Source of the DNA: Georgenia sp. M64
Lineage (GTDB): Bacteria > Actinomycetota > Actinomycetes > Actinomycetales > Actinomycetaceae
Direction of reading: 5' to 3'
Assembly (NCBI RefSeq): GCF_038049925.1
Contig: NZ_CP145809.1
Span: 1,612,001-1,676,000 of the forward strand
Length of the DNA: 64,000 nucleotides
Positions within the stretch are counted from its first letter, which is position 1, and each line of letters begins with the position of its first letter. The translations under genes and the position numbers were made by a program. Below the pieces are notes generated by a model that was not told the DNA's origin, did not search any database, and saw only the letters and a program-made list of their open reading frames with translations. Of this stretch, positions 1-64,000 are shown one piece after another.

Positions 1-343
1 CGACATGCCACAGTTCGATCGTCTCGGTGAGGGACAGGACTGCCACCACGGTCATCACAGCCGCGGTGCATCCCTGCACGGTGATGATGATGCGTCGTTT
101 GGAGAACCGATCGGCGACAACGCCACCCAGGATCGAGAAGGCGAACAGGCCCAAGCTCATCCCTGTTGCGACCGCTGAGAGCGCGAGCGGGCTGTCATCG
201 AGCGCGAGGACTTGGAAGACCATCACGATGGTCCACATCCCGGTGCCGAAGACCTCGATGCCGACTGCGGCGAACAGGAGCCGATAATCCCGCGAACCCA
301 GTGGCCGCAGGGCACGTATCCGGTTGAGGTTCTTCTCGCTCAT
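1..343 (-). CDS. MFS transporter, N-terminal part (runs off left edge)
   Basis: The minus strand encodes about 114 residues that start MSEKNLNRIRALRPLGSRDY and continue into the first membrane helices. The stretch reading VADRFSKRR is the conserved loop between helices 2 and 3 of the major facilitator superfamily, so this is a proton-driven efflux-type permease of the inner membrane. The start ATG (343-341) overlaps the stop of the upstream ABC-F gene in an ATGA arrangement, so the two are likely co-transcribed and translationally coupled. Pairing with an ABC-F gene suggests drug resistance, but the substrate cannot be read from this fragment. The C-terminal part lies outside the window. Confidence 0.8.
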   Translation of the reverse strand, partial: MSEKNLNRIRALRPLGSRDYRLLFAAVGIEVFGTGMWTIVMVFQVLALDDSPLALSAVATGMSLGLFAFSILGGVVADRFSKRRIIITVQGCTAAVMTVVAVLSLTETIELWHV

Positions 344-1995
344 ACCAGCGCCTCGCCTTCGACCATCGAAGTCAGTTCGAGGCTCGGCCATTCGTCAACG
401 TCACGGAGCAGCTGCCGGTCGTGCGTTGACAGGACGACCGCCGCTGCGGTCGCTCCGAGCGCGTCGGTGAGTTCGTCAACGAGCGCGATTGAAAGGTGGT
501 TGGTGGGTTCGTCCAGGAGCAGCACATGCGGGCGCATCGCGAGCACGAGTGCCAGATCGAGCCGGCGCTGTTGCCCCATCGAGAGCTCGCCCACTCGTTT
601 GCCCGCCTCGCGCGGGCGCAGGAGACCAAGCTGGGAGAGGCCGATCGCATCCGATTCCTGCAAGGTACCTTCGGACACGAGCGCGCCGACGTGCGTGGCG
701 TACACCTCGCTCGCTCTCCGATCGGGCGGCAGGGTCGTCTCCTGATGGAGAAAGCCGAGGCGCGTGCTCCGAGGCATCCGAACCGCTCCGGTGTCCGGCG
801 ATAGCTCACTACCGACCACGCTCAGCAGTGTGGACTTGCCAGCACCGTTCGGGCCGGTCACAACGAGACGGCCGCGGTGGGAGAGTGAGAACGACACTGG
901 CTGGCTCAGCCGCCCGGCGACGCTGACGTGATCGACGCTGAGGAGAACCGCGCCGGTTCTTGTGGGGAGTTCGGGGAACCGGAAGAGCTGAGGCGGTTCC
1001 GGCACGGTGACGGCGTGGGCTTCGAGTGCTTCCTGGCGTCGGTGCACGTTCTGCACAAGCCCGCCGGCCCGGGTGGCGCGCCCATGCTTGTTGGTGCCCT
1101 TCTCTGGTCTCCACCCCGAGACGAGTCGGTTCTGCGCGGCGCTGAGACTGTCCTGTAGCCGAGCATGCTCGGCCTGCTGGTGGTCATAGTCCTGTTCCCA
1201 GCGTTCCCGCTCGGCCAGACGTCCCTCCCGGTAGCCGGCATAGCCGTTCCCGTACACGCGCGGCCGATCGTCCGGCGTCGGGTCCAGGTCGACGATGGTC
1301 TCCGCGATGTCGGACAGCAGCGCGCGATCGTGGCTGACGACGACAACACCCCCGCTCCGCGCTCGGAGCTGCGCGGTCAGGAACTCGAGCCCGCTTCGGT
1401 CGAGGTGGTTGGTGGGCTCATCAAGCAGGAGGAAGTCGTGATCGGCGCCCAGGAGGCACGCCAGCCGTACCCGATAACGCTGTCCCACCGAGAGGTCTGC
1501 GAGAAGCCTGGTCGAGTCCGTCTCCGCGTCGAGTGCTTCGAGCGCGATCTGCACGCGCCGTTCGGCATCCCACGCATCGAGCGCTTCGGCATGTTCCAAC
1601 GCGGCCGTGTACTGCTCCTCCGCCCGGTCCGTGTTGTCCGCGAGAGCGAGAGCGGCCGCGTCGAGCGCCGCCAACGCGGCCAGTGGTTCGGCGATCGCCT
1701 CTGCGACCGCTTGCCCAACAGTTCGACTGTCAGCGGCGGTCATCTCTTGCTCGGCCACAGCGATCGTGCCAATGCGCTGGACTGTTCCGCTGTCCGGGAC
1801 CAGGACGCCAGCGAGTACCTGCAGGAGGGTCGATTTCCCTCGCCCGTTCTCTCCCACGATCGCGACACGCGATGAGGAAGTGAGGGTGAGGTCGACATGA
1901 TGGAGGACGGGTGTGGCTCCGCGCATCAAAGACACGTCGGAAGTGATGAGTTGCGCGCGATGGCGCGCCGGATGACGGTTCGTCGGGGTAAGCAT
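340..1995 (-). CDS. ABC-F family ATPase (probable ribosomal protection protein)
   Basis: A soluble protein of about 551 residues with two tandem ABC ATPase domains and no membrane segments, the layout of ABC-F proteins that act on the ribosome. Domain 1 has Walker A GENGRGKST, signature LSVGQ and Walker B FLLLDEPTNHLD. Domain 2 has Walker A GPNGAGKST, signature LSMGQQRR and Walker B VLLLDEPTNHLS. The start at 1995 is chosen because GAAGGA lies 7 nt upstream; in-frame ATGs further upstream lack such a site. It overlaps the downstream MFS gene. ABC-F proteins of this type in actinobacteria often give resistance to macrolides, lincosamides or pleuromutilins. The drug range here is inference. Confidence 0.85.
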   Translation of the reverse strand: MLTPTNRHPARHRAQLITSDVSLMRGATPVLHHVDLTLTSSSRVAIVGENGRGKSTLLQVLAGVLVPDSGTVQRIGTIAVAEQEMTAADSRTVGQAVAEAIAEPLAALAALDAAALALADNTDRAEEQYTAALEHAEALDAWDAERRVQIALEALDAETDSTRLLADLSVGQRYRVRLACLLGADHDFLLLDEPTNHLDRSGLEFLTAQLRARSGGVVVVSHDRALLSDIAETIVDLDPTPDDRPRVYGNGYAGYREGRLAERERWEQDYDHQQAEHARLQDSLSAAQNRLVSGWRPEKGTNKHGRATRAGGLVQNVHRRQEALEAHAVTVPEPPQLFRFPELPTRTGAVLLSVDHVSVAGRLSQPVSFSLSHRGRLVVTGPNGAGKSTLLSVVGSELSPDTGAVRMPRSTRLGFLHQETTLPPDRRASEVYATHVGALVSEGTLQESDAIGLSQLGLLRPREAGKRVGELSMGQQRRLDLALVLAMRPHVLLLDEPTNHLSIALVDELTDALGATAAAVVLSTHDRQLLRDVDEWPSLELTSMVEGEALV

Positions 1996-2054
1996 TGAAG
2001 TCCTTCGAGACGACGCACCACCAGCCACGGACAGGCAGATAGGTACGCAAATGA

Positions 2055-2089
2055 CGGCGACCCAGAAGGGTCAGAACGAGCGGTCGCCG
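2055..2089 (-). promoter_or_regulatory. Possible attenuator hairpins in the ABC-F leader
   Basis: Between the short leader ORF (2133-2153) and the ABC-F start, two mutually exclusive stems can form. The longer pairs CGGCGACC (2055-2062) with GGTCGCCG (2082-2089). The shorter pairs GACCC (2059-2063) with GGGTC (2068-2072) and shares bases with one arm of the longer. Alternative stems downstream of a short leader peptide are typical of antibiotic-induced ribosome-mediated attenuation. No U-tract was identified. Confidence 0.4.
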
Positions 2090-2132
2090 CAGTCTCGGAT
2101 TTCTCAACGAGCGCGGTAGGCCTGCTCAACCG

Positions 2133-2153
2133 TCACAGGAAGTACAAATGCAT
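2133..2153 (-). CDS. Possible leader peptide MHLYFL upstream of ABC-F gene
   Basis: A seven-codon frame on the minus strand, ATG to TGA, encodes MHLYFL. It ends about 137 nt before the ABC-F start and precedes the alternative hairpins. Short leader peptides on which drug-bound ribosomes stall are known for many antibiotic-resistance ABC-F and methyltransferase genes. Its ribosome binding site is weak, so this rests mainly on context. Confidence 0.35.
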   Translation of the reverse strand: MHLYFL

Positions 2154-2703
2154 GGACTCGATTCTACCGCATGACACCGCCGGCTGGCGACTCTGCCTCG
2201 CTGCCGACCTCCTCCGCGACACCGGCGCGACGGTCGCCCATCAAGTCGACTCCTCCAACGCGTTCGTCCTCAGTACCGCCTTCGCCCGACAGTTCGGTCA
2301 CCGGGCTCCGAACACCGACGCCTCCACAAGCGGTATCGATTTTGAGAACGTCAGCGAGAGCGACCTGCGAAGCATCAACCTGCTCGGTGCGATGCTCTAT
2401 CACGGGGTCAACACCGAGGCAGGCGTGGTGATGCGGATGAGTTCAGTTCCGAGAACGGCAGCTAACTCGCTCGGGGCGGAGTTCGCACAGGGCCACGAAC
2501 CAGGATCCCTTCGTCCGTCAGAGGCGCGTGAGTTCCTTTCGCAACTGTCTGACGCTGATTGGGGTCGGCACGTTCCGCGCGGGTCAGACCTCGCCGGTTC
2601 TGACCTGAGGGACCTGTGGCAAGTGCACTCAGGCAGCACCGCTGATCCCGGCGCTCGGTCTGCGGTTCGCACCGCGGAGCAACCTCGTTCAGGATCTTCG
2701 TGA
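2152..2703 (+). CDS. Hypothetical protein (doubtful)
   Basis: An open frame of 183 codons, divergent from the ABC-F gene, with G/C-rich third positions over roughly the first 100 codons. No family was recognised and no signal peptide or membrane helix is visible. The second half is low in complexity and may run into non-coding attachment-site flank. Its start overlaps the leader region of the ABC-F gene, which argues against it being a normal gene. It may be the remains of an accessory gene. Confidence 0.25.
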   Translation: MDSILPHDTAGWRLCLAADLLRDTGATVAHQVDSSNAFVLSTAFARQFGHRAPNTDASTSGIDFENVSESDLRSINLLGAMLYHGVNTEAGVVMRMSSVPRTAANSLGAEFAQGHEPGSLRPSEAREFLSQLSDADWGRHVPRGSDLAGSDLRDLWQVHSGSTADPGARSAVRTAEQPRSGSS

Positions 2704-2823
2704 TTGATGAGGGGGACCAGAAGGGGACCAGAACCGTGCAAACCATGCATCTCGTGACGTGCTCCGCATGATCTGACGCCCGGAATCACGCGGAATCCGG
2801 TCCGGCCGAAGCCGTCTGGACGC

Positions 2824-2866
2824 CTGGGGGTCAAGGGGTCGCAGGTTCAAATCCTGTCAGCCCGAC
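2824..2866 (+). other. 3' part of tRNA-Pro(GGG): attachment-site remnant
   Basis: The sequence begins exactly at a tRNA anticodon loop CTGGGGG, followed by anticodon-stem 3' arm TCAAG, variable loop, T-arm GCAGG-TTCAAAT-CCTGT and acceptor 3' strand CAGCCCG plus A and CC. The matching 5' half (acceptor CGGGCTG, stem CTTGA) is absent upstream. A tRNA truncated at the anticodon loop is the usual footprint of tyrosine-integrase recombination. An excisionase and an integrase fragment lie 1.5 kb downstream. Confidence 0.75.
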
Positions 2867-2869
2867 CGA

Positions 2870-4174
2870 TGTGATGTCGCAAGACATCCGCGACAGGCCG
2901 AACCCTCATTTTGAGGGTTCGGCCTTTGTCGTTGTTCGGGGTTGGTAGTCGCGTGTGGGGTCGAGGGTGAGCTTGCGGATGATCTCGCCGGTGTCTTTGG
3001 CGGCGATGACGATGTGGCGGTCCTGGATGACGATGACGACGGGGGTTCGGGCGTGGGTTCGTCCGACGCCGATGTGGTGCAGGCGGCCGTTGTAACGCAG
3101 GGTCACGGAGCCTTGCCCGTCGACCTTGTCGTGGCGGACGCGGTTGTCCTTGCCGGCGGGTGATCCGATCGGGATGGCTTTGGGTGTGGCGATGTACGCC
3201 GCTCGTGGGGTGCGCCCGCCGAGGGAGCGGTGCGGGCGGGTGGTGTTGTAGTAGGTGACGAAGGCGTCGATCTGGGCCTGGAGCTCGGCGATGCTGTCCG
3301 CGGGCGCTCTGGTGGCGAGGTGCTTTTTGAGGGTCTGCTGGAAGCGTTCGACCTTGCCCTGGGTCTGGGGGTGGTTGGGGGCGCCGTTCTTCTGGTGGAT
3401 GCCGAGCTTGTGGAGCAGTCGCTGGAAGCTGTTGCGGGCCTTGAGCGAGTGGGTGGTGTAGACGAGGCCGTTGTCGGTCAGGACGGTGGCGGGTAGGCCG
3501 TGCTCGGCGGCGGTGGTCTGGAAGGTGGTGGTGACGGTCTGACCGGTGATGACGGTTGTGGGCGGTGACGGACAGGGCGTAGCGGGAGTGGTCGTCGAGC
3601 CAGGTGATGACTTCGGTGTCGGTGCCGCCGGCGAGGCGGACGTGGGTGAAGTCGGACTGCCAGCACTCGTTCGGTGCGGATGCCTGGAACCGGATGTAGG
3701 AGGCTTTCGGGCGTTTCTTCGGCTCGGGGCTGATCAGGGCGTGCCGGTTCAGGGTCCGCCAGATCGTCGCCACGGACACGGTGAGGCCGCGGCGGGTCAG
3801 GTGCTCGGCGATGGTGGCGGGGCCGGCGTCGTGCCCGGCGGTGGTCAGCTCCTCGCGCAGGGCCAGGATCGCCGTCACCTTCTCCGCGCTGGTCGCTGTG
3901 GGGACGGTCTTGGGACGGCGTGAGCGCGGCTCGAGCGCTGCCTCGCCGTCCTGGGCGTACCGGCGCACGAGCCGGTAGACCCACGAACGGTGGACACCGT
4001 AGGTCGCGGCGACTTCGGCGACCGGGCGGTTCTGATGGACGACGGCGGTGATGACCAGGCGGGCTGTCGAGGACATGACCGAGCCCTACTGGGTCCGAGC
4101 GGTGTCGCGGATGTCTTGAGAGACGTGTCGCGCATGTCTTGAGACATCTGTCGCCTATGTGTTGAAACAGGACA
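2870..4174 (-). mobile_element. IS481-family insertion sequence
   Basis: The element is bounded by 26-bp imperfect inverted repeats beginning TGT and ending GCGACA, with 19 of 26 positions matching. It is flanked by a 16-bp direct repeat (CTGTCAGCCCGACCGA) at 2854-2869 and 4175-4190, immediately against both ends. Insertion was into the 3' end of the tRNA-Pro remnant. A 16-bp duplication is at the long end for this family. Confidence 0.8.
2906..4076 (-). pseudogene. IS481-family transposase, frameshifted
   Basis: The N-terminal half (from 4076) has the tandem helix-turn-helix of IS481 transposases, MSSTARLVITAV onward, and the start of the DDE integrase core at CWQSDFTHVRL. Near 3550 the frame is lost. 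The C-terminal section, containing YNGRLHHIGVGR and a basic tail, is read in another frame and ends at 2906. One or more indels therefore break the gene. It would catalyse cut-and-paste movement of the surrounding element if intact. Confidence 0.8.
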
Positions 4175-4414
4175 CTGTCAGCCCGACCGAGTGAGATGGC
4201 CTCGGACTTGCGAACGTGCAGGTCCGGGGCCATATGCGTCTCCCGAGCGGGACTGGTGACCGTGACCGAAAGGTTGCCAGTTTTGATTCATGGGGCATTT
4301 ATGGGGCATAAACCCCTCGCCCGAGGCCCGCAGTGGCCGCAGGTCCACGCCGCGCTGCGATCGGTGGTCCGAGCAGGGCTGAGCGAGGTGGACGGCGCCG
4401 CGCACCTGAGGTGC

Positions 4415-4651
4415 ATGACGACCAACTCCACGCCTGGCGGCGGGCTTGAGCCGCTGATGAGCATCGACGCGCTCTCCGAGCTGCTCGGGGTGCCGGTCAA
4501 CACGATCAAGGACTGGCGCACCAAGGGTCAGGGACCGGTTGCCTACAAGATCGGCAACCACCTGCGCTACGCCGCCCAAGACGTGCGGGCCTGGTTGGAG
4601 CGTTGCCGCGAAGAGTCGGCCGGTGTCGCGCCGCCACCCGGGCGGCGGTGA
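4415..4651 (+). CDS. Excisionase / MerR-like DNA-binding protein
   Basis: A 78-residue protein carrying the winged-helix fold of excisionases: an MSIDALSELLGVPVNTIKDW helix-turn-helix followed by GPVAYKIGNHLRY and DVRAWLE. This pattern is found in Xis proteins of actinobacterial integrative elements. The start at 4415 has GAGG directly upstream. It lies 6 bp before the integrase, the usual xis-int order, and would direct the integrase toward excision. It appears intact although its partner is truncated. Confidence 0.8.
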   Translation: MTTNSTPGGGLEPLMSIDALSELLGVPVNTIKDWRTKGQGPVAYKIGNHLRYAAQDVRAWLERCREESAGVAPPPGRR

Positions 4652-4657
4652 CCGGCG

Positions 4658-4999
4658 ATGGCACGACCGCGCACCCCGATCGGCACCTACGGCGACCCGT
4701 ACTACGAGGAGACCGACGGCGGCCGGCAGATCGCCGTCGTCAGGTTCCGCGACTTCGACGGCCGCACCCGCAAGATCAAAGCCGTCGGCCGGTCCAAGGC
4801 CGAGGCACTGCGCCGGCTCAAGAAGAAGATCGCCAACCACGAGGCGGCCAGCGTCGGCGAGGAGGACCTCACCGCGGACTCGCTGTTCGTCGACCTCGCC
4901 GACGCCTGGCTCCAGTCGCTCGACGACACCAAGCGGCTCGCCCCCAGCACCCGCTACCGATACGAGCGTGACCTGCGCACCCTCGTGCTCCCGGCATTC
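4658..4999 (+). pseudogene. Tyrosine integrase, N-terminal fragment
   Basis: About 113 residues match the N-terminal part of actinobacterial tyrosine integrases: the arm-binding region RQIAVVRFRDFDGRTRKIKA, then the start of the SAM-like core-binding domain at FVDLADAWLQSL and PSTRYRYERDLRTLVLPAF. Homology stops there. The catalytic domain with the R-H-R-Y residues is missing, and the same frame runs on into unrelated sequence and the relaxase. The fragment marks a deletion junction near 5000, so the element could not integrate or excise by itself. Confidence 0.8.
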
Positions 5000-5101
5000 G
5001 TTTCGACTTCACACCGGCAGAGGCGGCCCGAAGCGGGCCCGGGGCCGTGGTGGCCACTCGTGGTCCTCACACCTCTGGCACCCGAGGCGCACCTGGTGGG
5101 T

Positions 5102-8100
5102 GTGACGGTCTCGATGCGGGTGGTCTCGGCGGGCAAGGGGTACGGGTACCTGCTGCGGTCGGTCGTGCAGGGCGACGGCGACGCCACGCAGGCGAGCGGG
5201 TTCACGCGGTACTTCACCGATGCCGGCACGCCGCCGGGGGTGTGGCTGGGCAAGGGCGTCACGTTCTTCGGGGCGGGGGAGCTGCGCCCGGGCATGACGG
5301 CAGGCGGCCCGTGGGTCACAGACGGCGACGGCGGGGTTCGATCTGACGTTCTCGGTGCCCAAGTCGGTGTCGGTGCTGTGGGGTCTGGCGGACGCGAACA
5401 CTCAGGAGCTGATCGTCGAGGCCCACCACGCCGCCGTCGCGCAGGTGCTGGATTTCTTTGAGCGGGAGGTTGCGGCCACCCGCACCGGGCACGCCGGGAT
5501 CGCGCAGGTGCCGGTCGTCGGGGTCGCCGCGACGGCGTACGACCATTGGGACTCACGCGCGAACGACCCCCAGCTCCACACCCACGTGGTGGTGTCGAAC
5601 AAGGTGATGGCCGCCCATGACGGGCGGTGGCGGACCCTGGACTCCCGGGCCGTCCACCACGCGGTCGTGGGCCTGTCCGAGCACTACAACGCCGTCCTCG
5701 CCGACCGGCTCACCGGCACGTTCGGGCTGTCGTGGGAGCGGCGCGACCGCGGTGAGGACCGCACCGCACAGTGGGAGATCCGCGGCGTCGGCGAGGACCT
5801 GATCGCCGCGTTCTCCAGCCGCGCCCGGGCGATCGACGTCGCCACCGACGCGAAGATCGCCGCCTACGTGACCAAGCACGGCCACCGCCCCACCGGCCGG
5901 CGGATCGTGCAGCTGCGCGCCGAGGCCACCCTCGACACCCGCCCCGAGAAGACCATCCGCGCCCTGTCCGACCTGACCGCCGAGTGGCGGACACGCGCCC
6001 GCGACCTGGTGGGGGGCGACCCCACGGAGTGGGCACGCACCCTCACCACCAGGCAGCCCGCGCACGCGCTCACCGGGGAGTCCGTACCGATGTACCTGAT
6101 CGACCAGGCCGCCGCCGACGTCGTGGCCGCGGTGTCGGAGCGGCGGTCGACTTGGCGGCACTGGAACGTGTGGGCCGAGGCCTCGCGCCGCACGATGGGG
6201 TGGCGCTTCGTCACCGCCGTCGATCGCGAACAGGTGGTCGCGCTCATCGCCGACGCCGCCATCCGGCGGTCGGTCCGGCTCACCCCGGGCGAGGTCGCCA
6301 CCACCCCGGCGGGGATGCGGCGGGGCGACGGCACCAGCACTCTGCGGCCCCGGCACTCCACGTACTACTCGAGCGAGCGTCTGCTCGGCGCGGAGGACCG
6401 GCTGCTCGCCCTGGCCGAGGACCGCACCACGACGCTCGTCATCCCGCAACGAATCGTAGAGACCGTTCCCGGTTCCCGGGGCGACGGCGTGGTGGTCGAC
6501 GGCGAGCAGGCCGCCGCCATCACGCAGATCCTCACCTCGGGGCGGCGGCTGGACGTTCTGGTTGGTCCGGCCGGGACGGGGAAGTCCACGGCGATGGCCG
6601 GCCTGGCCGGTGCCTGGACCACGGCGCACGGGCCCGGGTCCGTGGTCGGGATGGCGCCGTCAGCCGCCGCCGCCCAGGTCCTCGCCCAGGACATCGGCAT
6701 CGGGTGCGACAACACCGCCAAGTGGGTCCACGACCACGCCCGCGGCAGGGCGGACTTCCGCCCGGGCCAGCTCATCATCCTCGACGAGGCCACCCTCGCC
6801 TCCACTCGCACCCTGGAGACCATCGCCAACCGCGCCGCCGAGGTGGGGGCGAAGGTCGTGCTCGTCGGGGACCCGGCCCAGCTGCAGTCCGTCGACGCCG
6901 GCGGTGCGTTCAACATGCTCGTCCAGGCCCGCGGCGGCGACCTGGCCCGGCTGGTGGAGGTGCGGCGCTTCGTCCACGTCTGGGAGAAGGACGCGTCTCT
7001 CGCCCTGCGCGACGGCGACCCGACCGCGATCGACGCCTACGCCGGCCGCGGCCGGATCGTTGAGGGGACCACCGAGGCGATGGTCGACGCCGCCTACGTG
7101 GCGTGGCAGCACGACCTGCAGACGGGGATTTCGTCCATCCTGGTGACCGAGGCGGCGGAGTCGGTGCGGCAGCTCAACGAGCGGGCCCGCGCCGAACGCA
7201 TCCAGGCTGGCCTGACCGACACCGGCCGGGAGGTCCGGCTGCGCGAGGGGGCCCGCGCATCGGTGGGTGATGTGGTCATCACGCGCCGCAACGACCGTCG
7301 CCTCCGCACCGGCCCCGGCACCTGGGTTCGCAACGGCGACCGCTGGACCGTGACCCACGTCGGAAGCGACGGGACGCTCGACGTCCGCCGGCCCGGCGAC
7401 GGCGCGAGCGTGAGGCTGCCGGCCCGGTACGTCGTCCGGCACGTCGACCTCGGTTACGCCGTCACCGCGCCCCGCGCGCAGGGCATGACCGTCGACGCCG
7501 CCCACGTGGTCGTCTCGCCGTCGACTACCCGCGAGAACCTGTACGTGGCCATGACCCGCGGCCGACGCGCCAACACCGCCTACGTCGCCCTCGACCAGCC
7601 CGACCCCCTCCACGGCACCCCCGCCGAGACCGACACCACTGCACGGACCGTGTTGTTCGGTGTGCTCAACCACTCCGGCCTCGAGCTCTCCGCGCACCAG
7701 ACCATCACCGCCGTGCAAGAGAGCTGGACCGGCATCGCCCAGCTCGCCGCCGAGTACGAGACCATCGCCACCACCGCCCAACGGGGCCGCTGGACCCGGC
7801 TCGTCATGGACGCGCTTGTCCGGGCGGGCGGGCTCACGATGTCCGAAGCCGACCAGGTCACCTCGTCCGAGGCCTTCGCCGTCCTCACCGCGGAGCTGCG
7901 CCGCGCCGAGGCAAACCACCACGACCTCGACACCCTCCTGCCACGCCTGGCCGCCCAACGCACCCTGCTCGACGCCGACGACATTGCCGCCGTCCTCACC
8001 GCCCGCCTCGCCCGAGCCACGGCACGGCCCGCACCCGGCACGACCCCGGACCTCGTCGCCGGACTCATCCCCGCCGCTAGCGGCCCGTTGCCGGCCGACG

Positions 8101-8441
8101 CCGCCCGCGCGCTGGCCGAACGCCGCCAACTCATCGAGACCCGCGCCCACACCCTCGCCGAGACCGCTGTCCGCGACCGGGCACCCTGGGTGTCCCACAT
8201 CGGCGAACGGCCGCACAGTGCCGGCGACCGGGAACGTTGGCTGGCCGAGCTGGCCGTCGTCGCCGCCTACCGCGACCGGTACGCCATCACCTCCGCCGCA
8301 CCACTCGGCGCCTCCCCCCAGACCCACGTCCAGGAACGCGACCGCCACCGAGCCACCGACGCACTGCACCGTGCCCAGGTCACTGCCCAGACCCGCAAGA
8401 CTGACGCGGCCAGGGGGCGTACCCACGGGCGCAGCATCTAG
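5102..8441 (+). pseudogene. MobF-type (TrwC/TraA) relaxase-helicase with internal deletion and frameshift
   Basis: The N-terminus, from a GTG at 5102 or an ATG at 5114, reads MRVVSAGKGYGYLLRSVVQG, the start of the TrwC relaxase domain. Near 5330 the frame changes and a stretch normally present before GFDLTFSVPKSVSVLW is missing. The metal-binding histidines appear at PQLHTHVVV. The downstream helicase domain is complete, with Walker A VGPAGTGKST and Walker B LIILDEATLA, to about residue 1000 of the second frame. The protein would nick at oriT and unwind DNA for conjugation. As it stands the relaxase domain is split, so transfer is unlikely. A GTG at 5355 could start a truncated product. Confidence 0.85.
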
Positions 8442-8499
8442 GACAGGTCTTGGACACGCTCGTGCGCGCCTTCGTTGACACGTCATAACGGGGAAAGGA

Positions 8500-8534
8500 C
8501 GCTCGACGCCCCGTTCGAGTTGGGACGTCGAGCG
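8500..8534 (+). terminator. Hairpin after relaxase gene
   Basis: A perfect 9-bp stem, CGCTCGACG (8500-8508) with CGTCGAGCG (8526-8534), lies about 60 bp after the relaxase stop. It lacks a clear U-tract, as is common in high-GC actinobacteria. Confidence 0.5.
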
Positions 8535-8594
8535 CCTTCCGTGTCTTGTCCACGCGGCCGATCACCGCCCCGTGGCGGCCCTGTGGGAGAACGG

Positions 8595-8936
8595 TTAGGA
8601 CTGGTCTTGGGTTTCGGTAGTCCCGCCAATGCCCCTGAAGACCTTCGTGTGCTCGCGAAGGAGCTCCGGTAGTGCTGGGTCAACTCGTGGCTTGTCAATG
8701 AGCATGACCATGGGCTGATACCACATGTGCACGCACCAGGAATTGAGGCGGCCGAAGGCGAGTTCGTCCTCGACCGAGAGAGGCTCCCCGTTCACCAATC
8801 TAACAAGAGCGTCCCGCGCACGAGCGGACTTGATGATCAACTCGGCGTCGATTCCAGTCGCAACTGGTCCTGATGAGCTCCAATCACGGAGAGGTTCTCC
8901 AGGCCGATAGTTCGATGACTCGGATGTGATGCTCAA
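8595..8936 (-). CDS. Hypothetical protein, about 113 aa
   Basis: A short soluble protein of unknown family with no signal peptide or membrane helix. It contains a charged region near IIKSARARDALVRLV and a Trp/Tyr-rich stretch NSWCVHMWYQPMVMLID. The frame stays open upstream but overlaps the neighbouring secreted-protein gene, so I place the start at TTG 8936, which has AAGGG just before it. It is downstream of, and on the same strand as, the secreted protein at 8962-9480 and could be co-transcribed. Confidence 0.5.
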   Translation of the reverse strand: MSITSESSNYRPGEPLRDWSSSGPVATGIDAELIIKSARARDALVRLVNGEPLSVEDELAFGRLNSWCVHMWYQPMVMLIDKPRVDPALPELLREHTKVFRGIGGTTETQDQS

Positions 8937-8961
8937 GACCCTTGCAGCCCCTTCCCTAGAA

Positions 8962-9480
8962 TCAGCAGGTGTCGGTGTCGGAGCCAGTAACCCCGGCAAT
9001 CTTGGCAGTGATCGTGACACTGGTGGTCCCCGTTCCTGCGTTACCATAGTAGGTACTTGACGACCCGATGCCGTACCGACCGGTTGTCAAGTTGCCAGCG
9101 TAGATCCAGTTGAAACTGCCCCCACCTCCGGTTGGGGAGGAATGCTTCCACTGGTAGTAGACGCTGTACGTCGTGTAAGACGAAGCATCCGTCATCGTCG
9201 CGTTCCAGGCGTAGCGACCGTCCGATTGGCAGGACACGCTCACAGTCACCTGTGTCGCCTGGATGGAGTACAGATCCTCCACCCTCATGTCTCTGACGGA
9301 AGTGGCGCCCGCTGGAACTCCCCCGGCAAGCAGGATCGCGGTCGCCGACAGGACTGCTAGAAGCGACACCCACATCCGGCGAATCGCCGTTTGCTGGCCT
9401 CCTCCGGTCCTGGCGTCGGACCGCTGGGTCGTGATTGGCCCATCGCGGAGCGTAACCGAGGGTTCGCTGCTGGACGACAT
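8962..9480 (-). CDS. Small secreted protein with two cysteines
   Basis: A 172-residue protein with a long n-region, then a hydrophobic signal stretch (MWVSLLAVLSATAILLAGG) and a probable cleavage site near AGATS. The mature part, about 110 residues, is rich in Ser, Thr, Tyr and Gly, has alternating beta-type spacing and holds two cysteines, one near its start (SCQSD) and one as the last residue. A single disulphide is likely. The start is supported by AAGGGAG upstream. No known family was recognised. It has the same general layout as the small secreted proteins at 12643, 13689, 24597 and 39863. Confidence 0.65.
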   Translation of the reverse strand: MSSSSEPSVTLRDGPITTQRSDARTGGGQQTAIRRMWVSLLAVLSATAILLAGGVPAGATSVRDMRVEDLYSIQATQVTVSVSCQSDGRYAWNATMTDASSYTTYSVYYQWKHSSPTGGGGSFNWIYAGNLTTGRYGIGSSSTYYGNAGTGTTSVTITAKIAGVTGSDTDTC

Positions 9481-9750
9481 GAGAATCTCCCTTGACTTCC
9501 ATGTGAAGGACGACGCGTCCAGGCGCCAGATTCAGGTCGCCTCCACGCAAATGTTTGTCTCTTCTAAGTCCCGCCTCGTCAGAATTGATTGGCCGGAAGG
9601 TGTCATGGCCCAAAGAGGACAGGTTTGGAGGGTGATGCGGCGACGGAGATATATGACGCCGCTCAGGGTTTCGGTGCCGCCGTTTGAAGAGCGGTGGGTT
9701 GTGGTGGCGTAACTGAGGAGCTGTCTCCTCTGATATAGAGGGCCCTGCTG

Positions 9751-10570
9751 TCAAGCGGGCATGGTGAGGCGCCGCCGGCAGGTCAGGGCACGCAGCGGCG
9801 CGCCGACCAGGGGGCCGTGGCCCGCACCGGCGCCGGGGACGAGGCGGTCCGGGCGGCGGTGCAGCGTCATGCGCTGGCGCACCCGGTGTGGGGGCACCGC
9901 AAGGTCTGTGCCCTGGTGCGTCACGACGGGATCGCGGTGTCCGAGGCCAGCGTGCTGCGCATCATGCACGAGCTTGGCCTGTGCTGCCGGCCGGACCAGA
10001 AGGAGCGGCGCCAGCTAACGACCAAGGGTCGCTAGCCGTCGCGCGCAAGGCCGCCTTCTCTGCCCCGCCGACTGGGCCGGGCCAGGTCTGGCAGCTGGAC
10101 TTCAGCGAGTTCGAGACCACCAGCGGCGGGGTGTGGCGGATCGCCGCGTGCCGGGACTACTGGTCGAAGTACGAGTACGCCCCGCACGTGTCCCTACGGC
10201 GAACCAGCACGACGCGATGGCCGCGGTCGAGGCGGCCCTGGCGGAGTACGAGGTCCTGCACGGGCGCCGGCCCATCGAGGACTGCGACGTTGACGAGGAC
10301 GGGAACGTCCTCGCGCGCCTGACGCTGGTCACCGACAAAGGCGGCCCGTTCCGCTCGGCGCGGTTCGAGGCCTTCATCGTCGCTCGCCCCGAGCTGCGTC
10401 TGGACATCATCGAGCACCGCACGAGCGACGGCAAGCTCTACCTCTGCGCGATCGAGGACGTCTACTCCAACAGGATCGTGGGGTACTCCTTCGACTCGAG
10501 GATGAAGTCACGCCTGGCCGTAGCCGCACTGAACAACGCCGTGGCACGCCGCGGTGACACCGGTGGATTC
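9751..10570 (+). pseudogene. Chimeric IS3-family transposase remnant
   Basis: The first part encodes an IS3-type OrfB N-terminus (HPVWGHRKVCALVRHDGIAV) and the start of an integrase core (GQVWQLDFSEF, WSKYEY), interrupted by a stop near 10035 and frame changes near 10190. From about 10430 the sequence switches to a different IS3 subgroup, LYLCAIEDVYSNRIVGYS. It ends at the IS110 element that starts at about 10580. The two halves come from different elements and no active transposase can be made. Confidence 0.65.
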
Positions 10571-10582
10571 TCACTGACTTTG

Positions 10583-11797
10583 TCAAGCCGTTTGGGCCAT
10601 CGGTTCTCGCGAGGGTGGGGCGAGTTCGAAGGGTCGGTTGTCGCGGAGCAGGGCCCATAGGACGTCGACGCGTCGGCGCACCAGGGCGATGAGCGCTTGG
10701 ACGTGCCCGTGGCCTTGTCCGCGTTTCTTGAGGTAGTAGTCGCGGCTGGGGCCCTCGCGCATCATGGCGGCTGAGGCGGAGAGGTAGAACACTCTGCGAA
10801 GCTTGCGCGGGTAGCGCATCGGCCGGTGCAGGTTCCCGGTGCGCCGGCCAGAGTCCCGCGGGACCGGGACGAGCCCGGCGGCCGAGGCGAGTCGTCCGGC
10901 GTTCGCATAGGCGGCAAGGTCTCCTGCGGCGGCTACCAGCTCGGCACCGAGGATCGGTCCCATGCCGGGCAGGGACTCGATGATCTCGGCCTGGGGGTGC
11001 GCGCGGAAGGTGGTGGTGATCCGGGCGTCGAGGTCGGCGATCCGTGCGCCGATCGCCAGGAGCTGAGCGGCGAGGTCGGCCACGATGCTGGCCGCTACAT
11101 CCTGTCCGGGCACGACGGTCTGCTGGGCCTTGGCCGCACCCAGTGCAGCTGCAGCGATCTGGTCGGCGCTGCGGACCTTCCGCTTGACCAGCCATGCCCG
11201 CAACCGTGACTGACCCGTCCGGCGGATCGCCTGCGGCGTCTGGTAGCCCGTCAGCAGGACCAACGCACCCCGACTATGGGCGTAGTCGAAGGACCGCTCC
11301 AGCGCAGGGAAGTAGCCGCTGAGGACGTCGCGGAGCCGGGTGACCATGCGGACCTGGTCACCGACCAGGTCGGTACGGTGGGTCACCAGTAGCCGCAGTT
11401 CGGTCACCAGCGCGGTGGCGACCTCGACGTCCTGTAGATCGCCGCGGTGTCGAAGGGTCTCGGCGATGACGTAGGCATCGCGGGCGTCGGTCTTGGCCTC
11501 ACCGCGGTAGGCGCTGGCCATCTGGTTCACCGTGCGGCCGGGGACGTATCTCACCCGTTGACCGTGGGCTGCCAGCAGTGCCAGCAGCAGTCCCGACATG
11601 GTCCCGGTGACGTCGACTCCCCAGACGACCTCGTCGGCGTGGCCAAGGACACCGGCGATCGCGTCGAGGATGGCGGCCTCGTCGTTGACCACCTTCGTCG
11701 ACCGGACTGTGGTGCCGGCCTCGTCGATCAGGCAGATCCAGTGATGACCCTTACCGACGTCGATACCAGCCCACCCAAGCGCGATCCGTTGCTTCAT
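10583..11797 (-). CDS. IS110-family transposase
   Basis: A 404-residue DEDD transposase. The N-terminal RuvC-like domain begins GWAGIDVGKGHHWICLID with the first catalytic Asp. A second acidic cluster follows at GEAKTDARDAYVIAETLR. The C-terminal Tnp_20 domain has ESLPGMGPILGAELVAAAG and the conserved serine region SAAGLVPVPRDSG. The start at 11797 is fixed by a strong GGAGG 8 nt upstream. IS110 elements use a structured guide RNA from their own ends; the 200 bp upstream of this start is non-coding and could supply it. Insertion interrupted the IS3 remnant. Confidence 0.9.
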   Translation of the reverse strand: MKQRIALGWAGIDVGKGHHWICLIDEAGTTVRSTKVVNDEAAILDAIAGVLGHADEVVWGVDVTGTMSGLLLALLAAHGQRVRYVPGRTVNQMASAYRGEAKTDARDAYVIAETLRHRGDLQDVEVATALVTELRLLVTHRTDLVGDQVRMVTRLRDVLSGYFPALERSFDYAHSRGALVLLTGYQTPQAIRRTGQSRLRAWLVKRKVRSADQIAAAALGAAKAQQTVVPGQDVAASIVADLAAQLLAIGARIADLDARITTTFRAHPQAEIIESLPGMGPILGAELVAAAGDLAAYANAGRLASAAGLVPVPRDSGRRTGNLHRPMRYPRKLRRVFYLSASAAMMREGPSRDYYLKKRGQGHGHVQALIALVRRRVDVLWALLRDNRPFELAPPSREPMAQTA

Positions 11798-12010
11798 CAA
11801 CTCCTCCTTCGAGCACACGAGCGATTGCCATGGCCCGAAGGAACACCCCGCCGACAGATCCGTAAACAGCGACCAGGACGCGCATCTCAATCAGCAGTCA
11901 AGGCGCCCCAGGAGGAACCGGGCAGCCAATCCATCGGAGCCATCAACGGGCGATCAAGGCTCAGCCACACCCAGCCCTCCCGGGCCATCTACGAACTTAC
12001 GGATCAGGGC

Positions 12011-12400
12011 TCAGGCGAACCGAGGCATGATCACGCCTGTTCCGATGACGTAGATGAGTAGCCCAAGAACACCAGTGGCGGCGATCCCGATCGCGGCGCC
12101 GGCCAGCGCTCTTCCGGTTGGCCGCCGTACTCCAACGAGCCCCAGGGCGAGGGCAAGGACGTCGAGAACCAGCACGATCGCCAGGGTGACGACGGGGAAG
12201 GTGTAGACGCTGTCGTAGTCGGAGAGGGACACCGCCCGACGCATCGCCCACGGCGTCACGACCACCGACACCCACACGAGCATCGCTCCGAGCACCGCGG
12301 TCACCAGCGCTGCCCACGAAACGCCGGAGGGGGTCGAAGGCGAGGTCGACGGCGAGCATGCCTCCAACGGTGCGTCCCTGTGTGTCTGCGGGTCTGCCAT
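12011..12400 (-). CDS. Small membrane protein, three helices
   Basis: A 129-residue protein with a Pro/Ser-rich cytoplasmic N-terminus and about three hydrophobic segments (WAALVTAVLGAMLVWVSVVV; FPVVTLAIVLVLDVLALALG; GIAATGVLGLLIYVIGTGVI). The pattern resembles small DUF4190-like actinobacterial membrane proteins, but I do not assign a family. It is a single gene opposite in direction to the secreted-protein cluster that follows. Function unknown. Confidence 0.6.
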   Translation of the reverse strand: MADPQTHRDAPLEACSPSTSPSTPSGVSWAALVTAVLGAMLVWVSVVVTPWAMRRAVSLSDYDSVYTFPVVTLAIVLVLDVLALALGLVGVRRPTGRALAGAAIGIAATGVLGLLIYVIGTGVIMPRFA

Positions 12401-12456
12401 ACCCCAATTTAACCGCGTCGAGGGCTATTCGGACGTGGTACCCGGTCCGTTATTGT

Positions 12457-12488
12457 ATGGCAGGAAGCGGACATGGCAGGAAGCGGAC
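12457..12488. repeat. Two perfect tandem copies of a 16-bp unit
   Basis: The unit ATGGCAGGAAGCGGAC occurs twice head to tail (12457-12472 and 12473-12488) in the intergenic region between the membrane protein and the secreted-protein cluster. It could be a regulator site or a replication slip. Confidence 0.7.
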
Positions 12489-12642
12489 TTCTCGCCCGCC
12501 AAAAACTGGGTCGCCTGGCAAATGCTTCGATGATACGTTCCCCAGATCGGAGCAACGAGGCTCCTGTCCAGATTGAGGCTGCATCATGCGAATAGCGATC
12601 AGAGAAGATCCACAGTCCTGCGACGATCAAGGAGTCGTCGGC

Positions 12643-12987
12643 ATGGGTTCGCTAGTGAAGAGGCTCCTGGTGATCGGGGCGAGTGTCATTGCCTTCGGGA
12701 CAATGATCACCGCTGGCTCCGCCTCAGGAGCCTTCGCCCATGCCGAGACAGGAACGGTCGGGTCTGGCTACACGTATTTCCCGACCGCGTCTCCCTACCA
12801 TTCCTACGCGTACGTGACCAAGTGTCACAGCGCCAACGGCTCCGCCCCCTTCTATCAGGGGGAAGCAATACTAGGGACCTCCTCGGCCCTTGGTCCGCGT
12901 CAAGCCTTTCCGGGTCCCGACAGCACCGTCACCCTGCACAAAATTGGGTCCTACCGCGGCACATGGCACTGCCTGAACGTCGGCTAG
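12643..12987 (+). CDS. Small secreted protein, paralogue of the protein at 13689
   Basis: A 114-residue protein with a clear signal peptide (KRLLVIGASVIAFGTMITAG, cleavage near GAFAHA). The mature domain of about 75 residues carries PTASPYHSYAYVTKC and ends GSYRGTWHCLNVG, so it has two cysteines spaced to form one disulphide. It matches the gene product at 13689-14030 along its length. AAGGAG 8 nt upstream supports this start over an in-frame ATG at 12586. Family unknown. Its place beside two other secreted proteins suggests a shared role outside the cell. Confidence 0.7.
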   Translation: MGSLVKRLLVIGASVIAFGTMITAGSASGAFAHAETGTVGSGYTYFPTASPYHSYAYVTKCHSANGSAPFYQGEAILGTSSALGPRQAFPGPDSTVTLHKIGSYRGTWHCLNVG

Positions 12988-13059
12988 ACGCGGACGAAGG
13001 TGAGTAACTCGCCTTGAGGGGCGGATTTGTTGAATAACACTCGAAATGGGGGCTTGGCA

Positions 13060-13692
13060 ATGCACCGGATAACACGATGTGCGCTTGCGGCGGTTGCTGT
13101 GATCGGCTTGTTCTTCGCCGGGATCGTGGCGAACCAGCCCGACGCTGCACAGGCGGGCAGTTCGCCGACGCGGGTGAACGAGACAATGGCAAAGGGGATG
13201 CCAGAGCTGATTCAGACGTACCTGGACAGCATGGACCTCACGCCGGCGGAGCGGGGCGTTCTGGAGCGCTCGAAGAAGAACGGCCGTATAGCGCCGGCGG
13301 ACTACCAAGACGCCCAGTCGCGATACGCGGAGTGTATGGAGAGGAGTGGCTTCACGCCAGAGTTCCGAGAGAGTTTGTACGGCTTCTATGTGCAGTTGCC
13401 CTTTCATGACGTCTCGAACCAGAACGCTTTGGATGCCGCGAATGTCAAGTGCTCGCGGGGCATGGCTGCCGTGGACGTTCTGTACCGCACTCAACAGGCC
13501 AATCCCAAGTTGCTCGCTGACTCTCGGCTGGTGGCCGTCGAGTGCTTGGAGAGCAGCGGATTCGTAGACGGCGATTACACCGTCGAGCGTTTCGAGCGGG
13601 ACTGGCTGCACGACGAGTTCCCGTTCGATGCGAGTGAACCAGGCCCCAACGACTGCCTGTGGGGGGCCGGCTACGGATACTTCGAGTCATGA
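13060..13692 (+). CDS. Secreted Cys-containing protein, about 210 aa
   Basis: The N-terminus is a signal peptide (CALAAVAVIGLFFAGIVA, cleavage near AQAGS). The mature part is mostly helical and charged, with cysteines at AECMERSGF, KCSRG, ECLESSGF and NDCLWG. The repeated pattern C-x-E/x-S-G-F recalls the lipoprotein at 25095 (CMNEGGW, CLEAAGV), so the two may be distant relatives. The stop overlaps the start of the next gene (ATGA). A TTG at 13027 is an alternative start. No function is assigned. Confidence 0.65.
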   Translation: MHRITRCALAAVAVIGLFFAGIVANQPDAAQAGSSPTRVNETMAKGMPELIQTYLDSMDLTPAERGVLERSKKNGRIAPADYQDAQSRYAECMERSGFTPEFRESLYGFYVQLPFHDVSNQNALDAANVKCSRGMAAVDVLYRTQQANPKLLADSRLVAVECLESSGFVDGDYTVERFERDWLHDEFPFDASEPGPNDCLWGAGYGYFES

Positions 13693-14030
13693 TCGGCGCG
13701 ATGAAGGCCTTGGTCGGCCTCGCCGCAGGGGCGGCGATCGTCGCTGGCTCTGCTACAGCGGCTATCGCAGCGGGTGCCGACCCAGGCACCTACGGAATGG
13801 GGCACCGTTACGTGCCGACGGCATCTCCGTACGTCTCCTACACCTACGTGACTGAGTGCCGCGGTTACAGCGGCGGAGCGTACGTCTGGCAGTCGAAGAC
13901 AGTCATGGGCGACGAAACGGCGCACGGACCGAGGTACACCGTCACTGACGGAGACAGCAAGCTCACGCACAGGCGCATCGGGACCTACTACGGGACCTGG
14001 TACTGCTTGAACCTCGCACCAGGCGCGTAG
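13689..14030 (+). CDS. Small secreted protein, paralogue of the protein at 12643
   Basis: A 113-residue protein with signal peptide (KALVGLAAGAAIVAGSATAA, cleavage near AIAAGA). The mature domain has PTASPYVSYTYVTECRG and GTYYGTWYCLN, aligned with PTASPYHSYAYVTKCHS and GSYRGTWHCLN in the gene at 12643. Both cysteines and the aromatic residues are conserved. Overlap with the previous gene indicates translational coupling. The set may act as a toxin, effector or coat protein; none of these is shown by sequence. Confidence 0.7.
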   Translation: MIGAMKALVGLAAGAAIVAGSATAAIAAGADPGTYGMGHRYVPTASPYVSYTYVTECRGYSGGAYVWQSKTVMGDETAHGPRYTVTDGDSKLTHRRIGTYYGTWYCLNLAPGA

Positions 14031-14167
14031 CTCACGACCGCTGGGCACCCGGCGGCGTGAACCTTAGCCCCACCAACTCACCCCCATTTTCGGGTTAGGC
14101 AGCCCACTTTCTCGTTCGGCGATGCAGTCCGTGATGGGAAGTGCCGTCTGGAGCCGGTTTCCCTGGG

Positions 14168-14361
14168 ACGGTGAACACGTCGGACACGACGGCACACTCG
14201 AGGTCCGCCGAGCCGGCGGCAACAGCGGCGGGCGGGTGAGGTTGCCGGCGGGGTACGTCGCCCGGCACGTCGACCTCGGCTACGCCGTCACCGCCCACCG
14301 CGCCCAGGGCATGACCGTCGATACCGCGCACGTTGTCGTCTCGGCTTCGACCACCCGCGAC
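14168..14361 (+). pseudogene. Relaxase C-terminal scrap
   Basis: About 65 codons closely match part of the MobF helicase at 7360-7535, including GYAVTAHRAQGMTVDTAHVV, the helicase motif with the conserved QG. It begins and ends abruptly, the right end joining an IS1634-type remnant. This is a second copy of part of a conjugative relaxase, probably from a related element. Confidence 0.8.
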
Positions 14362-14853
14362 CTGGGGCAGGTCCTCGCGGGAGTCCTTGGACTTGCCCCA
14401 CGTGCGGAACCCGGCCTTCTTCACCGCCCCGGCCGGCGCCACCTCGCCATCGGCGCCGTCGGCGTCGGCACGTGCCCCCGCAGTGTCCGCCACGACGCGG
14501 CCGCCCTCGTCACGCCAGCGGGCCTCGTCGGCGTCGCCGGTCTCGAAGTACGTCGACGTGGTGTCGAAGAACAGCACGTCGACCTCGAGGTTCAGCAGGT
14601 CGGTGACCTGGTAGTACACCTGCCTGGCCAGGACCGGCTCGACGTCGTGGAGCCAGTCCATCGCCCGGTAGCAGGCGTCCTCGTCCACCACCGCACAGGT
14701 CTGGGCCAGGCGCGGGATGAAACACATCAGAGTTCATCCACTCCGCCGCGGCCAGCTTCGAGCTCGGTGCCAGGGCCCGGCCAGCGACCAGGGAGAACAG
14801 CACCCGCTCGGTGGCGGCCAGGTCACGCTTGCGACCGCGCCCCGACTGGCTCC
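14362..14853 (-). pseudogene. IS1634-type transposase remnant
   Basis: The minus strand contains pieces of an IS4/IS1634-like transposase in two frames: an N-terminal piece reading LFSLVAGRALAPSSKLAA, then LLNLEVDVLFFDTTSTYFE with the first catalytic Asp. The rest of the catalytic domain is missing. The left end abuts the relaxase scrap and the right end a GrpB gene start. Confidence 0.7.
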
Positions 14854-15403
14854 ATGACCGTTGAGGTTGTCGCCTACTCGGCCGACTGGGCTCGTCAGTT
14901 CGAACTCGTTGCCGCTGGCCTCGGCGCCGCCCTCGAAGGTGTGCCCTCGGCAGTGGTCGAGCACGTCGGCTCAACGGGCAGTGCCTGGTCTCACCGCTAA
15001 GCCGATCCTCGATATCGACGTCATCGTGGAGCGGCACGAGGTGGCTGCCGCAGCGCGCGCTCTGGTCTCCATCGGATATGTGCATCGTGGCGATCTGGGG
15101 CTCACGGACCGGGAGGCGTTCACTTCACCCGATCACGACCCGCGCCGTCACGTGTACGTGTGCGTTCGCGGAACGCTCCACGTTCGGAGGCACTTGGCGG
15201 TCCGGGACGCGCTTCGCGGCAGTGCAGAGCTGCGCGATCGCTACGCACGCGTCAAGATCGACCTCGCTGCGGACCCCGATATCGGCATCGCCCGGTACAT
15301 AGTCGGCAAGTCGGCGGTGCTGCAAGAAGTGCTCATGGCCTCGGATCTGACGCCGGCGGAGAAGCGCGAAATCTACGAGGTGAACACCAGCCAGGAGCCC
15401 TGA
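14854..15403 (+). pseudogene. GrpB family protein (UPF0157), single-base frameshift
   Basis: The sequence encodes a GrpB/UPF0157 nucleotidyltransferase-fold protein. The first frame gives VEVVAYSADWARQFE and IEHVGST-type sequence. The second gives VPGLTAKPILDIDVIVERH through RYIVGKSAVLQEVLMAS. The expected GSTAVPGL needs one G fewer near 14980, so the gene carries a one-base insertion. This may be real decay or a sequencing error. The family role is uncertain; some members influence CoA metabolism or resistance. The 5' end abuts an IS remnant, so its promoter may have been lost. Confidence 0.8.
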
Positions 15404-15591
15404 ATGCCGGTCAGACACTCCGAGTCGGCTCCACCATCGCCGCCCCGTAAGCGAACGTGGGTACAGGAGACTGCGAGTGGTGAGGTGCCGCATGGCCTCT
15501 GGTGTCGATCACGTGGCAGCGCGATGCGACCTCCAGAAGGTCGAGTGGAGTCCGACCGCCGACGGTGCTGGCTGCTGGGTGCGGATGCAGG

Positions 15592-16807
15592 CTACGGCGA
15601 CCGTCCTTGGGCTCCGATGTAACTATCCCGCGGAGGGAGGTCACGGGGTCGGTTCGCCGCTCGCGTCTTCGGTCGACGCGTCGCTCCCGTGGCTGCGTCT
15701 TCGGGGGTGGCAGCGTCGTTGCCCCCGTCCGGCGCGAATCCCGGCACGGGGAACAGCGACCCGGCAGGCCACCGCGGGTCCGCGGCGAGATCGAGGTCGA
15801 GCCTCGGCTCACCGGCGTCGGACCACACCGTGCCGTCAGCGTCGACCATGCGGTACGGGTAGACATTGAGGGGGACATCGCCGCTGACCACGCCGGCGGG
15901 CACGTCGGTCTCCGTGGCGAGGTAGTCGCCCAGCATCGCCGGGTCCCAGGCGCCACCGGATATCGGGTCCACGAGCACGAACGGGCGCCCGTCCTGGTCG
16001 ACGAGCTGCGCGCCATCGACCGGTTCAGCGTCGGGGCCGTATACGAACAGGTTGGTCACCCCCGCCACACCACTGGGGCCCCGTAGCCGGGAACGCCGGT
16101 GGACTCGGAGCCGTCGGCGTAGCCCTGGTCGTACGACGACCCGTCGAGCGCGTTCTGGTGGGCGCCCGCCGTGACGGCCCAGATCAGGAACGGCAGGACG
16201 ATGGCGGTGACGAGGCTCGCGAGCCGCCCGACACCGTGCCAGAACCGGCTCTGACCGAGACGGCCGCGACCCCACTGCGTGCTCAGGACCGCGAGGACGA
16301 CGAAGGCGGCCCAGTCCACGAACCGTACGGCACACCGAGCGGCCAGCTGCCGACGACCCCCTGCACGGCGCAGAACACCACCCACGCGCGCGCCACCCAC
16401 CACACGGGCCGCAGCGCGCCGAGCACGTCGAGCGTCGCAGCGAACCACCGGTGGCGCTCGGCGATCTCGAGGACGTCGGCCCGCCACCCCGCGGCGGCGT
16501 CGACGAAGACATCGCGCACGCGGCGGCGCGAGCGGGATGCGACCGCGGGCAGATCAACACCCGCCGCTTGCCGCAGCTCGTCCGCGTAAGCGTCGGCGGG
16601 CCCGAACCGCACGGTCATGTCGTGGATATCGAGTGCGGGGAGGTCGAGTGCAGGATCCTCCGTCGCCTCGTCGACGAGGGCGTCGGCGAGATCTGCCTCA
16701 AGCCCTCCGGTGAGCTCATCGAGCGTCTCCGCATCGAGTGCGCACAGGTGGTCGCGGACCGCCTCTACGTAGGCGGTGACGGCGCCCGGTCGGGCGATGG
16801 TGGACAT
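15592..16807 (-). pseudogene. HAAS/DUF1700-type membrane protein, two frameshifts
   Basis: From ATG 16807 a cytoplasmic helical domain (VEAVRDHLCALDAETLDELT, FGPADAYADELRQAAG) matches the HAAS signalling domain found beside PadR regulators. Membrane helices follow (WFAATLDVLGALRPVWWVA and, in another frame, FVVLAVLSTQWG and VTAIVLPFLIWAV). The C-terminal extracellular part lies in a third frame (VTNLFVYGPDAEPVDG to GRSP). Frame breaks are near 16325 and 16070. Joined, the product would be about 400 residues. It overlaps the PadR gene by ATGA, the usual coupling of this pair. Errors in the sequence could also explain the breaks. Confidence 0.7.
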
Positions 16808-17136
16808 CAGGAAGCCTCCGGCATGTCGAGAAGATCGGTCATCGTCGTGGCGAACTCCTGCCACTGTTTCGACTGGTGAGCGAGCGCGGTCCGCCCCTGC
16901 GGCGTCACGCCGTAGTACTTGCGGTGCGGTCCGGTGCCCGACGGCACGACATAGCTCGTGAGGGCGCCGGCGGCGTACAACCGCCGCAGCGTCCCGTAGA
17001 CCGAGGCGTCACCCACCTCGGTGAGCCCGGCGGCCCGCAGTCGCCGGACCACGTCGTACCCGTAGGAGTCCTCGCGCTCGACGACGGCGAGCACCGCCAG
17101 GTCCAGCATTCCCTTGAGGAGCTGCGTGGTGTCCAT
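16807..17136 (-). CDS. PadR-family transcriptional regulator
   Basis: A 109-residue winged-helix repressor. The N-terminus, QLLKGMLDLAVLAVVE, is followed by YGYDVVRRLRAAGL, the recognition region VYGTLRRLYAAGALTSY and the wing HRKYYGVTPQGRTAL, the standard PadR core without the long C-terminal helix. GAGG precedes the ATG at 17136. It is the first gene of an operon with the HAAS-type membrane protein and probably represses itself and that partner. Confidence 0.9.
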   Translation of the reverse strand: MDTTQLLKGMLDLAVLAVVEREDSYGYDVVRRLRAAGLTEVGDASVYGTLRRLYAAGALTSYVVPSGTGPHRKYYGVTPQGRTALAHQSKQWQEFATTMTDLLDMPEAS

Positions 17137-17455
17137 CCACCTCTGCCTTCGTCGCGTGCGGCGCCCGGTGGGAGCAGGCCCCCTCCCCGCTCCCACCGGA
17201 CCGATGACGACCGTCGTGCGGGATCACCTGCTCGACGTCGCCTCCCATGCACACTAGCGTGCTATGCGCGGTACCGCGGGGATCGCGGTATGGTTTGCGC
17301 GTGTCGCTTGGCAGATGCTCTGGTCGCACCCGCTGCGGCGAGCGCGCTGGACTCGAACCTTCTCCCGGGCATACCCGCCGGACGATGGCGGCAGGGTCCC
17401 CGCAAGAGCCGTCACGGGACGACGCGCCTACGCCGATACGTGACATGACCGAGGG
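17137..17455. other. Intergenic, no gene supported
   Basis: About 320 bp between two divergently transcribed PadR units. Open frames here are short, lack ribosome sites and show no recognisable family. Promoters for the minus-strand PadR gene must lie here but I could not assign boxes. Confidence 0.5.
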
Positions 17456-17485
17456 TTACTCAGTAAGGTGACGTTACTTGGTAAC
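17456..17485. promoter_or_regulatory. Two adjacent palindromes, possible operator
   Basis: TTACT-C-AGTAA (17456-17466) and GTTAC-TTG-GTAAC (17473-17485) are two inverted repeats sharing the TTAC/GTAA core, 6 bp apart. They lie upstream of a small gene and the PadR-ABC-FtsX operon. This fits a double operator for a PadR- or TetR-type repressor. Confidence 0.5.
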
Positions 17486-17521
17486 CCCGCAGTCAGAATG
17501 GCCTGCCTGGAGGTGCGAACG

Positions 17522-17692
17522 GTGTCTGATGACGATGTGCCGGCCGATGGTGATGACCGGCAACTGCGGCGCGGCCTGTTCCTGCTTGAGCTGCGCGGGC
17601 GGCGTGCCGTTCGGATCGTTCGCAGTGTGGAGGCTCGGCAGGCTTTAAATGAGCTGCGGTTGGCGAGTCGGCGCGTGAGTGAGCGGCCGTGA
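17522..17692 (+). CDS. Small hypothetical protein, 56 aa
   Basis: From GTG 17522, preceded by GGAGG, a short acidic-then-basic protein is encoded, starting VSDDDVPADGDDRQLRRGL and continuing with RRAVRIVRSVEARQALNEL, which is probably helical. No family was recognised. It lies between the palindromic operator and the PadR-ABC transporter genes and may belong to their transcript. Confidence 0.4.
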   Translation: MSDDDVPADGDDRQLRRGLFLLELRGRRAVRIVRSVEARQALNELRLASRRVSERP

Positions 17693-17744
17693 TCGCGCCC
17701 CAGCTCCATGCCAGAGGGTCAGTAATCGGTGTTCGTAGGAGGTC

Positions 17745-18353
17745 ATGGTGTCGGTTCGTCTAGGGCTGCTGGCTCTTCTCAGTGAGGTGCCGGCCGGGGT
17801 GTACCAGTTACGCAAGGACTTTGAGGCGCGCACCGGGGGGACGTGGCCGCTGAACATCGGGCAGGTCTACACCACCATCCAGCGCCTGGACCGCGACGGT
17901 CTGGTCGAGCTGCAGGGCGAGCAGGACGGGGTCGAGCTGTACCGGCTCACCGACGCCGGGACGGCGAAGCTCGCGCAGTGGTGGGCCGGGCCGGTCGAGC
18001 GGGGGCACCCGGGACGGGACGAGCTGGCGATCAAGATCGCCCTCGCGGTCAGCGCCCCGAACGTCGACGTCGCTGCCGTGGTGCAGACCCAGCGCACCGA
18101 GTCGATGCGGGCGCTGCGTGACTACACCCGGCTCAAGGCACGCGCCGGGACGGCGGACCGCGACGAGCTCGCCTGGTCGCTCGTGCTCGACAACCTCATC
18201 TTCGCCACCGAGGCGGAGCTCCGGTGGCTGGACCACATCGAGGCCGCCGTCGTGCGGGCCGCCGCCGGTCGGCAAGACATCACCTCAGATACCAAGCTCC
18301 CCACCGAGAGGGTCGACGAACCCCGTACCCGCCGGGAGAGGAGCAGGCGATGA
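17745..18353 (+). CDS. PadR-family regulator of the adjacent ABC transporter
   Basis: A 202-residue regulator with the PadR winged helix in the first 80 residues (LGLLALLSEVPAGVYQL, IGQVYTTIQRLDRDGLVEL, YRLTDAGTAKLAQWW) and the longer C-terminal helical domain of Vir_act_alpha_C type (ELAIKIALAVSAPNVDV onward). GGAGGT precedes the start. The stop overlaps the start of the ATPase gene (ATGA). Fusion into one operon with a MacB-like transporter is a common actinobacterial arrangement, in which the regulator senses a drug or peptide and derepresses the exporter. Confidence 0.9.
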   Translation: MVSVRLGLLALLSEVPAGVYQLRKDFEARTGGTWPLNIGQVYTTIQRLDRDGLVELQGEQDGVELYRLTDAGTAKLAQWWAGPVERGHPGRDELAIKIALAVSAPNVDVAAVVQTQRTESMRALRDYTRLKARAGTADRDELAWSLVLDNLIFATEAELRWLDHIEAAVVRAAAGRQDITSDTKLPTERVDEPRTRRERSRR

Positions 18354-19165
18354 ACCGCCACCAGGACCCCGCCATGCCGGCCGAGGACGCCCCGGAGGCA
18401 ATGCCGACCCACGGCCGCCGTGCAGCCGGACCTCTCGCGGGGGAGCCCGACCCGGTGCTGCTGGCGATGACCGGGCTGAGCCGCGTGCACGGCGAGGGGG
18501 CGGCGCGGGTACGGGCTCTGGACGAGGTCGATCTACAGGTCCGTCTCGGCGAGCTTGTGGCGGTCATGGGGCCGTCCGGGTCGGGGAAGTCGACACTGTT
18601 GAATCTGGCCGGCGGGCTGGACACGCCGACCTCCGGTGCGGTGGCGCTGGCCGGGGACGTGATCTCGGACCTCGATGCGAGGAAGCGGGCGGCGCTGCGC
18701 CGCCGCAAGGTCGGCTATGTCTTTCAGGACTTCAACCTCATCCCGGCCCTGACTGCCGCGGAGAACGTCTCCCTGCCGCGTGAGCTCGACGGTGTCCCGC
18801 TGCGCAAGGCCCGGGCCGAGGCCATTGCCGCCCTGTTCGAGGTTGGTGTGGATGACCTCGCCGAGCGGTTCCCCGAGGAGATGTCCGGCGGCCAGCAGCA
18901 GCGGGTCGCGATCGCCCGCGCCCTGGCCGGGCCACGGCGTCTGGTGCTTGCTGACGAGCCCACCGGTGCCCTGGACTCGGTGACCGGTGAGGCGGTCATG
19001 CGGGTGCTGCGTGCCCGTGTCGACGCCGGCGCCGCCGGGCTGCTGGTCACCCACGAACCACGGTTCGCCGCGTGGGCGGACCGCACGATCTTCCTGCGCG
19101 ACGGCCGCGTCGTGGACGCCACCGGCGACGACGCCCCCGAGCACCTGCTCTCCCGGAGCCGCTGA
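18350..19165 (+). CDS. ABC transporter ATP-binding protein (MacB/LolD type)
   Basis: A 271-residue ATPase with Walker A GPSGSGKST, Q-loop FQDFNLIPALTAAENV, signature MSGGQQQRVAIARAL, Walker B RLVLADEPTGALD and H-loop LLVTHEP. These are the features of the MacB/LolD group that pairs with FtsX-like permeases. A 40-residue Pro/Ala-rich N-terminal extension is unusual for the group. The ATG at 18350 overlaps the PadR stop, and the gene's own stop overlaps the permease start (TGATG). The three genes form one tightly coupled operon. Confidence 0.92.
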   Translation: MNRHQDPAMPAEDAPEAMPTHGRRAAGPLAGEPDPVLLAMTGLSRVHGEGAARVRALDEVDLQVRLGELVAVMGPSGSGKSTLLNLAGGLDTPTSGAVALAGDVISDLDARKRAALRRRKVGYVFQDFNLIPALTAAENVSLPRELDGVPLRKARAEAIAALFEVGVDDLAERFPEEMSGGQQQRVAIARALAGPRRLVLADEPTGALDSVTGEAVMRVLRARVDAGAAGLLVTHEPRFAAWADRTIFLRDGRVVDATGDDAPEHLLSRSR

Positions 19166-21900
19166 TGCGCGCCCTTACGCGCTGGGCACCGCCGCTGCGG
19201 ATCGCCCGCCGCGACGCACGCCGCCACAAGGGCCGCACCGCCCTGATCCTGGTGATGATCGCGCTCCCGATCCTGGCAGCCACCGGGATCATCACCATGA
19301 TCCGATCGATCGCGCCCACTGACGCCACGTTTACCCAGATGACTCTGGGCGACACGGCCCAGGCGCGGCTGACCGCCGACTGCAACGGCACGATGAAGCA
19401 GGACATCCGCGGCGAGATGGGCTCCTGCGGCGGCACAGAAGAGGGGGAGCTGGCCACCGAGGACCACATCGCCGGGCAGCTACCGGCCGGTGACGTCCTG
19501 CTCGCCGCCGTGACGTCCGATGTCGCTGCCAACGCCCCCGGCCGAGCGGTGGACGACCTCTGGGTGACCGAGGTCGACATGACCGAGCTGCCGGGGCTGT
19601 ACGTCACCGTGGACGGAGAGCTCCCCACCCGTCAGGGAGAGATCGCCCTCAGCCGGCCCATGGCGGAGGCGCTCGACGTCACCTCGGGCGAGAACCTGAC
19701 CGTGCAGTCCCGGGAGGAGGCGAGCGTCGAGGTCCGGATCACCGGCATCTTCGTCGGCCAGAGGCAGGACGCAGCCCTGGCCCTGCCCGGCGCCGTGCCC
19801 GGTCTCGCCGACGCCGCGAACCAGTGGGGCAAGGCCTGGTACGTCGTCGGAGATGCGCCCGTCACCTGGGACGACGTCCTGGCCCTGAACGACATCGGAG
19901 TCACCGCCGTCAGCCGCGCGGTGCTCGCTGACCCACCGGACCCGGCCGCCATGCCCATCTCCGACCTCGACTTCGGTGGCACGAACTACCAGACCATCGG
20001 CATCGTCGCCGCCGTCGTGGGTGTCGGCCTGCTCGAGGTCGTCCTGCTCATCGGCCCCGCCTTCGCCGTCGGCGCCCGGCGCAGCACCCGGCAGCTGGGC
20101 CTGGTCGCCGCCAACGGTGGTGCCCCGCGGGACCTGCGCCGGATCGTCCTCGCCTCCGGCCTCGTCCTGGGTCTCTTGGCCGGCCTCGCGGGTGCCGTGC
20201 TGGGCGTCGGATCCGCTGGAGCGCTCACGCTGATCCTCCGGGCACGCGACATCGTGATCCCCAACTTCATCGTGCCGTGGGCCGAGGCCGCCGGGATGGT
20301 CCTCGTCGCCGTCCTGCTCGGGGCAGCCGCGGCCTGGCTCCCCGCACGTCGTGCAGCCGGTCAGGACGTTTTGGCCGCCCTCGCTGGACACCGCCGCGAG
20401 GCCACCCCGCGGCGCGCGGTGCCCTGGGTCGGTCTCGTGCTCGCCGTCGCGGGCCTAGCAGGCGCGACCGCCGGGGCACTGACCAGCCAGGTGACCCTAC
20501 TGCTCGGCGGTGCCGTGGTGCTCGAGATCGGCCTGATCCTGGCGGCCGGCGGCATCATCATCCTGGTCGGGCGGCTCGCCCCGCGCCTGGGTCCCGCCGG
20601 GCGCATCGCTCTGCGTGATGCCGCCCGCCAGCGTGGCCGCACCGCTCCGGCGGTCGCGGCTGTCCTTGCGGCCGTCGCTGGCATGACCGCTGCCGGTGTC
20701 TACGTCGTCTCCGACGCCCGCCACTACCAGCAGATGTTCCAACCCTTCCTCGCCCAGGGCCACCTCGAGATCGGGCTGGACACCTCCAGCAGCAACACGC
20801 AGGAACGCATGGGCCGTCTCGACGACGCGGTGGCAGCCCTGGGCCAGGAGCTGCCGATCCGGCAGAGCGCTCCCGTTCACGTCGCTGCACTGCCTGACAG
20901 CGACGGGGCTTTCCTCTCGATCTATCCCCAGATCCCGCCGGAGAAGGTGTGCCCGATCTGGGAGCTCGGCCGGGCGCCGACAGCAGAGGAGGAGGCCGCC
21001 TATGCCGACGACCCACGGTGCGAGATCGGTGAGCCCGCATTCATCTCCTACTCCTCGCGCGCCCGGGCGTGGACCGCGGAGGGGCCCTCCGACACCTACA
21101 TCGATGACGGCACCTCGGTGCGGCTCTACGGTCTCCCCGGGGCGGAGGAGGCAGCCGACGCCCTGGCCGAGGGCAAGATCCTCGTCACCGATCCTGACTA
21201 CATCGACGACGACGGCAACGCCCTGGTCGGCACCTCGTCCTACGATCCGTCGACAGGTCAGGAGAGCGAACCGGTCCTGACCGAGTTCCCCGGGGAGTAC
21301 GTGCCCTGGACCAACCACACCTATCAGGTGATCCTGACGCCTCAGGCGGCCGAGGAGCTCGGGCTGGAACCGGTCGTCGTCGGCATGGTCGCCGTGCCCG
21401 AGGAACCTGCGGACGCGGGCGATGTGGCCGCCGCCAACGCGGCCGTGGCCACGGCGGTCGACGATGTCACCGTCCGCGCGGAGCTGCCCCAGGAACGTGC
21501 CACCGCAGTGGTGCTCCTCGCCCTGGTCGGTGCCGCCGCCCTGGTCGGCCTCGCCGCCACCTGGGTCAGCGTCGGGCTCGCCGCGGCCGACTCCCGCCCG
21601 GACCTCGCCACGCTAGCCGCCGTCGGAGCCGCATCGCGTACCCGCAAGCGGATCGTCGGCGCCCAGGCAGCCGTCATCTCCCTCGTCGGGGTCCCGCTCG
21701 GTGTCCTCACCGGCCTCGCCCTGGGAGCCGTGTTCGTGACCTGGCAGGCCAACGTCAACGGCCACGACCCCACCTGGCAGATCCTCATTCCCTGGCCGAT
21801 GGTCGCCGCCACGCTCGTGACCATCCCGGTGCTCGCGGTACTCGGCTCCATGCTCGTGACCCGGTCTACGCTCCCACTGACCCGGCAGACGGGTCTCTAG
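19165..21900 (+). CDS. FtsX-like ABC permease, 911 aa
   Basis: A large permease with the duplicated FtsX layout. One helix near the N-terminus (TALILVMIALPILAATGII) precedes a long extracytoplasmic domain. Helices follow around residues 275-400 (IGIVAAVVGVGLLEVVLLIG and others) and near 430-480, then a second extracytoplasmic domain and three final helices (AVVLLALVGAAALVGLAATW, AAVISLVGVPLGVLTGLALG, LVTIPVLAVLGSMLV). Such permeases use ATP hydrolysis to move substrates or drive conformational change outside the membrane. The likely substrate, a peptide or antibiotic, is inferred from the PadR partner. Confidence 0.9.
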   Translation: MRALTRWAPPLRIARRDARRHKGRTALILVMIALPILAATGIITMIRSIAPTDATFTQMTLGDTAQARLTADCNGTMKQDIRGEMGSCGGTEEGELATEDHIAGQLPAGDVLLAAVTSDVAANAPGRAVDDLWVTEVDMTELPGLYVTVDGELPTRQGEIALSRPMAEALDVTSGENLTVQSREEASVEVRITGIFVGQRQDAALALPGAVPGLADAANQWGKAWYVVGDAPVTWDDVLALNDIGVTAVSRAVLADPPDPAAMPISDLDFGGTNYQTIGIVAAVVGVGLLEVVLLIGPAFAVGARRSTRQLGLVAANGGAPRDLRRIVLASGLVLGLLAGLAGAVLGVGSAGALTLILRARDIVIPNFIVPWAEAAGMVLVAVLLGAAAAWLPARRAAGQDVLAALAGHRREATPRRAVPWVGLVLAVAGLAGATAGALTSQVTLLLGGAVVLEIGLILAAGGIIILVGRLAPRLGPAGRIALRDAARQRGRTAPAVAAVLAAVAGMTAAGVYVVSDARHYQQMFQPFLAQGHLEIGLDTSSSNTQERMGRLDDAVAALGQELPIRQSAPVHVAALPDSDGAFLSIYPQIPPEKVCPIWELGRAPTAEEEAAYADDPRCEIGEPAFISYSSRARAWTAEGPSDTYIDDGTSVRLYGLPGAEEAADALAEGKILVTDPDYIDDDGNALVGTSSYDPSTGQESEPVLTEFPGEYVPWTNHTYQVILTPQAAEELGLEPVVVGMVAVPEEPADAGDVAAANAAVATAVDDVTVRAELPQERATAVVLLALVGAAALVGLAATWVSVGLAAADSRPDLATLAAVGAASRTRKRIVGAQAAVISLVGVPLGVLTGLALGAVFVTWQANVNGHDPTWQILIPWPMVAATLVTIPVLAVLGSMLVTRSTLPLTRQTGL

Positions 21901-21904
21901 AACT

Positions 21905-21956
21905 CGCTGGGCGGCGCCCGAGGGTGGAGGGCCCCCCGGGCGAGCGCCGCCCAGCG
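21905..21956 (+). terminator. Strong hairpin after the PadR-ABC operon
   Basis: A perfect 13-bp stem starts 4 bp after the permease stop: CGCTGGGCGGCGC (21905-21917) pairs with GCGCCGCCCAGCG (21944-21956). It is the likely terminator of the operon, without a U-tract. Confidence 0.7.
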
Positions 21957-22299
21957 GACCAATGCGCTGCTTCTTATGCCGGTTGGTGCTCCAGGAGCAG
22001 GTGGCGCTGCTCGGCGGCCTGAAGACGGCGCAAGCACCGAACAATGCGCGGTGTTCGCCAGCTTCGGCGCGATCGAGGAAGGCGGCGCGGACGACGCCGG
22101 CGAGGACCTGGTCGCCGTCAGGTTTGCACCGGGTCCTGGTCTCGGCGATGAGCGGTCGGGGCCGAGAGCGAACCGGGGGTGGTGGCGGTCGAGGTCGGTC
22201 AGCTCCTCGGCCAGGTGCGCGTGGCTGTCCGGGGTGGCCGGGGTCCAGCGTTCGTGGACCCAGACGTAAGGTCTCGATCCGGGCGCGCAAGAATTCAGT
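21957..22299. other. No gene supported between operon terminator and IS duplication
   Basis: Several overlapping frames exist on both strands but none has a ribosome site or known family. A minus-strand reading such as GDQVLAGVVRAAFLDRAEAG has coding character and could be the remains of a gene broken by the IS insertion. Confidence 0.4.
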
Positions 22300-22500
22300 G
22301 TCTGGCACCGCGTCTGCCAGGCCAGACGCGATCGCCAGGGCTGCGCCCACAAACGATCGTTATCTTGAGTCGCTGGCGTGGGCGCTGCGTGACCTGGGAG
22401 TTTCCGTCTTGGACGGTGTCCCCATCGAGGCCGTTCATGGTTCTTGAGGCCGACGTACGCAGGACTCGATCGTTACCGAATTGCGTCCCGAAGCTTCCTC
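22300..22500. repeat. Left copy of 201-bp direct repeat (target duplication)
   Basis: This 201-bp stretch is repeated at 24137-24337 with one difference (C at 22476, T at 24313). Each copy directly abuts an end of the IS1634-type element. The left edge holds a palindrome, CGCGTCTG (22309-22316) against CAGACGCG (22323-22330). Confidence 0.95.
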
Positions 22501-24136
22501 CCGACTTCCACAGGTGGTGGCGGGCTGAGCGGTGTTTGTGCTGGTCAGGGCTCTGTGGTGGGTTGATTTGGGGCACTAAGTTGGCGGGTATTCTCAGGAT
22601 GTGTCGCCCTACATCCGCAAGGTGAAGACCGCCTCTGGGGCGACCGCGGTACAGATCGCGGAGAAGCGCGGTGGGGTGCGCCGGATCGTGGAGCATCTGG
22701 GCTCTGCCCGTGACGAGCTCGAGCTGGCGGTGCTGGTCCAGGCCGCCCGAGAGCGTCTCAACGCCGGCCAGGACGAACTCGACCTGGGCCTGGACACCCC
22801 GGCCGTGTCTTCTGCGGTGCGTGCCCATGTGGTCGGGACCTCGAGCCGGGTGCTGTGGGAGGTCCTCTCCGACGCCTACCGGGTCCTGGGGTTCGAGTCG
22901 TTGAAGGACGAGGCGTTCGCCGCGGTGGTCCTGGCCCGGCTCGTCGAGCCGACGTCCAAGGCCGACACGGTGCGGGTGCTGGAGGAGATCGGGGTCAGCG
23001 CCCCGCACCTGAACACGCTCTACGCGGCCCTGCGACGGGCGCAGGGCAGGGACTACCGCGACCGGCTCGCCAAGGCGTGCCTGGCCCATTCCGCCCGCAC
23101 CAGCGGCACGGCCGCGTTGGTGATGTACGACGTGACCACCCTGCACTTCGAGAACGAGGACGAGGACGACCTGCGCAAGGTCGGGATGAGCAAGGAGCAC
23201 CGGGTCGACCCCCAGGTCCAGGTCGGGCTCTTGGTCGACCCGGGTGGCTTCCCCCTCGAGGTCCACCTGTTCGAGGGCAACAAGGCCGAGACCACGACGA
23301 TCGTGCCGGTCCTGCGGGCCTTCCAGGAACGCCACGGCGTGATGGACATGGTCGTCGTCGCTGACGCCGGCATGCTCTCCGCGGCCAATCTCAACGCCCT
23401 GGAGGACGCGGGGTTCTCCTTCATCGTCGGCTCGCGGCTGACCAAGGCACCCTACGACCTGGCCGAACACTTCGAACGCAACGGCAACTACTTCGACGAC
23501 GGGCAGATCCTGGAGTCGACCCGGGTGATGGGCACCGGGACGAATGCCCGGGAGCGGCGGGTGGTCTACCAGTGGTCGTTCAAGCGGAACAAGCGCGATG
23601 ACCGGGACATCAACTTGATGATCGCCAAGGCGGAGAAGATCGCCGCCGGCACAGCCCCGCTGAGGAAAACCCGGTTCCTAAAGGTCTCCGGCGCCACCAA
23701 GGAGCTCGACCAGGCCACCATCGACCGGGCCCGTCAGCTCGCCGGGCTGAAGGGGTATGTGACCAACCTGCCCGTCGAGACGATGACCGGCGCGGCGGTC
23801 ATCAGCGCATATCACGACCTGTGGCGGGTCGAGCAGTCCTTCCGCATGACCAAGTCCGACCTGCGCGCCCGCCCGGTCTTCCACCACCAACGCGAAGCCA
23901 TCGAGGCCCACCTCACGGTCGTCTTCGCTGCTCTCGCCATCAGCCGCTACCTCACCACCGCGACCGGCAAATCCTTGAAGAAGATCGTCAACACCCTGCG
24001 GCCCCTGCGCTCGGCGACCATCAGCATCAACGGCCACCACATCACCGCAGACCCCGCCATCACCCCCGACGCCCGCGAGATCCTCGACCACCTACCGGCC
24101 ATCACCACGACGGGGCACTAACCCTGTGGAACTCAG
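22501..24136 (+). mobile_element. IS1634-type insertion sequence with 201-bp target duplication
   Basis: The ends are 14-bp inverted repeats, CCGACTTCCACAGG at the left and CTGAGTTCCACAGG (read inward) at the right, with 12 matches. One transposase gene fills the element. The 201-bp repeats begin exactly at both ends. IS1634 of Mycoplasma mycoides is known for long, variable-length target duplications, so the arrangement fits this family. Confidence 0.85.
22601..24121 (+). CDS. IS1634/IS4-family DDE transposase
   Basis: An intact 506-residue transposase starting at GTG 22601 (SPYIRKVKTASGATAVQIAE). The catalytic core shows the first Asp in VMYDVTTLHFE, a second in MVVVADAGML and the Y-(2)-R-(3)-E-(6)-K type signature around YHDLWRVEQSFRMTKSDL, as in IS4-superfamily enzymes. 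The C-terminal portion has VFHHQREAIEAHLTVVFAAL. It is about 40% identical by eye to the transposase at 29659-31296 and related to the remnant at 14362. It appears functional. Confidence 0.92.
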   Translation: MSPYIRKVKTASGATAVQIAEKRGGVRRIVEHLGSARDELELAVLVQAARERLNAGQDELDLGLDTPAVSSAVRAHVVGTSSRVLWEVLSDAYRVLGFESLKDEAFAAVVLARLVEPTSKADTVRVLEEIGVSAPHLNTLYAALRRAQGRDYRDRLAKACLAHSARTSGTAALVMYDVTTLHFENEDEDDLRKVGMSKEHRVDPQVQVGLLVDPGGFPLEVHLFEGNKAETTTIVPVLRAFQERHGVMDMVVVADAGMLSAANLNALEDAGFSFIVGSRLTKAPYDLAEHFERNGNYFDDGQILESTRVMGTGTNARERRVVYQWSFKRNKRDDRDINLMIAKAEKIAAGTAPLRKTRFLKVSGATKELDQATIDRARQLAGLKGYVTNLPVETMTGAAVISAYHDLWRVEQSFRMTKSDLRARPVFHHQREAIEAHLTVVFAALAISRYLTTATGKSLKKIVNTLRPLRSATISINGHHITADPAITPDAREILDHLPAITTTGH

Positions 24137-24337
24137 GTCTGGCACCGCGTCTGCCAGGCCAGACGCGATCGCCAGGGCTGCGCCCACAAACGATCGTTAT
24201 CTTGAGTCGCTGGCGTGGGCGCTGCGTGACCTGGGAGTTTCCGTCTTGGACGGTGTCCCCATCGAGGCCGTTCATGGTTCTTGAGGCCGACGTACGCAGG
24301 ACTCGATCGTTATCGAATTGCGTCCCGAAGCTTCCTC
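24137..24337. repeat. Right copy of 201-bp direct repeat
   Basis: Matches 22300-22500 at 200 of 201 positions and begins immediately after the right end of the IS1634-type element. Confidence 0.95.
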
Positions 24338-24596
24338 TAGCCGCGGCATTTGACGCGAGCGGGACGCCCCTGCGCGGTAGACAGACGGAAGCACCACCCA
24401 GCGCGACGCTGCGGCCACCCCGAACCCGACGAATCGCCTTGGTCACAGCCCACGTGAAGGACGCGAGGCTATCCACCTGTGGCCGTTTGCGGCCCTGGCA
24501 GCAAACGGCCATCTAAATCGACTACCACGTTCTCTCCTGTGTGACACGTTGCAATGGTGAAAGTGCACTTTCCATGAACAACCATCGGAGGACGAA

Positions 24597-25022
24597 ATGC
24601 GGATCCGGACAGCCCTAGTTTCACTGGCGGCATCAGTTGTGGTCTCGCTACCACTGGCCGTCACCTCATACGCTGACACCGCGGGAGCTGAATCGTCACC
24701 CGAGATGTCAGCGGCGGCGGGATGCACGCCCTATGGATACCTGGCCACCAAGAACTACGGCAACATCCGCTTCTCGGGCGAAGCCAAGTGTTCGGGTCCA
24801 ACGTTGACGCATCTGACCCTTGAAGGTCAGCGTCAAGGCACGGGATTCTGGGCGCAGATGGTTTTGACAGGATGGCCCTACAACTACACCTACGGAAGTG
24901 GAATAAAGTACGCAGAGGCTCTGTGCCGCCACCCCAACTCCACCTATCGGAGCAAGGTAACGTCGAACGAGAGCGGAGCGACCCGTGTAGGCTATTCGAG
25001 CGGCCGAACGGTGGCATGCTGA
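24597..25022 (+). CDS. Small secreted four-cysteine protein (candidate exported peptide)
   Basis: A 141-residue protein with signal peptide (TALVSLAASVVVSLPLAVTS, probable cleavage near SYADT). The mature part, 100-115 residues, has four cysteines (AAGCTPYG, AKCSG, ALCRH and the C-terminal residue), suggesting two disulphides, and is rich in Tyr, Gly and Thr. GGAGGACG precedes the ATG. It is the first gene before a lipoprotein, an adaptor and an ABC transporter in the same direction. Layout and context resemble bacteriocin loci, but it lacks the clear lactococcin-972 pattern, so function is open. Confidence 0.65.
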   Translation: MRIRTALVSLAASVVVSLPLAVTSYADTAGAESSPEMSAAAGCTPYGYLATKNYGNIRFSGEAKCSGPTLTHLTLEGQRQGTGFWAQMVLTGWPYNYTYGSGIKYAEALCRHPNSTYRSKVTSNESGATRVGYSSGRTVAC

Positions 25023-25094
25023 TGCTCATCTTTGGTATGTTGTGTGGCGGGGACCCAGTGGTGCGGCCCCACCTGGGCCACGAAGGGTGAAACC

Positions 25095-25667
25095 GTGCGC
25101 CAGTCCGATAGCCGTGGCCACCTGCAACAGGGGCTGCAAGGCCATACTCGATCTCAACTGTGCGCTGTTCTGTTCGGGGCAATTTTCTTCCTGACCGCCT
25201 GCAGCGCACCTGGCGCGGAGAACGACCAGGTGACAGAGGCAGAATACCGCGCCGCTGTCCAGGCCACAGCCGATTGTATGAACGAAGGTGGCTGGGAGGT
25301 CGGTGAGGTCACCGAGAACCCCGACGGTGTCACCTACGGTTTTGTCATTACGACCGAGGGTGACGATGCAGCGGCCTCTGCAGCTGTTGACGGTGCGTTC
25401 AGTTCCTGCGCAGCGAGCCATCTTAATGAGGTGGAGTCCGCGTACCTCAGCGGCCTGCAGTTGTCGGGTGCTGAACGTGACGCCGTCTACGAACAAATGA
25501 TCACCTGCCTCGAAGCAGCCGGGGTGACCACCGTCGTGTTAGGGGACGACGAAAGCGCCGTCACGTCAAAGATCGATGCTGCGATAGCGACGGGTGAGAA
25601 CGCCGTCAGTGCCGACGATGCGTGGCGTTGTCAGCAGCGTTACCTTCTTCCGTTGTTTGGAGGGTGA
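25095..25667 (+). CDS. Secreted lipoprotein, cysteine-containing, about 190 aa
   Basis: The start GTG 25095 has AAGGG upstream. After a basic n-region and hydrophobic stretch a lipobox LTAC is followed by SAPGAEND, so the mature protein is probably lipid-anchored. The extracellular domain contains cysteines at TADCMNEGGW, SSCAAS, ITCLEAAGV and WRCQQR. The pattern of conserved cysteines in short helical segments recalls the secreted protein at 13060. It may assist or give immunity to the secreted protein at 24597. Only 2 bp separate its stop from the adaptor start. Confidence 0.65.
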   Translation: MRQSDSRGHLQQGLQGHTRSQLCAVLFGAIFFLTACSAPGAENDQVTEAEYRAAVQATADCMNEGGWEVGEVTENPDGVTYGFVITTEGDDAAASAAVDGAFSSCAASHLNEVESAYLSGLQLSGAERDAVYEQMITCLEAAGVTTVVLGDDESAVTSKIDAAIATGENAVSADDAWRCQQRYLLPLFGG

Positions 25668-25669
25668 TA

Positions 25670-26752
25670 TTGCAGCACGGTGGGAACAGAAGCGGTGCCC
25701 GGATCTGGACCATGCCGTGGATGTACACCGTGCTCGTCATTGCGGTGGCTGGTGCCGCGGTGGCCGTAGCCTGGCTCCTCTCACGCAATGTTCCACATTC
25801 TTTGTCCTATCTGGAGCCAGACCCCGCCCCCGTCACGGTGAGGGTTGAGGCGGCAACTCTAGACCATCGATCTTCGGCGACTCTGACGGCGACCTATGAA
25901 AGCCCTCGCGCTCTACTCGCGTCTGGTCGGTCAGGCACGGTGACGGCCGTAACGGTGGATCACGGGGATGTGCTCTCCACGGGGGATGTGGTCTACGAGG
26001 TCGACGGGACTCCCGTCGTCGCCTATGTCAACGATGTGGTCTTCTATCGACCGTTGACGCGCGGCAGCGAGGGCGAGGACGTCGCCGCCGCCCAGGAACT
26101 GCTCAACGCGGTCGTCCCAGCGACCTCGCTTGTTGCAGACGGTCGCTTCGGTGTGGCGACTGAGGAGGCCGTACGCATCTATGAGCGATCCCTCGGTATC
26201 GAGCGCCCTACAGGCGTGTTCGACCCAGCGTGGTTCGTCCGGGTGCCTCATCTAGAATTCACTATTGCTGACCTCACCCTGATCGCGGGCCAGCCTGCTC
26301 CCGGTCGGGCTGACCAGATCGGCACGGGGGCGCCGGTATTGGCCAGTGTCGCGATTGTTACGACCACCAGCCCGCCGGACGGCGCTTACCAGTTCACTCA
26401 CCAAGGACGTGCGCTGCCGGTGACTAGGGCGGACGGGGCGTGGGGTGTCGACGTCGCAGACGCCGGGGCCTTATTGGGCGCCACGCCACCGGAAGCTGGC
26501 ACCGCAGACATTGACGGTGTTGTCCGCCTCGTCGACGGTCTTCCGGGACAGGCAGTTCCGCCTTCGGCTCTTATCGACGACGCCGAATCCAGCTCGTGCG
26601 TGGCCATCGTGGAGGGGCGGGGCTTCAAACTTCGCGAAGTCCAGGTGTTGACCTCCGACACTGCAGGTGCCGCGTTGATCCACCCTGAACTGCCGCCTGA
26701 TGCCGAGGTCCTGGTCAACCCGCACGCCATCGGAGAGCGTTCGTGTCCGTAG
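25670..26752 (+). CDS. Membrane-anchored adaptor with peptidoglycan-binding domain
   Basis: A 360-residue protein starting at TTG 25670 with GGAGGGTG upstream. An N-terminal anchor helix (MYTVLVIAVAGAAVAVAWLL) is followed by a lipoyl/barrel-like hairpin as in HlyD/RND adaptors (SGRSGTVTAVTVDHGDVLST, GDVVYEVDGTPVVAY). Next comes a PG_binding_1 domain near residues 115-180 (LTRGSEGEDVAAAQELLNAV, DGRFGVATEEAVRIYERSLG). The C-terminal half is beta-rich. Proteins of this kind sit with an ATPase and FtsX-like permease and link the transporter to the cell wall. The gene overlaps the ATPase by 10 bp. Confidence 0.8.
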   Translation: MQHGGNRSGARIWTMPWMYTVLVIAVAGAAVAVAWLLSRNVPHSLSYLEPDPAPVTVRVEAATLDHRSSATLTATYESPRALLASGRSGTVTAVTVDHGDVLSTGDVVYEVDGTPVVAYVNDVVFYRPLTRGSEGEDVAAAQELLNAVVPATSLVADGRFGVATEEAVRIYERSLGIERPTGVFDPAWFVRVPHLEFTIADLTLIAGQPAPGRADQIGTGAPVLASVAIVTTTSPPDGAYQFTHQGRALPVTRADGAWGVDVADAGALLGATPPEAGTADIDGVVRLVDGLPGQAVPPSALIDDAESSSCVAIVEGRGFKLREVQVLTSDTAGAALIHPELPPDAEVLVNPHAIGERSCP

Positions 26753-27396
26753 AGTTACGCGGGGTATCGTTCAGCTACCCAGGCGCCGATAAGAAGGTCC
26801 TTGACGGCGCTGAACTGACGGTGGGAGAGGCCGAATCTGTTGCGGTCATGGCCCCATCGGGTCAGGGTAAATCGACTCTGCTCGCACTCGCCGGCCTGCT
26901 ACTGAAACCGTCGGCAGGTGAGGTGCGGATCAATGGTGTTGTGCCCGCTCCCCAGGAGGCCACGCGTTTGCTCGGCCGTGCCATCCAATGGATCCCTCAG
27001 TCCGTCAACCTCATCCCGCGTCGCAGCGTCACAGATAACTTGCTTCTCCCTGCCCTGGCGCAGGGGATGACGCGTGGGGTGGCCATTAGCAGAGCACAGG
27101 ACCTGATGATGGCCGCCGGACTCGACGTCGAGGGCACGCGGCAGGCGCGAACGCTCTCCGGGGGGCAGGCGCAGCGTGTCGCTGTTGCGCGCGCACTGAT
27201 GTCGGATCCCTTAGTCATTCTGGCCGACGAGCCCACCGCTAACCTCGATGCGATAACGGCACGGTCAATCGCCAGGGCGATGTTTTCCGCTGCCGCCACC
27301 ACCACCGTGCTTGTCGCCACCCATGATCTGCAAGTCGCGGAGCTGGCGGACAGAATCGTGCGGCTCAAGAGTGGGAAGGTCGTGCCATCAGGATGA
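26743..27396 (+). CDS. ABC transporter ATP-binding protein
   Basis: A 217-residue ATPase with Walker A APSGQGKST, Q-loop IQWIPQSVNLIPRRSVTDNL, signature LSGGQAQRVAVARAL, Walker B VILADEPTANLD and H-loop VATHDLQVAEL, placing it in the MacB/LolD group. The GTG start lies within the end of the adaptor gene and the stop overlaps the permease start (ATGA). Lower GC and less biased codons than the surrounding backbone suggest acquisition with the cassette. Confidence 0.9.
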   Translation: MSVELRGVSFSYPGADKKVLDGAELTVGEAESVAVMAPSGQGKSTLLALAGLLLKPSAGEVRINGVVPAPQEATRLLGRAIQWIPQSVNLIPRRSVTDNLLLPALAQGMTRGVAISRAQDLMMAAGLDVEGTRQARTLSGGQAQRVAVARALMSDPLVILADEPTANLDAITARSIARAMFSAAATTTVLVATHDLQVAELADRIVRLKSGKVVPSG

Positions 27397-28454
27397 CCTG
27401 GCATCTGCGCGAGCTTGCACATGAGGCGTGGGCGAACCAGGGCCCACGCCAACTGATCCTTGCTCTCATCGCCCTGGGCACGCTGGCGGGTATCGCGATC
27501 CTCACTGGCCTTCAGGCCATCCGTGCGATCGATCAAGAGTCCGCTCGGCGTGAGGGCGGTTCCCTGGTGTGGATGGCGATCGCCGACGAGGATGCTGCGC
27601 TCGACTCTGTGGTTTGTGATGATCTCAACGACGGGCGTGGAGTGGCCGCGGCCGGGGGCGTATTCGCCGCCATGCCGCCAACGCTTACGGCATTCTCAGG
27701 AGGCCCCCCGGTGCCGACCGCGTACGTGACACCTCGGGCGACCACGGTATGGACCCCGCACGACCTCTCGGGGCAGGTAGTCCTGGGCCGAGACCTGGCC
27801 AAGACCCGCAGCGTCGGGGTGGGCTCGGCGCTACGTACAGCCGATGGTGCGAGCACAGTCATCGTCGACGCTCAGACAACTGGTGCCGTTGCCCATGCCG
27901 GGGCACGCTCCCGGGTGCTAATTCCCCGGGCACCGGGTGGGCTTCTCACGGAGTGCTGGGTCCGCATGGAGCCAGGGGCGATCAACTCCGGTGAGAACCT
28001 TCTACGGTTCGCCTTCGCCGGCGAACACGCCGACATCGTGCCGTTCACCCCTGCGATCTCTGGCGTGCTCTCACCGAGCCAGCAATGGCGGGCATTCGCT
28101 GCAACCTACCCCTGGGTTGCCGGCGGCGTAGTCCTTGGTCTTGTGGGGGTGCTCCTCGCCTGGAGCCGCAGGTCCGAGTTAGCGGTCTATCGCACATTTG
28201 GCACTACCCGGGCAGAAGTCGCCCTCATGCTGTGGATCGAGGCAGCGATCGCCATGGTCCCGGCGGCATTTCTCGCAGCAACCGCGGCAATGCTGTACCT
28301 CAGTGCTATCGAGGGCGGCCCGGTGCTGCGAGAGGTACTTGTCGTTCTCGCGCGAACGATCGGCGCTGCCGCTGCCATCGCTCTGGCACTCATCCCACCG
28401 GGGGCGGTCGTCGCGATGCGGGGTCGACTTGTCGACCAGCTTAAGGACCGCTAG
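27393..28454 (+). CDS. FtsX-like ABC permease, 353 aa
   Basis: A compact permease. One N-terminal helix (LILALIALGTLAGIAILTG) is followed by a MacB-like extracytoplasmic domain of about 200 residues. Three C-terminal helices complete it (WVAGGVVLGLVGVLLAWSRR, LMLWIEAAIAMVPAAFLAAT, RTIGAAAAIALALIPPGAVV). With the upstream ATPase and adaptor it forms a tripartite system anchored in the wall. In such systems the substrate is often a peptide delivered outside the membrane; here the candidate is the secreted protein at 24597. Confidence 0.85.
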   Translation: MTWHLRELAHEAWANQGPRQLILALIALGTLAGIAILTGLQAIRAIDQESARREGGSLVWMAIADEDAALDSVVCDDLNDGRGVAAAGGVFAAMPPTLTAFSGGPPVPTAYVTPRATTVWTPHDLSGQVVLGRDLAKTRSVGVGSALRTADGASTVIVDAQTTGAVAHAGARSRVLIPRAPGGLLTECWVRMEPGAINSGENLLRFAFAGEHADIVPFTPAISGVLSPSQQWRAFAATYPWVAGGVVLGLVGVLLAWSRRSELAVYRTFGTTRAEVALMLWIEAAIAMVPAAFLAATAAMLYLSAIEGGPVLREVLVVLARTIGAAAAIALALIPPGAVVAMRGRLVDQLKDR

Positions 28455-28492
28455 CCGACCGCTAGCTAGTCGGTGCTAACCCGGAGAACGAC

Positions 28493-28756
28493 GTGAGCCC
28501 CCACCACCGCACTGACCACACGGGCCCCCGGGAGGCAGCGACCTTCGGCAAGATCACTCGCCTCCTGCGATGGGTAACCCTCGCCGTGGTGAGTGCCGAA
28601 CTGGTGCTGCTGTTCACCGGACACATCAGTCTCGGTGGCGCCATCGGAATCCTTCTCGTTGTCGAAGCCGCACTGCTGGCAGTGATCGTGACTGTGGCGT
28701 GGCGCATGACCGCACATCCCACAGACCCGAGACCCCTAGGGCGTGTCTCCCAATAG
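28493..28756 (+). CDS. Small two-helix membrane protein, 3' end replaced by IS5
   Basis: From GTG 28493 a protein of about 87 residues has a basic soluble start and two helices (WVTLAVVSAELVLLFTGHI; GAIGILLVVEAALLAVIVTV). The IS5-family element starts at 28740, so the last codons (RVSQ and stop) are supplied by the IS and the native C-terminus is lost. It follows the permease by about 40 bp and could be an accessory or immunity protein of the cassette. Confidence 0.55.
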   Translation: MSPHHRTDHTGPREAATFGKITRLLRWVTLAVVSAELVLLFTGHISLGGAIGILLVVEAALLAVIVTVAWRMTAHPTDPRPLGRVSQ

Positions 28757-29056
28757 TCGAGCTGGTGGGTTGACACGCTGCGGTCGTGTCGCGTACTTCC
28801 GTGCTAACGGATGCTCAGTGGGAGTTGATCGAGCCGTTGATGCCGTCCTCGGAGGGCCGTCGGGGACGGCGGTTCCGGGACCACCGGGCGGTGGTGGAGG
28901 GCATCGTCTACCGCTACCGCACCGGGATCGCGTGGCGTGACTTGCCCGAGTGCTTCGGGCCGTGGCAGACGGTGTGGAAGCGGCACCGCCGCTTCAGCGG
29001 CGATGGGACCTGGGACAAGGTCCTCACCGTCCTGCTCGCCCGGGCGGATGCGGCCG

Positions 29057-29120
29057 TGTCAACGCCGCCTGAATACTGACCCCCAGGTGCCAGGGGGTCA
29101 AAATTCGACCGGCGTTGACA
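29057..29120. mobile_element. 64-bp MITE made of two IS21-like ends
   Basis: The element starts TGTCAACGCCG and ends CGGCGTTGACA. The similarity continues inward to TGACCCCC and GGGGGTCA, so almost the whole 64 bp is two inverted ends of about 29 bp with a short joint. It is flanked by a 5-bp duplication GGCCG (29052-29056 and 29121-29125). Excising it with one duplicate restores the IS5 reading frame. It codes for nothing. Confidence 0.85.
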
Positions 29121-29639
29121 GGCCGGGCTGATCGACTGGGAGGTGTCGGTGGACTCGACGGTCAACCGTGCTCACCAGCACACCACGAACCTGCCCCGGG
29201 ACACGGGGGGACCTGTCGAATTACATGAAACTGGGCGAGGAGCCGCCTGATCACGCCATCGGTCGCTCCCGCGGCGGGCTGTCCACGAAGATCCATCACC
29301 TGTGTGACGGGAACATGCGCCCGCTGGTGATGCTGCTCGGGCCCGGGCAGGGCGGGGACTCCCCGATGTTCGAGCACGTCATGAACTCCGTGCGCGTTCC
29401 CCGGCTCGGTCCGGGACGTGCCCGGACCACGCCGGTGCGGGCGCTGGCCGACAAGGCGTACTCCTCCCGAGCGAACCGTAAGCTGCTGCGCCGGCGCGGC
29501 ATCCAGGCCGTCATTCCCGAACGCTCTGACCAGGTCGCCAACCGCAAGCGCCGCGGGTCCCGGGGCGGCCGGCCGGTCACCTATGACCAAGAGGCCTACA
29601 AGCGCCGCAACGTCGTCGAGCGCTCCTTCAACGTTTTCA

Positions 29640-31410
29640 CCTGAGTTGGCTCATTCGCTTAGTGCGTGAGTTGCCCGCTGTGGATCGCGTCGAGGATGGC
29701 TTGCTGCTCGGTGGGGATGGCGGGGGCGAAGGTCTGGGTGGCGCCGTTGATCGCGATCGTGGCGGAGCGCAGCGGCCGGAGCTGGCGGATGACGTTGCGG
29801 ATGGCCAGGCTGGTGCGGGCTTGGACCTCGCGGGAGACCGCCAGTGCGGTGAACACGATGGTCAGGTGGGCCTCGATCGCGTCGCGGGTGCGGTGGAACA
29901 TGGGGCGGGCGCGTAGGTCGGTCTTGCTCATCCGGAAGGACTGCTCCACGTGCCACAGGTCGTGGTAGGAGCCGATGACCTCACCCGCCGGCATCACTGG
30001 CGCGGGGATGTTGGTGACGTAGCCCTTGAGCCCGACCAGTCGCCGGGCCCGTGCCAGGGCGGTCTCGTCCAGGCGGTGCCCGTCGCCGCTGGTCTTGACG
30101 AATCGCGGGGTGCGGGCGGCCTTCTCCCCGGCGATGACCGCGCGGGCCCGGTTCTCCTGGAGGGTGAGCGTCTTGTTGTCCCTCGCCGCGCGTTTGGCGG
30201 AGTAGGCCCAGACCGCCCGCCACGAGCCAGGGTGAAGGTCGCGGTCCCAGACCGGCTCGGCCCGATGAGCCGGGTCGTTCTCGTTGCGCCGCCCGGTCCT
30301 GGGGGTGAGGGTGTCGATGACCTGCCCGTCGGCGAAGGCGTCACCGTGCCAGCGGAAGTGCGAGGCCAGGTCCAGCGGTGCCTTGGTCACCCGGGAGCCG
30401 ACGATGAACCGCAGGTTCGCCTCGTCTAGCTCGCGCAGGTTGGTCGCGGAGAGCATGCCGGCGTCGGCGACGACGACCATGTCCTCGATGTCGTGACGGG
30501 TCTGGAACTGCTTGACGATCGGGATGATCGTGGCGGTCTCTGCCTTGTTGCCCTCGTAGCAGCCGATCTCGAGGGGGAAGCCGTGCCGGTCGACCAGGAG
30601 CCCGACGACGATCTGGGGGTCGACGCGGCGTTCCTTGGAGTAGCCGACCTTGCGCAGGTCGTCCTCCTTCTCGGCCTCGAAGTACAACGTGGTCACGTCG
30701 TAGAGCACCAGGGAGACGTCACCGCTGCTCACGGCGTGCTCGAAGCACAAGGTGGCGATCTGGTCGCGATACGACCCGCCGACCGCGGCGCGGGCGAGGG
30801 TGCGTTTCATCGTGGCGTAGCTGGCCGGGACCCGGCCCAGGTCCGTCAGCACTCGCCCGGTGTCCAGCAGCGAGGTCGGCTCCACGATCCGGGCGATGAC
30901 CAGGTCGCGGAACACCGCATCGCCGACCGTGTCGAACCCCAGCGCGGTGAACACCTCGGCAAGGGCGTCGAACAGCAGCCGCGAGTCCGTCGAGATGACC
31001 CGGCCCGGGCCGTCCCGGCCCCGGTCCGGCGCCGCCTGCGGCGCGTGGAACAGCTCGGCCTCGCGAACTGGTGGGGCCAGCGGTGTCACCGGCGGCGTCG
31101 GCTCGATCCCGAGATCGAGCACCCCCTGGGCGGGGTTCGCCAGCAGCTCACGGGCCTGCTCCAGCAGGACACCGAGCTCGGCCTCGGTGTGTGCTGAACC
31201 GACATGCCTCACGATGCGCTGACGCCCGTCGGCGTACTCCGCGATCTGCACCGCCGTCGCACCCGACGCCGTGCGCACCCGCCTGATAAACGCCACCCCG
31301 CGAGGTTAGAGCGCACCCGCTTAGTGCGTGAAACCGCACTAAACCAACAACATCGCAGCAGGTCAGGGCCCTACTGCCCCTCGGGACGCCCACCCGTGAG
31401 CCAAGTCAGG
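29640..31410 (-). mobile_element. Second IS1634-type element with 24-bp target duplication
   Basis: The ends are inverted repeats CCTGAGTTGGCTCA and CCTGACTTGGCTCA (13 of 14). A 24-bp direct repeat beginning TCGAGCGCTCC flanks it at 29616-29639 and 31411-31434. It interrupts the IS5 transposase. Confidence 0.88.
29659..31296 (-). CDS. IS1634/IS4-family DDE transposase
   Basis: An intact 545-residue transposase starting MAFIRRVRTASGATAVQIAE, the same N-terminal motif as the copy at 22601. Catalytic landmarks are VLYDVTTLYFE, MVVVADAGMLSA and YHDLWHVEQSFRMSKTDL. It has an insertion near residue 340 (RTGRRNENDPAHRAEPVWDR) absent from the other copy. The two are clearly different subtypes of one family. 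It probably remains active, judging by the intact ends and duplication. Confidence 0.92.
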   Translation of the reverse strand: MAFIRRVRTASGATAVQIAEYADGRQRIVRHVGSAHTEAELGVLLEQARELLANPAQGVLDLGIEPTPPVTPLAPPVREAELFHAPQAAPDRGRDGPGRVISTDSRLLFDALAEVFTALGFDTVGDAVFRDLVIARIVEPTSLLDTGRVLTDLGRVPASYATMKRTLARAAVGGSYRDQIATLCFEHAVSSGDVSLVLYDVTTLYFEAEKEDDLRKVGYSKERRVDPQIVVGLLVDRHGFPLEIGCYEGNKAETATIIPIVKQFQTRHDIEDMVVVADAGMLSATNLRELDEANLRFIVGSRVTKAPLDLASHFRWHGDAFADGQVIDTLTPRTGRRNENDPAHRAEPVWDRDLHPGSWRAVWAYSAKRAARDNKTLTLQENRARAVIAGEKAARTPRFVKTSGDGHRLDETALARARRLVGLKGYVTNIPAPVMPAGEVIGSYHDLWHVEQSFRMSKTDLRARPMFHRTRDAIEAHLTIVFTALAVSREVQARTSLAIRNVIRQLRPLRSATIAINGATQTFAPAIPTEQQAILDAIHSGQLTH

Positions 31411-31637
31411 TCGAGCGCTCCTTCAACGTTTTCAAGCAGTGGCGGGCGCTGGCTACCCGGTATGACAAGCTCGCGCTGACCTACCGTGGTGGCGTCGTCC
31501 TCCGCGCCATCGTCATCTGGGTTGTCGCCCTCCAGAAGGCGGTCCGCTGGCGGGGCATGAGGTGAGATGGCACCTACGAAGTTCTATCTGCCTCGGGAGC
31601 CGTGGAGCAGTCGAGGCCGTCAATATGGGAGCGTCGC

Positions 31638-32234
31638 ATGAGGGAGATGGGCCGGCTGTCACCGGATGCAGTCAAGGCCTTGGTGTCTTCGCAGATCGAG
31701 CAGTACGAGCAGCTGGCCGGGCGCATCTACGGCCTCAGCAGCACTTGGACGGGATTCCGGTACCTCGGTGGCTTCGAACGCACCGGAACCGAGACCCACG
31801 GGAGGACCATCCGCAGAGACTGGTCCTGCACACTCGGACACATCGACGGGCCCTACCATCTCGGGGCAGCCAACAACGGTGCGGGCACTCAGCCCTACGT
31901 CTCCATCATCACCACGACGGAACCCGGCCAGTCCCTGGCCTGGCACCTCGCCCGCTCCCTGCGGATCGCGCCTGGCCCGCCGCGCCCGGAACTCCTTGGG
32001 ACAGATCAGGAAGCCGCTCCCGTCACCATTCCGGTGGATGGGACCGACGTAACCTTTACCGTGCTGACCCGAGACCACTACTTCGCGGCGAAGGTCGAGG
32101 TGGGCGAGATGCGCATTGTCGCCATCGGCGCAGGCATGACTCTCGCGGACATCGGGCTCGAGCGTGTCGACGACCTGACCGCGTACATCGACGGCTTCAA
32201 ACACATCGCACGCGAGAACGGACTCGAACTCTGA
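31638..32234 (+). CDS. Passenger gene of the IS5-family element, unknown function
   Basis: A 198-residue soluble protein from ATG 31638, preceded by GGGAG; a GTG at 31602 is the alternative start. It has no signal peptide or helix. It begins MREMGRLSPDAVKALVSSQI and has a mixed alpha-beta middle (YVSIITTTEPGQSLAWHLAR, IPVDGTDVTFTVLTRDHYF) and a helical end (LADIGLERVDDLTAYIDGF). It lies between the transposase stop and the right inverted repeat, so it moves with the element. No known family was recognised. Passenger genes in IS elements are often regulators, methyltransferases or resistance genes; none of these is visible. Confidence 0.7.
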   Translation: MREMGRLSPDAVKALVSSQIEQYEQLAGRIYGLSSTWTGFRYLGGFERTGTETHGRTIRRDWSCTLGHIDGPYHLGAANNGAGTQPYVSIITTTEPGQSLAWHLARSLRIAPGPPRPELLGTDQEAAPVTIPVDGTDVTFTVLTRDHYFAAKVEVGEMRIVAIGAGMTLADIGLERVDDLTAYIDGFKHIARENGLEL

Positions 32235-32344
32235 CGGCCTCCCAGGTGTCGCACTGCCGGTCACCCCACCCGCCAGGCCGCGGATCTCACTGCTTTTCGG
32301 TCCCCAGCAATCTCGACTGCCCCTCATTGGGAGACACGCCCTAG

Positions 32345-33071
32345 GAGACTGCTGAACAAGGCGGTGTTCTTGTTCGGTGTTTGTGGGCGGGCAGGTCGCC
32401 TGTGGGCAGTCTGGTGGCGGTCACAGCAGGTGGCTGGATTTGAGGTCGGGCCTGCCCCACTTGCCGCGGTGATGTGCTGGGCCGGGGTGCTGGACCAGGG
32501 CGCGGCGGCCCTCTTCAGGCCGGCGCGATCGCCCAGGTCCCGGCGGTGCGCTGGAGGCCGATGGTAAGCAGTCGTCGGAGGTTGACCGCGGCGGCGCGGT
32601 GGTGGAGCCAGTGGTCGTTCTTGGTGATCCCGCGGTAGCGGACCTTGCGGTTGCCGCGGGTGAGCCAGGCGATAGAACGTTCGACCATCGGCCGGAAGGT
32701 GCGGTAGCTCTCCTGGAAGCCGGGGTCCTGCGCGTTGGCGCGGTGAGCCCGCTGGAGCGCGTCGTGGGGGTGCAGGTCGAGCTTGCGGCCGCGGGCGGCG
32801 GTGGTACAGCGCTCGCGTAGCGGGCACTCGCGGCAGGCGGCCCCGAAGGTGACCTTGCGCTTGGCGGTAATCCTCTGGGTCAGCCCGTTCGGGCAGGTCA
32901 CGGTCCCGGCGGTCTCGTCGACGGTGAAGTCCTCGATCGTGAACCCGCCCGGGATGGCCGGGCGCAGCGGCCAGGGCTTGATGATCGCGGTGTGCCCAGC
33001 CTTCTCCAGGGCGGCCAGTGCCTCACCGGTGCCATAGGCGGAGTCGGCGAGCACCTCGACCGGGACCTTGA
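32345..33071 (-). pseudogene. IS1182-family transposase, C-terminal fragment
   Basis: The coding part (33054-32515) encodes DSAYGTGEALAALEKAGH, then a zinc-ribbon-like GAACRECPLRERCTTAARGR and RPMVERSIAWLTRGNRKVRY, the C-terminal half of IS1182 DDE transposases. The N-terminus is missing where an IS3 element begins near 33072. The left end, GGAGACTGCTGAACAAG, looks like the terminal repeat of IS1182, and the IS5 element inserted exactly beside it. Confidence 0.75.
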
Positions 33072-33118
33072 ACCGTCACGGCTTCGTTGCCGCTTCCTTT
33101 TGAGTGAAGGATGGCGAC

Positions 33119-33430
33119 ATGCCCAAGAAGTACGACCAGGAGTTCAAGGACCGTGCGGTGCGCATGGTGGTGGATCACCGTGATGACTACGGCTCGTTGA
33201 CGAAGGCGACGATCGCGGTGGGCTCTCAGCTCAACATCCCGCGCGAGACGCTGCGCCGCTGGGTCTCCCAGGCCCGCGTCGACGCCGGGGACAGGCCCGG
33301 CGTGAGCACGCAGGAGAACGAGGAGATCAGGGCGCTCAAGCGGGAGAACAAGCGCCTGCGCGATGCCAACGAGATCCTGCGGTCAGCAGCGGTTTTCTTC
33401 GCCGGGGAGCTCGACCCCCGCAACCGCTGA
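33119..33430 (+). CDS. IS3-family transposase OrfA
   Basis: A 103-residue helix-turn-helix and leucine-zipper protein. It begins MPKKYDQEFKDRAVRMVVDH. The recognition helix NIPRETLRRWVSQARVDAG is followed by the zipper EIRALKRENKRLRDANEIL. This is the DNA-binding partner of the IS3 family, IS51-like group. OrfB continues in the -1 frame from the end of this gene, where programmed frameshifting normally makes the fusion transposase. OrfB is broken, so no active enzyme is expected. Confidence 0.88.
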   Translation: MPKKYDQEFKDRAVRMVVDHRDDYGSLTKATIAVGSQLNIPRETLRRWVSQARVDAGDRPGVSTQENEEIRALKRENKRLRDANEILRSAAVFFAGELDPRNR

Positions 33431-33506
33431 TCTGCGAGTTCATCGACTCCCAGCGAGCGGCCGGCTTCGCGGTCGGGACTGCTGATCTGCCGGGCGTGTC
33501 GGAACT

Positions 33507-35063
33507 TCTGTGTAAGTCCTTCTGCTCCCTGGCGTGAGCGCCCTGGCGGGCTGAGAATGGTGCTCCGGTCGCCCGTTGACGTCGTCATCCCATGGCCCCT
33601 TGAGACCGTGTGTAAGTCGGGCGCGGGGGCTGTGCTGTGGGCCCTTCACTGTCGCTTCGAGCACGAGGACTAGTTTCCTTCTCCCCTTCAGCTCCCACGG
33701 GCGACCGGTTCAGCACGGGTACTGGGAGCCTGGGGAGGTGGCGGCAATGGAGATCGCGGCCGATGAGGACGAGATCATCGAACGAGTCGCGGCGCTCGAT
33801 ATCGGCAAGGCCGAAGTGGTGTGCTGCGTGCGGGTACCAGCCCCGGGTCGGCGCCGCAGGCAAGAGGTGCGCCGGTACTCCACCATGACCGAGCAGCTGC
33901 TCGCGCTGGGCGACTGGCTGACTGAGGTCGGCGTGACCCGGGTGGTGATGGAAGCGACGTCGGACTACTGGAAGGCGCCGTTCTACCTGCTCGAGCAGAC
34001 CGGGATGCAGACATGGCTGGTCAACGCCCGCGATGTCAAGCACCTGCCCGGGCGACCCAAGACCGACAGGCTCGATGCGGTCTGGTTGTGCAAGGTCGCC
34101 GAACGCCAGATGCTGCGCCCCTCATTCGTCCCGCCGGTGGAGATCCGTCAGCTGCGTGATCTGACCCGATACCGGGTCGACCTAATCGAGGCACGCACCG
34201 CGGAGAAGCAACGCGCCGAGAAGCTCCTCGAGGACGCCCAGATCAAGGTCTCGGTCGTCGTCTCCGACCTCTTCGGAGTCTCCGGGCGGGCGATGATGGC
34301 CGCGCTGATCGCCGGCCAGCGCGACCCCGCCGTGCTCGCCGACCTCGCCCGCGGACCGATGCGCCGCAAGACCGCTCAGCTCCAAGAGGCCCTGACCGGG
34401 CACTTCACCGACCACCACGCCTTCCTGCTGGCCAAGATGCTCCACCGGGTCCAGACCATTGACGCCGACATCGCCGAGGTCGAGAAGAAGATCGCCGAAC
34501 ACCTGGCCCCGTTCGTCGGCGACACCCTCCAACGGCTGGACGAGATCCCCGGGATCGGGATCGCGGCCGCCTGCGCGCTCATCGCCGAGATTGGCCTGGA
34601 CATGGCCAGGTTCCCCACCCCAGGACACCTTGTCTCCTGGGCGAAGTTCGCCCCCGGAGTCAACGTCTCCGCCGGGAAGATCGTTGGCACCACCAGAACC
34701 GGGCGCGGCAACCGATACCTCGCCCGGGTCCTCGGTGAGATCGCCGTCGCGGTCGGCCGCACCAAGACCTTCCTCGGTGCCCGCTACCGCCGACTGGCAC
34801 GCCGAATAGGCAAGAAGAAGGCAATCGTCGCGATCGCAAGGTCGATCCTGGTGATCATCTGGCACCTGCTCGCCGATCCAACCACCCGCTTCCGAGACCT
34901 CGGCGTCGACTATTACGACACCCACATCAACAACAACCGCCGCGTTCGCAGCCACGTCCGCGACCTTGAATCCCTCGGCTACAAAGTCACCCTCGAACCC
35001 GCCGCCTGAACCACCGGCTAGCCACCCGCGCGAAGTCACCACATTCTCGGACTAGTGCGTGAC
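33507..35063. repeat. Left arm of 1557-bp inverted repeat (IS110 copy)
   Basis: From TCTGTGTAAG (33507) to GTGCGTGAC (35063) this arm is repeated in reverse complement at 36424-37980. The coding sequences are identical across all 420 codons, indicating a very recent duplication. Confidence 0.95.
33747..35009 (+). CDS. IS110-family transposase, copy 1
   Basis: A 420-residue DEDD transposase. The N-terminal RuvC-like domain has ERVAALDIGKAEVVCCVRV, VVMEATSDYW and RPKTDRLDAVWLCKVAER. The C-terminal domain has DEIPGIGIAAACALIAEIG and LVSWAKFAPGVNVSAGK with the conserved Ser. ATG 33747 follows GGGGAGG. The 240 bp between the arm end and this start is non-coding and is where IS110 members encode their bridge RNA. 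The protein sequence equals that of copy 2. Confidence 0.92.
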   Translation: MEIAADEDEIIERVAALDIGKAEVVCCVRVPAPGRRRRQEVRRYSTMTEQLLALGDWLTEVGVTRVVMEATSDYWKAPFYLLEQTGMQTWLVNARDVKHLPGRPKTDRLDAVWLCKVAERQMLRPSFVPPVEIRQLRDLTRYRVDLIEARTAEKQRAEKLLEDAQIKVSVVVSDLFGVSGRAMMAALIAGQRDPAVLADLARGPMRRKTAQLQEALTGHFTDHHAFLLAKMLHRVQTIDADIAEVEKKIAEHLAPFVGDTLQRLDEIPGIGIAAACALIAEIGLDMARFPTPGHLVSWAKFAPGVNVSAGKIVGTTRTGRGNRYLARVLGEIAVAVGRTKTFLGARYRRLARRIGKKKAIVAIARSILVIIWHLLADPTTRFRDLGVDYYDTHINNNRRVRSHVRDLESLGYKVTLEPAA

Positions 35064-35104
35064 CTCGAGGCTGGGCCGTGGGAGCGGCCCGGGGAGGACA
35101 CGTG

Positions 35105-36409
35105 ATGAGCGATATGACCGAGACTGCACGGGTGGGACGTCGTGGTCGTGAGCCTGACCCTGAGCGTGGGGAGGGACTCGTCGACGCCGCGTTGGCGGAG
35201 GAGCTGGTGGCCCGGGCCCGTGAGCAGGGGGTGGAGCTCCTCGGGGAGAACGGGCTGCTGCGGCAGATGACCAAGGCGGTGCTGGAGCGGGGCTTGGCCG
35301 AGGAGCTGACCGAGCACCTGGGCTACGAGCCGCACGAGCGGGCCGGGGCGGGCAACGCCCGCAACGGCACGACGCCGAAGCGGCTGCACTCCGAGGCCGG
35401 CACGATCGACCTGGACGTCCCGCGCGACCGGGTGGGGTCCTTCGAGCCGCGGCTGGTGCGGAAGGGGCAGCGGCGCCTGGACGGCATCGACAAGATCGTG
35501 ATCGGCCTCTACGCGCGCGGGATGACCGTGCGGGACATCCGGGCCCACCTGGTCGAGATCTACGACGTGGAGGTCTCCGCGGACCTGATCTCCACGATCA
35601 CCGACGCGGTCCTGGAGGAGGTCCGCGACTGGCAGGCCCGCCCGCTCGACCGCGTCTACCCGGTGATCTTCCTCGACGCGCTTATCTGCAAGGTCCGCAG
35701 CGAGGGCACCGTGCGCAACAAGGCCGCGCACCTGGCCGTCGGCGTCGATGTCGACGGCCGCAAGGAGGTCCTGGGCATCTGGGTCGAGCACACCGAGGGC
35801 GCGAAGTTCTGGCTGCGGGTGATGAACGACCTCAAGGCCCGCGGCGTCGAGGACGTCCTGATCGTCGTGTGCGACGGGCTCACCGGCCTGCCCGCCGCGG
35901 TCACGGCCGTGTGGCCGGACGCGATCGTGCAGACCTGCGTGGTCCACCTCGTGCGGGCCTCGATGCGCTGGGTGAACTACAAGGACCGCAAGAAGGTCGC
36001 CGCCCAGCTCCGCTCGATCTACGCCGCCCCCACCGAGGCCGCCGCCCGGGACGCCCTGGACGCCTGGACCGAGTCCGACATCGGCCGGCAGTACCCGGCG
36101 ATCAAACGCCAGTGGGAGGCCGCCTGGGAACAGGTCATCCCGTTCTTCGCCTTCCCCCCGGAGGTCCGCAAGGTCATCTACACCACCAACATGATCGAGT
36201 CGATCAACTACCAGCTCCGCAAGATCACCAAGACGCGCGGACACTTCCCGACCGACGAGGCCCTGATCAAGCTGCTCTACCTCGGCTGCAAAGACCTCGG
36301 CGTCGAACACACCCGCAACACCGCCGGCCGCAGCCTGGCCACCGGCTCCTGGCGAGCCGCCCTGAACCAGTTCGACCTGATGTTCCCCGGCCGCCTGGAC
36401 CGGGTCTGA
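35105..36409 (+). CDS. IS256-family (mutator-type) transposase
   Basis: A 434-residue transposase with the IS256 landmarks: RGMTVRDIRAHLVEIYDVEV, first catalytic Asp in PVIFLDALICKVR, second in VVCDGLTGLPAAV, the C/H motif in QTCVVHLVRASMRW and the final Glu in YTTNMIESINYQLRK. The start 35105 has GGGGAGG upstream. It occupies the 1360 bp between the two inverted IS110 copies and appears intact, so it could mobilise itself and perhaps created the arrangement. Confidence 0.92.
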   Translation: MSDMTETARVGRRGREPDPERGEGLVDAALAEELVARAREQGVELLGENGLLRQMTKAVLERGLAEELTEHLGYEPHERAGAGNARNGTTPKRLHSEAGTIDLDVPRDRVGSFEPRLVRKGQRRLDGIDKIVIGLYARGMTVRDIRAHLVEIYDVEVSADLISTITDAVLEEVRDWQARPLDRVYPVIFLDALICKVRSEGTVRNKAAHLAVGVDVDGRKEVLGIWVEHTEGAKFWLRVMNDLKARGVEDVLIVVCDGLTGLPAAVTAVWPDAIVQTCVVHLVRASMRWVNYKDRKKVAAQLRSIYAAPTEAAARDALDAWTESDIGRQYPAIKRQWEAAWEQVIPFFAFPPEVRKVIYTTNMIESINYQLRKITKTRGHFPTDEALIKLLYLGCKDLGVEHTRNTAGRSLATGSWRAALNQFDLMFPGRLDRV

Positions 36410-36423
36410 CACCATGAACACAC

Positions 36424-37980
36424 GTCACGCACTAGTCCGAGAATGTGGTGACTTCGCGCGGGTGGCTAGCCGGTGGTTCAGGCGGCGGGTTCGAGGGTGA
36501 CTTTGTAGCCGAGGGATTCAAGGTCGCGGACGTGGCTGCGAACGCGGCGGTTGTTGTTGATGTGGGTGTCGTAATAGTCGACGCCGAGGTCTCGGAAGCG
36601 GGTGGTTGGATCGGCGAGCAGGTGCCAGATGATCACCAGGATCGACCTTGCGATCGCGACGATTGCCTTCTTCTTGCCTATTCGGCGTGCCAGTCGGCGG
36701 TAGCGGGCACCGAGGAAGGTCTTGGTGCGGCCGACCGCGACGGCGATCTCACCGAGGACCCGGGCGAGGTATCGGTTGCCGCGCCCGGTTCTGGTGGTGC
36801 CAACGATCTTCCCGGCGGAGACGTTGACTCCGGGGGCGAACTTCGCCCAGGAGACAAGGTGTCCTGGGGTGGGGAACCTGGCCATGTCCAGGCCAATCTC
36901 GGCGATGAGCGCGCAGGCGGCCGCGATCCCGATCCCGGGGATCTCGTCCAGCCGTTGGAGGGTGTCGCCGACGAACGGGGCCAGGTGTTCGGCGATCTTC
37001 TTCTCGACCTCGGCGATGTCGGCGTCAATGGTCTGGACCCGGTGGAGCATCTTGGCCAGCAGGAAGGCGTGGTGGTCGGTGAAGTGCCCGGTCAGGGCCT
37101 CTTGGAGCTGAGCGGTCTTGCGGCGCATCGGTCCGCGGGCGAGGTCGGCGAGCACGGCGGGGTCGCGCTGGCCGGCGATCAGCGCGGCCATCATCGCCCG
37201 CCCGGAGACTCCGAAGAGGTCGGAGACGACGACCGAGACCTTGATCTGGGCGTCCTCGAGGAGCTTCTCGGCGCGTTGCTTCTCCGCGGTGCGTGCCTCG
37301 ATTAGGTCGACCCGGTATCGGGTCAGATCACGCAGCTGACGGATCTCCACCGGCGGGACGAATGAGGGGCGCAGCATCTGGCGTTCGGCGACCTTGCACA
37401 ACCAGACCGCATCGAGCCTGTCGGTCTTGGGTCGCCCGGGCAGGTGCTTGACATCGCGGGCGTTGACCAGCCATGTCTGCATCCCGGTCTGCTCGAGCAG
37501 GTAGAACGGCGCCTTCCAGTAGTCCGACGTCGCTTCCATCACCACCCGGGTCACGCCGACCTCAGTCAGCCAGTCGCCCAGCGCGAGCAGCTGCTCGGTC
37601 ATGGTGGAGTACCGGCGCACCTCTTGCCTGCGGCGCCGACCCGGGGCTGGTACCCGCACGCAGCACACCACTTCGGCCTTGCCGATATCGAGCGCCGCGA
37701 CTCGTTCGATGATCTCGTCCTCATCGGCCGCGATCTCCATTGCCGCCACCTCCCCAGGCTCCCAGTACCCGTGCTGAACCGGTCGCCCGTGGGAGCTGAA
37801 GGGGAGAAGGAAACTAGTCCTCGTGCTCGAAGCGACAGTGAAGGGCCCACAGCACAGCCCCCGCGCCCGACTTACACACGGTCTCAAGGGGCCATGGGAT
37901 GACGACGTCAACGGGCGACCGGAGCACCATTCTCAGCCCGCCAGGGCGCTCACGCCAGGGAGCAGAAGGACTTACACAGA
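36424..37980. repeat. Right arm of 1557-bp inverted repeat (IS110 copy)
   Basis: Reverse complement of 33507-35063. The centre of symmetry lies inside the IS256 gene. Homologous recombination between the arms would invert the IS256 segment. Confidence 0.95.
36478..37740 (-). CDS. IS110-family transposase, copy 2 (inverted)
   Basis: Encodes the same 420 residues as the gene at 33747-35009, on the opposite strand, with the same upstream non-coding region (37741-37980). DEDD motifs are as in copy 1. Identity over the whole arm suggests either a very recent second insertion or formation of the palindrome by a replication or recombination event. Confidence 0.92.
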   Translation of the reverse strand: MEIAADEDEIIERVAALDIGKAEVVCCVRVPAPGRRRRQEVRRYSTMTEQLLALGDWLTEVGVTRVVMEATSDYWKAPFYLLEQTGMQTWLVNARDVKHLPGRPKTDRLDAVWLCKVAERQMLRPSFVPPVEIRQLRDLTRYRVDLIEARTAEKQRAEKLLEDAQIKVSVVVSDLFGVSGRAMMAALIAGQRDPAVLADLARGPMRRKTAQLQEALTGHFTDHHAFLLAKMLHRVQTIDADIAEVEKKIAEHLAPFVGDTLQRLDEIPGIGIAAACALIAEIGLDMARFPTPGHLVSWAKFAPGVNVSAGKIVGTTRTGRGNRYLARVLGEIAVAVGRTKTFLGARYRRLARRIGKKKAIVAIARSILVIIWHLLADPTTRFRDLGVDYYDTHINNNRRVRSHVRDLESLGYKVTLEPAA

Positions 37981-39149
37981 TCAACGGACAGGCCCGATCT
38001 GCCAGGTCCTGCGCGAGCAGGGCTGCCAGGTCACCGCAAGGACCTACAGGTCATGGAAACGTCCCAACCGGGCGGTCGCGGCCCGTACCGTCACCGACGC
38101 CGTCGTGGTCGACGCGCTGCGCGCCACCGCGGGCCGGCCTGAGTCGCTGTACGGCCGGCGGAAGATGACCGCCTACCTGCGCCGGCAGGGCGTGCCGGTG
38201 GCCCACTGCACGATCGACCGGCTCATGCGCCAGGAGGGCATGAACGGTGTTGTACGGACCGGCAGGCACCGCACCACGATCCCGGGGACCGGGCCGGACA
38301 CCCGGCCGGACCTAGTCGACCGAGACTTCACCGCGACCGCCCCGAACCAGCTCTGGGTCGCGGACATCACCAAGCTGCACGGCCCAGCGAAGTGGACCTA
38401 TTACTACCTGTACTCGATCATCGACATCTTCTCCCGGTACACCGTGGGCTGGATGGTCGCCACGAGAGAGTCCGCACCGCTGGCCGAGCGGCTGCTGATG
38501 GAGACCATCAACAAGCAGGGCGTCGACCGCGGCCGGCTCAGCATCCACGCCGACAACGGCTCCTCGATGGCCTCCAAACCGGTCGCGTTCCTCCTGGCCG
38601 ACCTGGGCGTGACGAAAGTCGCACAGCCGCCCGCACGTCTCCAACGACAACCCCTACTCCGAGGCCCAGTTCAAGACCCTGAAGTACCGCCCGGAGTTTC
38701 CCCGCCAGTTCGGCTCGATCGAGGACGCCCGCGCGTTCTTCGCCGAGTTCTACAACTGGTACAACACCGAGCACCGCCACTCCGGGATCGGCATGCATCG
38801 GCCCATCGACGTCCACCACGGCCGGGCCGCCACCGTCCAGGACCACCGCACCCAGGTCCTGACCGGCGCCTACGCCGCCCATCCCGAACGCTTCGTCCGC
38901 CACCCGCCCGCCCCACTGGCCCTGCCCGAGACAGCATGGATCAACCGGCCCGCGCCGACAGAGACGGCAAACTCAACGAATTAAGACCGCTACTGGCTCA
39001 AACAGGTTGACAGGTTCCGCAACCCCTCGCCGCTTGACGAAGGAGATAGGGGCACCCCCCGCGCGAGAGAGAGGGCGCAGCGGAACCCCACACACCCGAG
39101 AGTGGGGCCAAATCAAGACAGCACAGCGGGGCCAGATGGGGTTGTCATT

Positions 39150-39360
39150 CCCACTCGGTCGCACCCTCAAGAAGCGGGCCGCCGACGTCCTGGCCTAATT
39201 CGACCGCCCCGGCACGTCCAACGGACCCACGGAGGCGATCAACGGCCGGCTCGAGCACCTGCGCGGCTCCGCGCTGGGATTCCGCAACCTCACCAACTAC
39301 ATCGCCCGCTCACTGCTTGAGGCCGGCGGATTCAGACCCCGCCTACACCCTCATCTGTGA
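39150..39360 (+). pseudogene. ISL3-family transposase, C-terminal fragment with stop codon
   Basis: The last 70 codons match ISL3 transposases: RTLKKRAADVLA, a stop (TAA in place of a Tyr or Phe codon), then FDRPGTSNGPTEAINGRLEH and RNLTNYIARSLLEAGGFRP. The upstream catalytic part is missing. It marks the right border of the IS nest. Confidence 0.75.
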
Positions 39361-39367
39361 AGAGCCT

Positions 39368-39850
39368 TCAAAGACCCCGTAAGCCCGTGCCGTCGCGCAC
39401 GGAAACTGCTATGCGGTCGCCCTGCTCATGCAGTGGAGTGATGTGGCCGAACCAGCCGGCCTCGGATATCGGAAGAACCTTCGAGACGCCCGTGTAGGTG
39501 GCCATCACCTCGATGGCGCCCTTTGGGGCTCGCCCAACCGCCCACGCCCAGTGTGGAGACCCGGGCTCCGGCCACCACGCGGCGCCCTCCGCAAAGTAGT
39601 TGTCTCGGTCGACCCGGACCACGGAAAGCAGTTCATGTGGCGTCGGACGACCGCCACGAGGGGTGATCATCGCGACTAAAGCCCAACTCGATGCGGCACC
39701 TTCGAGCGGCACGAGCCCCAGGTAGGCGTCGTCCCGGCGCACTTCTAGGAGTTCCGATGGTGTACGCCGCCCGGCGAACGACTCGACCGCCAGGTCCAGG
39801 GCGTTCTGGACCTGGCGGTCGTTCCATCGTTGTCTCATGGGAGAGATCAT
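39368..39850 (-). CDS. Hypothetical soluble protein, 160 aa
   Basis: A protein of unknown family with no signal peptide. It begins MISPMRQRWNDRQVQNALDL and contains VESFAGRRTPSELLEVRRDD and LLSVVRVDRDNYFAEGAAWW. Tryptophans are frequent in the second half. ATG at 39838 is an alternative start. It converges on the ISL3 fragment and lies downstream of, on the same strand as, the secreted protein gene at 39863, with 12 bp between them, so they may share a transcript. Confidence 0.55.
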   Translation of the reverse strand: MISPMRQRWNDRQVQNALDLAVESFAGRRTPSELLEVRRDDAYLGLVPLEGAASSWALVAMITPRGGRPTPHELLSVVRVDRDNYFAEGAAWWPEPGSPHWAWAVGRAPKGAIEVMATYTGVSKVLPISEAGWFGHITPLHEQGDRIAVSVRDGTGLRGL

Positions 39851-39862
39851 CTCGCCGAAGGT

Positions 39863-40303
39863 TCAGGCCGTAAAGACCTGACCGGGCCCGTACCAGTCGT
39901 TCGAGCCCCAGTTGCCATGGAAGGCCTCGCGATGAATACGTCCTCGGTATTGCCAAGTCCCAGGCTTCAGTGTCGCCCCATCGGACAGAATGAGAGTGCG
40001 TGCAGTCGAGGACGTAGACGTGACATTCCCGTAATTGCGCCACGCCCCGTTCTCGTAGATCTGAACGGTGATGTACGTGTTTGCCACGTCGACTGAGCCT
40101 GTGCATTCGACGGCGCCGCTGACGCTGACGGCATTGCCACTTCTAGTCGGCGGGTTGACGTCTCCAGTGCATGTGACGTTGTGCATGATCGTGACGTCAC
40201 CGGATGCGGCAGCGGGGCTGGTAGCAACCAGGGCGTTCGCAGGCGCCAGAGTGAGCAGGGGTATGAGTATGGCGAGGCCGAGGGCCGACAGGATTCGCCT
40301 CAT
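39863..40303 (-). CDS. Small secreted protein with two cysteines
   Basis: A 146-residue protein from ATG 40303, preceded by GGAAGG. The signal peptide is RRILSALGLAILIPLLTLAP with cleavage near ANALVA. The mature part has cysteines in HNVTCTGDV and AVECTGSVD and a beta-rich body (NTYITVQIYENGAWRNYGNV, KPGTWQYRGRIHREAFHGNW). Similar small secreted proteins of unknown role occur in streptomycetes and relatives. It is paired with the soluble protein at 39368, echoing the secreted/soluble pair at 8962/8595. Confidence 0.65.
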   Translation of the reverse strand: MRRILSALGLAILIPLLTLAPANALVATSPAAASGDVTIMHNVTCTGDVNPPTRSGNAVSVSGAVECTGSVDVANTYITVQIYENGAWRNYGNVTSTSSTARTLILSDGATLKPGTWQYRGRIHREAFHGNWGSNDWYGPGQVFTA

Positions 40304-40860
40304 TGCTTTCCTTCCATCGAAGTGGTCCGCCGAGCAGGCAGGTGCGCTAATCGCACAACTCGACATTGGCAGGAATACTCGGCGAGCGTGACAATCTCGT
40401 ATGGACACAAGTGGACATGGCACTTTCCGGCCACAAACTCTCATGTGAGCGTCAGGCACGTCGAGGTCTTCCGGATGGGCGGCGTGAGAAGACTCCATGA
40501 TCGGAAGACCTCGGCCCTCTACCCGGCCGCCGTCACGCTGCCCCCGACACTCACGCTGCCCGCGACGCCGGATACACCTTCAACTGCGAAGAGCCACAAA
40601 TTGACCAAATGACTTCATATCTCGGCCTCGACGTCCTCGCTGAGTCACGCCTCAGCCACCAGCCCCCAACCCGAAGGAGGTCACCACCAAACCCCTCGCC
40701 GCCCTCCGCGCCGAACGCCCGGGAAAAGGGAACCGCCGAGCCCGTACACCACTTCAGTGGCCTTGACCCGCACGGTTTCACCGAACGTTCGTTGAACTTG
40801 AACCAAACGAAGATCGTGACCTGCCTTGCCGGCAGGTCATTCGCAGAGCCTGAGCCGAAT
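40304..40860. other. Intergenic region, no gene supported
   Basis: About 560 bp with only short, poorly supported frames. It contains the promoter of the minus-strand secreted protein and leads into the promoter of the amino-acid importer. Confidence 0.5.
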
Positions 40861-40861
40861 T

Positions 40862-40890
40862 TTGGGCAGGCCGGACCGACGGGCTAGAGT
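40862..40890 (+). promoter_or_regulatory. Probable promoter of the leader peptide and importer operon
   Basis: TTGGGC (40862-40867) and TAGAGT (40885-40890) are spaced by 17 bp. Transcription would begin 7-8 bp downstream, at the ATG of the leader peptide (40898), giving a leaderless message, which actinobacteria translate well. Confidence 0.55.
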
Positions 40891-40897
40891 CGGTCCT

Positions 40898-40924
40898 ATG
40901 GCCGTGCTCCTTCTGTGTTGTTGA
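40898..40924 (+). CDS. Cysteine-codon leader peptide MAVLLLCC
   Basis: Nine codons, ATG to TGA, ending in two consecutive TGT cysteine codons just before the stop. Cysteine-responsive upstream ORFs with C-terminal Cys runs are known to control cysteine genes in mycobacteria: slow translation when cysteine is scarce opens the downstream start. The leader ends about 160 nt before the substrate-binding protein gene. Its placement suggests that the importer carries cystine or cysteine. Confidence 0.7.
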   Translation: MAVLLLCC

Positions 40925-41083
40925 GCGATCCCGCTCCGACCTGCACGACCCCGCGATGCGCCGAACGCGCCGCATAGCCCCCTCGAGGCTCATACCCGAG
41001 AAGAGCGCCGTTGACCGTTTCAGTCGCCGGCGGATTCCACCCAGAACGGGCCGACCGGTCCGCCCCACAGAGGAGAAGGACGT

Positions 41084-41902
41084 ATGAACCGAGCAACTTT
41101 CTTGATCGGCCTGGCGACGGCGCTGACAGCGGGTCTCGCCGCCTGCTCAGGGGGATCGCCCTCGGGGGATTCTGCGACGACGACGACGGCGGCGGGGGAG
41201 GACGCTCTCGCTCAGATCCAGGAGTCCGGGGTGCTGAGGGTGGGCACCGAGGGGACCTACTCGCCCTTCACGTTCCACGACCCACAGACGAACGAACTGA
41301 CGGGCTACGACGTCGAGGTGGTCACTGCCGTCGCGGAGCAGCTCGGCGTGGAGGCGGAGTTCAGCGAGACGCAGTTCGACGCGATCTTCGCGGGGCTGGA
41401 GGCGGGCCGCTACGACGTCATCGCAAACCAGGTGACCATCAACGAGGAGCGTCAGGCGAAGTACGACCTCTCCGATCCTTACACGGTGTCCACTGGTGTC
41501 GTCGTCACCCGGGCCGACGACACCGAGATCACCTCAATCGAGGACGTCGAGGGTCGCACGGCGGCGCAGTCCGCGACGTCGAACTGGCACACGCTCGCCA
41601 CGGAGGCGGGTGCGCAGGTTGAGACGGTCGAGGGGCTGAGCCAGTCGCTGGCGTTGGTGGAGCAGGGCAGGATCGACCTGACCTTCAACGACAACCTGGC
41701 CGTGCTCGACTACCTGAGGACCACCGGCGACACCGATGTCAAGATCGCGTTCGAGGTCGACGAGGGTGGCGAGCAGGCACTCGCCATGCGTAAGGACTCC
41801 GGCCTCCTCGACGCCGTGAATGGGGCCCTGGAGGAGCTGCGCGCGAACGGGACCCTGACCGAGATCTCCGAGAAGTGGTTCGGGCAGGACGTCTCCCAGT
41901 GA
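41084..41902 (+). CDS. Amino-acid ABC transporter substrate-binding lipoprotein (probably cystine)
   Basis: A 272-residue lipoprotein: a signal peptide ending LAAC is the lipobox, followed by a Ser/Thr linker. The family-3 solute-binding fold is evident in GVLRVGTEGTYSPFTFHD, ELTGYDVEVVTAVAEQLGVE, FSETQFDAIFAGLEAGRYDV and IANQVTINEERQAKYDLSDP, the last close to cystine-binding TcyA/TcyJ proteins. GGAGAAGGA precedes the ATG. It is the first gene of a three-gene operon with permease and ATPase. Specificity for cystine is inferred from sequence flavour and from the Cys leader peptide. Confidence 0.88.
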   Translation: MNRATFLIGLATALTAGLAACSGGSPSGDSATTTTAAGEDALAQIQESGVLRVGTEGTYSPFTFHDPQTNELTGYDVEVVTAVAEQLGVEAEFSETQFDAIFAGLEAGRYDVIANQVTINEERQAKYDLSDPYTVSTGVVVTRADDTEITSIEDVEGRTAAQSATSNWHTLATEAGAQVETVEGLSQSLALVEQGRIDLTFNDNLAVLDYLRTTGDTDVKIAFEVDEGGEQALAMRKDSGLLDAVNGALEELRANGTLTEISEKWFGQDVSQ

Positions 41903-41921
41903 CCGCGCGGGCCGGCGCACG

Positions 41922-42587
41922 GTGAACGAGCGGATCCAGCTCGTCCTCGACTCGGTGGTCCCGCTGCTGACCGGCGCCGTCGCGGGCACGATCCCCCTGA
42001 CGCTGATCTCCTTCACCGTCGGGCTGGTTATCGCGCTCGTCGTCGCTCTGATGCGGCTCTCGCGTCGGCGGCTGGTCTCTGGGGCGGCCCGGGCGTACGT
42101 GTCGGTGGTGCGCGGGACTCCGCTGCTCGTGCAGCTGTTCATCATCTTCTACGCGATGCCGTCGTTCGGTGTGGTCCTGGACCCGTTCCCGTCGGCGGTC
42201 ATCGCCTTCTCCATCAACGTCGGCGGATACGCCTCCGAGGCCATCCGGGCGGCGATCCTCGCCGTGCCGCGTGGGCAGTGGGAGGCCGCGCAGACGGTCG
42301 GGATGGGCTACCGGATGACGATGCGGCGGGTCGTGCTGCCGCAGGCTCTGCGGGTGGCCGTGCCGTCGCTGTCGAACACCTTCATCTCGCTGGTCAAGGA
42401 CACGTCGCTGGCCTCGACCATCCTGGTGACCGAGATGATGCGCAAGGCCCAGGAGATCGCTGCGCCGTCGTTCGCGTTCCTGGAGCTCTACACGCTCGCG
42501 GCGGCGATCTACTGGGCGATCTGCTTCGTGCTCTCGGCCGGGCAGTCCCGTCTGGAGCGGCGCCTCTCGCGGTACGTGACAGTATGA
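41922..42587 (+). CDS. Amino-acid ABC transporter permease
   Basis: A 221-residue HisM/GlnP-type permease from GTG 41922. It has about five helices (IPLTLISFTVGLVIALVVAL first), a conserved region VSVVRGTPLLVQLFIIFYAM and the EAA loop EAAQTVGMGYRMTMRRVVLP that contacts the ATPase. Like others in the polar-amino-acid family it probably works as a homodimer. It starts 19 bp after the binding protein and overlaps the ATPase gene (ATGA). Confidence 0.9.
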   Translation: MNERIQLVLDSVVPLLTGAVAGTIPLTLISFTVGLVIALVVALMRLSRRRLVSGAARAYVSVVRGTPLLVQLFIIFYAMPSFGVVLDPFPSAVIAFSINVGGYASEAIRAAILAVPRGQWEAAQTVGMGYRMTMRRVVLPQALRVAVPSLSNTFISLVKDTSLASTILVTEMMRKAQEIAAPSFAFLELYTLAAAIYWAICFVLSAGQSRLERRLSRYVTV

Positions 42588-43399
42588 GTGGCCCGGAGCC
42601 CGCGAACGAGCCGACGGCGGCGCCCGGCCGGCCGGAGCTGGAGGGACGGATGAGCCTGCTCGAGCTGCGGGGACTGCACAAGGCATTCGGTTCCCACGAA
42701 GTGCTGCGCGGCATCGACCTCGACGTCGCACCCGGCAGCGTCACCGTCCTGATCGGTCCCTCCGGCTCCGGCAAGACGACGATGCTGCGCTGCCTCAACG
42801 CGCTGGAGGTACCGGAGCGAGGCACGGTGCGCATCGGTGACGTGACGGTGGACTTCGCCACCCGGCCGGGGCCGGCGGCGCTGCGCCGGCTGCGGGCCCG
42901 GTCCGGCATGGTGTTCCAGGCACACAATCTCTTCCCGCACCGCACGGCGCTGGAGAACGTCGTCGAGGGCCCGGTCTACGTCCAGGGGCGTCCGCGTGAC
43001 GAGGCGGTGGCGGCGGCTCACGCGCTCCTGGCCAAGGTGGGGCTCGCGGATAAGGCCGACGCGTACCCCTACCAGCTCTCCGGCGGGCAACAGCAGCGCG
43101 TCGGCATCGCCCGCGCACTGGCGATCCGGCCGGCGCTGATGCTTTTCGACGAGCCCACGTCGGCGCTCGACCCGGAGATCGTGGGCGACGTCCTGCGGGT
43201 CATGCGTGACCTGGCGGGCGAGGGCTGGACGATGGTTGTCGTCACGCACGAGATCCGGTTCGCCCAGCAGGTGGCCGACCACGTCGTCTTCCTCGACGGC
43301 GGCGTGATCGTGGAGGAGGGGCCACCCCGCGAGGTCTTGACGGCGCCGGCGCACGAGCGCACCCGGCAGTTCCTGCGCCGAATCCTCGACCCGATCTGA
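42584..43399 (+). CDS. Amino-acid ABC transporter ATP-binding protein
   Basis: A GlnQ/TcyC-type ATPase with Walker A GPSGSGKTT, Q-loop VFQAHNLFPHRTALENV, signature LSGGQQQRVGIARAL, Walker B LMLFDEPTSALDPE and H-loop VVVTHEIRFAQQVADHVVF. An ATG at 42584 overlaps the permease stop. A second ATG at 42650 has a stronger site (GGAGGGA) and would remove a 22-residue Pro/Glu-rich extension, giving the usual family length, so either may be used. It energises cystine or related amino-acid uptake. Confidence 0.9.
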   Translation: MSGPEPANEPTAAPGRPELEGRMSLLELRGLHKAFGSHEVLRGIDLDVAPGSVTVLIGPSGSGKTTMLRCLNALEVPERGTVRIGDVTVDFATRPGPAALRRLRARSGMVFQAHNLFPHRTALENVVEGPVYVQGRPRDEAVAAAHALLAKVGLADKADAYPYQLSGGQQQRVGIARALAIRPALMLFDEPTSALDPEIVGDVLRVMRDLAGEGWTMVVVTHEIRFAQQVADHVVFLDGGVIVEEGPPREVLTAPAHERTRQFLRRILDPI

Positions 43400-43447
43400 G
43401 TGGCGTGCGGCGCGCACGAGTTCTGACTCCTGCGTGGCTGCTAGATA

Positions 43448-43473
43448 GGTCGCCTCACAGGCGTGAGGTGACC
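43448..43473. terminator. Hairpin between converging operons
   Basis: GGTCGCCTCAC pairs with GTGAGGTGACC (one mismatch, AGGC loop) just past the importer operon and over the last codons of the converging redoxin gene. It probably terminates both transcripts. Confidence 0.5.
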
Positions 43474-44069
43474 TCCTGGAGGAGATCTGTCGGCTCGAGC
43501 CACATGGAGGGGTACTCGCCCTGCCAGAGCTGGACGCCGTCGGCGTCGATGAGGACGAAACCGTGGCCCGGAAGTCCGGCGTGCATGCCGGTGCCGAGCG
43601 TCCCGTATGCATCGGAGACTCTGCCGTCGTCGATTAGGTAGGGGGTGGTGGCGCCGTAGCGCTGCATGTCGGGGAGGATCTGCTCGGCGGTGTTCATGAC
43701 GATCGGCAGGACGGTGATTCCTGCCTCGGCGAAGCCGGTCTGCTTCTCGATCTCGGCCATCTGGACGGTGCAGGCGGCGCAGCCGGCTCCTTCGTTGAAG
43801 TAGAGCAGGACGGGGCTGCCGCGCAGCTCCGAGAGGGTGACGGATGCTCCATCGGTCGTGGGAAGGGTGAAGTCCGGGGCCAGCCGGGTGTCGGTGGAGG
43901 CGCCGGGTCGGGAGGTGATGAGCCCGAAGGTCACAGCGGCGACGATGACGAGCAGGCCGACGAGCCAGGCGATGCGCTGGCGACGGAGGCGTGCTTCCTG
44001 CAAGGCGCGGGGGCTCCTGGGTGCTGCGTTTCGGCTCTTGGTGGGAGCGGCGCTGGTCCGGGCGGTCAT
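43455..44069 (-). CDS. Membrane-anchored thioredoxin-like redoxin
   Basis: A 204-residue protein with one N-terminal anchor (IAWLVGLLVIVAAVTFGLIT) and an extracytoplasmic AhpC/TSA-redoxin fold: APDFTLPTTDGASVTLSELR, then the active site NEGAGCAACTVQM with CxxC, and VSDAYGTLGTGMHAGLPGHG. It would reduce or oxidise disulphides outside the membrane and receive electrons from the CcdA-like protein upstream, whose gene it overlaps by ATGA. It is the last gene of a three-gene thiol operon. ResA/TlpA-like function is inferred. Confidence 0.85.
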   Translation of the reverse strand: MTARTSAAPTKSRNAAPRSPRALQEARLRRQRIAWLVGLLVIVAAVTFGLITSRPGASTDTRLAPDFTLPTTDGASVTLSELRGSPVLLYFNEGAGCAACTVQMAEIEKQTGFAEAGITVLPIVMNTAEQILPDMQRYGATTPYLIDDGRVSDAYGTLGTGMHAGLPGHGFVLIDADGVQLWQGEYPSMWLEPTDLLQEVTSRL

Positions 44070-45043
44070 CGGGTCAGTCCTTCGTGAGTGGTGGTGTCGT
44101 GGTCGTGCGTCGAGGCACCCTCGGCCGTGTCGGTGGTGCCGATCGTGGTGTCGCTGCGCGTTGCCGAGCCGTCGGCTGCGCGCCTGCCCCGGTCGCGCAG
44201 CGTCGAGAGGACGAAGACGGCAGCCAGCGCGAGCAGCGCCAGCCCGAGCAGCGGTTCGGGCACGGGGCTGAGCCATGTCTGTATGCGTCCGAAGATCTCT
44301 GCGAGGCCTTCGCCCGTGGCGGCCTGGGCTGCGGTGCCGCCGGTCATGTCGGGGCTGCCGGCGAGCGCGATGACGAAGATGCCCATGATCGTGAAGGCGA
44401 TCGCGACGGCGAGGTTCAGCGTGTTGGTCACGACGGTCCGTGCGCCGAGGCGGATCTTGACGAGCCGGGCGCGGAACAGCTTCCGCTCGCCCAGGCGTGC
44501 CCTGTCCCAGAGCAGTGCCATGACGAAGAGCGGGAAGACCATGCCGAAGACGTAGGCCAGGCCCAGGACCACACCGCCGGCGGGGGAGCCGGACAGGGCC
44601 GACAGGGTCATGACGCCGGCGAGGACCGGGGCGCAGCAGGACGACGCGATGCCGGAGAAGACGCCGAGGGCGAAGAAGCTCGCGGTGTCACCGCGTGAGG
44701 TGTCCGGGGCCCTCAGGAAGCTGGGCAGGGACCACATCCGGCCGGAGACGGCGAGGGCCGCCAGGGCGATCATGAGGAGGCCGCCGGCCCAGTACAGGGG
44801 CTGGTGGTACTGGGCGATCGCCCCTGCCACGAGGCTCATGCCCAGGGTGATGGGCACAAGAACCAGGGCGAGCCCCGCGGCGAAGACGAACGTGAGCGGC
44901 AGCAGGCGCCAGCGCCGGTTCTTCACCGCCCCGGCGAGGTAACTGGGAGCGAGAAAGACGATGCAGCACGGAGCGAACAGGGCAACCCCGCCGGCGAAGA
45001 ACGCGGCCAGCACGCTACCCGTGGCTAGGAGCTCGCTGCCCAC
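44066..45043 (-). CDS. CcdA/DsbD-like membrane thiol-electron transporter
   Basis: A 325-residue protein from GTG 45043, chosen because upstream sequence belongs to the glutaredoxin-like gene. About eight membrane helices are seen (SVLAAFFAGGVALFAPCCIV, FVFAAGLALVLVPITLGMSL and others). Cysteine pairs lie in FAPCCIVFLAPSY and GIASSCCAPVLAGV, the conserved redox cysteines of CcdA/DsbD. It moves reducing equivalents from the cytoplasm to the outer face. A His/Thr-rich tail (HDHDTTTHEG) could bind metal. The genes on each side encode its probable partners. Confidence 0.85.
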   Translation of the reverse strand: MGSELLATGSVLAAFFAGGVALFAPCCIVFLAPSYLAGAVKNRRWRLLPLTFVFAAGLALVLVPITLGMSLVAGAIAQYHQPLYWAGGLLMIALAALAVSGRMWSLPSFLRAPDTSRGDTASFFALGVFSGIASSCCAPVLAGVMTLSALSGSPAGGVVLGLAYVFGMVFPLFVMALLWDRARLGERKLFRARLVKIRLGARTVVTNTLNLAVAIAFTIMGIFVIALAGSPDMTGGTAAQAATGEGLAEIFGRIQTWLSPVPEPLLGLALLALAAVFVLSTLRDRGRRAADGSATRSDTTIGTTDTAEGASTHDHDTTTHEGLTR

Positions 45044-45045
45044 GG

Positions 45046-45384
45046 CTACCGCCCCGCCGGTCGGGCCGACACGACCGGAACGGCCCGCGCAAGCAGCTTC
45101 TCCAGCTTGCGGCGGGGGAGTCGCCCGGAGCTGAAGAACGACCCGTCGACCAGGACCAGCGGGTTCATCGCCGGCCGGTGCGCGGCGACGAGGCGCTGGC
45201 CCTCGGCGGAGTCGATGTCGACGGTGTCGACGTCCAGGGGGAAACGCTCGGCAAGCGTGTCCAGCGCTCGCTCGGCGTCCTCGCAGAAGTGGCACGCCGG
45301 TGCGTGCACCACGGTCACCCGCACGACGGCGGTCGGCATCGCGTCATCATCGGCGCTCGGCGGGGTCTGTTGAGTTTCGGGCAC
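45046..45384 (-). CDS. Glutaredoxin-like thiol protein
   Basis: A 112-residue protein with a glutaredoxin fold: RVTVVHAPACHFCEDAERAL carries CxxC, followed by FPLDVDTVDIDSAEGQRL and a cis-Pro region MNPLVLVDG. Length and motif match glutaredoxin/DUF836-type proteins. It is the first gene of the thiol operon, ending just before the CcdA-like start. It probably passes electrons from a low-molecular-weight thiol pool to the membrane carrier. A direct-repeat regulator site lies 44 bp upstream. Confidence 0.85.
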   Translation of the reverse strand: MPETQQTPPSADDDAMPTAVVRVTVVHAPACHFCEDAERALDTLAERFPLDVDTVDIDSAEGQRLVAAHRPAMNPLVLVDGSFFSSGRLPRRKLEKLLARAVPVVSARPAGR

Positions 45385-45428
45385 CAGGACAGCGTGTCCG
45401 AGTCGACCCCGCGCCGTGACGAGCGTGC

Positions 45429-45446
45429 GGTCAAGAATCGATGAAG
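45429..45446 (+). promoter_or_regulatory. Direct-repeat site I (thiol operon)
   Basis: GGTCAAG-AATC-GATGAAG: two heptamers 11 bp apart, upstream of the glutaredoxin gene (minus strand, start 45384). It shares the half-site and spacing of nine other intergenic sites in this block. Confidence 0.65.
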
Positions 45447-45558
45447 TTCCTGGACCGGGGCGCCGGCGCGACGGCGCCGGCCTGCGCGCCGCGCGAACCG
45501 CCGTTGGTTGTGGAGCTCTGCGGAGTCACCCCATGCGCCCGGGTGTGGGCATCGCCCG

Positions 45559-46197
45559 TCAGAGAGGGGTGCCGTTGCCGCCGGTGCAGGAGGCGCCCGG
45601 CTCGGGGGTTTGCTCGCCCTGCAGGTACTTGGTGAGGAAGGTAGGGATCCGCTCGTCGCCGGCGTCGTCGAGCTCGAGCTGGACCCCCCAGGCGGTGAGG
45701 ACGACGGGGGCCGCGAGGTCGGGGTAGGGGCTCAGCAGTGCGTAGGCCTCGCCCTCGACGAGTTCCCGCAGCGTGGCGAGCTCGTCCGCCGGTAGGTCGG
45801 GCTGGTACGTGACCCACACGGCGCCGTGCTCGAGGGAGTGCACAGCGTTAGCGGTGGGGACCGGATCGTCGTAGGTGCCGCAGTTCTGCCACACGGGGTC
45901 GTGGTCGCCGCCGAGCGGGGGCCGCGCTGAGGGGGCGATCGCGGCCTCGACGTGGTTGGCGGAGAGGTCCGTGGTCTCCTCGACGTCGGGGATGGGTTGC
46001 TCGGCAGCGGCCTCCACGGCCGCCTGCTCGGTGCGCGCGCCGAGGATCACCGCGGTGGTCGTCCCGACGAGGGCCAGGATCACGACGGCGACCGCCGCGA
46101 CGATGACGAGCTGCCGACGGCGTTCCCTGCGGACCTGTTCGGCCCGCAGGGCTGCCACCTTCGCCAAGCGGTCGGCCCGCTGCTTGGGGTTGCTCAC
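45559..46197 (-). CDS. DUF3105 membrane-anchored protein
   Basis: A 212-residue protein with a basic N-terminus, one anchor helix (RQLVIVAAVAVVILALVGTT) and an extracellular DUF3105 domain: GGDHDPVWQNCGTYDDPVPT, AVHSLEHGAVWVTYQPDLP and VVLTAWGVQLELD. Conserved His, Cys and Trp suggest metal binding. In actinobacteria DUF3105 genes commonly lie beside multicopper oxidase and DUF305 genes, as here, and a copper role is inferred. It lies 64 bp after the NlpC/P60 gene on the same strand and may be read with it. Confidence 0.88.
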   Translation of the reverse strand: MSNPKQRADRLAKVAALRAEQVRRERRRQLVIVAAVAVVILALVGTTTAVILGARTEQAAVEAAAEQPIPDVEETTDLSANHVEAAIAPSARPPLGGDHDPVWQNCGTYDDPVPTANAVHSLEHGAVWVTYQPDLPADELATLRELVEGEAYALLSPYPDLAAPVVLTAWGVQLELDDAGDERIPTFLTKYLQGEQTPEPGASCTGGNGTPL

Positions 46198-46261
46198 ACT
46201 TCTCCATGAGTTTCAGGTGTCCACCGAGGAGTATCCGCGACCGGAGTCGTCGGTCGAGTGG

Positions 46262-47077
46262 TCAGGTGACGCGGATGAACGTCGGGTTCGAGTTGTAGAT
46301 CGGCCCCTCGGTCAGCGGAGTGCCGGGCTGGCGGGCGGCGATGTTGTTGCCGTTGCCGGTGTACACGCCCACATGGCCGGGCCAGGTGACGAGGTCCCCG
46401 GGACGGGCGTCTGCTGCGGAGACCCGAGTACCGACAGTGGCCTGCGCCGAGGACGTCCGGGGCAGGGAGACGCCGAAACGGGCGTACACGTACTGGGTGA
46501 AACCCGAGCAGTCGAAGCCTGCGGGGGTGGTGCCGCCCCAGACGTACGGCACCCCGAGGAAGGTCCGGGCATAGTCCACGATCGCCTGCCCGGACACGGT
46601 CGCGGTCAGGGCCGGTGCGGCGGCGACCGGCGTGTCAGGTGCCGGCGGAGCCGGTGCGGCCTCGGGTCGCGCCGCGCTCCGCGAGGCTGCCGGGACGGTG
46701 CGGTCGACGGCAGACTCCGGCTCCGGCTCAGCCGGCGCCGGCGCCGGCGCCGGCGCCGTCACGGGTTCGGGCCGGGGTGTCGCCTGCACCGTGGCAATTG
46801 CGTCGAGGTTCCAGCTGACGTCGGCCGGGACCTTGACCGTGGGGGTGGTGATGATCGCCGTCAGGGCCTCACGCGTGGCCGCTCCGGCGTCGACGTTGGG
46901 AAGCGCTCCGCCGGAGGGGACCGCGGTGGCCGACGTCGCGGCCATGGTGATCACCAGACCGGAGGAGGCGATAACGGCGAGTGACCGATGCGCGGGGAGC
47001 CCGGCGAGGGCCAGTGTCAGAGGCGTGGAGGGATGACGGGGGGCGCGGTGGCGCCCACGGGACCCAGGTCGGGACAT
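46262..47077 (-). CDS. Secreted NlpC/P60 peptidoglycan endopeptidase
   Basis: A 271-residue protein from ATG 47077 with AAGGAG upstream. It has an N-terminal signal/anchor segment (HRSLAVIASSGLVITMAATS), a Pro/Ala-rich linker and a C-terminal NlpC/P60 domain. The catalytic Cys lies in TPAGFDCSGFTQYVYARFG and the His in WPGHVGVYTG. It cleaves stem peptides in the wall. A c-di-AMP riboswitch precedes it, as for Rpf/NlpC genes of many actinobacteria, linking expression to osmotic or wall state. A direct-repeat site lies further upstream. Confidence 0.92.
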   Translation of the reverse strand: MSRPGSRGRHRAPRHPSTPLTLALAGLPAHRSLAVIASSGLVITMAATSATAVPSGGALPNVDAGAATREALTAIITTPTVKVPADVSWNLDAIATVQATPRPEPVTAPAPAPAPAEPEPESAVDRTVPAASRSAARPEAAPAPPAPDTPVAAAPALTATVSGQAIVDYARTFLGVPYVWGGTTPAGFDCSGFTQYVYARFGVSLPRTSSAQATVGTRVSAADARPGDLVTWPGHVGVYTGNGNNIAARQPGTPLTEGPIYNSNPTFIRVT

Positions 47078-47092
47078 GTCGCTCCTTGCGCC

Positions 47093-47235
47093 TGCGGGGT
47101 GAGCTGTCGGGTTCGGGCGGGAGTGCACCCGGTCAGGCCTGCGTGAGAAGGCCTGGCTTCACCCCTAGGGCACGGTTGGCCGTGCCCGTACACACTGGTT
47201 CCCCCGTCCCCGCCGAGGTCTGCCAGACGCGGACG
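47093..47235 (-). promoter_or_regulatory. ydaO-type c-di-AMP riboswitch
   Basis: Read on the minus strand, the conserved blocks occur in order: GACGGGGGAACCA, then GGGGTGAAGCC, a variable hairpin, and CCCGAACCCGACAGCTCACC, followed by the NlpC/P60 gene. These match the ydaO/yuaA riboswitch core, which turns expression off when c-di-AMP is high. Confidence 0.88.
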
Positions 47236-47335
47236 GCAGCGGGGCTCGACGCCCGTCCGGGCTCCCAGGCAGCGTGCCGGGGAACGCTGCCACGCTATGG
47301 GGGCGGTCGCGGCGCTGTCACGTTCCGGTAACAGG

Positions 47336-47353
47336 GTTGATCGAACCTTCATG
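47336..47353 (-). promoter_or_regulatory. Direct-repeat site J (NlpC/P60)
   Basis: On the minus strand CATGAAG-GTTC-GATCAAC, two heptamers 11 bp apart, about 100 bp before the riboswitch core, where an activator would sit. Confidence 0.5.
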
Positions 47354-47440
47354 GAAACTGTCGTGAATACCCGTGCCGATTGGGTCGGGATGTCGGTGCT
47401 CCGCGAACCAGTCCGTCGGGCAGAACTCGTGGTCGGACCC

Positions 47441-48925
47441 CTACCGGGCCGGGCGGACATCCACCACCCCCATCATCCCGGCGTCCTCGTGGTCGAGGAT
47501 GTGGCAGTGATACACGGACCGGCCCGCGAAGTCGTCGAAGGCGATCCGCACCACCCGGCTGCCCCCGGCCGGGACCTCGACGACGTCGCGCCACATCGGG
47601 TCCGCGACCGCCTCGCCGTCCGACTCCACCACCTGCATCGGCCAGACGTGGAGGTGGAATGGGTGGTCCATGGGGGTGGGGTTGTCCAGCGTCCACTCCT
47701 CCACCGTGCCGGCGACGATCTCCTGGTCGGTGCGGGCTGGGTCGAAGGACCGGTCGTCGAAGCCGAACGACATGCCGCCGCCCATGCCCATGCCCATGGT
47801 GAACGTGATGAGCCGACGCCGAGCGGGTTCCACCGTCCGGAGATCGGCCGGAGCGGTCGCGGCCGGCAACGGCGGCGGCTCGACCGTCGCGCCGCTCACC
47901 TCCAGTATGGCCAGGTCGGCCGAATCAGGGCCCGGGGCGCCCCCCATCCCCATCCCCATTCCCATCCCCATGCCGCCGCGGTCATAAGGGAGAGCCCGCC
48001 ACGGTGCCCGTCCGGCACGGGGGGTGACGAGGAGGTCGGCCCGGTTGCCGGGAGCGAGGAGCACCCCCTCGGCCGCACGCAGAGAGGCGGAGCGTCCGAG
48101 GTCGACACCGAGCAGGTCGACGGGCTGGTCCGCCAGGTCCAGCAGAAGATGCCGAGAGGTGCAGGCGTTGATCACCCGCCATCGCTGCCGTTCGCCGGGT
48201 GCGGCGGTGACCCGGGGCCGGACCTGGCCGTTGACGAGGACGATGCTGCCCTCGCGGCCCATCATCTGGTCCTGCATCGTGGGTCGGGAGACGCTGCCGT
48301 CCGCCTCGAGGGAGAGGTCGGAGACGATGAGGATCCGCTCCCGGCTCATCGGGAGGTCGTCCTCCACGACGATCGCGCCGTACAGCCCGCCGAAGATCTG
48401 GTCGGCGACGTGGCCGTGGCGGTGCGGGTGGTACCAGAACGTCCCGGTGGGATGGTCGGCACGCAGCACGAACTCGTAGTCGAAGGCCTCGCCCGGCTCG
48501 ATGCTCAGGAACGGGTTGTCACCGTTGCCCTCGGGGGAGACGTGCAGACCGTGCACATGGAGGTTCGTGGGCGCGTCGAGCTGGTTCACCAGCCGTACCT
48601 GGAGCGTGTCCCCGGGGCGCAGACGCAAGGTAGGCCCTGGCACGGTGCCGTTGTACGTGAGCAGCCGCGCCCGGCGGCCCCCCACGTCGACCTCTGCCTC
48701 CGCCATCGTCAGCTCGACCCGGAGGCGGCCGCCCGTACTGGAGAGCTCCTCGGGTTCCACGAGGTCGGCGCCGCCGGCCAGACGCGGGGTCGAGTCGTCT
48801 CCGGGGCCTGTTCCGGAGCCCCCCGGCGCGCCGGCGCGTGCGAGCCCCAGGGCACCGGCGACCACACCGCCGGTGCCGAGTGCACCCAGCAGCAGGGCCT
48901 GTCGCCTGCTGATCGGTTCCATCAT
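47441..48925 (-). CDS. Multicopper oxidase, Tat-exported, Met-rich
   Basis: A 494-residue three-domain oxidase. The Tat signal is SRRQALLLGALGTGGVVAG. Copper ligands appear as NLHVHGLH (domain 1), FWYHPHRHGH, HPFHLHVW and HCHILDHEDAGMM (type 1, 2 and 3 sites; the last Met is the axial ligand). Met/Gly runs (MGMGMGMGMGG and MGMGMGGGMSFG) recall CueO/PcoA proteins that oxidise Cu(I). It overlaps the SHOCT gene (TGATG). A CsoR-like operator and a triple direct repeat precede the operon. It probably detoxifies periplasm-side copper. Confidence 0.93.
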   Translation of the reverse strand: MMEPISRRQALLLGALGTGGVVAGALGLARAGAPGGSGTGPGDDSTPRLAGGADLVEPEELSSTGGRLRVELTMAEAEVDVGGRRARLLTYNGTVPGPTLRLRPGDTLQVRLVNQLDAPTNLHVHGLHVSPEGNGDNPFLSIEPGEAFDYEFVLRADHPTGTFWYHPHRHGHVADQIFGGLYGAIVVEDDLPMSRERILIVSDLSLEADGSVSRPTMQDQMMGREGSIVLVNGQVRPRVTAAPGERQRWRVINACTSRHLLLDLADQPVDLLGVDLGRSASLRAAEGVLLAPGNRADLLVTPRAGRAPWRALPYDRGGMGMGMGMGMGGAPGPDSADLAILEVSGATVEPPPLPAATAPADLRTVEPARRRLITFTMGMGMGGGMSFGFDDRSFDPARTDQEIVAGTVEEWTLDNPTPMDHPFHLHVWPMQVVESDGEAVADPMWRDVVEVPAGGSRVVRIAFDDFAGRSVYHCHILDHEDAGMMGVVDVRPAR

Positions 48926-49191
48926 CACCTGCCCCGGAGCCGTCGGAGGCGGTCCTCGTACTCCTCTGCGCCGATCTCGCCACGTGAGTACCGTTCGGCG
49001 AGGATCTGCTCCGCATGGGGGGTGCCCGGCCCCGGGTCGAGTGCCCGGCCGCCCTGCCCTCTGAGGTCGGGTGTGCGGTCTGACCGCCCGCTCCGAAGGA
49101 GGGCGACGACGAGGACAACAGCGCCGGCGACGAGCAGCACCACGACGAGCCCCCCCACGCCCGCGCCCATCCCGTACCCGTCCCACATCAT
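48925..49191 (-). CDS. Small membrane protein with SHOCT domain
   Basis: An 88-residue protein: one helix near the N-terminus (VGGLVVVLLVAGAVVLVVAL) and a C-terminal SHOCT motif, AEQILAERYSRGEIGAEEYE followed by DRLRRL. SHOCT domains are short and often end membrane or oligomerising proteins. It is first in the operon with the multicopper oxidase and translationally coupled to it. Such SHOCT proteins are commonly paired with copper-resistance genes in actinobacteria; the exact role is unknown. Confidence 0.85.
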   Translation of the reverse strand: MMWDGYGMGAGVGGLVVVLLVAGAVVLVVALLRSGRSDRTPDLRGQGGRALDPGPGTPHAEQILAERYSRGEIGAEEYEDRLRRLRGR

Positions 49192-49230
49192 CGAACCACC
49201 CTTCCTCGCTCCGCTCGTATCCCCGGCGAG

Positions 49231-49246
49231 ATACCCATCGGGGTAT
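49231..49246. promoter_or_regulatory. CsoR-like copper operator
   Basis: ATACCC-ATCG-GGGTAT is a perfect inverted repeat with a 4-bp spacer, the form bound by CsoR copper repressors in Streptomyces. It lies 40 bp upstream of the SHOCT-oxidase operon. No csoR gene is in the window. Confidence 0.7.
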
Positions 49247-49293
49247 AGCCAGTTTAGGTGTACGACGTCCGGTCGTCCCCTCGTGAGCGACCG

Positions 49294-49322
49294 GTTCAGG
49301 GATTCTTCATGAAGCCTTCACC
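49294..49322 (-). promoter_or_regulatory. Direct-repeat site A, three half-sites
   Basis: Read on the minus strand: GGTGAAG (49322-49316), CATGAAG (49311-49305) and CCTGAAC (49300-49294), each separated by 4 bp. It lies between the divergent oxidase operon and response regulator. Confidence 0.7.
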
Positions 49323-49454
49323 GCCCCGACCTGAGGAGTGTGTGGATGGGCCTTCGGGCATGACGGCTCCAAGGCTCCGTTCTTCGACGTGGTCGGTTCG
49401 GGAGTCCGGGTGGTGGCGGATGCCCGTGCGCGGCAGATCCGGACGAGAGCCGCC

Positions 49455-49472
49455 CATGAAGATCCGGTGAAG
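49455..49472 (+). promoter_or_regulatory. Direct-repeat site B (response regulator promoter)
   Basis: CATGAAG-ATCC-GGTGAAG, two heptamers 11 bp apart, 60 bp before the response regulator start. Fits autoregulation. Confidence 0.7.
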
Positions 49473-49532
49473 ACGGCGAGCAGCGGCCTGCTGCTGCCGT
49501 CGGCGCCGCTGAGCGGACCGCACAATGGGTCC

Positions 49533-50249
49533 ATGCAAGCGCTGAACCCGGACAGACCGAACCTGCCACGAGTGATGATCGTCGATGACGAGGCGCCACT
49601 CGCACAGCTGGTGGCGGGCTACTTCGAGCGGGAGGGCTTCGAGGTCGCCGTCGCAGGCGACGGGGAGACGGCGATCGCGCAGATGCGGCAGTGGGACCCG
49701 GGGATCCTGGTGCTGGACCTCGGCCTGCCGGGGGTGGACGGGGTCGAGGTCTGCCGAGCCGTCCGGACGTTCTCGGACTGCTACATCATTATGCTGACCG
49801 CCCGGGTGGAGGAGGTCGACAAGCTCATCGGGCTGTCCGTCGGGGCGGATGACTACATGACCAAGCCGTTCAGCCCACGTGAGCTGATGGCTCGGGTTCG
49901 AGCCATGCTGCGCCGGCCCCGCCGCCATGTCCAGGCGGACCAGGCGGTTGCCTCGTTCGGTCGTCTGACCCTCGATGCCGCTGCGCGGGAGGTCTCCGTC
50001 GACGGCCGACTTGTCGATCTGACACGGACGGAGTTCGACGTCCTCGCGGCACTGGCGTCACGTCCCCGGATGGTCCTGACCCGCCGGGCACTGATCGATG
50101 AGGTGTGGGGCGACGGGTGGGTCGGCGACGAGCATCTCGTGGACGTCCATGTCGGGCACCTGCGACGCAAGCTGGGGGACGACCCGACCGAGCCGGTGTT
50201 CGTCCGGACGGTGCGCGGGGTCGGGTACCGGATGGGCCCCGGAGAATGA
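49533..50249 (+). CDS. OmpR/PhoB-family response regulator
   Basis: A 238-residue regulator. The receiver domain has MIVDDEAPLAQLVAGYFE, phospho-acceptor Asp in ILVLDLGLPGVDGVEV, Thr in IIMLTAR and Lys in DDYMTKPFSPRELMARV. The winged helix has VDLTRTEFDVLAALASRPRM, VWGDGWVGDEHLVDVHVGHL and VRTVRGVGYRMGP. Such regulators bind direct repeats with an 11-bp period, exactly the spacing found at sites A-J. It overlaps the kinase gene (ATGA). Position beside the multicopper oxidase suggests control of copper or envelope stress. Confidence 0.92.
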   Translation: MQALNPDRPNLPRVMIVDDEAPLAQLVAGYFEREGFEVAVAGDGETAIAQMRQWDPGILVLDLGLPGVDGVEVCRAVRTFSDCYIIMLTARVEEVDKLIGLSVGADDYMTKPFSPRELMARVRAMLRRPRRHVQADQAVASFGRLTLDAAAREVSVDGRLVDLTRTEFDVLAALASRPRMVLTRRALIDEVWGDGWVGDEHLVDVHVGHLRRKLGDDPTEPVFVRTVRGVGYRMGPGE

Positions 50250-51379
50250 GCCCGGTCAGGCCGGAGCGGTGGGGCCTGGCCGCCCGGCTCCTGGCGGCCA
50301 CGATGGCGGTGGTCCTCGTCGCCGCCGGGACGGCGTGGGCGGTGGCGATCGCCATCGGGCCGGCGGTCTTCCACGACCACATGATCGACACGGGTCTGAG
50401 TGACCCTGCCGGGGTCGAACATGCGGAGCGAGCCTTCCGCACCGCCTCGGCCGTCTCGTTGGCCCTGGCGCTGGTGACCGCGCTGGCCGCTGCGGTGGCC
50501 GTGAGCCTGTTCCTGTCACGGCGCGTCACCCGCTCGCTCCAGCTCGCGACCACGGCATCGCAGCGGGTGGCCGCCGGCGACCACTCCGTCCGCATGCCTC
50601 ATGTGGGGATGGGACGCGAGTTCGACGACATGGGCGCGGCCTTCAACACCATGGCGGCCGAGCTCAGTGCGGTGGAAGCCAGCCGCACCCGGATGCTCGG
50701 CGATCTGGCGCACGAGATGCGCACGCCGGTCGCGACGCTGGACGGCTATCTCGAGGCGATCATCGACGGTGTCGAGCGGCCGGACGAGAAGACCTTGACC
50801 ATGCTGCGCACCCAGGTCGGGCGGTTGGCCCGGCTCGCCGAGGACGTCGCACTGGTGACGACCGCCGAGGAGGGCCGGCTGGGCATGCGGCGTGAGCCTG
50901 TGGAGGTGGCCGCGCTGGTCCGGTCGGCCGGAGATCTGGCCGCGGTACGTTTCGCGGCGCGTGGGGTCGACCTGGACACGACGATCGACGTCGCGGCCAC
51001 GGGCGCCGTCGTCGTGGCCGATCGTGACCGCCTCGGTCAGGTGCTGACCAACCTTCTCGACAACGCGCTCAGACACACCCCGCAGGGTGGCCGCGTCCGG
51101 CTCCTCGCGCGTCAGGACGGTTCCACGGTTGTCATCGCGGTCTCCGACTCCGGGGAGGGGATCCCCGATGAGCACCTGCCGCACCTGTTCGAGCGGTTCT
51201 ACCGCGTCGACACCGCGCGTGACCGGGCGCACGGCGGCTCCGGGGTGGGACTGGCGATCGTGCGGGCCATCGTCCATGCCCACGACGGCGCCGTCACCGC
51301 CGCGAGCGACGGCCCAGGGAGGGGTTCGACGTTCACCGTGACACTTCCCGTTCGGGGGAGCGTCACGGCCGGCCGGTGA
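50246..51379 (+). CDS. Sensor histidine kinase
   Basis: A 377-residue kinase. Two helices (RLLAATMAVVLVAAGTAWAV and RTASAVSLALALVTALAAAV) flank a short extracellular loop of about 40 residues with one His pair (FHDHMIDTG). A HAMP region follows, then the phospho-acceptor box MLGDLAHEMRTPVATLDGYL and the ATPase domain (VLTNLLDNALRHTPQGGRV, SDSGEGIPDEHLPHLFERFY, GGSGVGLAIVRAIVHAHDG). The small loop leaves little room for a large ligand, so a metal or membrane signal is plausible. Its 3' end overlaps the converging gene by 17 bp. Confidence 0.92.
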   Translation: MSPVRPERWGLAARLLAATMAVVLVAAGTAWAVAIAIGPAVFHDHMIDTGLSDPAGVEHAERAFRTASAVSLALALVTALAAAVAVSLFLSRRVTRSLQLATTASQRVAAGDHSVRMPHVGMGREFDDMGAAFNTMAAELSAVEASRTRMLGDLAHEMRTPVATLDGYLEAIIDGVERPDEKTLTMLRTQVGRLARLAEDVALVTTAEEGRLGMRREPVEVAALVRSAGDLAAVRFAARGVDLDTTIDVAATGAVVVADRDRLGQVLTNLLDNALRHTPQGGRVRLLARQDGSTVVIAVSDSGEGIPDEHLPHLFERFYRVDTARDRAHGGSGVGLAIVRAIVHAHDGAVTAASDGPGRGSTFTVTLPVRGSVTAGR

Positions 51380-51692
51380 CCTCCGGTTCGGCGACATCCG
51401 GTCGTCCGGACACCTCTGTCAGGCGCTCGACGACCGGCCGGTCGTCGGTCTCGGCATGGCACGAACCTCCCTGGCTACCCGACCCGTGTGCGCCGTGGCT
51501 GCTGCCCCGGCCCATCATGAACAGCATGCCGATCATCATCAGCGGGCAGGCGAGGAGGGCGGCCAGCGGCAGCGCCTCGCCGAAGGATCTGCCGGCGGCG
51601 AGCAGGACGGCCAGGGCGACCAGTCCGGCGGCCAGCATGCCCAGCAGGTGGGACTTGCCCGAGTGGTTGTGGCCGGCAGGGGGCGTTGTCAT
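51363..51692 (-). CDS. DUF2933-like small membrane protein
   Basis: A 109-residue protein with a His-containing N-terminus (PPAGHNHSGKSH), two helices (LLGMLAAGLVALAVLLAAG; LPLAALLACPLMMIGMLFMM) and a tail holding HGAHGSGS and SCHAET. ALLACPLMxxGM matches the gene at 55526, so the two are paralogues beside different multicopper oxidases. His, Met and Cys residues suggest copper handling. It overlaps the upstream small gene (ATGA) and converges with the kinase. Confidence 0.75.
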   Translation of the reverse strand: MTTPPAGHNHSGKSHLLGMLAAGLVALAVLLAAGRSFGEALPLAALLACPLMMIGMLFMMGRGSSHGAHGSGSQGGSCHAETDDRPVVERLTEVSGRPDVAEPEVTGRP

Positions 51693-51847
51693 CGGTGAGG
51701 CTCCTTCTCGGTGAGTGTCACGGGCATGTCGTCCGGGACGGTTTCGTCGTCCTTCAGGGCCGGGAAGATCGCCGAGATCGCCCACACGCCGAGCGCGATG
51801 TAGACGAGGCAGGCCAGGAGCAGCAGGAACAAGGCGCCCAGCTCCAT
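51689..51847 (-). CDS. Small single-helix membrane protein, 52 aa
   Basis: From ATG 51847, with GGGAGG upstream, a short protein with one helix (LGALFLLLLACLVYIALGVW) and an acidic tail KDDETVPDDMPVTLTEKEP. An in-frame ATG 18 bp earlier is possible. It is coupled to the DUF2933-like gene. A triple direct repeat lies 60 bp upstream. Function unknown. Confidence 0.6.
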   Translation of the reverse strand: MELGALFLLLLACLVYIALGVWAISAIFPALKDDETVPDDMPVTLTEKEPHR

Positions 51848-51906
51848 CGTGATGCTCCCTCCCATCGACCGTTCTGTTGAGTCTGCGGCTCGGACCGAAG
51901 CAGCCC

Positions 51907-51935
51907 CGTGCAGAACCGGTGAATCTTTCCTGAAC
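51907..51935 (+). promoter_or_regulatory. Direct-repeat site C, three half-sites
   Basis: CGTGCAG, GGTGAAT and CCTGAAC, each separated by 4 bp, in the 89-bp gap upstream of the small membrane gene (minus, 51847). Confidence 0.65.
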
Positions 51936-51936
51936 C

Positions 51937-52725
51937 TCAGGTCCGGACGCTGGTCGCTTGGCGACCAGCGCTCTCCCGCGACCTCGGGCTCGGATCCGAC
52001 GTGACGCGTTCTGCCCGCAGGACGAGCAGGACGCCGGCGACGACACTGGCGAGGGCCCACAGCTGCGGCGGGGTCAGGCCCAGCACGGCGGCGTCGTTGA
52101 GGCGCAGGAACTCGACGAGGAACCGGGACAGGCCGCTGAGGACCAGATAGACGCCGAATACCGCCAGGGGGGACAGCCGGCCGGCCAGTCGCCACAGGGC
52201 GACGGCGATGAGTGCGGCAGCGAGGGCCTCGTACACAGGGGTGGGGTGCACCGGCACATCGGTGGCGACGACCCCGGAGGGGAACCGCATGCCCCACGGC
52301 AGGTCGGTGGGGCGCCCGTACGTGCCGTCGCCGGAGACCAGGCATCCCAGACGTCCGATGCCGTACGCCACGGTGAGCGGGACCGCCGCCGCACCGGCGA
52401 CGGTGCCCACCGGCAGGTGATGGCGGCGGATCACGACGAGTGCCGCCCCGAGCCCCCCGACGAGGCCGCCGTACCAGGTGAAACCCATGCCACCGAGGTC
52501 GTGCACGGTCACGTCCGGCAGGCTCTCGAGCAGGAAGTAGATCTTCGCGCCGGCGAACCCCCACACCGTGGCCCACAGGACCAGCGCGTGGGCGGAGTCC
52601 TTCTTCAGCCCAAGCGTGTCGAACGCGCGACCGAGCAACCACGCGGCCACGAGCGCGGCCAGTGCCTTGCTCAGACCGTAGCTCTGTACGTCGATCCCGA
52701 GGATCGAGAAAAGCACCGGTCGCAA
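51937..52725 (-). CDS. Lgt-like prolipoprotein diacylglyceryl transferase paralogue
   Basis: A 262-residue membrane protein with about seven helices. Lgt family features are MGFTWYGGLVGGLGAALVVI, the signature region GIGRLGCLVSGDGTYGRPTD followed by LPWGM, and HPTPVYEALAAALIAVALWR. In true Lgt the signature is GRxGNFxNGE; here Asn is replaced by Cys (GRLGC), also seen in the paralogue at 60121. It may be a specialised transferase for copper lipoproteins or a derivative with a new role. A direct-repeat site lies about 107 bp upstream. Confidence 0.85.
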   Translation of the reverse strand: MRPVLFSILGIDVQSYGLSKALAALVAAWLLGRAFDTLGLKKDSAHALVLWATVWGFAGAKIYFLLESLPDVTVHDLGGMGFTWYGGLVGGLGAALVVIRRHHLPVGTVAGAAAVPLTVAYGIGRLGCLVSGDGTYGRPTDLPWGMRFPSGVVATDVPVHPTPVYEALAAALIAVALWRLAGRLSPLAVFGVYLVLSGLSRFLVEFLRLNDAAVLGLTPPQLWALASVVAGVLLVLRAERVTSDPSPRSRESAGRQATSVRT

Positions 52726-52832
52726 GGCATGCTCCGTTCGGCTGCGGACGCGTGCACACCCCCGGCCGGTCGGCCGGTTCGTCGCGTCGGTGCCAGTCTT
52801 CCGGGCGCGCCCGAACGGCAGGTGGGCAGTAC

Positions 52833-52850
52833 GGTCAACATCCGGTGAAG
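52833..52850 (+). promoter_or_regulatory. Direct-repeat site D (Lgt-like gene)
   Basis: GGTCAAC-ATCC-GGTGAAG, two heptamers 11 bp apart, between the Lgt-like gene (start 52725) and the M23 peptidase gene end. Confidence 0.65.
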
Positions 52851-52896
52851 TTCGCCCCGACCGGCCGACGGCCGCACATGCCCGGCAGGGATCGCC

Positions 52897-54642
52897 CTAC
52901 CGCACCTGCGAGATGTCGACCGCGCCTTGGTCCTCGAGCCACGTCAGCGGCTCGGTGGTGGTGAGGTCGTCGTCGGTGTGCACCTCGAAGTGCAGGTGCG
53001 GCCCGGTCGAGCGCCCGTAGTTGCCGACCCCGGCGATGACCTCGCCCGCGCTCACCTGCTGGCCGACCGCGACGTACATGCCGTCGGGATCCTCGTGGTT
53101 GTACCAGGTGTAGACGGTGCGGTCGTCGATCTCGTGCTCGAGGATGATGAGCATGCCCGACCGGCCTGCCTTGCCCGGACCCACGTAGGTCACCATGCCG
53201 TCGGCGACGGCGTAGATGGGCGTCTTCAGAGGGGCGGCGAAGTCGACACCGGCGTGGTAGTCCCTCCCGGGCCCCACCGGATTGTTGCGCCAGCCGTAGA
53301 GGGACGTGATCCGGTAGGTGCCCTGGGCCACCGGCATGACGATCCGCTCCCGTGGGGCAACCGCGGCCAGTGCGCCGTTGGCGCCGTCGATGCCGCCGGT
53401 GGGAAGAGCGCCGCGGATCCCTGCCCGCGACGCCTGGGTGATCAGGGCTCGACCGGCTGCCGTGGGATCGGCAAGCAGACCGGTCGGGGGAACCACCGTC
53501 GCCCCGGCTGCTGCGGCGTCGAGCGTGACAAGGACGCTCGCCCGCGTCGACACCGACGTCGCGGCGGACGCTTGCGCCCCGTGCCCCGGCTCTGCCGCAC
53601 CCAGGAACGGGGCACCGATGGTCAGCACACCCAGCACGCCGGCGACCATGGCACGCCCTGCGGTACTGCGGTGCCCGCCCCGTTCGGCGGATCGCCGGCG
53701 CCGGTGCGTCGAGCCGGGCCGACGCTCGCACGGTGCCGGGGTCAGGACCTCGGTGCGGTCCTGCCCGACTGCCGGGTGCTCCGTTTCCCTTCGTGCCGCG
53801 CCGGCGGTCCCGACGATCGCCTGCCAACGCCGGTCCAGCTCTTCGGGAGCCACCGGCGCCGCCCGGGCGGCCTCCTCCGGTGCTGCCGACGTCGTCAGCG
53901 CGCCCTCGGGCACGGTCCGTCCTGAGGCGGCGCGGTCGTCGGGACGGACCGGCCCGACCGCGTGCTCGGGCGGGCGGACAAGGTCGCTGGGCGATGGAGT
54001 GGACGGGTTCGCGCCGCCCGCGCGCGAGGACCGCTTCGCCAGTTGAGCCGCTGAGGAGGACGTGGCCCCGTCAGTCGCTGGTCTCGGCTCCTCGGATGCA
54101 GCCGGTGCGTCGCTCGGCGACAGGGCCGCGGCAAGGCGTCCATCCGCCAGGGTGCGCAGCTCGCGACGGGTGCTCGCACCAGCTGACGCTGCCGACGGGC
54201 GGGACGCGGGGTTCGGTCCCGTGGCTGGTTGGGGGGTGGGCGGCTCGGACCGGTCAGCCTCGGCGGAACCGGCCTGACGGAGCTGGCGCCGGGTCGGTGC
54301 GGGAGTCGGCGGTTGGTCGGCCTGGCGGAGCTGGCGCCGGGTCGGTGCGGGAGGCGGCGGTTGGTCGGCCTGGCGGAGCTGGCGCCGGGTCGGAGCGGGA
54401 GTCGGCGGTTGGTCGGCCTGGCGGAGCTGGCGCCGGGTCGGAGCGGGAGGCGGCGGTTGGTCGGCCTGGCGGAGCTGGCGCCGGGTCGGAGCGGGAGCCG
54501 GCGGCTGGGTCCACGCCACTTCGCGGCGAAGCTCGGCAGATTCCCGGGCCGGAACCGGTGAGAGGCCGCGTCCGGCCTTGTCGCGTACATCGCGCCCGGT
54601 CGACCGTGCCCGAGCCTGCGATTCGGGCACAGCAGTGGACAT
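52897..54642 (-). CDS. M23 (LytM-type) peptidase with tandem-repeat N-terminus
   Basis: A 581-residue protein. Residues 50-130 hold five copies of a 16-residue unit PTRRQLRQADQPP(P/T)PA, rich in Arg, Gln and Pro. A disordered section and one membrane/signal helix follow (AMVAGVLGVLTIGAPFLGAA near residue 330). The C-terminal M23 domain has zinc ligands in RDYHAGVDFAAPLKTP and the catalytic HLHFEVHTDDD. It cleaves wall cross-links. The long cytoplasmic repeat region is odd for an M23 enzyme and may bind a partner. Site H lies 105 bp upstream. Confidence 0.88.
   Translation of the reverse strand: MSTAVPESQARARSTGRDVRDKAGRGLSPVPARESAELRREVAWTQPPAPAPTRRQLRQADQPPPPAPTRRQLRQADQPPTPAPTRRQLRQADQPPPPAPTRRQLRQADQPPTPAPTRRQLRQAGSAEADRSEPPTPQPATGPNPASRPSAASAGASTRRELRTLADGRLAAALSPSDAPAASEEPRPATDGATSSSAAQLAKRSSRAGGANPSTPSPSDLVRPPEHAVGPVRPDDRAASGRTVPEGALTTSAAPEEAARAAPVAPEELDRRWQAIVGTAGAARRETEHPAVGQDRTEVLTPAPCERRPGSTHRRRRSAERGGHRSTAGRAMVAGVLGVLTIGAPFLGAAEPGHGAQASAATSVSTRASVLVTLDAAAAGATVVPPTGLLADPTAAGRALITQASRAGIRGALPTGGIDGANGALAAVAPRERIVMPVAQGTYRITSLYGWRNNPVGPGRDYHAGVDFAAPLKTPIYAVADGMVTYVGPGKAGRSGMLIILEHEIDDRTVYTWYNHEDPDGMYVAVGQQVSAGEVIAGVGNYGRSTGPHLHFEVHTDDDLTTTEPLTWLEDQGAVDISQVR
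54273..54512. repeat. Five 48-bp tandem repeats inside the M23 gene
   Basis: Units starting CCTGACGG or CCTGGCGG recur at 54273, 54321, 54369, 54417 and 54465, nearly identical at DNA level, alternating between two variants (Pro or Thr codon). In-frame copy-number change is likely. Confidence 0.9.
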
Positions 54643-54746
54643 GCGAGCAACCTCCGGACGGCGGGGAACGTGGACCGCGCGACGCCGAGCGGACAGTCAC
54701 AGAACGATAACGGCCGGTCGGTCGCCCAGCGCACGGCGCAGGCGTC

Positions 54747-54764
54747 CTTCGTCGAATCTTCACC
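54747..54764 (-). promoter_or_regulatory. Direct-repeat site H (M23 gene)
   Basis: Minus strand GGTGAAG-ATTC-GACGAAG, two heptamers 11 bp apart, about 105 bp before the M23 start. Confidence 0.6.
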
Positions 54765-54866
54765 AACCCCACATCACCGGGTGCGGAGTCGCCTCGGCAA
54801 CGTTGGTTGCCGTCAACGCTGTCGGCCCTGGGCTCCCGGTCTCCGGGGGTGGTGCCGGCCGCACGG

Positions 54867-55319
54867 TCAGGAGTCGTGGTGGCCCTCGTGGTCAACGGTC
54901 TCGGTGACGGAGGGCTGGGTGGGGCTCTCGGTCCCGCTGTCACCGCTGATTCGTGGCCCGATCACCAGGGAGGAGAGCGCGAACATGCCCGTGAAGACGA
55001 CGAGGGCGATCGCCGGGGCCCACCAGCTCGTGAAGCGTCGCTTGAGCTTGATGAGCATGGGGATGGAGGCGACCAGACCGAGGGCGCCGAAGATGGCGGT
55101 GCCCCCGGCGCCGGCAACGACAGCGGTGCCGACCAGGGGTCCGACGTGGTGCAGGACGTGCGGGGCCAGTCCCATGAGTCCGCCCAGGACGCCCGTCAGG
55201 GCTGTCCAGACGCTGCGACGGCGGTTCGGCGCCATACCCGCGGGTAGGGCAGCGGGGTTCACGTCTTGGTCGAGTGCCTTGGCCGGGGTGGAGGCTTGAG
55301 TGAGGTTCATGACCATCAT
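54867..55319 (-). CDS. Membrane protein with His-rich tail, about 150 aa
   Basis: From ATG 55319 (MMVMNLTQ). Two to three helices are visible (GVLGGLMGLAPHVLHHVGPL, TAVVAGAGGTAIFGALGLVA and APAIALVVFTGMFALSSLVI). The HVLHH cluster in or near the first helix and the C-terminal HEGHHDS are possible metal ligands. No family was recognised. Site E lies 36 bp upstream, and the gene is divergent from the DUF2933-cupredoxin-oxidase operon, so both may share the site. Confidence 0.65.
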   Translation of the reverse strand: MMVMNLTQASTPAKALDQDVNPAALPAGMAPNRRRSVWTALTGVLGGLMGLAPHVLHHVGPLVGTAVVAGAGGTAIFGALGLVASIPMLIKLKRRFTSWWAPAIALVVFTGMFALSSLVIGPRISGDSGTESPTQPSVTETVDHEGHHDS

Positions 55320-55355
55320 CGTGACCCCACGTTCCTGAGAGTGAGGGGCACGGAC

Positions 55356-55373
55356 GGTGAAGGACTGGTGAAG
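55356..55373 (+). promoter_or_regulatory. Direct-repeat site E, perfect copies
   Basis: GGTGAAG-GACT-GGTGAAG, two identical heptamers 11 bp apart, in the divergent region between 55319 (minus) and 55526 (plus). Confidence 0.75.
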
Positions 55374-55525
55374 TGCGGACCTGGCGCGGGGCACAGTGTG
55401 CGGGCGGCGCACCGGCTTCAGCGTTTCTCCATCGATCGGTCGCGGTGATCTTCGGTGTGCCGGGGAAACATGAGCTTGTGGGACGACGCGCCGGCAGGAG
55501 CCGACGCCGGCGGAGGGAGACTCTC

Positions 55526-55768
55526 GTGAACCACAGCGGTGACGGCCACCTCAAGGGGATCCTCCTCATCAGTGCTGGGGCTTTCGTCCTCCTTCTCCTG
55601 CTCGGCCTCACCCTGGCGCAGGCCTTGACTGTTGCGGCGCTCCTCGCGTGCCCCCTCATGATCGTGGGGATGGCGTTCGGTGGTCAGAGCCACCGCGGGG
55701 AGGGCCACGGCGAGGCGGACGCACGGGTGCCGCTCGGGGACGAGCACTCGTACCGCTTCCACCGGTAG
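55526..55768 (+). CDS. DUF2933-like small membrane protein, second copy
   Basis: An 80-residue protein from GTG 55526 with GGAGGGAG upstream. Two helices (GILLISAGAFVLLLLLGLTL; TVAALLACPLMIVGMAFGG) and a His-rich tail (HRGEGHGEAD). ALLACPLMxxGM matches the gene at 51363. It is first in a run leading to a cupredoxin and a multicopper oxidase. Probably a copper-related membrane protein. Confidence 0.75.
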   Translation: MNHSGDGHLKGILLISAGAFVLLLLLGLTLAQALTVAALLACPLMIVGMAFGGQSHRGEGHGEADARVPLGDEHSYRFHR

Positions 55769-55820
55769 ATCAGGCGACGCGTCCGGATTCCGGCGCCACG
55801 ACACAGAGAGGGAGGCGGGG

Positions 55821-56222
55821 ATGACGCTTCCACGTGCGCTCGCCGCTCGGATCAGTGGCGCGGCGCAGGCCCCGCCCGCGCCGTCGAGCCCCGGGCTGTG
55901 CCTCGCTCAGGGAGACCGTCGCCGTGAGGCACCGACGTCGCAGCGGGCCGAGCTGACGGTGCGCGGCTCGTACTTCCCTCAGGTCATCCCCCTGGCTGCC
56001 GGCGTGCCCACGGTGCTGGGCATTCATCGCCAGGAAGGATCCTGGTGCTCCGAGCAGCTTCACATCCCCGAGCTCGGTGTCGTGGTCGACCTGCCCTGTT
56101 TCGAGCGCACGGAGGTCGCACTGCCGGCCCTGCCTGTCGGCCGGTACGAGTTCACCTGTGGCATGGAGATGCTCCGCGGCACGCTGGCCGTGGGCGAGTC
56201 CGGGGTCTTCAGCGAACCTTGA
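55821..56222 (+). CDS. Cupredoxin-like protein
   Basis: A 133-residue protein from ATG 55821 (GGAGG upstream). The core RGSYFPQVIPLAAGVPTVLG, QEGSWCSEQLHIPELGVVVD, LPCFERTEVALPALPVGRYE and FTCGMEMLRGTLAV is a beta-barrel cupredoxin similar to copper-chaperone CupA-type domains. Conserved Cys (three), His and Met are suitable copper ligands. There is no clear signal peptide, so it may act in the cytoplasm or be exported with a partner. It precedes the second multicopper oxidase by 100 bp and could deliver copper to it. Confidence 0.8.
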   Translation: MTLPRALAARISGAAQAPPAPSSPGLCLAQGDRRREAPTSQRAELTVRGSYFPQVIPLAAGVPTVLGIHRQEGSWCSEQLHIPELGVVVDLPCFERTEVALPALPVGRYEFTCGMEMLRGTLAVGESGVFSEP

Positions 56223-56264
56223 CCGTCCGGCCGAAGGACCTTCGTCCGCACGAGGGATGATTCC

Positions 56265-56280
56265 AAGGACGGTCGTCCTT
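56265..56280. promoter_or_regulatory. Inverted repeat before second oxidase
   Basis: AAGGACG-GT-CGTCCTT, a perfect 7-bp inverted repeat, 42 bp before the oxidase start. Either a weak terminator for the cupredoxin gene or an operator. Confidence 0.35.
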
Positions 56281-56321
56281 GCTGACACCGTCAGCCCCGC
56301 ACCCCCTCAGGAGAGCACGCC

Positions 56322-57863
56322 GTGTCCCCCATATCCCCAGAGCGCATGGATCGTCGCCGCTTCCTCCAGGTCGGTGCCGCCGGTCTGGTGGTGATCGGTG
56401 GTGGGGCGTTCGCCGGGACGCGGCTGTTCGAGCAGCCCAACCCGGGGCCGGTCGGTCCTGGGTCTGCCGTCGTCGCGCGGACCGAGAAGGCTCGGCGCAG
56501 GAGCGGCACGGTGGTGCGTCGTGAGCTACGGGCGGCCGCGACCGAGGTCGATCTCGGAGGCCGGGTGGTGCGGACGTGGGCCTATGACGGCACCGTGCCG
56601 GGGCGGGAGATCCGCGTGCGGGCCGGGGACGAGCTGCAGGTCCGGTTGACCAACGACTTGCCGGCCGAGACGACGGTGCACTGGCACGGTCTGGCGTTGC
56701 GCAACGACATGGACGGCGTGCCGGGTCTGACCCAGGACGCCGTGGCGCCGGGCGCCGGGTTCGACTACTCCTTCGTGGTCCCCGACCCGGGCACCTACTG
56801 GTTCCACCCGCACGTGGGTGTCCAGCTCGACACCGGCCTCCAGGCCCCGCTGATCGTGGAGGATCCTGCCGAGCCCGGTGACTACGACATGGAGGTCGTC
56901 CTGGTCCTGGACGACTGGACGGACGGCTGGGGCGAGTCGCCGGAGACCATCCTCGAGCGCATGGGGCGCGAGGGCATGGTCATGGGTGGCACGGCGATGG
57001 ACGGCATGGACCACGGAGGGACAGCGATGGGGGAAGCCATGCCCTCCCAGGACCGGCCCCTGGGCGCCGACACCGGCGACGTCGCCTATCCCGCGCACCT
57101 CATCAACGGCCGCCTGCCCGAGGACGCCTACGTCATCCGATCCCGGCCCGGGCGCCGGCTGCGGCTGCGGCTCATCAACGCCGCGAGCGACACCGCGTAC
57201 CGGTTCGCGGTCGGCGGGCACACCCTGACCGTGACCCACACCGACGGCTTCCCCGTCGAGCCGGTGGAGGTCGAGACCCTCATCATCGGGATGGGCGAGC
57301 GGTACGACGTCGTGCTCACCGCGGGTGACGGGGCCTTCCCGGTGGTCGCGGCGCCCGAGGGCAAGGATGCAACGAGCGGGTTCGCCCTGCTGCGCACCGC
57401 CTCCGCGCACGTCCCGGTCCCGGGTGCGAGCCCCGCCGAGCTGCGCGGCCGGCTGCTCGCCTACAGCGCGCTGGTCCCCACCGAGAGCGCGCAGTTGGAC
57501 CCGCGGGAGCCGGACCGCGAGCTCGAGCTGACCCTGCAGATGGTCGACGGCGGCCGGAGGTGGTTCCTCAACGGCGCCGGATTCGGTGACCACGAACCGC
57601 TGGAGGTCCGAGCCGGCGAGCGGGTCCGGCTGGTCCTGCGCAACGAGTCGATGATGTTCCATCCCATGCACGTCCACGGCCACACCTTCGCCCTCGGGGC
57701 GGCGGGTCGGTCGGGGATCCGCAAGGACACGGTCAACGTGCTGCCGATGGAGTCCTTGTCGGTGGATCTGCAGGCGGACAACCCCGGTCAGTGGGCGGTG
57801 CACTGCCACAACATCTACCACGCGGAGCTGGGCATGGCCACGGTGCTGTCGTACGTCGAGTGA
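56322..57863 (+). CDS. Multicopper oxidase, second, Tat-exported
   Basis: A 513-residue three-domain oxidase from GTG 56322. Tat signal DRRRFLQVGAAGLVVIGGG. Ligand motifs are TTVHWHGLALRNDMDG, GTYWFHPHVGVQLDTG, MMFHPMHVHGHTFALG and WAVHCHNIYHAELGMATVL. A Met/His-rich insert (MVMGGTAMDGMDHGGTAMGE) near residue 225 probably binds Cu(I). It differs clearly in sequence from the oxidase at 47441, so the two were not made by recent duplication. It is likely a copper oxidase of the CueO/CopA type. Confidence 0.93.
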   Translation: MSPISPERMDRRRFLQVGAAGLVVIGGGAFAGTRLFEQPNPGPVGPGSAVVARTEKARRRSGTVVRRELRAAATEVDLGGRVVRTWAYDGTVPGREIRVRAGDELQVRLTNDLPAETTVHWHGLALRNDMDGVPGLTQDAVAPGAGFDYSFVVPDPGTYWFHPHVGVQLDTGLQAPLIVEDPAEPGDYDMEVVLVLDDWTDGWGESPETILERMGREGMVMGGTAMDGMDHGGTAMGEAMPSQDRPLGADTGDVAYPAHLINGRLPEDAYVIRSRPGRRLRLRLINAASDTAYRFAVGGHTLTVTHTDGFPVEPVEVETLIIGMGERYDVVLTAGDGAFPVVAAPEGKDATSGFALLRTASAHVPVPGASPAELRGRLLAYSALVPTESAQLDPREPDRELELTLQMVDGGRRWFLNGAGFGDHEPLEVRAGERVRLVLRNESMMFHPMHVHGHTFALGAAGRSGIRKDTVNVLPMESLSVDLQADNPGQWAVHCHNIYHAELGMATVLSYVE

Positions 57864-57955
57864 TGAAGGACAACGGTGTGCCCGGGGCGTCCGGCCCGGC
57901 CCGTTCGCAAGATGGGCGGCGACCGTGACCGCCGTCATGGTGAACCCGGTGCCTT

Positions 57956-57973
57956 GATGAAGAACCGGTGAAG
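57956..57973 (+). promoter_or_regulatory. Direct-repeat site F (DUF305 operon)
   Basis: GATGAAG-AACC-GGTGAAG, two heptamers 11 bp apart, in the 244-bp gap upstream of the DUF305 gene (plus). Confidence 0.7.
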
Positions 57974-58107
57974 TTCCGGCTCCCGGGTGGCGTCAGGGTG
58001 CCGTCTCCTTGTTCACTCGGACGGACAGGCCAGACCGGCCCGGGCCGGACGCGCTCACGATCATCTCGTGAGGACGCAACCGGACACCCCAGCAGAGAAG
58101 GAATCCC

Positions 58108-58752
58108 GTGAGACTTCGGACCCGCCCCGCCGCAGCCGCCGGCGCCCTCGCCCTGACCCTCGTGCTCACCGCCTGCGGCGGCTCCGCGGACGAGGCCGAC
58201 AGCGGGGGTGAGGCCACCACGCAGGAGACGGCGACGCAGGTCGCACCGGAGGCGACGGAGCAGAGCGAGGCGGCGCACAACGGCGCCGACACCGCCTTCG
58301 CGCAGATGATGATCATCCACCACGAGGGCGCCATCGAGATGGCCGACCTGGCTGTGGAGAAGGCGGACTCCGCGGACGTGCGCAGCCTCGCCGAGGGCAT
58401 CTCCGCCGCCCAGGGACCTGAGATCGAGGAGATGACCTCCTGGCTCGAGGGCTGGGGTGAGGACGTCACGCCCATGGGCGACATGGAGGGGATGGAGGGG
58501 ATGGACAGCGGTATGGACATGGACGGCATGGACCAGGAGGGCGCCATGGCCGAGCTCGACGAGCTCTCCGGCGCCGACTTCGACCGCCGCTTCCTCGAGC
58601 TGATGATCGCCCACCACGAGGGTGCCATCGAGATGGCAGAGCTGCAGACGGCCGAGGGTGAGAACCCGACGGCCCTGGAGCTCGCCGAGAAGATCGTCCA
58701 GGACCAGCAGGGCGAGATCACCGAGATGGAGCAGATGCTGCAGGACCTGTGA
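58108..58752 (+). CDS. DUF305 lipoprotein (copper-linked)
   Basis: A 214-residue lipoprotein from GTG 58108. Lipobox LTAC-GGSA follows a signal peptide. Two DUF305 repeats each carry the ferritin-like pair M-x2-H-H-E-G-A-I-E-M (QMMIIHHEGAIEMADLAVEK near residue 70 and ELMIAHHEGAIEMAELQTAE near 165). A Met-rich linker (MGDMEGMEGMDSGMDMDGMD) joins them. This His/Met content is typical of extracellular copper storage or buffering proteins. It overlaps the next gene (GTGA). Confidence 0.92.
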   Translation: MRLRTRPAAAAGALALTLVLTACGGSADEADSGGEATTQETATQVAPEATEQSEAAHNGADTAFAQMMIIHHEGAIEMADLAVEKADSADVRSLAEGISAAQGPEIEEMTSWLEGWGEDVTPMGDMEGMEGMDSGMDMDGMDQEGAMAELDELSGADFDRRFLELMIAHHEGAIEMAELQTAEGENPTALELAEKIVQDQQGEITEMEQMLQDL

Positions 58753-59705
58753 CCACCCTCCTCACCGCGGTGCCGGCGGCGGCCCACCCCCAGGGCCGCC
58801 GCCAACATCGTCCCGTCCGGACGAAAGGGCCGTCCTTGCTCTCGTTCACACGATCGGGCGTGGCGTTGCCGGCCCTGTCCCTCGTGCTCGCAGGCTGCTC
58901 CGCGGCACTGCCCGGAGGCACGGCCACCGAGACAGGTGCTGGCGCGGCGCTCGGGCACGTTCACGACCTGGCGCTCAACCCCGGTGACGGCCTGGTCTAC
59001 GCCGCCACCCACCAGGGCCTGTACGCCCTCGACGGCGGTGAGCCGGCACCGGTCGGTGAGACCAGGTACGACACCATGGGCTTCACGGTGCAGGGGCCGG
59101 ACACCTTCCTGGCCAGCGGCCACCCCGGACCGGGCCGGGAGGGCCCGGGGAACCTCGGTCTGCTCATCAGCACCGACGCCGCTGGTAGCTGGTCTGAGGT
59201 CTCACTCGGTGGCGTCAGCGACTTCCACGCCCTGACAACGGTCGGGGCCCGCCTCTACGGGCTTGACTCCTCCACCGGTACGGTCCGGCGCAGTGACGAC
59301 GGCGGAGCCACCTGGGTGGAGGGCGCCGCGATCGCCGCCCGCGACCTCGATGCCCATCCGATCGATCCGGACCGCGTCGTCGCCACCACCGCCGAGGGCC
59401 TCATGGCCAGCGACGACGGCGGCGCCACCTTCACGTTAGGGGACGGGCAGCCGCCCGAGCCGCTCGTGGTCATCGACCACCTGCCGGCAGCAACCGGGGG
59501 CGCCGTCGTCGGCCTCGACGCCGCTGGGATCGCGTGGCGTTCGGCGCCGACGGGCTGGGTCTCCTCCGGTCCCCCCAACGGCGCCCCGGCTGCCTTCACC
59601 GCCGTCGACGAGGAGACGTACCTCGGGGCCTTCGACGGGACGGTGCTCCTGAAGAGCGAGGACCGGGGCGAGTCCTGGCAGCCGATCCTTGACGGGGTCA
59701 GGTGA
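58749..59705 (+). CDS. F510_1955-type beta-propeller lipoprotein
   Basis: A 318-residue lipoprotein from GTG 58749 with lipobox LAGC-SAAL after an unusually long n-region. Asp-box-like beta-propeller repeats follow (ALGHVHDLALNPGDGLVYAA, ISTDAAGSWSEV, RSDDGGATWVEG, ASDDGGATFTLG, KSEDRGESWQPI), the pattern of sialidase/BNR folds and of the F510_1955 family. Such genes are commonly neighbours of DUF305 and multicopper oxidases. It is translationally coupled to DUF305 and probably acts with it at the outer face. Confidence 0.88.
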   Translation: MTTLLTAVPAAAHPQGRRQHRPVRTKGPSLLSFTRSGVALPALSLVLAGCSAALPGGTATETGAGAALGHVHDLALNPGDGLVYAATHQGLYALDGGEPAPVGETRYDTMGFTVQGPDTFLASGHPGPGREGPGNLGLLISTDAAGSWSEVSLGGVSDFHALTTVGARLYGLDSSTGTVRRSDDGGATWVEGAAIAARDLDAHPIDPDRVVATTAEGLMASDDGGATFTLGDGQPPEPLVVIDHLPAATGGAVVGLDAAGIAWRSAPTGWVSSGPPNGAPAAFTAVDEETYLGAFDGTVLLKSEDRGESWQPILDGVR

Positions 59706-60120
59706 GGACCGCGTCACCCCGCCGCTTGTGCGGTTCGGGGCCTCTCCTCGGGTGCGATGGCGGTGCTGAAGCGCCTGTCGCCCCGAGGAGGGGCAACATG
59801 AGTGTGCCGGGATAAAACAGGCCACCACGGTGCCGGGCGCGCCCAGCACCGGGTCGACGCGGCACGGGCGTCCCTGGACCTGTAACGGCCGATCGACCCG
59901 GCCCGGGCGCTCACCGACCTGGCCGCGGAGATCACCACCGAGGTCCGCCTGCTGCGCGTGGTCGAGGACGAGCTCACTGCTCACGCCCGCGACATGGGGC
60001 CGCACAGCCAGGGGCGTTCCGCTCCGACACCAGGCTGGTTCCACGGACCTCGGAGACCGGGAAGACGAGCGGCTAGGACCAGCCGACGTTCCAAGGCCGG
60101 CCTCTCCCTGCTTCAGGGAA
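59706..60120 (+). other. Intergenic region with possible coding remnant
   Basis: Within 59830-60010 a plus-strand frame, broken by a stop, reads RPIDPARALTDLAAEITTEV and VVEDELTAHARDMG, which has coding character and could come from a transposase or other decayed gene. No intact gene is supported. Confidence 0.35.
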
Positions 60121-61632
60121 TCAGCCCAGCACCAGAGCGGTGGCAGATCCAGCGAGCACCGCGGCGGCTGCGACCAGGGTGACGTGACGTCCATGTGTCG
60201 TGGCGCGGGGGATGCTCCGTAGCGGGAAGAGGGTCTGGCGACCCAGCACGTAGGCCGCGACCGCGAGCACGAGTACCAGACCCGAACCGGCGGCCGGCGA
60301 CCTCAGGACGAGAACGAGCGCGATGACCCCTAGCGCCGCGGAGAGAGCGGACTCGAGGAGCTGCACGGGTATCCGCCGCACCCCGACCCGACGATCGGAG
60401 GACCAGACACCCCACCTCGATGATGTCGGCCGGCCGGCGCAGCACCCGCCCAAGAGACAGCCGAGCCTGCCCACCGCCATCGCCACGAGCAGGCCCGGAG
60501 CGGTGACGTCGAGCACGGCTCCCAGTGGCAGATCGAGAAGGGATGTGCCTGCTACGAGCGCGCTCACGGTCGCGATGACAAACCCCTGCACGGACAGCCC
60601 CGGTGTCAGGAAGCTCCTCCGTTCCCGGGGGTGGGTAAGCAGGTAGTACACCTTGGCACCTACTAGGCCGAGCGTGCTCGCGGCGACCGTGAGCCCGGCG
60701 AGGCCCAGCCCTGGGATGTCGAACTGGCGGGCCAGCAAAGCCTGAAGGATCAGTGCCAGGACAAATCCCGTGCCCACGAGCGCCGGCCAGGCGCCCAGAC
60801 GGACCCCCGGCGCGAGGCTTCGTACGAAAGGAGCGAGCGCGGTGCGGCCCGAAGCACTGCCCCGCGACAGGCCAGGTCCGGGCGCCTCCACCCACGGGGC
60901 AGGTCCTCCGGTTGGCGCGGGCCGTACCGGCGTGGCCACCACCTCCCACTCGCCCGCGGCGACGTCCTGGATCCGAGTCGTCAAGGCGATCCAGCCCGAA
61001 CCGGGCACAACGTTCTCCAGCGACGACGTCACCGCGAACTCTGTGCGGCCTTCCGGCTTCGCCGAGCTGTCTTCCTCGCCGGAGCCCTGCTTCAGCCGGC
61101 CGCGGAGATGCACCGTCATGGTGTAGCGGTCGCCGGTAGGCTCCGCGTCGAACCAGTACGTCACACCCAGCGACTGCTGGTCCACGCCCTCGAGCGCACT
61201 GCAGCTCAGATCTGTGATGACGACTGCGGAACTGGGGATGTGCCGCACCAGCCGAGGTGGCGGACCGCTCAGCGAAGTCACAGCGACCGGAACAGCCTCC
61301 TCGGTCGATCCGCTCGAAAGGGGACCCTGCGCTGCGGCGACCTGTGTCGTTGCTGGGGCCCCCTCGTGAACGGACGCGACGGCGAGCCCCACGGAAGGTC
61401 GAGGGCCGGGACGCGCCGGTCTCACGTCCTTTGGACGAGCGGTAGACGACGGCGGAACTTGTGGACGGGACGGCGGAACTTGGGGACGAGGTGTCCGTAC
61501 CTGCCGAAGAGCACCAGGGGACGGACGGCGGAGTGCTTTCGCGTCAGTCGGCGCCCGGAAGAAGGCTGCTCCGGCCCCCTGCATTGGCTCCTCATCTGCC
61601 GAGGTCTGGGGGGTCGCTCCCGTGGTGTTCAC
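60121..61632 (-). CDS. Lgt-like membrane domain fused to an N-terminal extra domain
   Basis: A 503-residue protein. Residues 1-130 are Pro/Arg/Ser-rich and low complexity. Residues 140-250 form a beta-rich domain (VVITDLSCSALEGVDQQSLG, YTMTVHLRGRLKQGSGEEDS, AAGEWEVVATPVRP). The C-terminal 230 residues are an Lgt-like membrane domain: FDIPGLGLAGLTVAASTLGL, LVGAKVYYLLTHPRERRSFL, VAMAVGRLGCLLGGCCAGRP and IPVQLLESALSAALGVIALV. GRLGC matches the variant at 51937, and the added GGCC gives three near-consecutive cysteines. The fusion is unusual and suggests a specialised membrane enzyme. Confidence 0.8.
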   Translation of the reverse strand: MNTTGATPQTSADEEPMQGAGAAFFRAPTDAKALRRPSPGALRQVRTPRPQVPPSRPQVPPSSTARPKDVRPARPGPRPSVGLAVASVHEGAPATTQVAAAQGPLSSGSTEEAVPVAVTSLSGPPPRLVRHIPSSAVVITDLSCSALEGVDQQSLGVTYWFDAEPTGDRYTMTVHLRGRLKQGSGEEDSSAKPEGRTEFAVTSSLENVVPGSGWIALTTRIQDVAAGEWEVVATPVRPAPTGGPAPWVEAPGPGLSRGSASGRTALAPFVRSLAPGVRLGAWPALVGTGFVLALILQALLARQFDIPGLGLAGLTVAASTLGLVGAKVYYLLTHPRERRSFLTPGLSVQGFVIATVSALVAGTSLLDLPLGAVLDVTAPGLLVAMAVGRLGCLLGGCCAGRPTSSRWGVWSSDRRVGVRRIPVQLLESALSAALGVIALVLVLRSPAAGSGLVLVLAVAAYVLGRQTLFPLRSIPRATTHGRHVTLVAAAAVLAGSATALVLG

Positions 61633-61665
61633 CGTATCGATTGTCGCCTAGCCGGGAGCCGTGAT

Positions 61666-61694
61666 TGTCAACGATCGATGAAGGTTCGACGAAG
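61666..61694 (+). promoter_or_regulatory. Direct-repeat site G, three half-sites
   Basis: TGTCAAC (61666-61672), GATGAAG (61677-61683) and GACGAAG (61688-61694), each separated by 4 bp, between the divergent Lgt-like gene (33 bp away) and lnt. Confidence 0.65.
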
Positions 61695-61857
61695 GAATCT
61701 CGCCTGCGTGCCGGAGCGGTGGGCAGTTCTCACTGTCCTCCATGAATGGCCGCACCGGACTCGATCCTTCGACGGCCTGCCTGAAGATCTCCGGTGAGAG
61801 GATGTGAGTGCGCACCTGAGGCGCACACGTCCCACGCCCCCGGAGCAGGAGTTACGA

Positions 61858-63528
61858 ATGCCGTCCAGCCCGTCCTCCTCTCGGCACCCCACCTCGGGCA
61901 CCCGCACCGCGGACCGGGCGGCACACGTCGTCGCAGGCCTCCGGCCGCGCACGGCGCTGCCGGCGTCCTCGTGGAGCGCACCTGTCCCTGACCGCCCTGC
62001 GCGAACGTGGTCGGTGGTGCTCGCGGTGACCGGGGGGCTGGCGACCGAGACGGCGTTCCCGGAGCGGTCCTGGTGGCCGATGGCGTTCGTCGGCATCGCG
62101 TTGCTCCTGCTTGCGCTCCGGCGTGAGTCTGCTCGCTGGGGCTTCGTGGTCGGCGCGCTGTACGGGCTCGCGTTCTTCCTGCCGCACGTGTGGTGGGCGA
62201 ACGAGGCGGTGGGGCGGCCGATCGGCTGGGTGGCGTTGGCGATCTTCCAGGCGCTGTACCTCGCCGGGTTCGGCGCGGCCTGGGTGTGGGTGCGGCGTGG
62301 GCCCTGGGTGCGCGGGCACCCGTGGGTGCAGGTGGTGGCGGTGGCGGTTCTGTGGGTCGGCGTCGAGCAGGTCCGCGGTCGGTGGCCCTTCGGGGGCTTC
62401 CCGTGGGGGACGCTCGCGTTCTCCCAGACCGAGGGCCCGCTGCTGCCTCTCGCATCGGTGGGTGGGGAGCCGCTGGTCAGTGGGGCGGTGGTCGTTCTGG
62501 GGGCGTTGCTGGCCCTGGTGGGGTTGCGGTTGAGCCGTCGGCGGTTCGCCGGGGCGGGAGCGTCCGCGACGGTCGCGCTGGCCCTCGCCTTCCTGCCCGC
62601 GCTGGTGCCGCTGGGTACTGGCGCCGAGGCGGGCACCCTGCGGGTCGGCGTGGTGCAGGGCAACGTGCCCGTGCAGGGGGCCGAGGCGATGGGCCAGGCT
62701 CGGGAGGTGGTCGAGAACCATGCGGACGGCACCCGAGCAATGCTCGAGCGCACGGAGCCTGGGGAGCTCGATCTGGTGCTGTGGCCCGAGTCCGCCTCGG
62801 ACATCGATCCGCGCACGGATGCGGCCGTGGCGGCGGTGGTCGACGATGCCGCACGGGCCGTGGGTGCGCCGATCCTTCTCGGCACTCAGCAGTTCCTGCC
62901 CGGGCTGCGGTACAACAACTACATCCTCTGGGAGCCGGGGACCGGCGCAGATCCGCAGGTGGAGTATACGAAGCAACGGCCGGTGCCGTTCGGTGAGTAC
63001 GTCCCCTACCGGGACTTCTTCCGCCGGATCACCTCGGCCGTGGACCTGGTGACCACCGACATGGTGGCGGGTACCGGTGAGGCACTGGTCCGGGTGGGGA
63101 TCGAGCGGCTGGGACGGGCGGTGCCGATTACCGCCGCGATCTGCTTCGAGGTCGCCTACGATGACCTGATCCGCGACGGTGTGCTCGCCGGCGGGGAGCT
63201 GATCGTGATCCCTACCAACAACGCCTCCTTCGGGCTGACGCAGGAGTCCGCCCAGCAGATGGCCATGTCCCGGTTCCGGGCTGCCGAGCACGGCCGCGCG
63301 GTGGTGCAGGTCTCGACCGTGGGGGTCAGTGGCCTGATCGGGCCCGACGGTGAGGTGCTGGATCGGACGGGCCTGTTCACCGCTGAGCAGATGGTGGCAG
63401 AGCTGCCGTTGCGCACCTCGCTCACGACGGCGGACCTGTTGGGGGAGTGGCCCGGGACGGTCGTGAACGTGCTCGCGGTGGTCCTCCTCGTCGGAGGACT
63501 CGCCGGCCGTCGCCGGCGTGAGCGGTGA
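61858..63528 (+). CDS. lnt: Apolipoprotein N-acyltransferase
   Basis: A 556-residue enzyme that adds the third acyl chain to lipoproteins. ATG 61858 is preceded by AGGAG at a good distance; GTG 61804 is the alternative. The first 190 residues hold about six helices (WWPMAFVGIALLLLALRRES, GFVVGALYGLAFFLPHVWWA). The nitrilase domain has the catalytic Glu in LVLWPESASDIDP, Lys in EYTKQRPVPFGEYVPYRDFF and Cys in ITAAICFEVAYDDLIRDG. One helix ends the protein. In E. coli this gene is cutE, whose loss gives copper sensitivity. It sits in a copper/lipoprotein block, which is consistent. Confidence 0.92.
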   Translation: MPSSPSSSRHPTSGTRTADRAAHVVAGLRPRTALPASSWSAPVPDRPARTWSVVLAVTGGLATETAFPERSWWPMAFVGIALLLLALRRESARWGFVVGALYGLAFFLPHVWWANEAVGRPIGWVALAIFQALYLAGFGAAWVWVRRGPWVRGHPWVQVVAVAVLWVGVEQVRGRWPFGGFPWGTLAFSQTEGPLLPLASVGGEPLVSGAVVVLGALLALVGLRLSRRRFAGAGASATVALALAFLPALVPLGTGAEAGTLRVGVVQGNVPVQGAEAMGQAREVVENHADGTRAMLERTEPGELDLVLWPESASDIDPRTDAAVAAVVDDAARAVGAPILLGTQQFLPGLRYNNYILWEPGTGADPQVEYTKQRPVPFGEYVPYRDFFRRITSAVDLVTTDMVAGTGEALVRVGIERLGRAVPITAAICFEVAYDDLIRDGVLAGGELIVIPTNNASFGLTQESAQQMAMSRFRAAEHGRAVVQVSTVGVSGLIGPDGEVLDRTGLFTAEQMVAELPLRTSLTTADLLGEWPGTVVNVLAVVLLVGGLAGRRRRER

Positions 63529-63529
63529 G

Positions 63530-64000
63530 ATGAGGGCGGGCGCCACCGCCCGGCACCGCACGGCTCTCCTGCCGGACGCCGCCGACCCGGCGCGGGCCAC
63601 CAGCGCCTCTATCCGGCGTCCGCGCCGGGGTCTGGCGGTGCGGGCTGTCGGTCTCGCCGGTGAGCTGCTGCTGACCGGCGGAGTGCTGCTCGCGCTGTTC
63701 GTCGTCTGGCAGGTGTGGTGGACCGACGTCGTCGCCGCCAGGGAGCAGCGAGCGACGGTAACGGCGATGGAGGACAGCTACACCGTTCCCGAGGTGCTCG
63801 AGCCGGCCCGGGCGCGGACCGAGGAGCCGCCGCCCGAGGTTCGTGCGGTGAGCGAGGGGGAGCCGTTCGCGACGCTGCACGTGCCCCGATGGGGGCGGGA
63901 CTACGAGGTACCCATCACCGAGGGCGTCGGCACGGACGTGCTCGACACCGGAGCTGCCGGTCACTACCCCGACACCGCGTTACCCGGCGAGATCGGCAAC
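63530..64000 (+). CDS. Class E sortase, N-terminal part (runs off right edge)
   Basis: 157 residues are present. After a basic start there is one anchor helix (LLLTGGVLLALFVVWQVWWT), a linker and the beginning of the sortase barrel: GEPFATLHVPRWGRDYEVPI, EGVGTDVLDTGAAGHYPDTA and LPGEIGN, with the His of the catalytic set in GHYP. The Cys and Arg lie outside the window. Class E sortases attach LAxTG proteins to the wall. The start follows the lnt stop directly, so the two are probably co-transcribed. Confidence 0.85.
   Translation, partial: MRAGATARHRTALLPDAADPARATSASIRRPRRGLAVRAVGLAGELLLTGGVLLALFVVWQVWWTDVVAAREQRATVTAMEDSYTVPEVLEPARARTEEPPPEVRAVSEGEPFATLHVPRWGRDYEVPITEGVGTDVLDTGAAGHYPDTALPGEIGN

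Follow-up and report, generated by a model that had tools for sequence, protein, structure and literature searches.

The closest described counterpart of the locus studied here is the CopRS copper switch of Corynebacterium glutamicum. Its CopR box, TGAAGATTTgaTGAAGATTT, was demonstrated by EMSA and mutation; it lies at -59 to -78 of copR, where CopR activates both divergent operons, and CopR bound a single place in the genome (PMC3140484, accessible part). Systems of this type are marked by activation that depends on copper and by binding that phosphorylation strengthens. The same source gives 97% similarity between the cop region of pLEW279b and its counterpart in C. glutamicum. In Listeria and Enterococcus, an lgt2-lit2 copper operon has been described (PMC8275575, accessible part). 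We analysed a window, i.e. the whole stretch of 64,000 nucleotides, in which a 16-kb block carries heptamer repeats with an 11-bp period. We propose, with a probability of about 0.88 and from sequence comparison, that these repeats are CopR boxes of a CopRS copper switch. CopR binding, copper as the signal and activation are what we infer here from the sites, their statistics, their conservation and the relationship of the proteins. The regulon is apparently larger than in Corynebacterium and would include enzymes attaching fats to surface proteins.

All ten repeats of the sequence-only reading were found at their places in the window. They comprise 12 half-site pairs, 49294 and 61666 being triples with two pairs each, and three of them (47336, 49294 and 54747) have minus-strand orientation. 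An eleventh site at 56207, which had been overlooked, was added; it overlaps the 3' end of the cupredoxin gene. The ten listed sites also proved to lie between genes, according to the gene coordinates that we drew: wholly intergenic 18-mers make up 15% of positions 45385-61857, which yields 0.15^10 or about 6e-9 if the sites are independent. The triple at 51907, read by eye as CGTGCAG-GGTGAAT-CCTGAAC, is weak, and matrix scores were poor at 51918 and 49290. All features are collected in Table 1.

Table 1. Genes and predicted boxes of the block (window positions; scores from the position matrix, in bits)
Feature	Position	Strand	Score	Remarks
TlpA/redoxin-like protein	43455..44276	-		start codon uncertain; frame overlaps neighbour
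CcdA/DsbD-type membrane protein	44066..45040	-		Pfam 25.8 bits, just under cut-off 27.1; start drawn by us
glutaredoxin-like protein (Glrx)	45046..45384	-		
CopR-type box	45429..45446	+	25.8	44 bp before glutaredoxin-like gene, reverse orientation
DUF3105 protein	45559..46197	-		
NlpC/P60 hydrolase	46262..47128	-		
CopR-type box	47336..47353	-	20.1	before NlpC/P60 gene
multicopper oxidase 1 (MCO1)	47441..48922	-		
SHOCT-domain membrane protein	48925..49191	-		
triple CopR-type box	49294..49322	-	12.6 + 27.2	before SHOCT gene and multicopper oxidase 1
CopR-type box, 18-mer caTGAAGATCCggTGAAGACGG	49455..49472	+	27.0	-61 to -78 of copR start
copR, OmpR-type response regulator	49533..50249	+		
copS, histidine kinase	50246..51379	+		~30-residue sensor loop FHDHM...HAE
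weak triple box	51907..51935	+	6.2	just after lgt1, before two small membrane-protein genes
Lgt-like protein 1 (Lgt1)	51937..52725	-		altered motif; Pfam LGT over cut-off
CopR-type box	52833..52850	+	16.0	107 bp before lgt1
M23 peptidase	52897..54642	-		
CopR-type box	54747..54764	-	27.9	before M23 peptidase gene
CopR-type box	55356..55373	+	13.4	between divergent small membrane-protein genes
cupredoxin-like protein	55821..56222	+		
CopR-type box	56207..56224	-	30.9	top score in window; before multicopper oxidase 2
multicopper oxidase 2	56322..57863	+		best NCBIfam match copper_res_A, below its cut-off
CopR-type box	57956..57973	+	23.1	before DUF305 lipoprotein gene
DUF305 lipoprotein	58108..58752	+		lipoprotein by eye
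F510_1955-family protein	58836..59705	+		lipoprotein by eye; scanned from 58749; start drawn by us
Lgt-like protein 2 (Lgt2)	60121..61632	-		Cx4CC motif; Pfam LGT over cut-off
triple CopR-type box	61666..61694	+	21.1 + 30.2	between divergent lgt2 and lnt
Lnt	61858..63528	+		second genome copy

The window sites agree with the C. glutamicum CopR box in sequence, in spacing and in distance from copR. In the comparison of regulators, the CopR of pLEW279b stood in for that of C. glutamicum: the window response regulator is 57% identical to it and the recognition helices, GDEHLVDVHVGHLRRKLG and GDERIVDVHIGNLRRKLG respectively, are near-identical. A midpoint-rooted tree gives a support of 0.91 to the smallest clade containing both, which also includes a paralogue at genome position 3702298, and all CopR-like regulators, with the regulator at 440763 at their base, are set apart with a support of 0.95 from 14 other response regulators, hand-picked from 67 more distant loci (L117 was left out). 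CopS shows two transmembrane helices by eye and HAMP, HisKA and HATPase domains by Pfam, and shares its short loop with the CopS of pLEW279b. Among the sensor loops compared, the second His and the HxE motif were each present in 50 of 51; this comparison did not include L117, whose sequence is that of L025, L142, which had not been scanned, or L023, which gave no kinase match. Against TIGR01387, the cztR/silR/copR heavy-metal subfamily, the regulator reached 153.5 bits, below the curated cut-off of 279.2. Since the best 25 of 97 NCBIfam matches of the regulator and the best 25 of 85 of the kinase were all below cut-off, no name was taken from them. The copper-resistance genes adjoining boxes, those of the two multicopper oxidases and DUF305, are candidate targets.

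PhoP also recognises 11-nt head-to-tail repeats, and the sites could be read as PHO boxes, with the core GTTCACC (reverse complement GGTGAAC). The PHO boxes of Streptomyces have the same arrangement, a response regulator binding 11-nt direct repeat units, with an equal period and 6 of 7 bases in common, but differ by their core and by serving phosphate genes (PMC6283541, accessible part). The end base required of a PHO half-site occurs in only 5 of the 24 half-sites of the 12 pairs, while 18 end in G (two half-sites being counted twice). The scanned proteins of the block are copper-, thiol-, lipoprotein- or wall-related or of unknown function and none belongs to a phosphate family; moreover the boxes go along with CopR relatives. 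One GGTGAACN4GGTGAAC match does exist at genome position 607078, before a gene that we take, from its sequence, to be pstC-like. On half-site end base and gene content, the PHO reading was rejected as highly improbable.

To weigh the CopR boxes against chance, patterns were scanned over the whole 4.18-Mb genome. The union pattern BRTSAABNNNYSVYSAAS gave 31 matches against 6 for the reversed pattern, and 13 of the 31 fall in the block, a count which is partly circular because 12 of these 13 sites had served to derive the pattern. The C. glutamicum core TGAAGN6TGAAG, which is less circular, gave 10 matches against 1 reversed, 4 of them in the block. For a matrix we then took 36 distinct sites in other genomes, to which the union pattern had led. 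It detected 14 window sites of at least 10 bits, 13 of them in the block, and the 12 best matches of the window are all inside it. Random DNA did not show such a density, the mean being 0.54 and the maximum 3 sites of at least 10 bits over 50 Markov-1 random windows, and the reversed matrix had no match in the window at 6 bits. Across 24 orthologous copper loci the distances between TGAAG pairs peak at 11 bp (28 of 52); among 67 loci whose response regulators are more distant, 6 of 238 pairs have this distance. Two other searches were discarded: a loose one, GGTGAAGN4GGTGAAG with 3 mismatches, was too noisy (565 matches against 241 in the control), and counts of the strict pattern, taken in 149 genomes belonging to the order, depended strongly on composition, the controls often being near the counts. 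G137, which belongs to the same family and has three CopR relatives, gave 9 strict-pattern matches against 1 in the control, 4 of them on contigs C23 and C31, which both carry a copR, and 2 on C21.

Orthologous promoters were compared in other genomes by counting boxes of at least 15 bits next to relatives of the same genes. Such boxes occurred in 23 rows for copR (22 loci), 8 for SHOCT, 5 each for Glrx and DUF305, 3 for Lgt1, 2 for the 54867-type gene and 1 for Lgt2. Not among these box-gene rows are the window's own locus L113, L140, which coincides in place with L009, and L128-L139, whose regulator identity is below 60%. L117 repeats the sequence of L025 and is counted twice in the rows, both being listed among the loci. 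Orientation, which the sequence-only reading had found varying and unexplained, turned out to be largely conserved gene by gene: the box points towards copR in 20 of 23 rows, away from Glrx in 5 of 5 (4 loci) and away from DUF305 in 5 of 5, the exceptions pointing towards DUF305 being the window's own DUF305 box and a weak site at genome position 3705905. In L032, a box lies 108 bp before the Lgt1 relative, oriented as in the window, with a second, opposite box at 163 bp.

Contrary loci were also encountered. A strict-pattern box was absent within about 1.5 kb in 7 of 18 loci with a regulator identity of at least 60%, and the strict-pattern match in L115 may be due to chance; with the matrix, further sites come up in L115, L119, L121, L127, L140 and L141 and none in L114 and L122. 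Below 60% identity, all inside the CopR-like clade, none of 12 loci has a strict-pattern match, and 4 of them (L129, L131, L132 and L133) have a matrix site of at least 15 bits. In the plasmid islands L103, L106, L109 and L111 the strict pattern finds nothing; matrix sites were present in L111 and, away from copR, in L106, and no site of 15 bits in L103 and L109. In the closest CopR relative fetched, L022 (79% regulator identity), where a 17.5-kb contig carries copRS and SHOCT genes, the matrix found no site even at 10 bits. This lack of boxes would suit a reading in which the repeats have no regulatory role and arose by chance or belong to a mobile repeat, as would a box-scoring 22-mer found on both sides of a transposase-like gene (genome positions 1730198 and 1732207). 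The pattern, matrix and TGAAG-spacing statistics speak against it, as do the boxes adjoining the same genes in other genera. In addition, the boxes are not copies of one element because their sequences differ outside the half-sites. We rejected this reading too, its probability being very small.

The genome encodes three CopRS-like pairs, besides an OmpR-type pair that is less closely related (regulator 52% identical). CopR2, at genome positions 3702298-3703002, is 76% identical to CopR with a single V/I change in the recognition helix, its partner CopS2 is 67% identical to CopS, and CopR3 (1727143-1727880) is 59% identical. Outside the block, too, copper-type genes of the genome have boxes before them, which leaves the equation of the regulon with this block unsupported. 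The boxes of the paralogous copper island at 3.70 Mb precede copR2 (56 bp, 14.4 bits), Glrx (30.1 bits), SHOCT/MCO1 (12.0) and DUF305 (11.2 and 18.6). An OmpR-type head-to-tail regulon is borne out by the match to the C. glutamicum box, by the boxes at orthologous genes and by the regulator and kinase relationships. The claim that the regulator at 49533 controls the set is supported as far as a CopR-type regulon including its own gene is concerned; sole control cannot be credited to it because three CopRS-like pairs exist. With the fourth, more distant regulator, the assignment is ambiguous. The sites may be CopR boxes whose main regulator is CopR2 or CopR3, or all of them jointly, which we hold to be rather unlikely: CopR2 and CopS2 resemble the window pair closely and the 18-mer of box 45429 recurs identically before Glrx in the CopR2 island (genome position 3705070), but the window copR has its box at the C. 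glutamicum distance and sits mid-island. Local control is also the usual arrangement.

Under the preferred reading of the repeats as boxes of the local CopRS switch, CopS would sense excess extracytoplasmic copper through its short loop and phosphorylate CopR, and CopR~P would dock as a dimer on TGAAG repeats arranged head to tail with an 11-bp period. The transcription units of the island, almost without exception and with copRS among them, would be turned on together with copper genes elsewhere in the genome. The two other CopRS-like pairs, of which one has almost the same recognition helix, probably use the same sites. The predicted products are copper oxidases and a cupredoxin, lipoproteins such as DUF305, a relay for thiol redox, hydrolases of the cell wall and additional enzymes that modify lipoproteins. 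Lgt1 and Lgt2 depart from the housekeeping motif GRLGNxxNxE, with GRLGCLVSGDGTYG and GRLGCLLGGCCAG against GRLGNYFNQELYG at genome position 1484392; the residues of this motif are presumably catalytic. Taken together, the data permit a tentative idea, for which the odds are below even: Actinobacteria may have a horizontally spread copper-inducible envelope programme, in which CopR switches on oxidases, a second lipoprotein-modification line and wall hydrolases. The second line would consist of both Lgt-like proteins, whose altered motif contains Cys, and the second Lnt; copper-binding lipoproteins would be made, acylated and set in a remodelled wall, N-acylation taking away a copper ligand at their N termini. 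Such a programme would be a convergent counterpart of the Firmicutes lgt2-lit2, and several CopRS pairs would act on a common set of boxes within a single cell.

Loosely related envelope genes thereby become one predicted copper response, with copper predicted to induce lipoprotein modification and wall hydrolases. The DNA code of the boxes can be searched across Actinomycetota, and a sensor-loop signature is gained for CopS. In the literature covered, Firmicutes are the only group for which copper induction of lipoprotein-modifying enzymes is described (PMC8275575, accessible part), and among the open-licence literature matches listed none concerned a copper-induced lnt or a multi-site CopR regulon in Actinobacteria.

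Compared with known systems, and as far as the accessible parts of the sources go, the block resembles the lgt2-lit2 operon in being a copper-resistance element in which a further lgt accompanies an enzyme that N-acylates lipoproteins, with copper control that is predicted for the block; the Firmicutes enzyme is Lit2, whereas here it is Lnt, and here there are two Lgt-like proteins with a changed motif (PMC8275575). The MCO-lgt-copD determinant of Pseudarthrobacter sp. AG30 is likewise an actinobacterial copper determinant with a multicopper oxidase and lgt, but no CopRS or box is mentioned in the accessible part (PMC6256500). With C. glutamicum CopRS the block has in common an OmpR-type regulator and a kinase whose loop has about 30 residues, an 11-bp period of TGAAG half-sites in a box equally far before copR, and targets, predicted ones in the block, that include a multicopper oxidase and a thioredoxin-like TlpA gene (PMC3140484, PMC3353115). 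It differs by its 11 predicted sites, with more elsewhere in the genome, against one bound site in C. glutamicum (PMC3140484, PMC3353115), by three CopRS-like pairs, and by the Lgt-like, Lnt, M23 and NlpC/P60 genes that adjoin boxes. The kind of copper system to which the block belongs, CopRS, is already known; what is new with respect to C. glutamicum is the number of predicted sites, the Lgt-like proteins, the second Lnt and the wall hydrolases.

Ten direct repeats of head-to-tail GGTGAAG-like half-sites 11 bp apart had been proposed by the sequence-only reading as sites of the response regulator at 49533-50249 (plus strand; here called CopR) within the ~16-kb block 45385-61857. All ten were confirmed in the sequence and all ten lie between genes, the gene coordinates being drawn from open frames and family matches with start codons and gene limits of our own choice. 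Three of the ten read on the minus strand, and the arrays at 49294, 51907 and 61666 are triple. An additional predicted box at 56207-56224, which that reading had overlooked, obtained the top score of all window sites with a weight matrix built from boxes of other genomes. The sole window site of at least 10 bits outside the block (11941, genome position 1623941; 11.9 bits) lies between two minus-strand frames, by eye those of a transposase-like protein (10583-11797) and of a small membrane protein (12011-12304).

A genome scan, proposed with the repeats as a check, yielded 31 matches of a degenerate union pattern against 6 of its reversed control; 13 of the 31 fall in the block (16 of 4184 kb). 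Twelve of these 13 block matches had themselves served to define the pattern, which is why three further tests were applied. First, the published Corynebacterium glutamicum core TGAAGN6TGAAG was matched 10 times genome-wide versus once when reversed, with 4 matches in the block. Second, the matrix was built on 36 distinct sites of other genomes found by the union pattern, with which it shares ancestry, inheriting the fixed positions and not the spacer. It ranked 12 block sites on top of the window, and 13 of the 14 window sites scoring at least 10 bits were in the block, versus a mean of 0.54 sites across 50 random windows. Third, the spacing of plain TGAAG words (5-39 bp scored) peaked at 11 bp in the block (4 of 5 pairs); this spacing accounted for 28 of 52 pairs in 24 related copper loci; around more distant regulators (67 loci) it accounted for 6 of 238.

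Among the 18 union-pattern matches outside the block, 9 are assigned to the neighbourhood of copper-type genes: three at 3.70 Mb, one at 1730198 and the five single matches of the table. The other 9 comprise three overlapping predicted coding frames (581262, 1103367, 3454313), the PHO-like 607078, the second transposase flank 1732207, and four unassigned matches at 1623941, 1696196, 3618751 and 4125633. The second island encodes CopR2/CopS2 (76 and 67% to the window pair), TlpA, CcdA, a glutaredoxin-like protein (Glrx), DUF305, NlpC/P60, F510, SHOCT and the multicopper oxidase MCO1. Its boxes include an 18-mer identical to that of the window before Glrx, and the copR2 box (14.4 bits) lies 56 bp upstream of its gene, as does the window 22-mer from copR. 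By eye, identical 22-mers (25.6 bits as CopR boxes) at 1730198 and 1732207 stand either side of a transposase-like gene, the left one adjoining a four-helix copper-binding-like protein, and 607078 is a PHO-box-like GGTGAACN4GGTGAAC ahead of a pstC-looking gene.

Loci of the wider predicted regulon in the Georgenia genome (C1)
Feature	Position
Second copper island, paralogous and with a separate CopRS pair (L009, L010)	3701138-3710343
Third CopRS-like pair	1725926-1727880
Pattern match before DUF3105 paralogue	270406
Pattern match before multicopper-oxidase fragment	1678917
Pattern match before small His-rich protein, then F510 relative	1715917
Pattern match before remote Glrx relative	1705630
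Pattern match before distant response regulator gene	440763 (gene)

A strict pattern was searched in related and more distant loci. It gave 19 matches against 0 reversed in 240 kb from 13 genome loci with regulator identity of at least 57% (absent within these from L022, L027, L029, L030 and L031), 11 against 1 in 250 kb from 11 plasmid islands of Corynebacterium, Rhodococcus, Gordonia, Cellulomonas and others (none in L103, L106, L109 and L111), and 13 against 3 in 1102 kb from the 67 more distant loci. It overlooks real-looking boxes, such as one of 24.7 bits by matrix before copR of plasmid pLEW279b. At 15 bits or more, the matrix detected 76 sites in 44 loci (own-genome stretches included; L025 and L117 are duplicates), 70 of them intergenic by our gene caller, and 8 in the 1102 kb of distant loci; reversed, it had no match at 15 bits in 24 related loci. 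These boxes stand beside relatives of the window genes (rows within 300 bp: copR 23, SHOCT 8, Glrx 5, DUF305 5, MCO2 4, Lgt1 3, others). In a further 42 rows the neighbour is unrelated to any window protein; many of these neighbours are, by eye, small membrane proteins, CsoR-like regulators or P-type ATPases. In metagenome locus L032, boxes precede lgt1, lgt2 and the 54867-type gene by 108, 107 and 44 bp (window: 107, 33 and 36 bp from starts of our choice) in the window's orientation, lgt1 having a second, opposite box. The link between CopR relatives and boxes is strong but not universal, because no site reached 10 bits in L022, the closest relative fetched (17.5 kb), in L114 and L122 (3.7 kb) or in L109 (25 kb), and 4 of 12 loci below 60% regulator identity had a site of at least 15 bits.

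Box orientation, earlier described as varying without explanation, is largely gene-specific: among rows of at least 15 bits, the box points towards copR in 20 of 23, and away from Glrx and DUF305 in 5 of 5 each. The window DUF305 box and a weak site at 3705905 are exceptions, facing the DUF305 gene. Gene-to-gene changes need no special explanation, because a single directional box serves C. glutamicum CopR in activating both divergent operons, as reporters indicated (PMC3140484).

LGT proteins number three in the genome and LNT_N proteins two; a single member of each family is encoded elsewhere and the rest belong to the island. The motif GRLGNxxNxE is replaced by GRLGCLVSGDG in Lgt1 (51937-52725) and GRLGCLLGGCC in Lgt2 (60121-61632), and is likewise missing from relatives in L032, L104 and L112; Cx4CC is carried by Lgt2 types. 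The housekeeping copy is canonical and so, as a counterexample, is lgt of the Cryobacterium island L103. The N-terminal part of the M23 peptidase (54260-54500) contains about five copies of the Pro-rich repeat RRQLRQADQPPxPAPT. In Listeria and Enterococcus, lgt2 and lit2 share one copper-induced operon, and copper is reported to interact with a lipopeptide N terminus (PMC8275575); an N-acylating Lnt under CopR would parallel this lgt2-lit2 arrangement.

The regulator itself is 57% identical to CopR of pLEW279b, with a nearly identical recognition helix. The smallest clade of a midpoint-rooted tree to hold both also contains the paralogue at 3702298 (support 0.91); a larger clade (0.95), which adds the other CopR-like regulators with the distant regulator 440763 at its base, is separate from 14 further regulators hand-picked from the more distant loci. 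CopS relatives share the short sensor loop of the window kinase (50246-51379), FHDHM...HAE, a candidate copper site: among 51 loops including the window's (48 distinct), FHxH occurs in 39, the second His in 50 and HxE in 50. According to PMC3140484, the cop regions of pLEW279b and C. glutamicum are 97% similar, and EMSA and mutation there showed TGAAGATTTgaTGAAGATTT, located -59 to -78 relative to copR, to be bound by C. glutamicum CopR. The box upstream of the window regulator reads caTGAAGATCCggTGAAGACGG, and its 18-mer spans -61 to -78.
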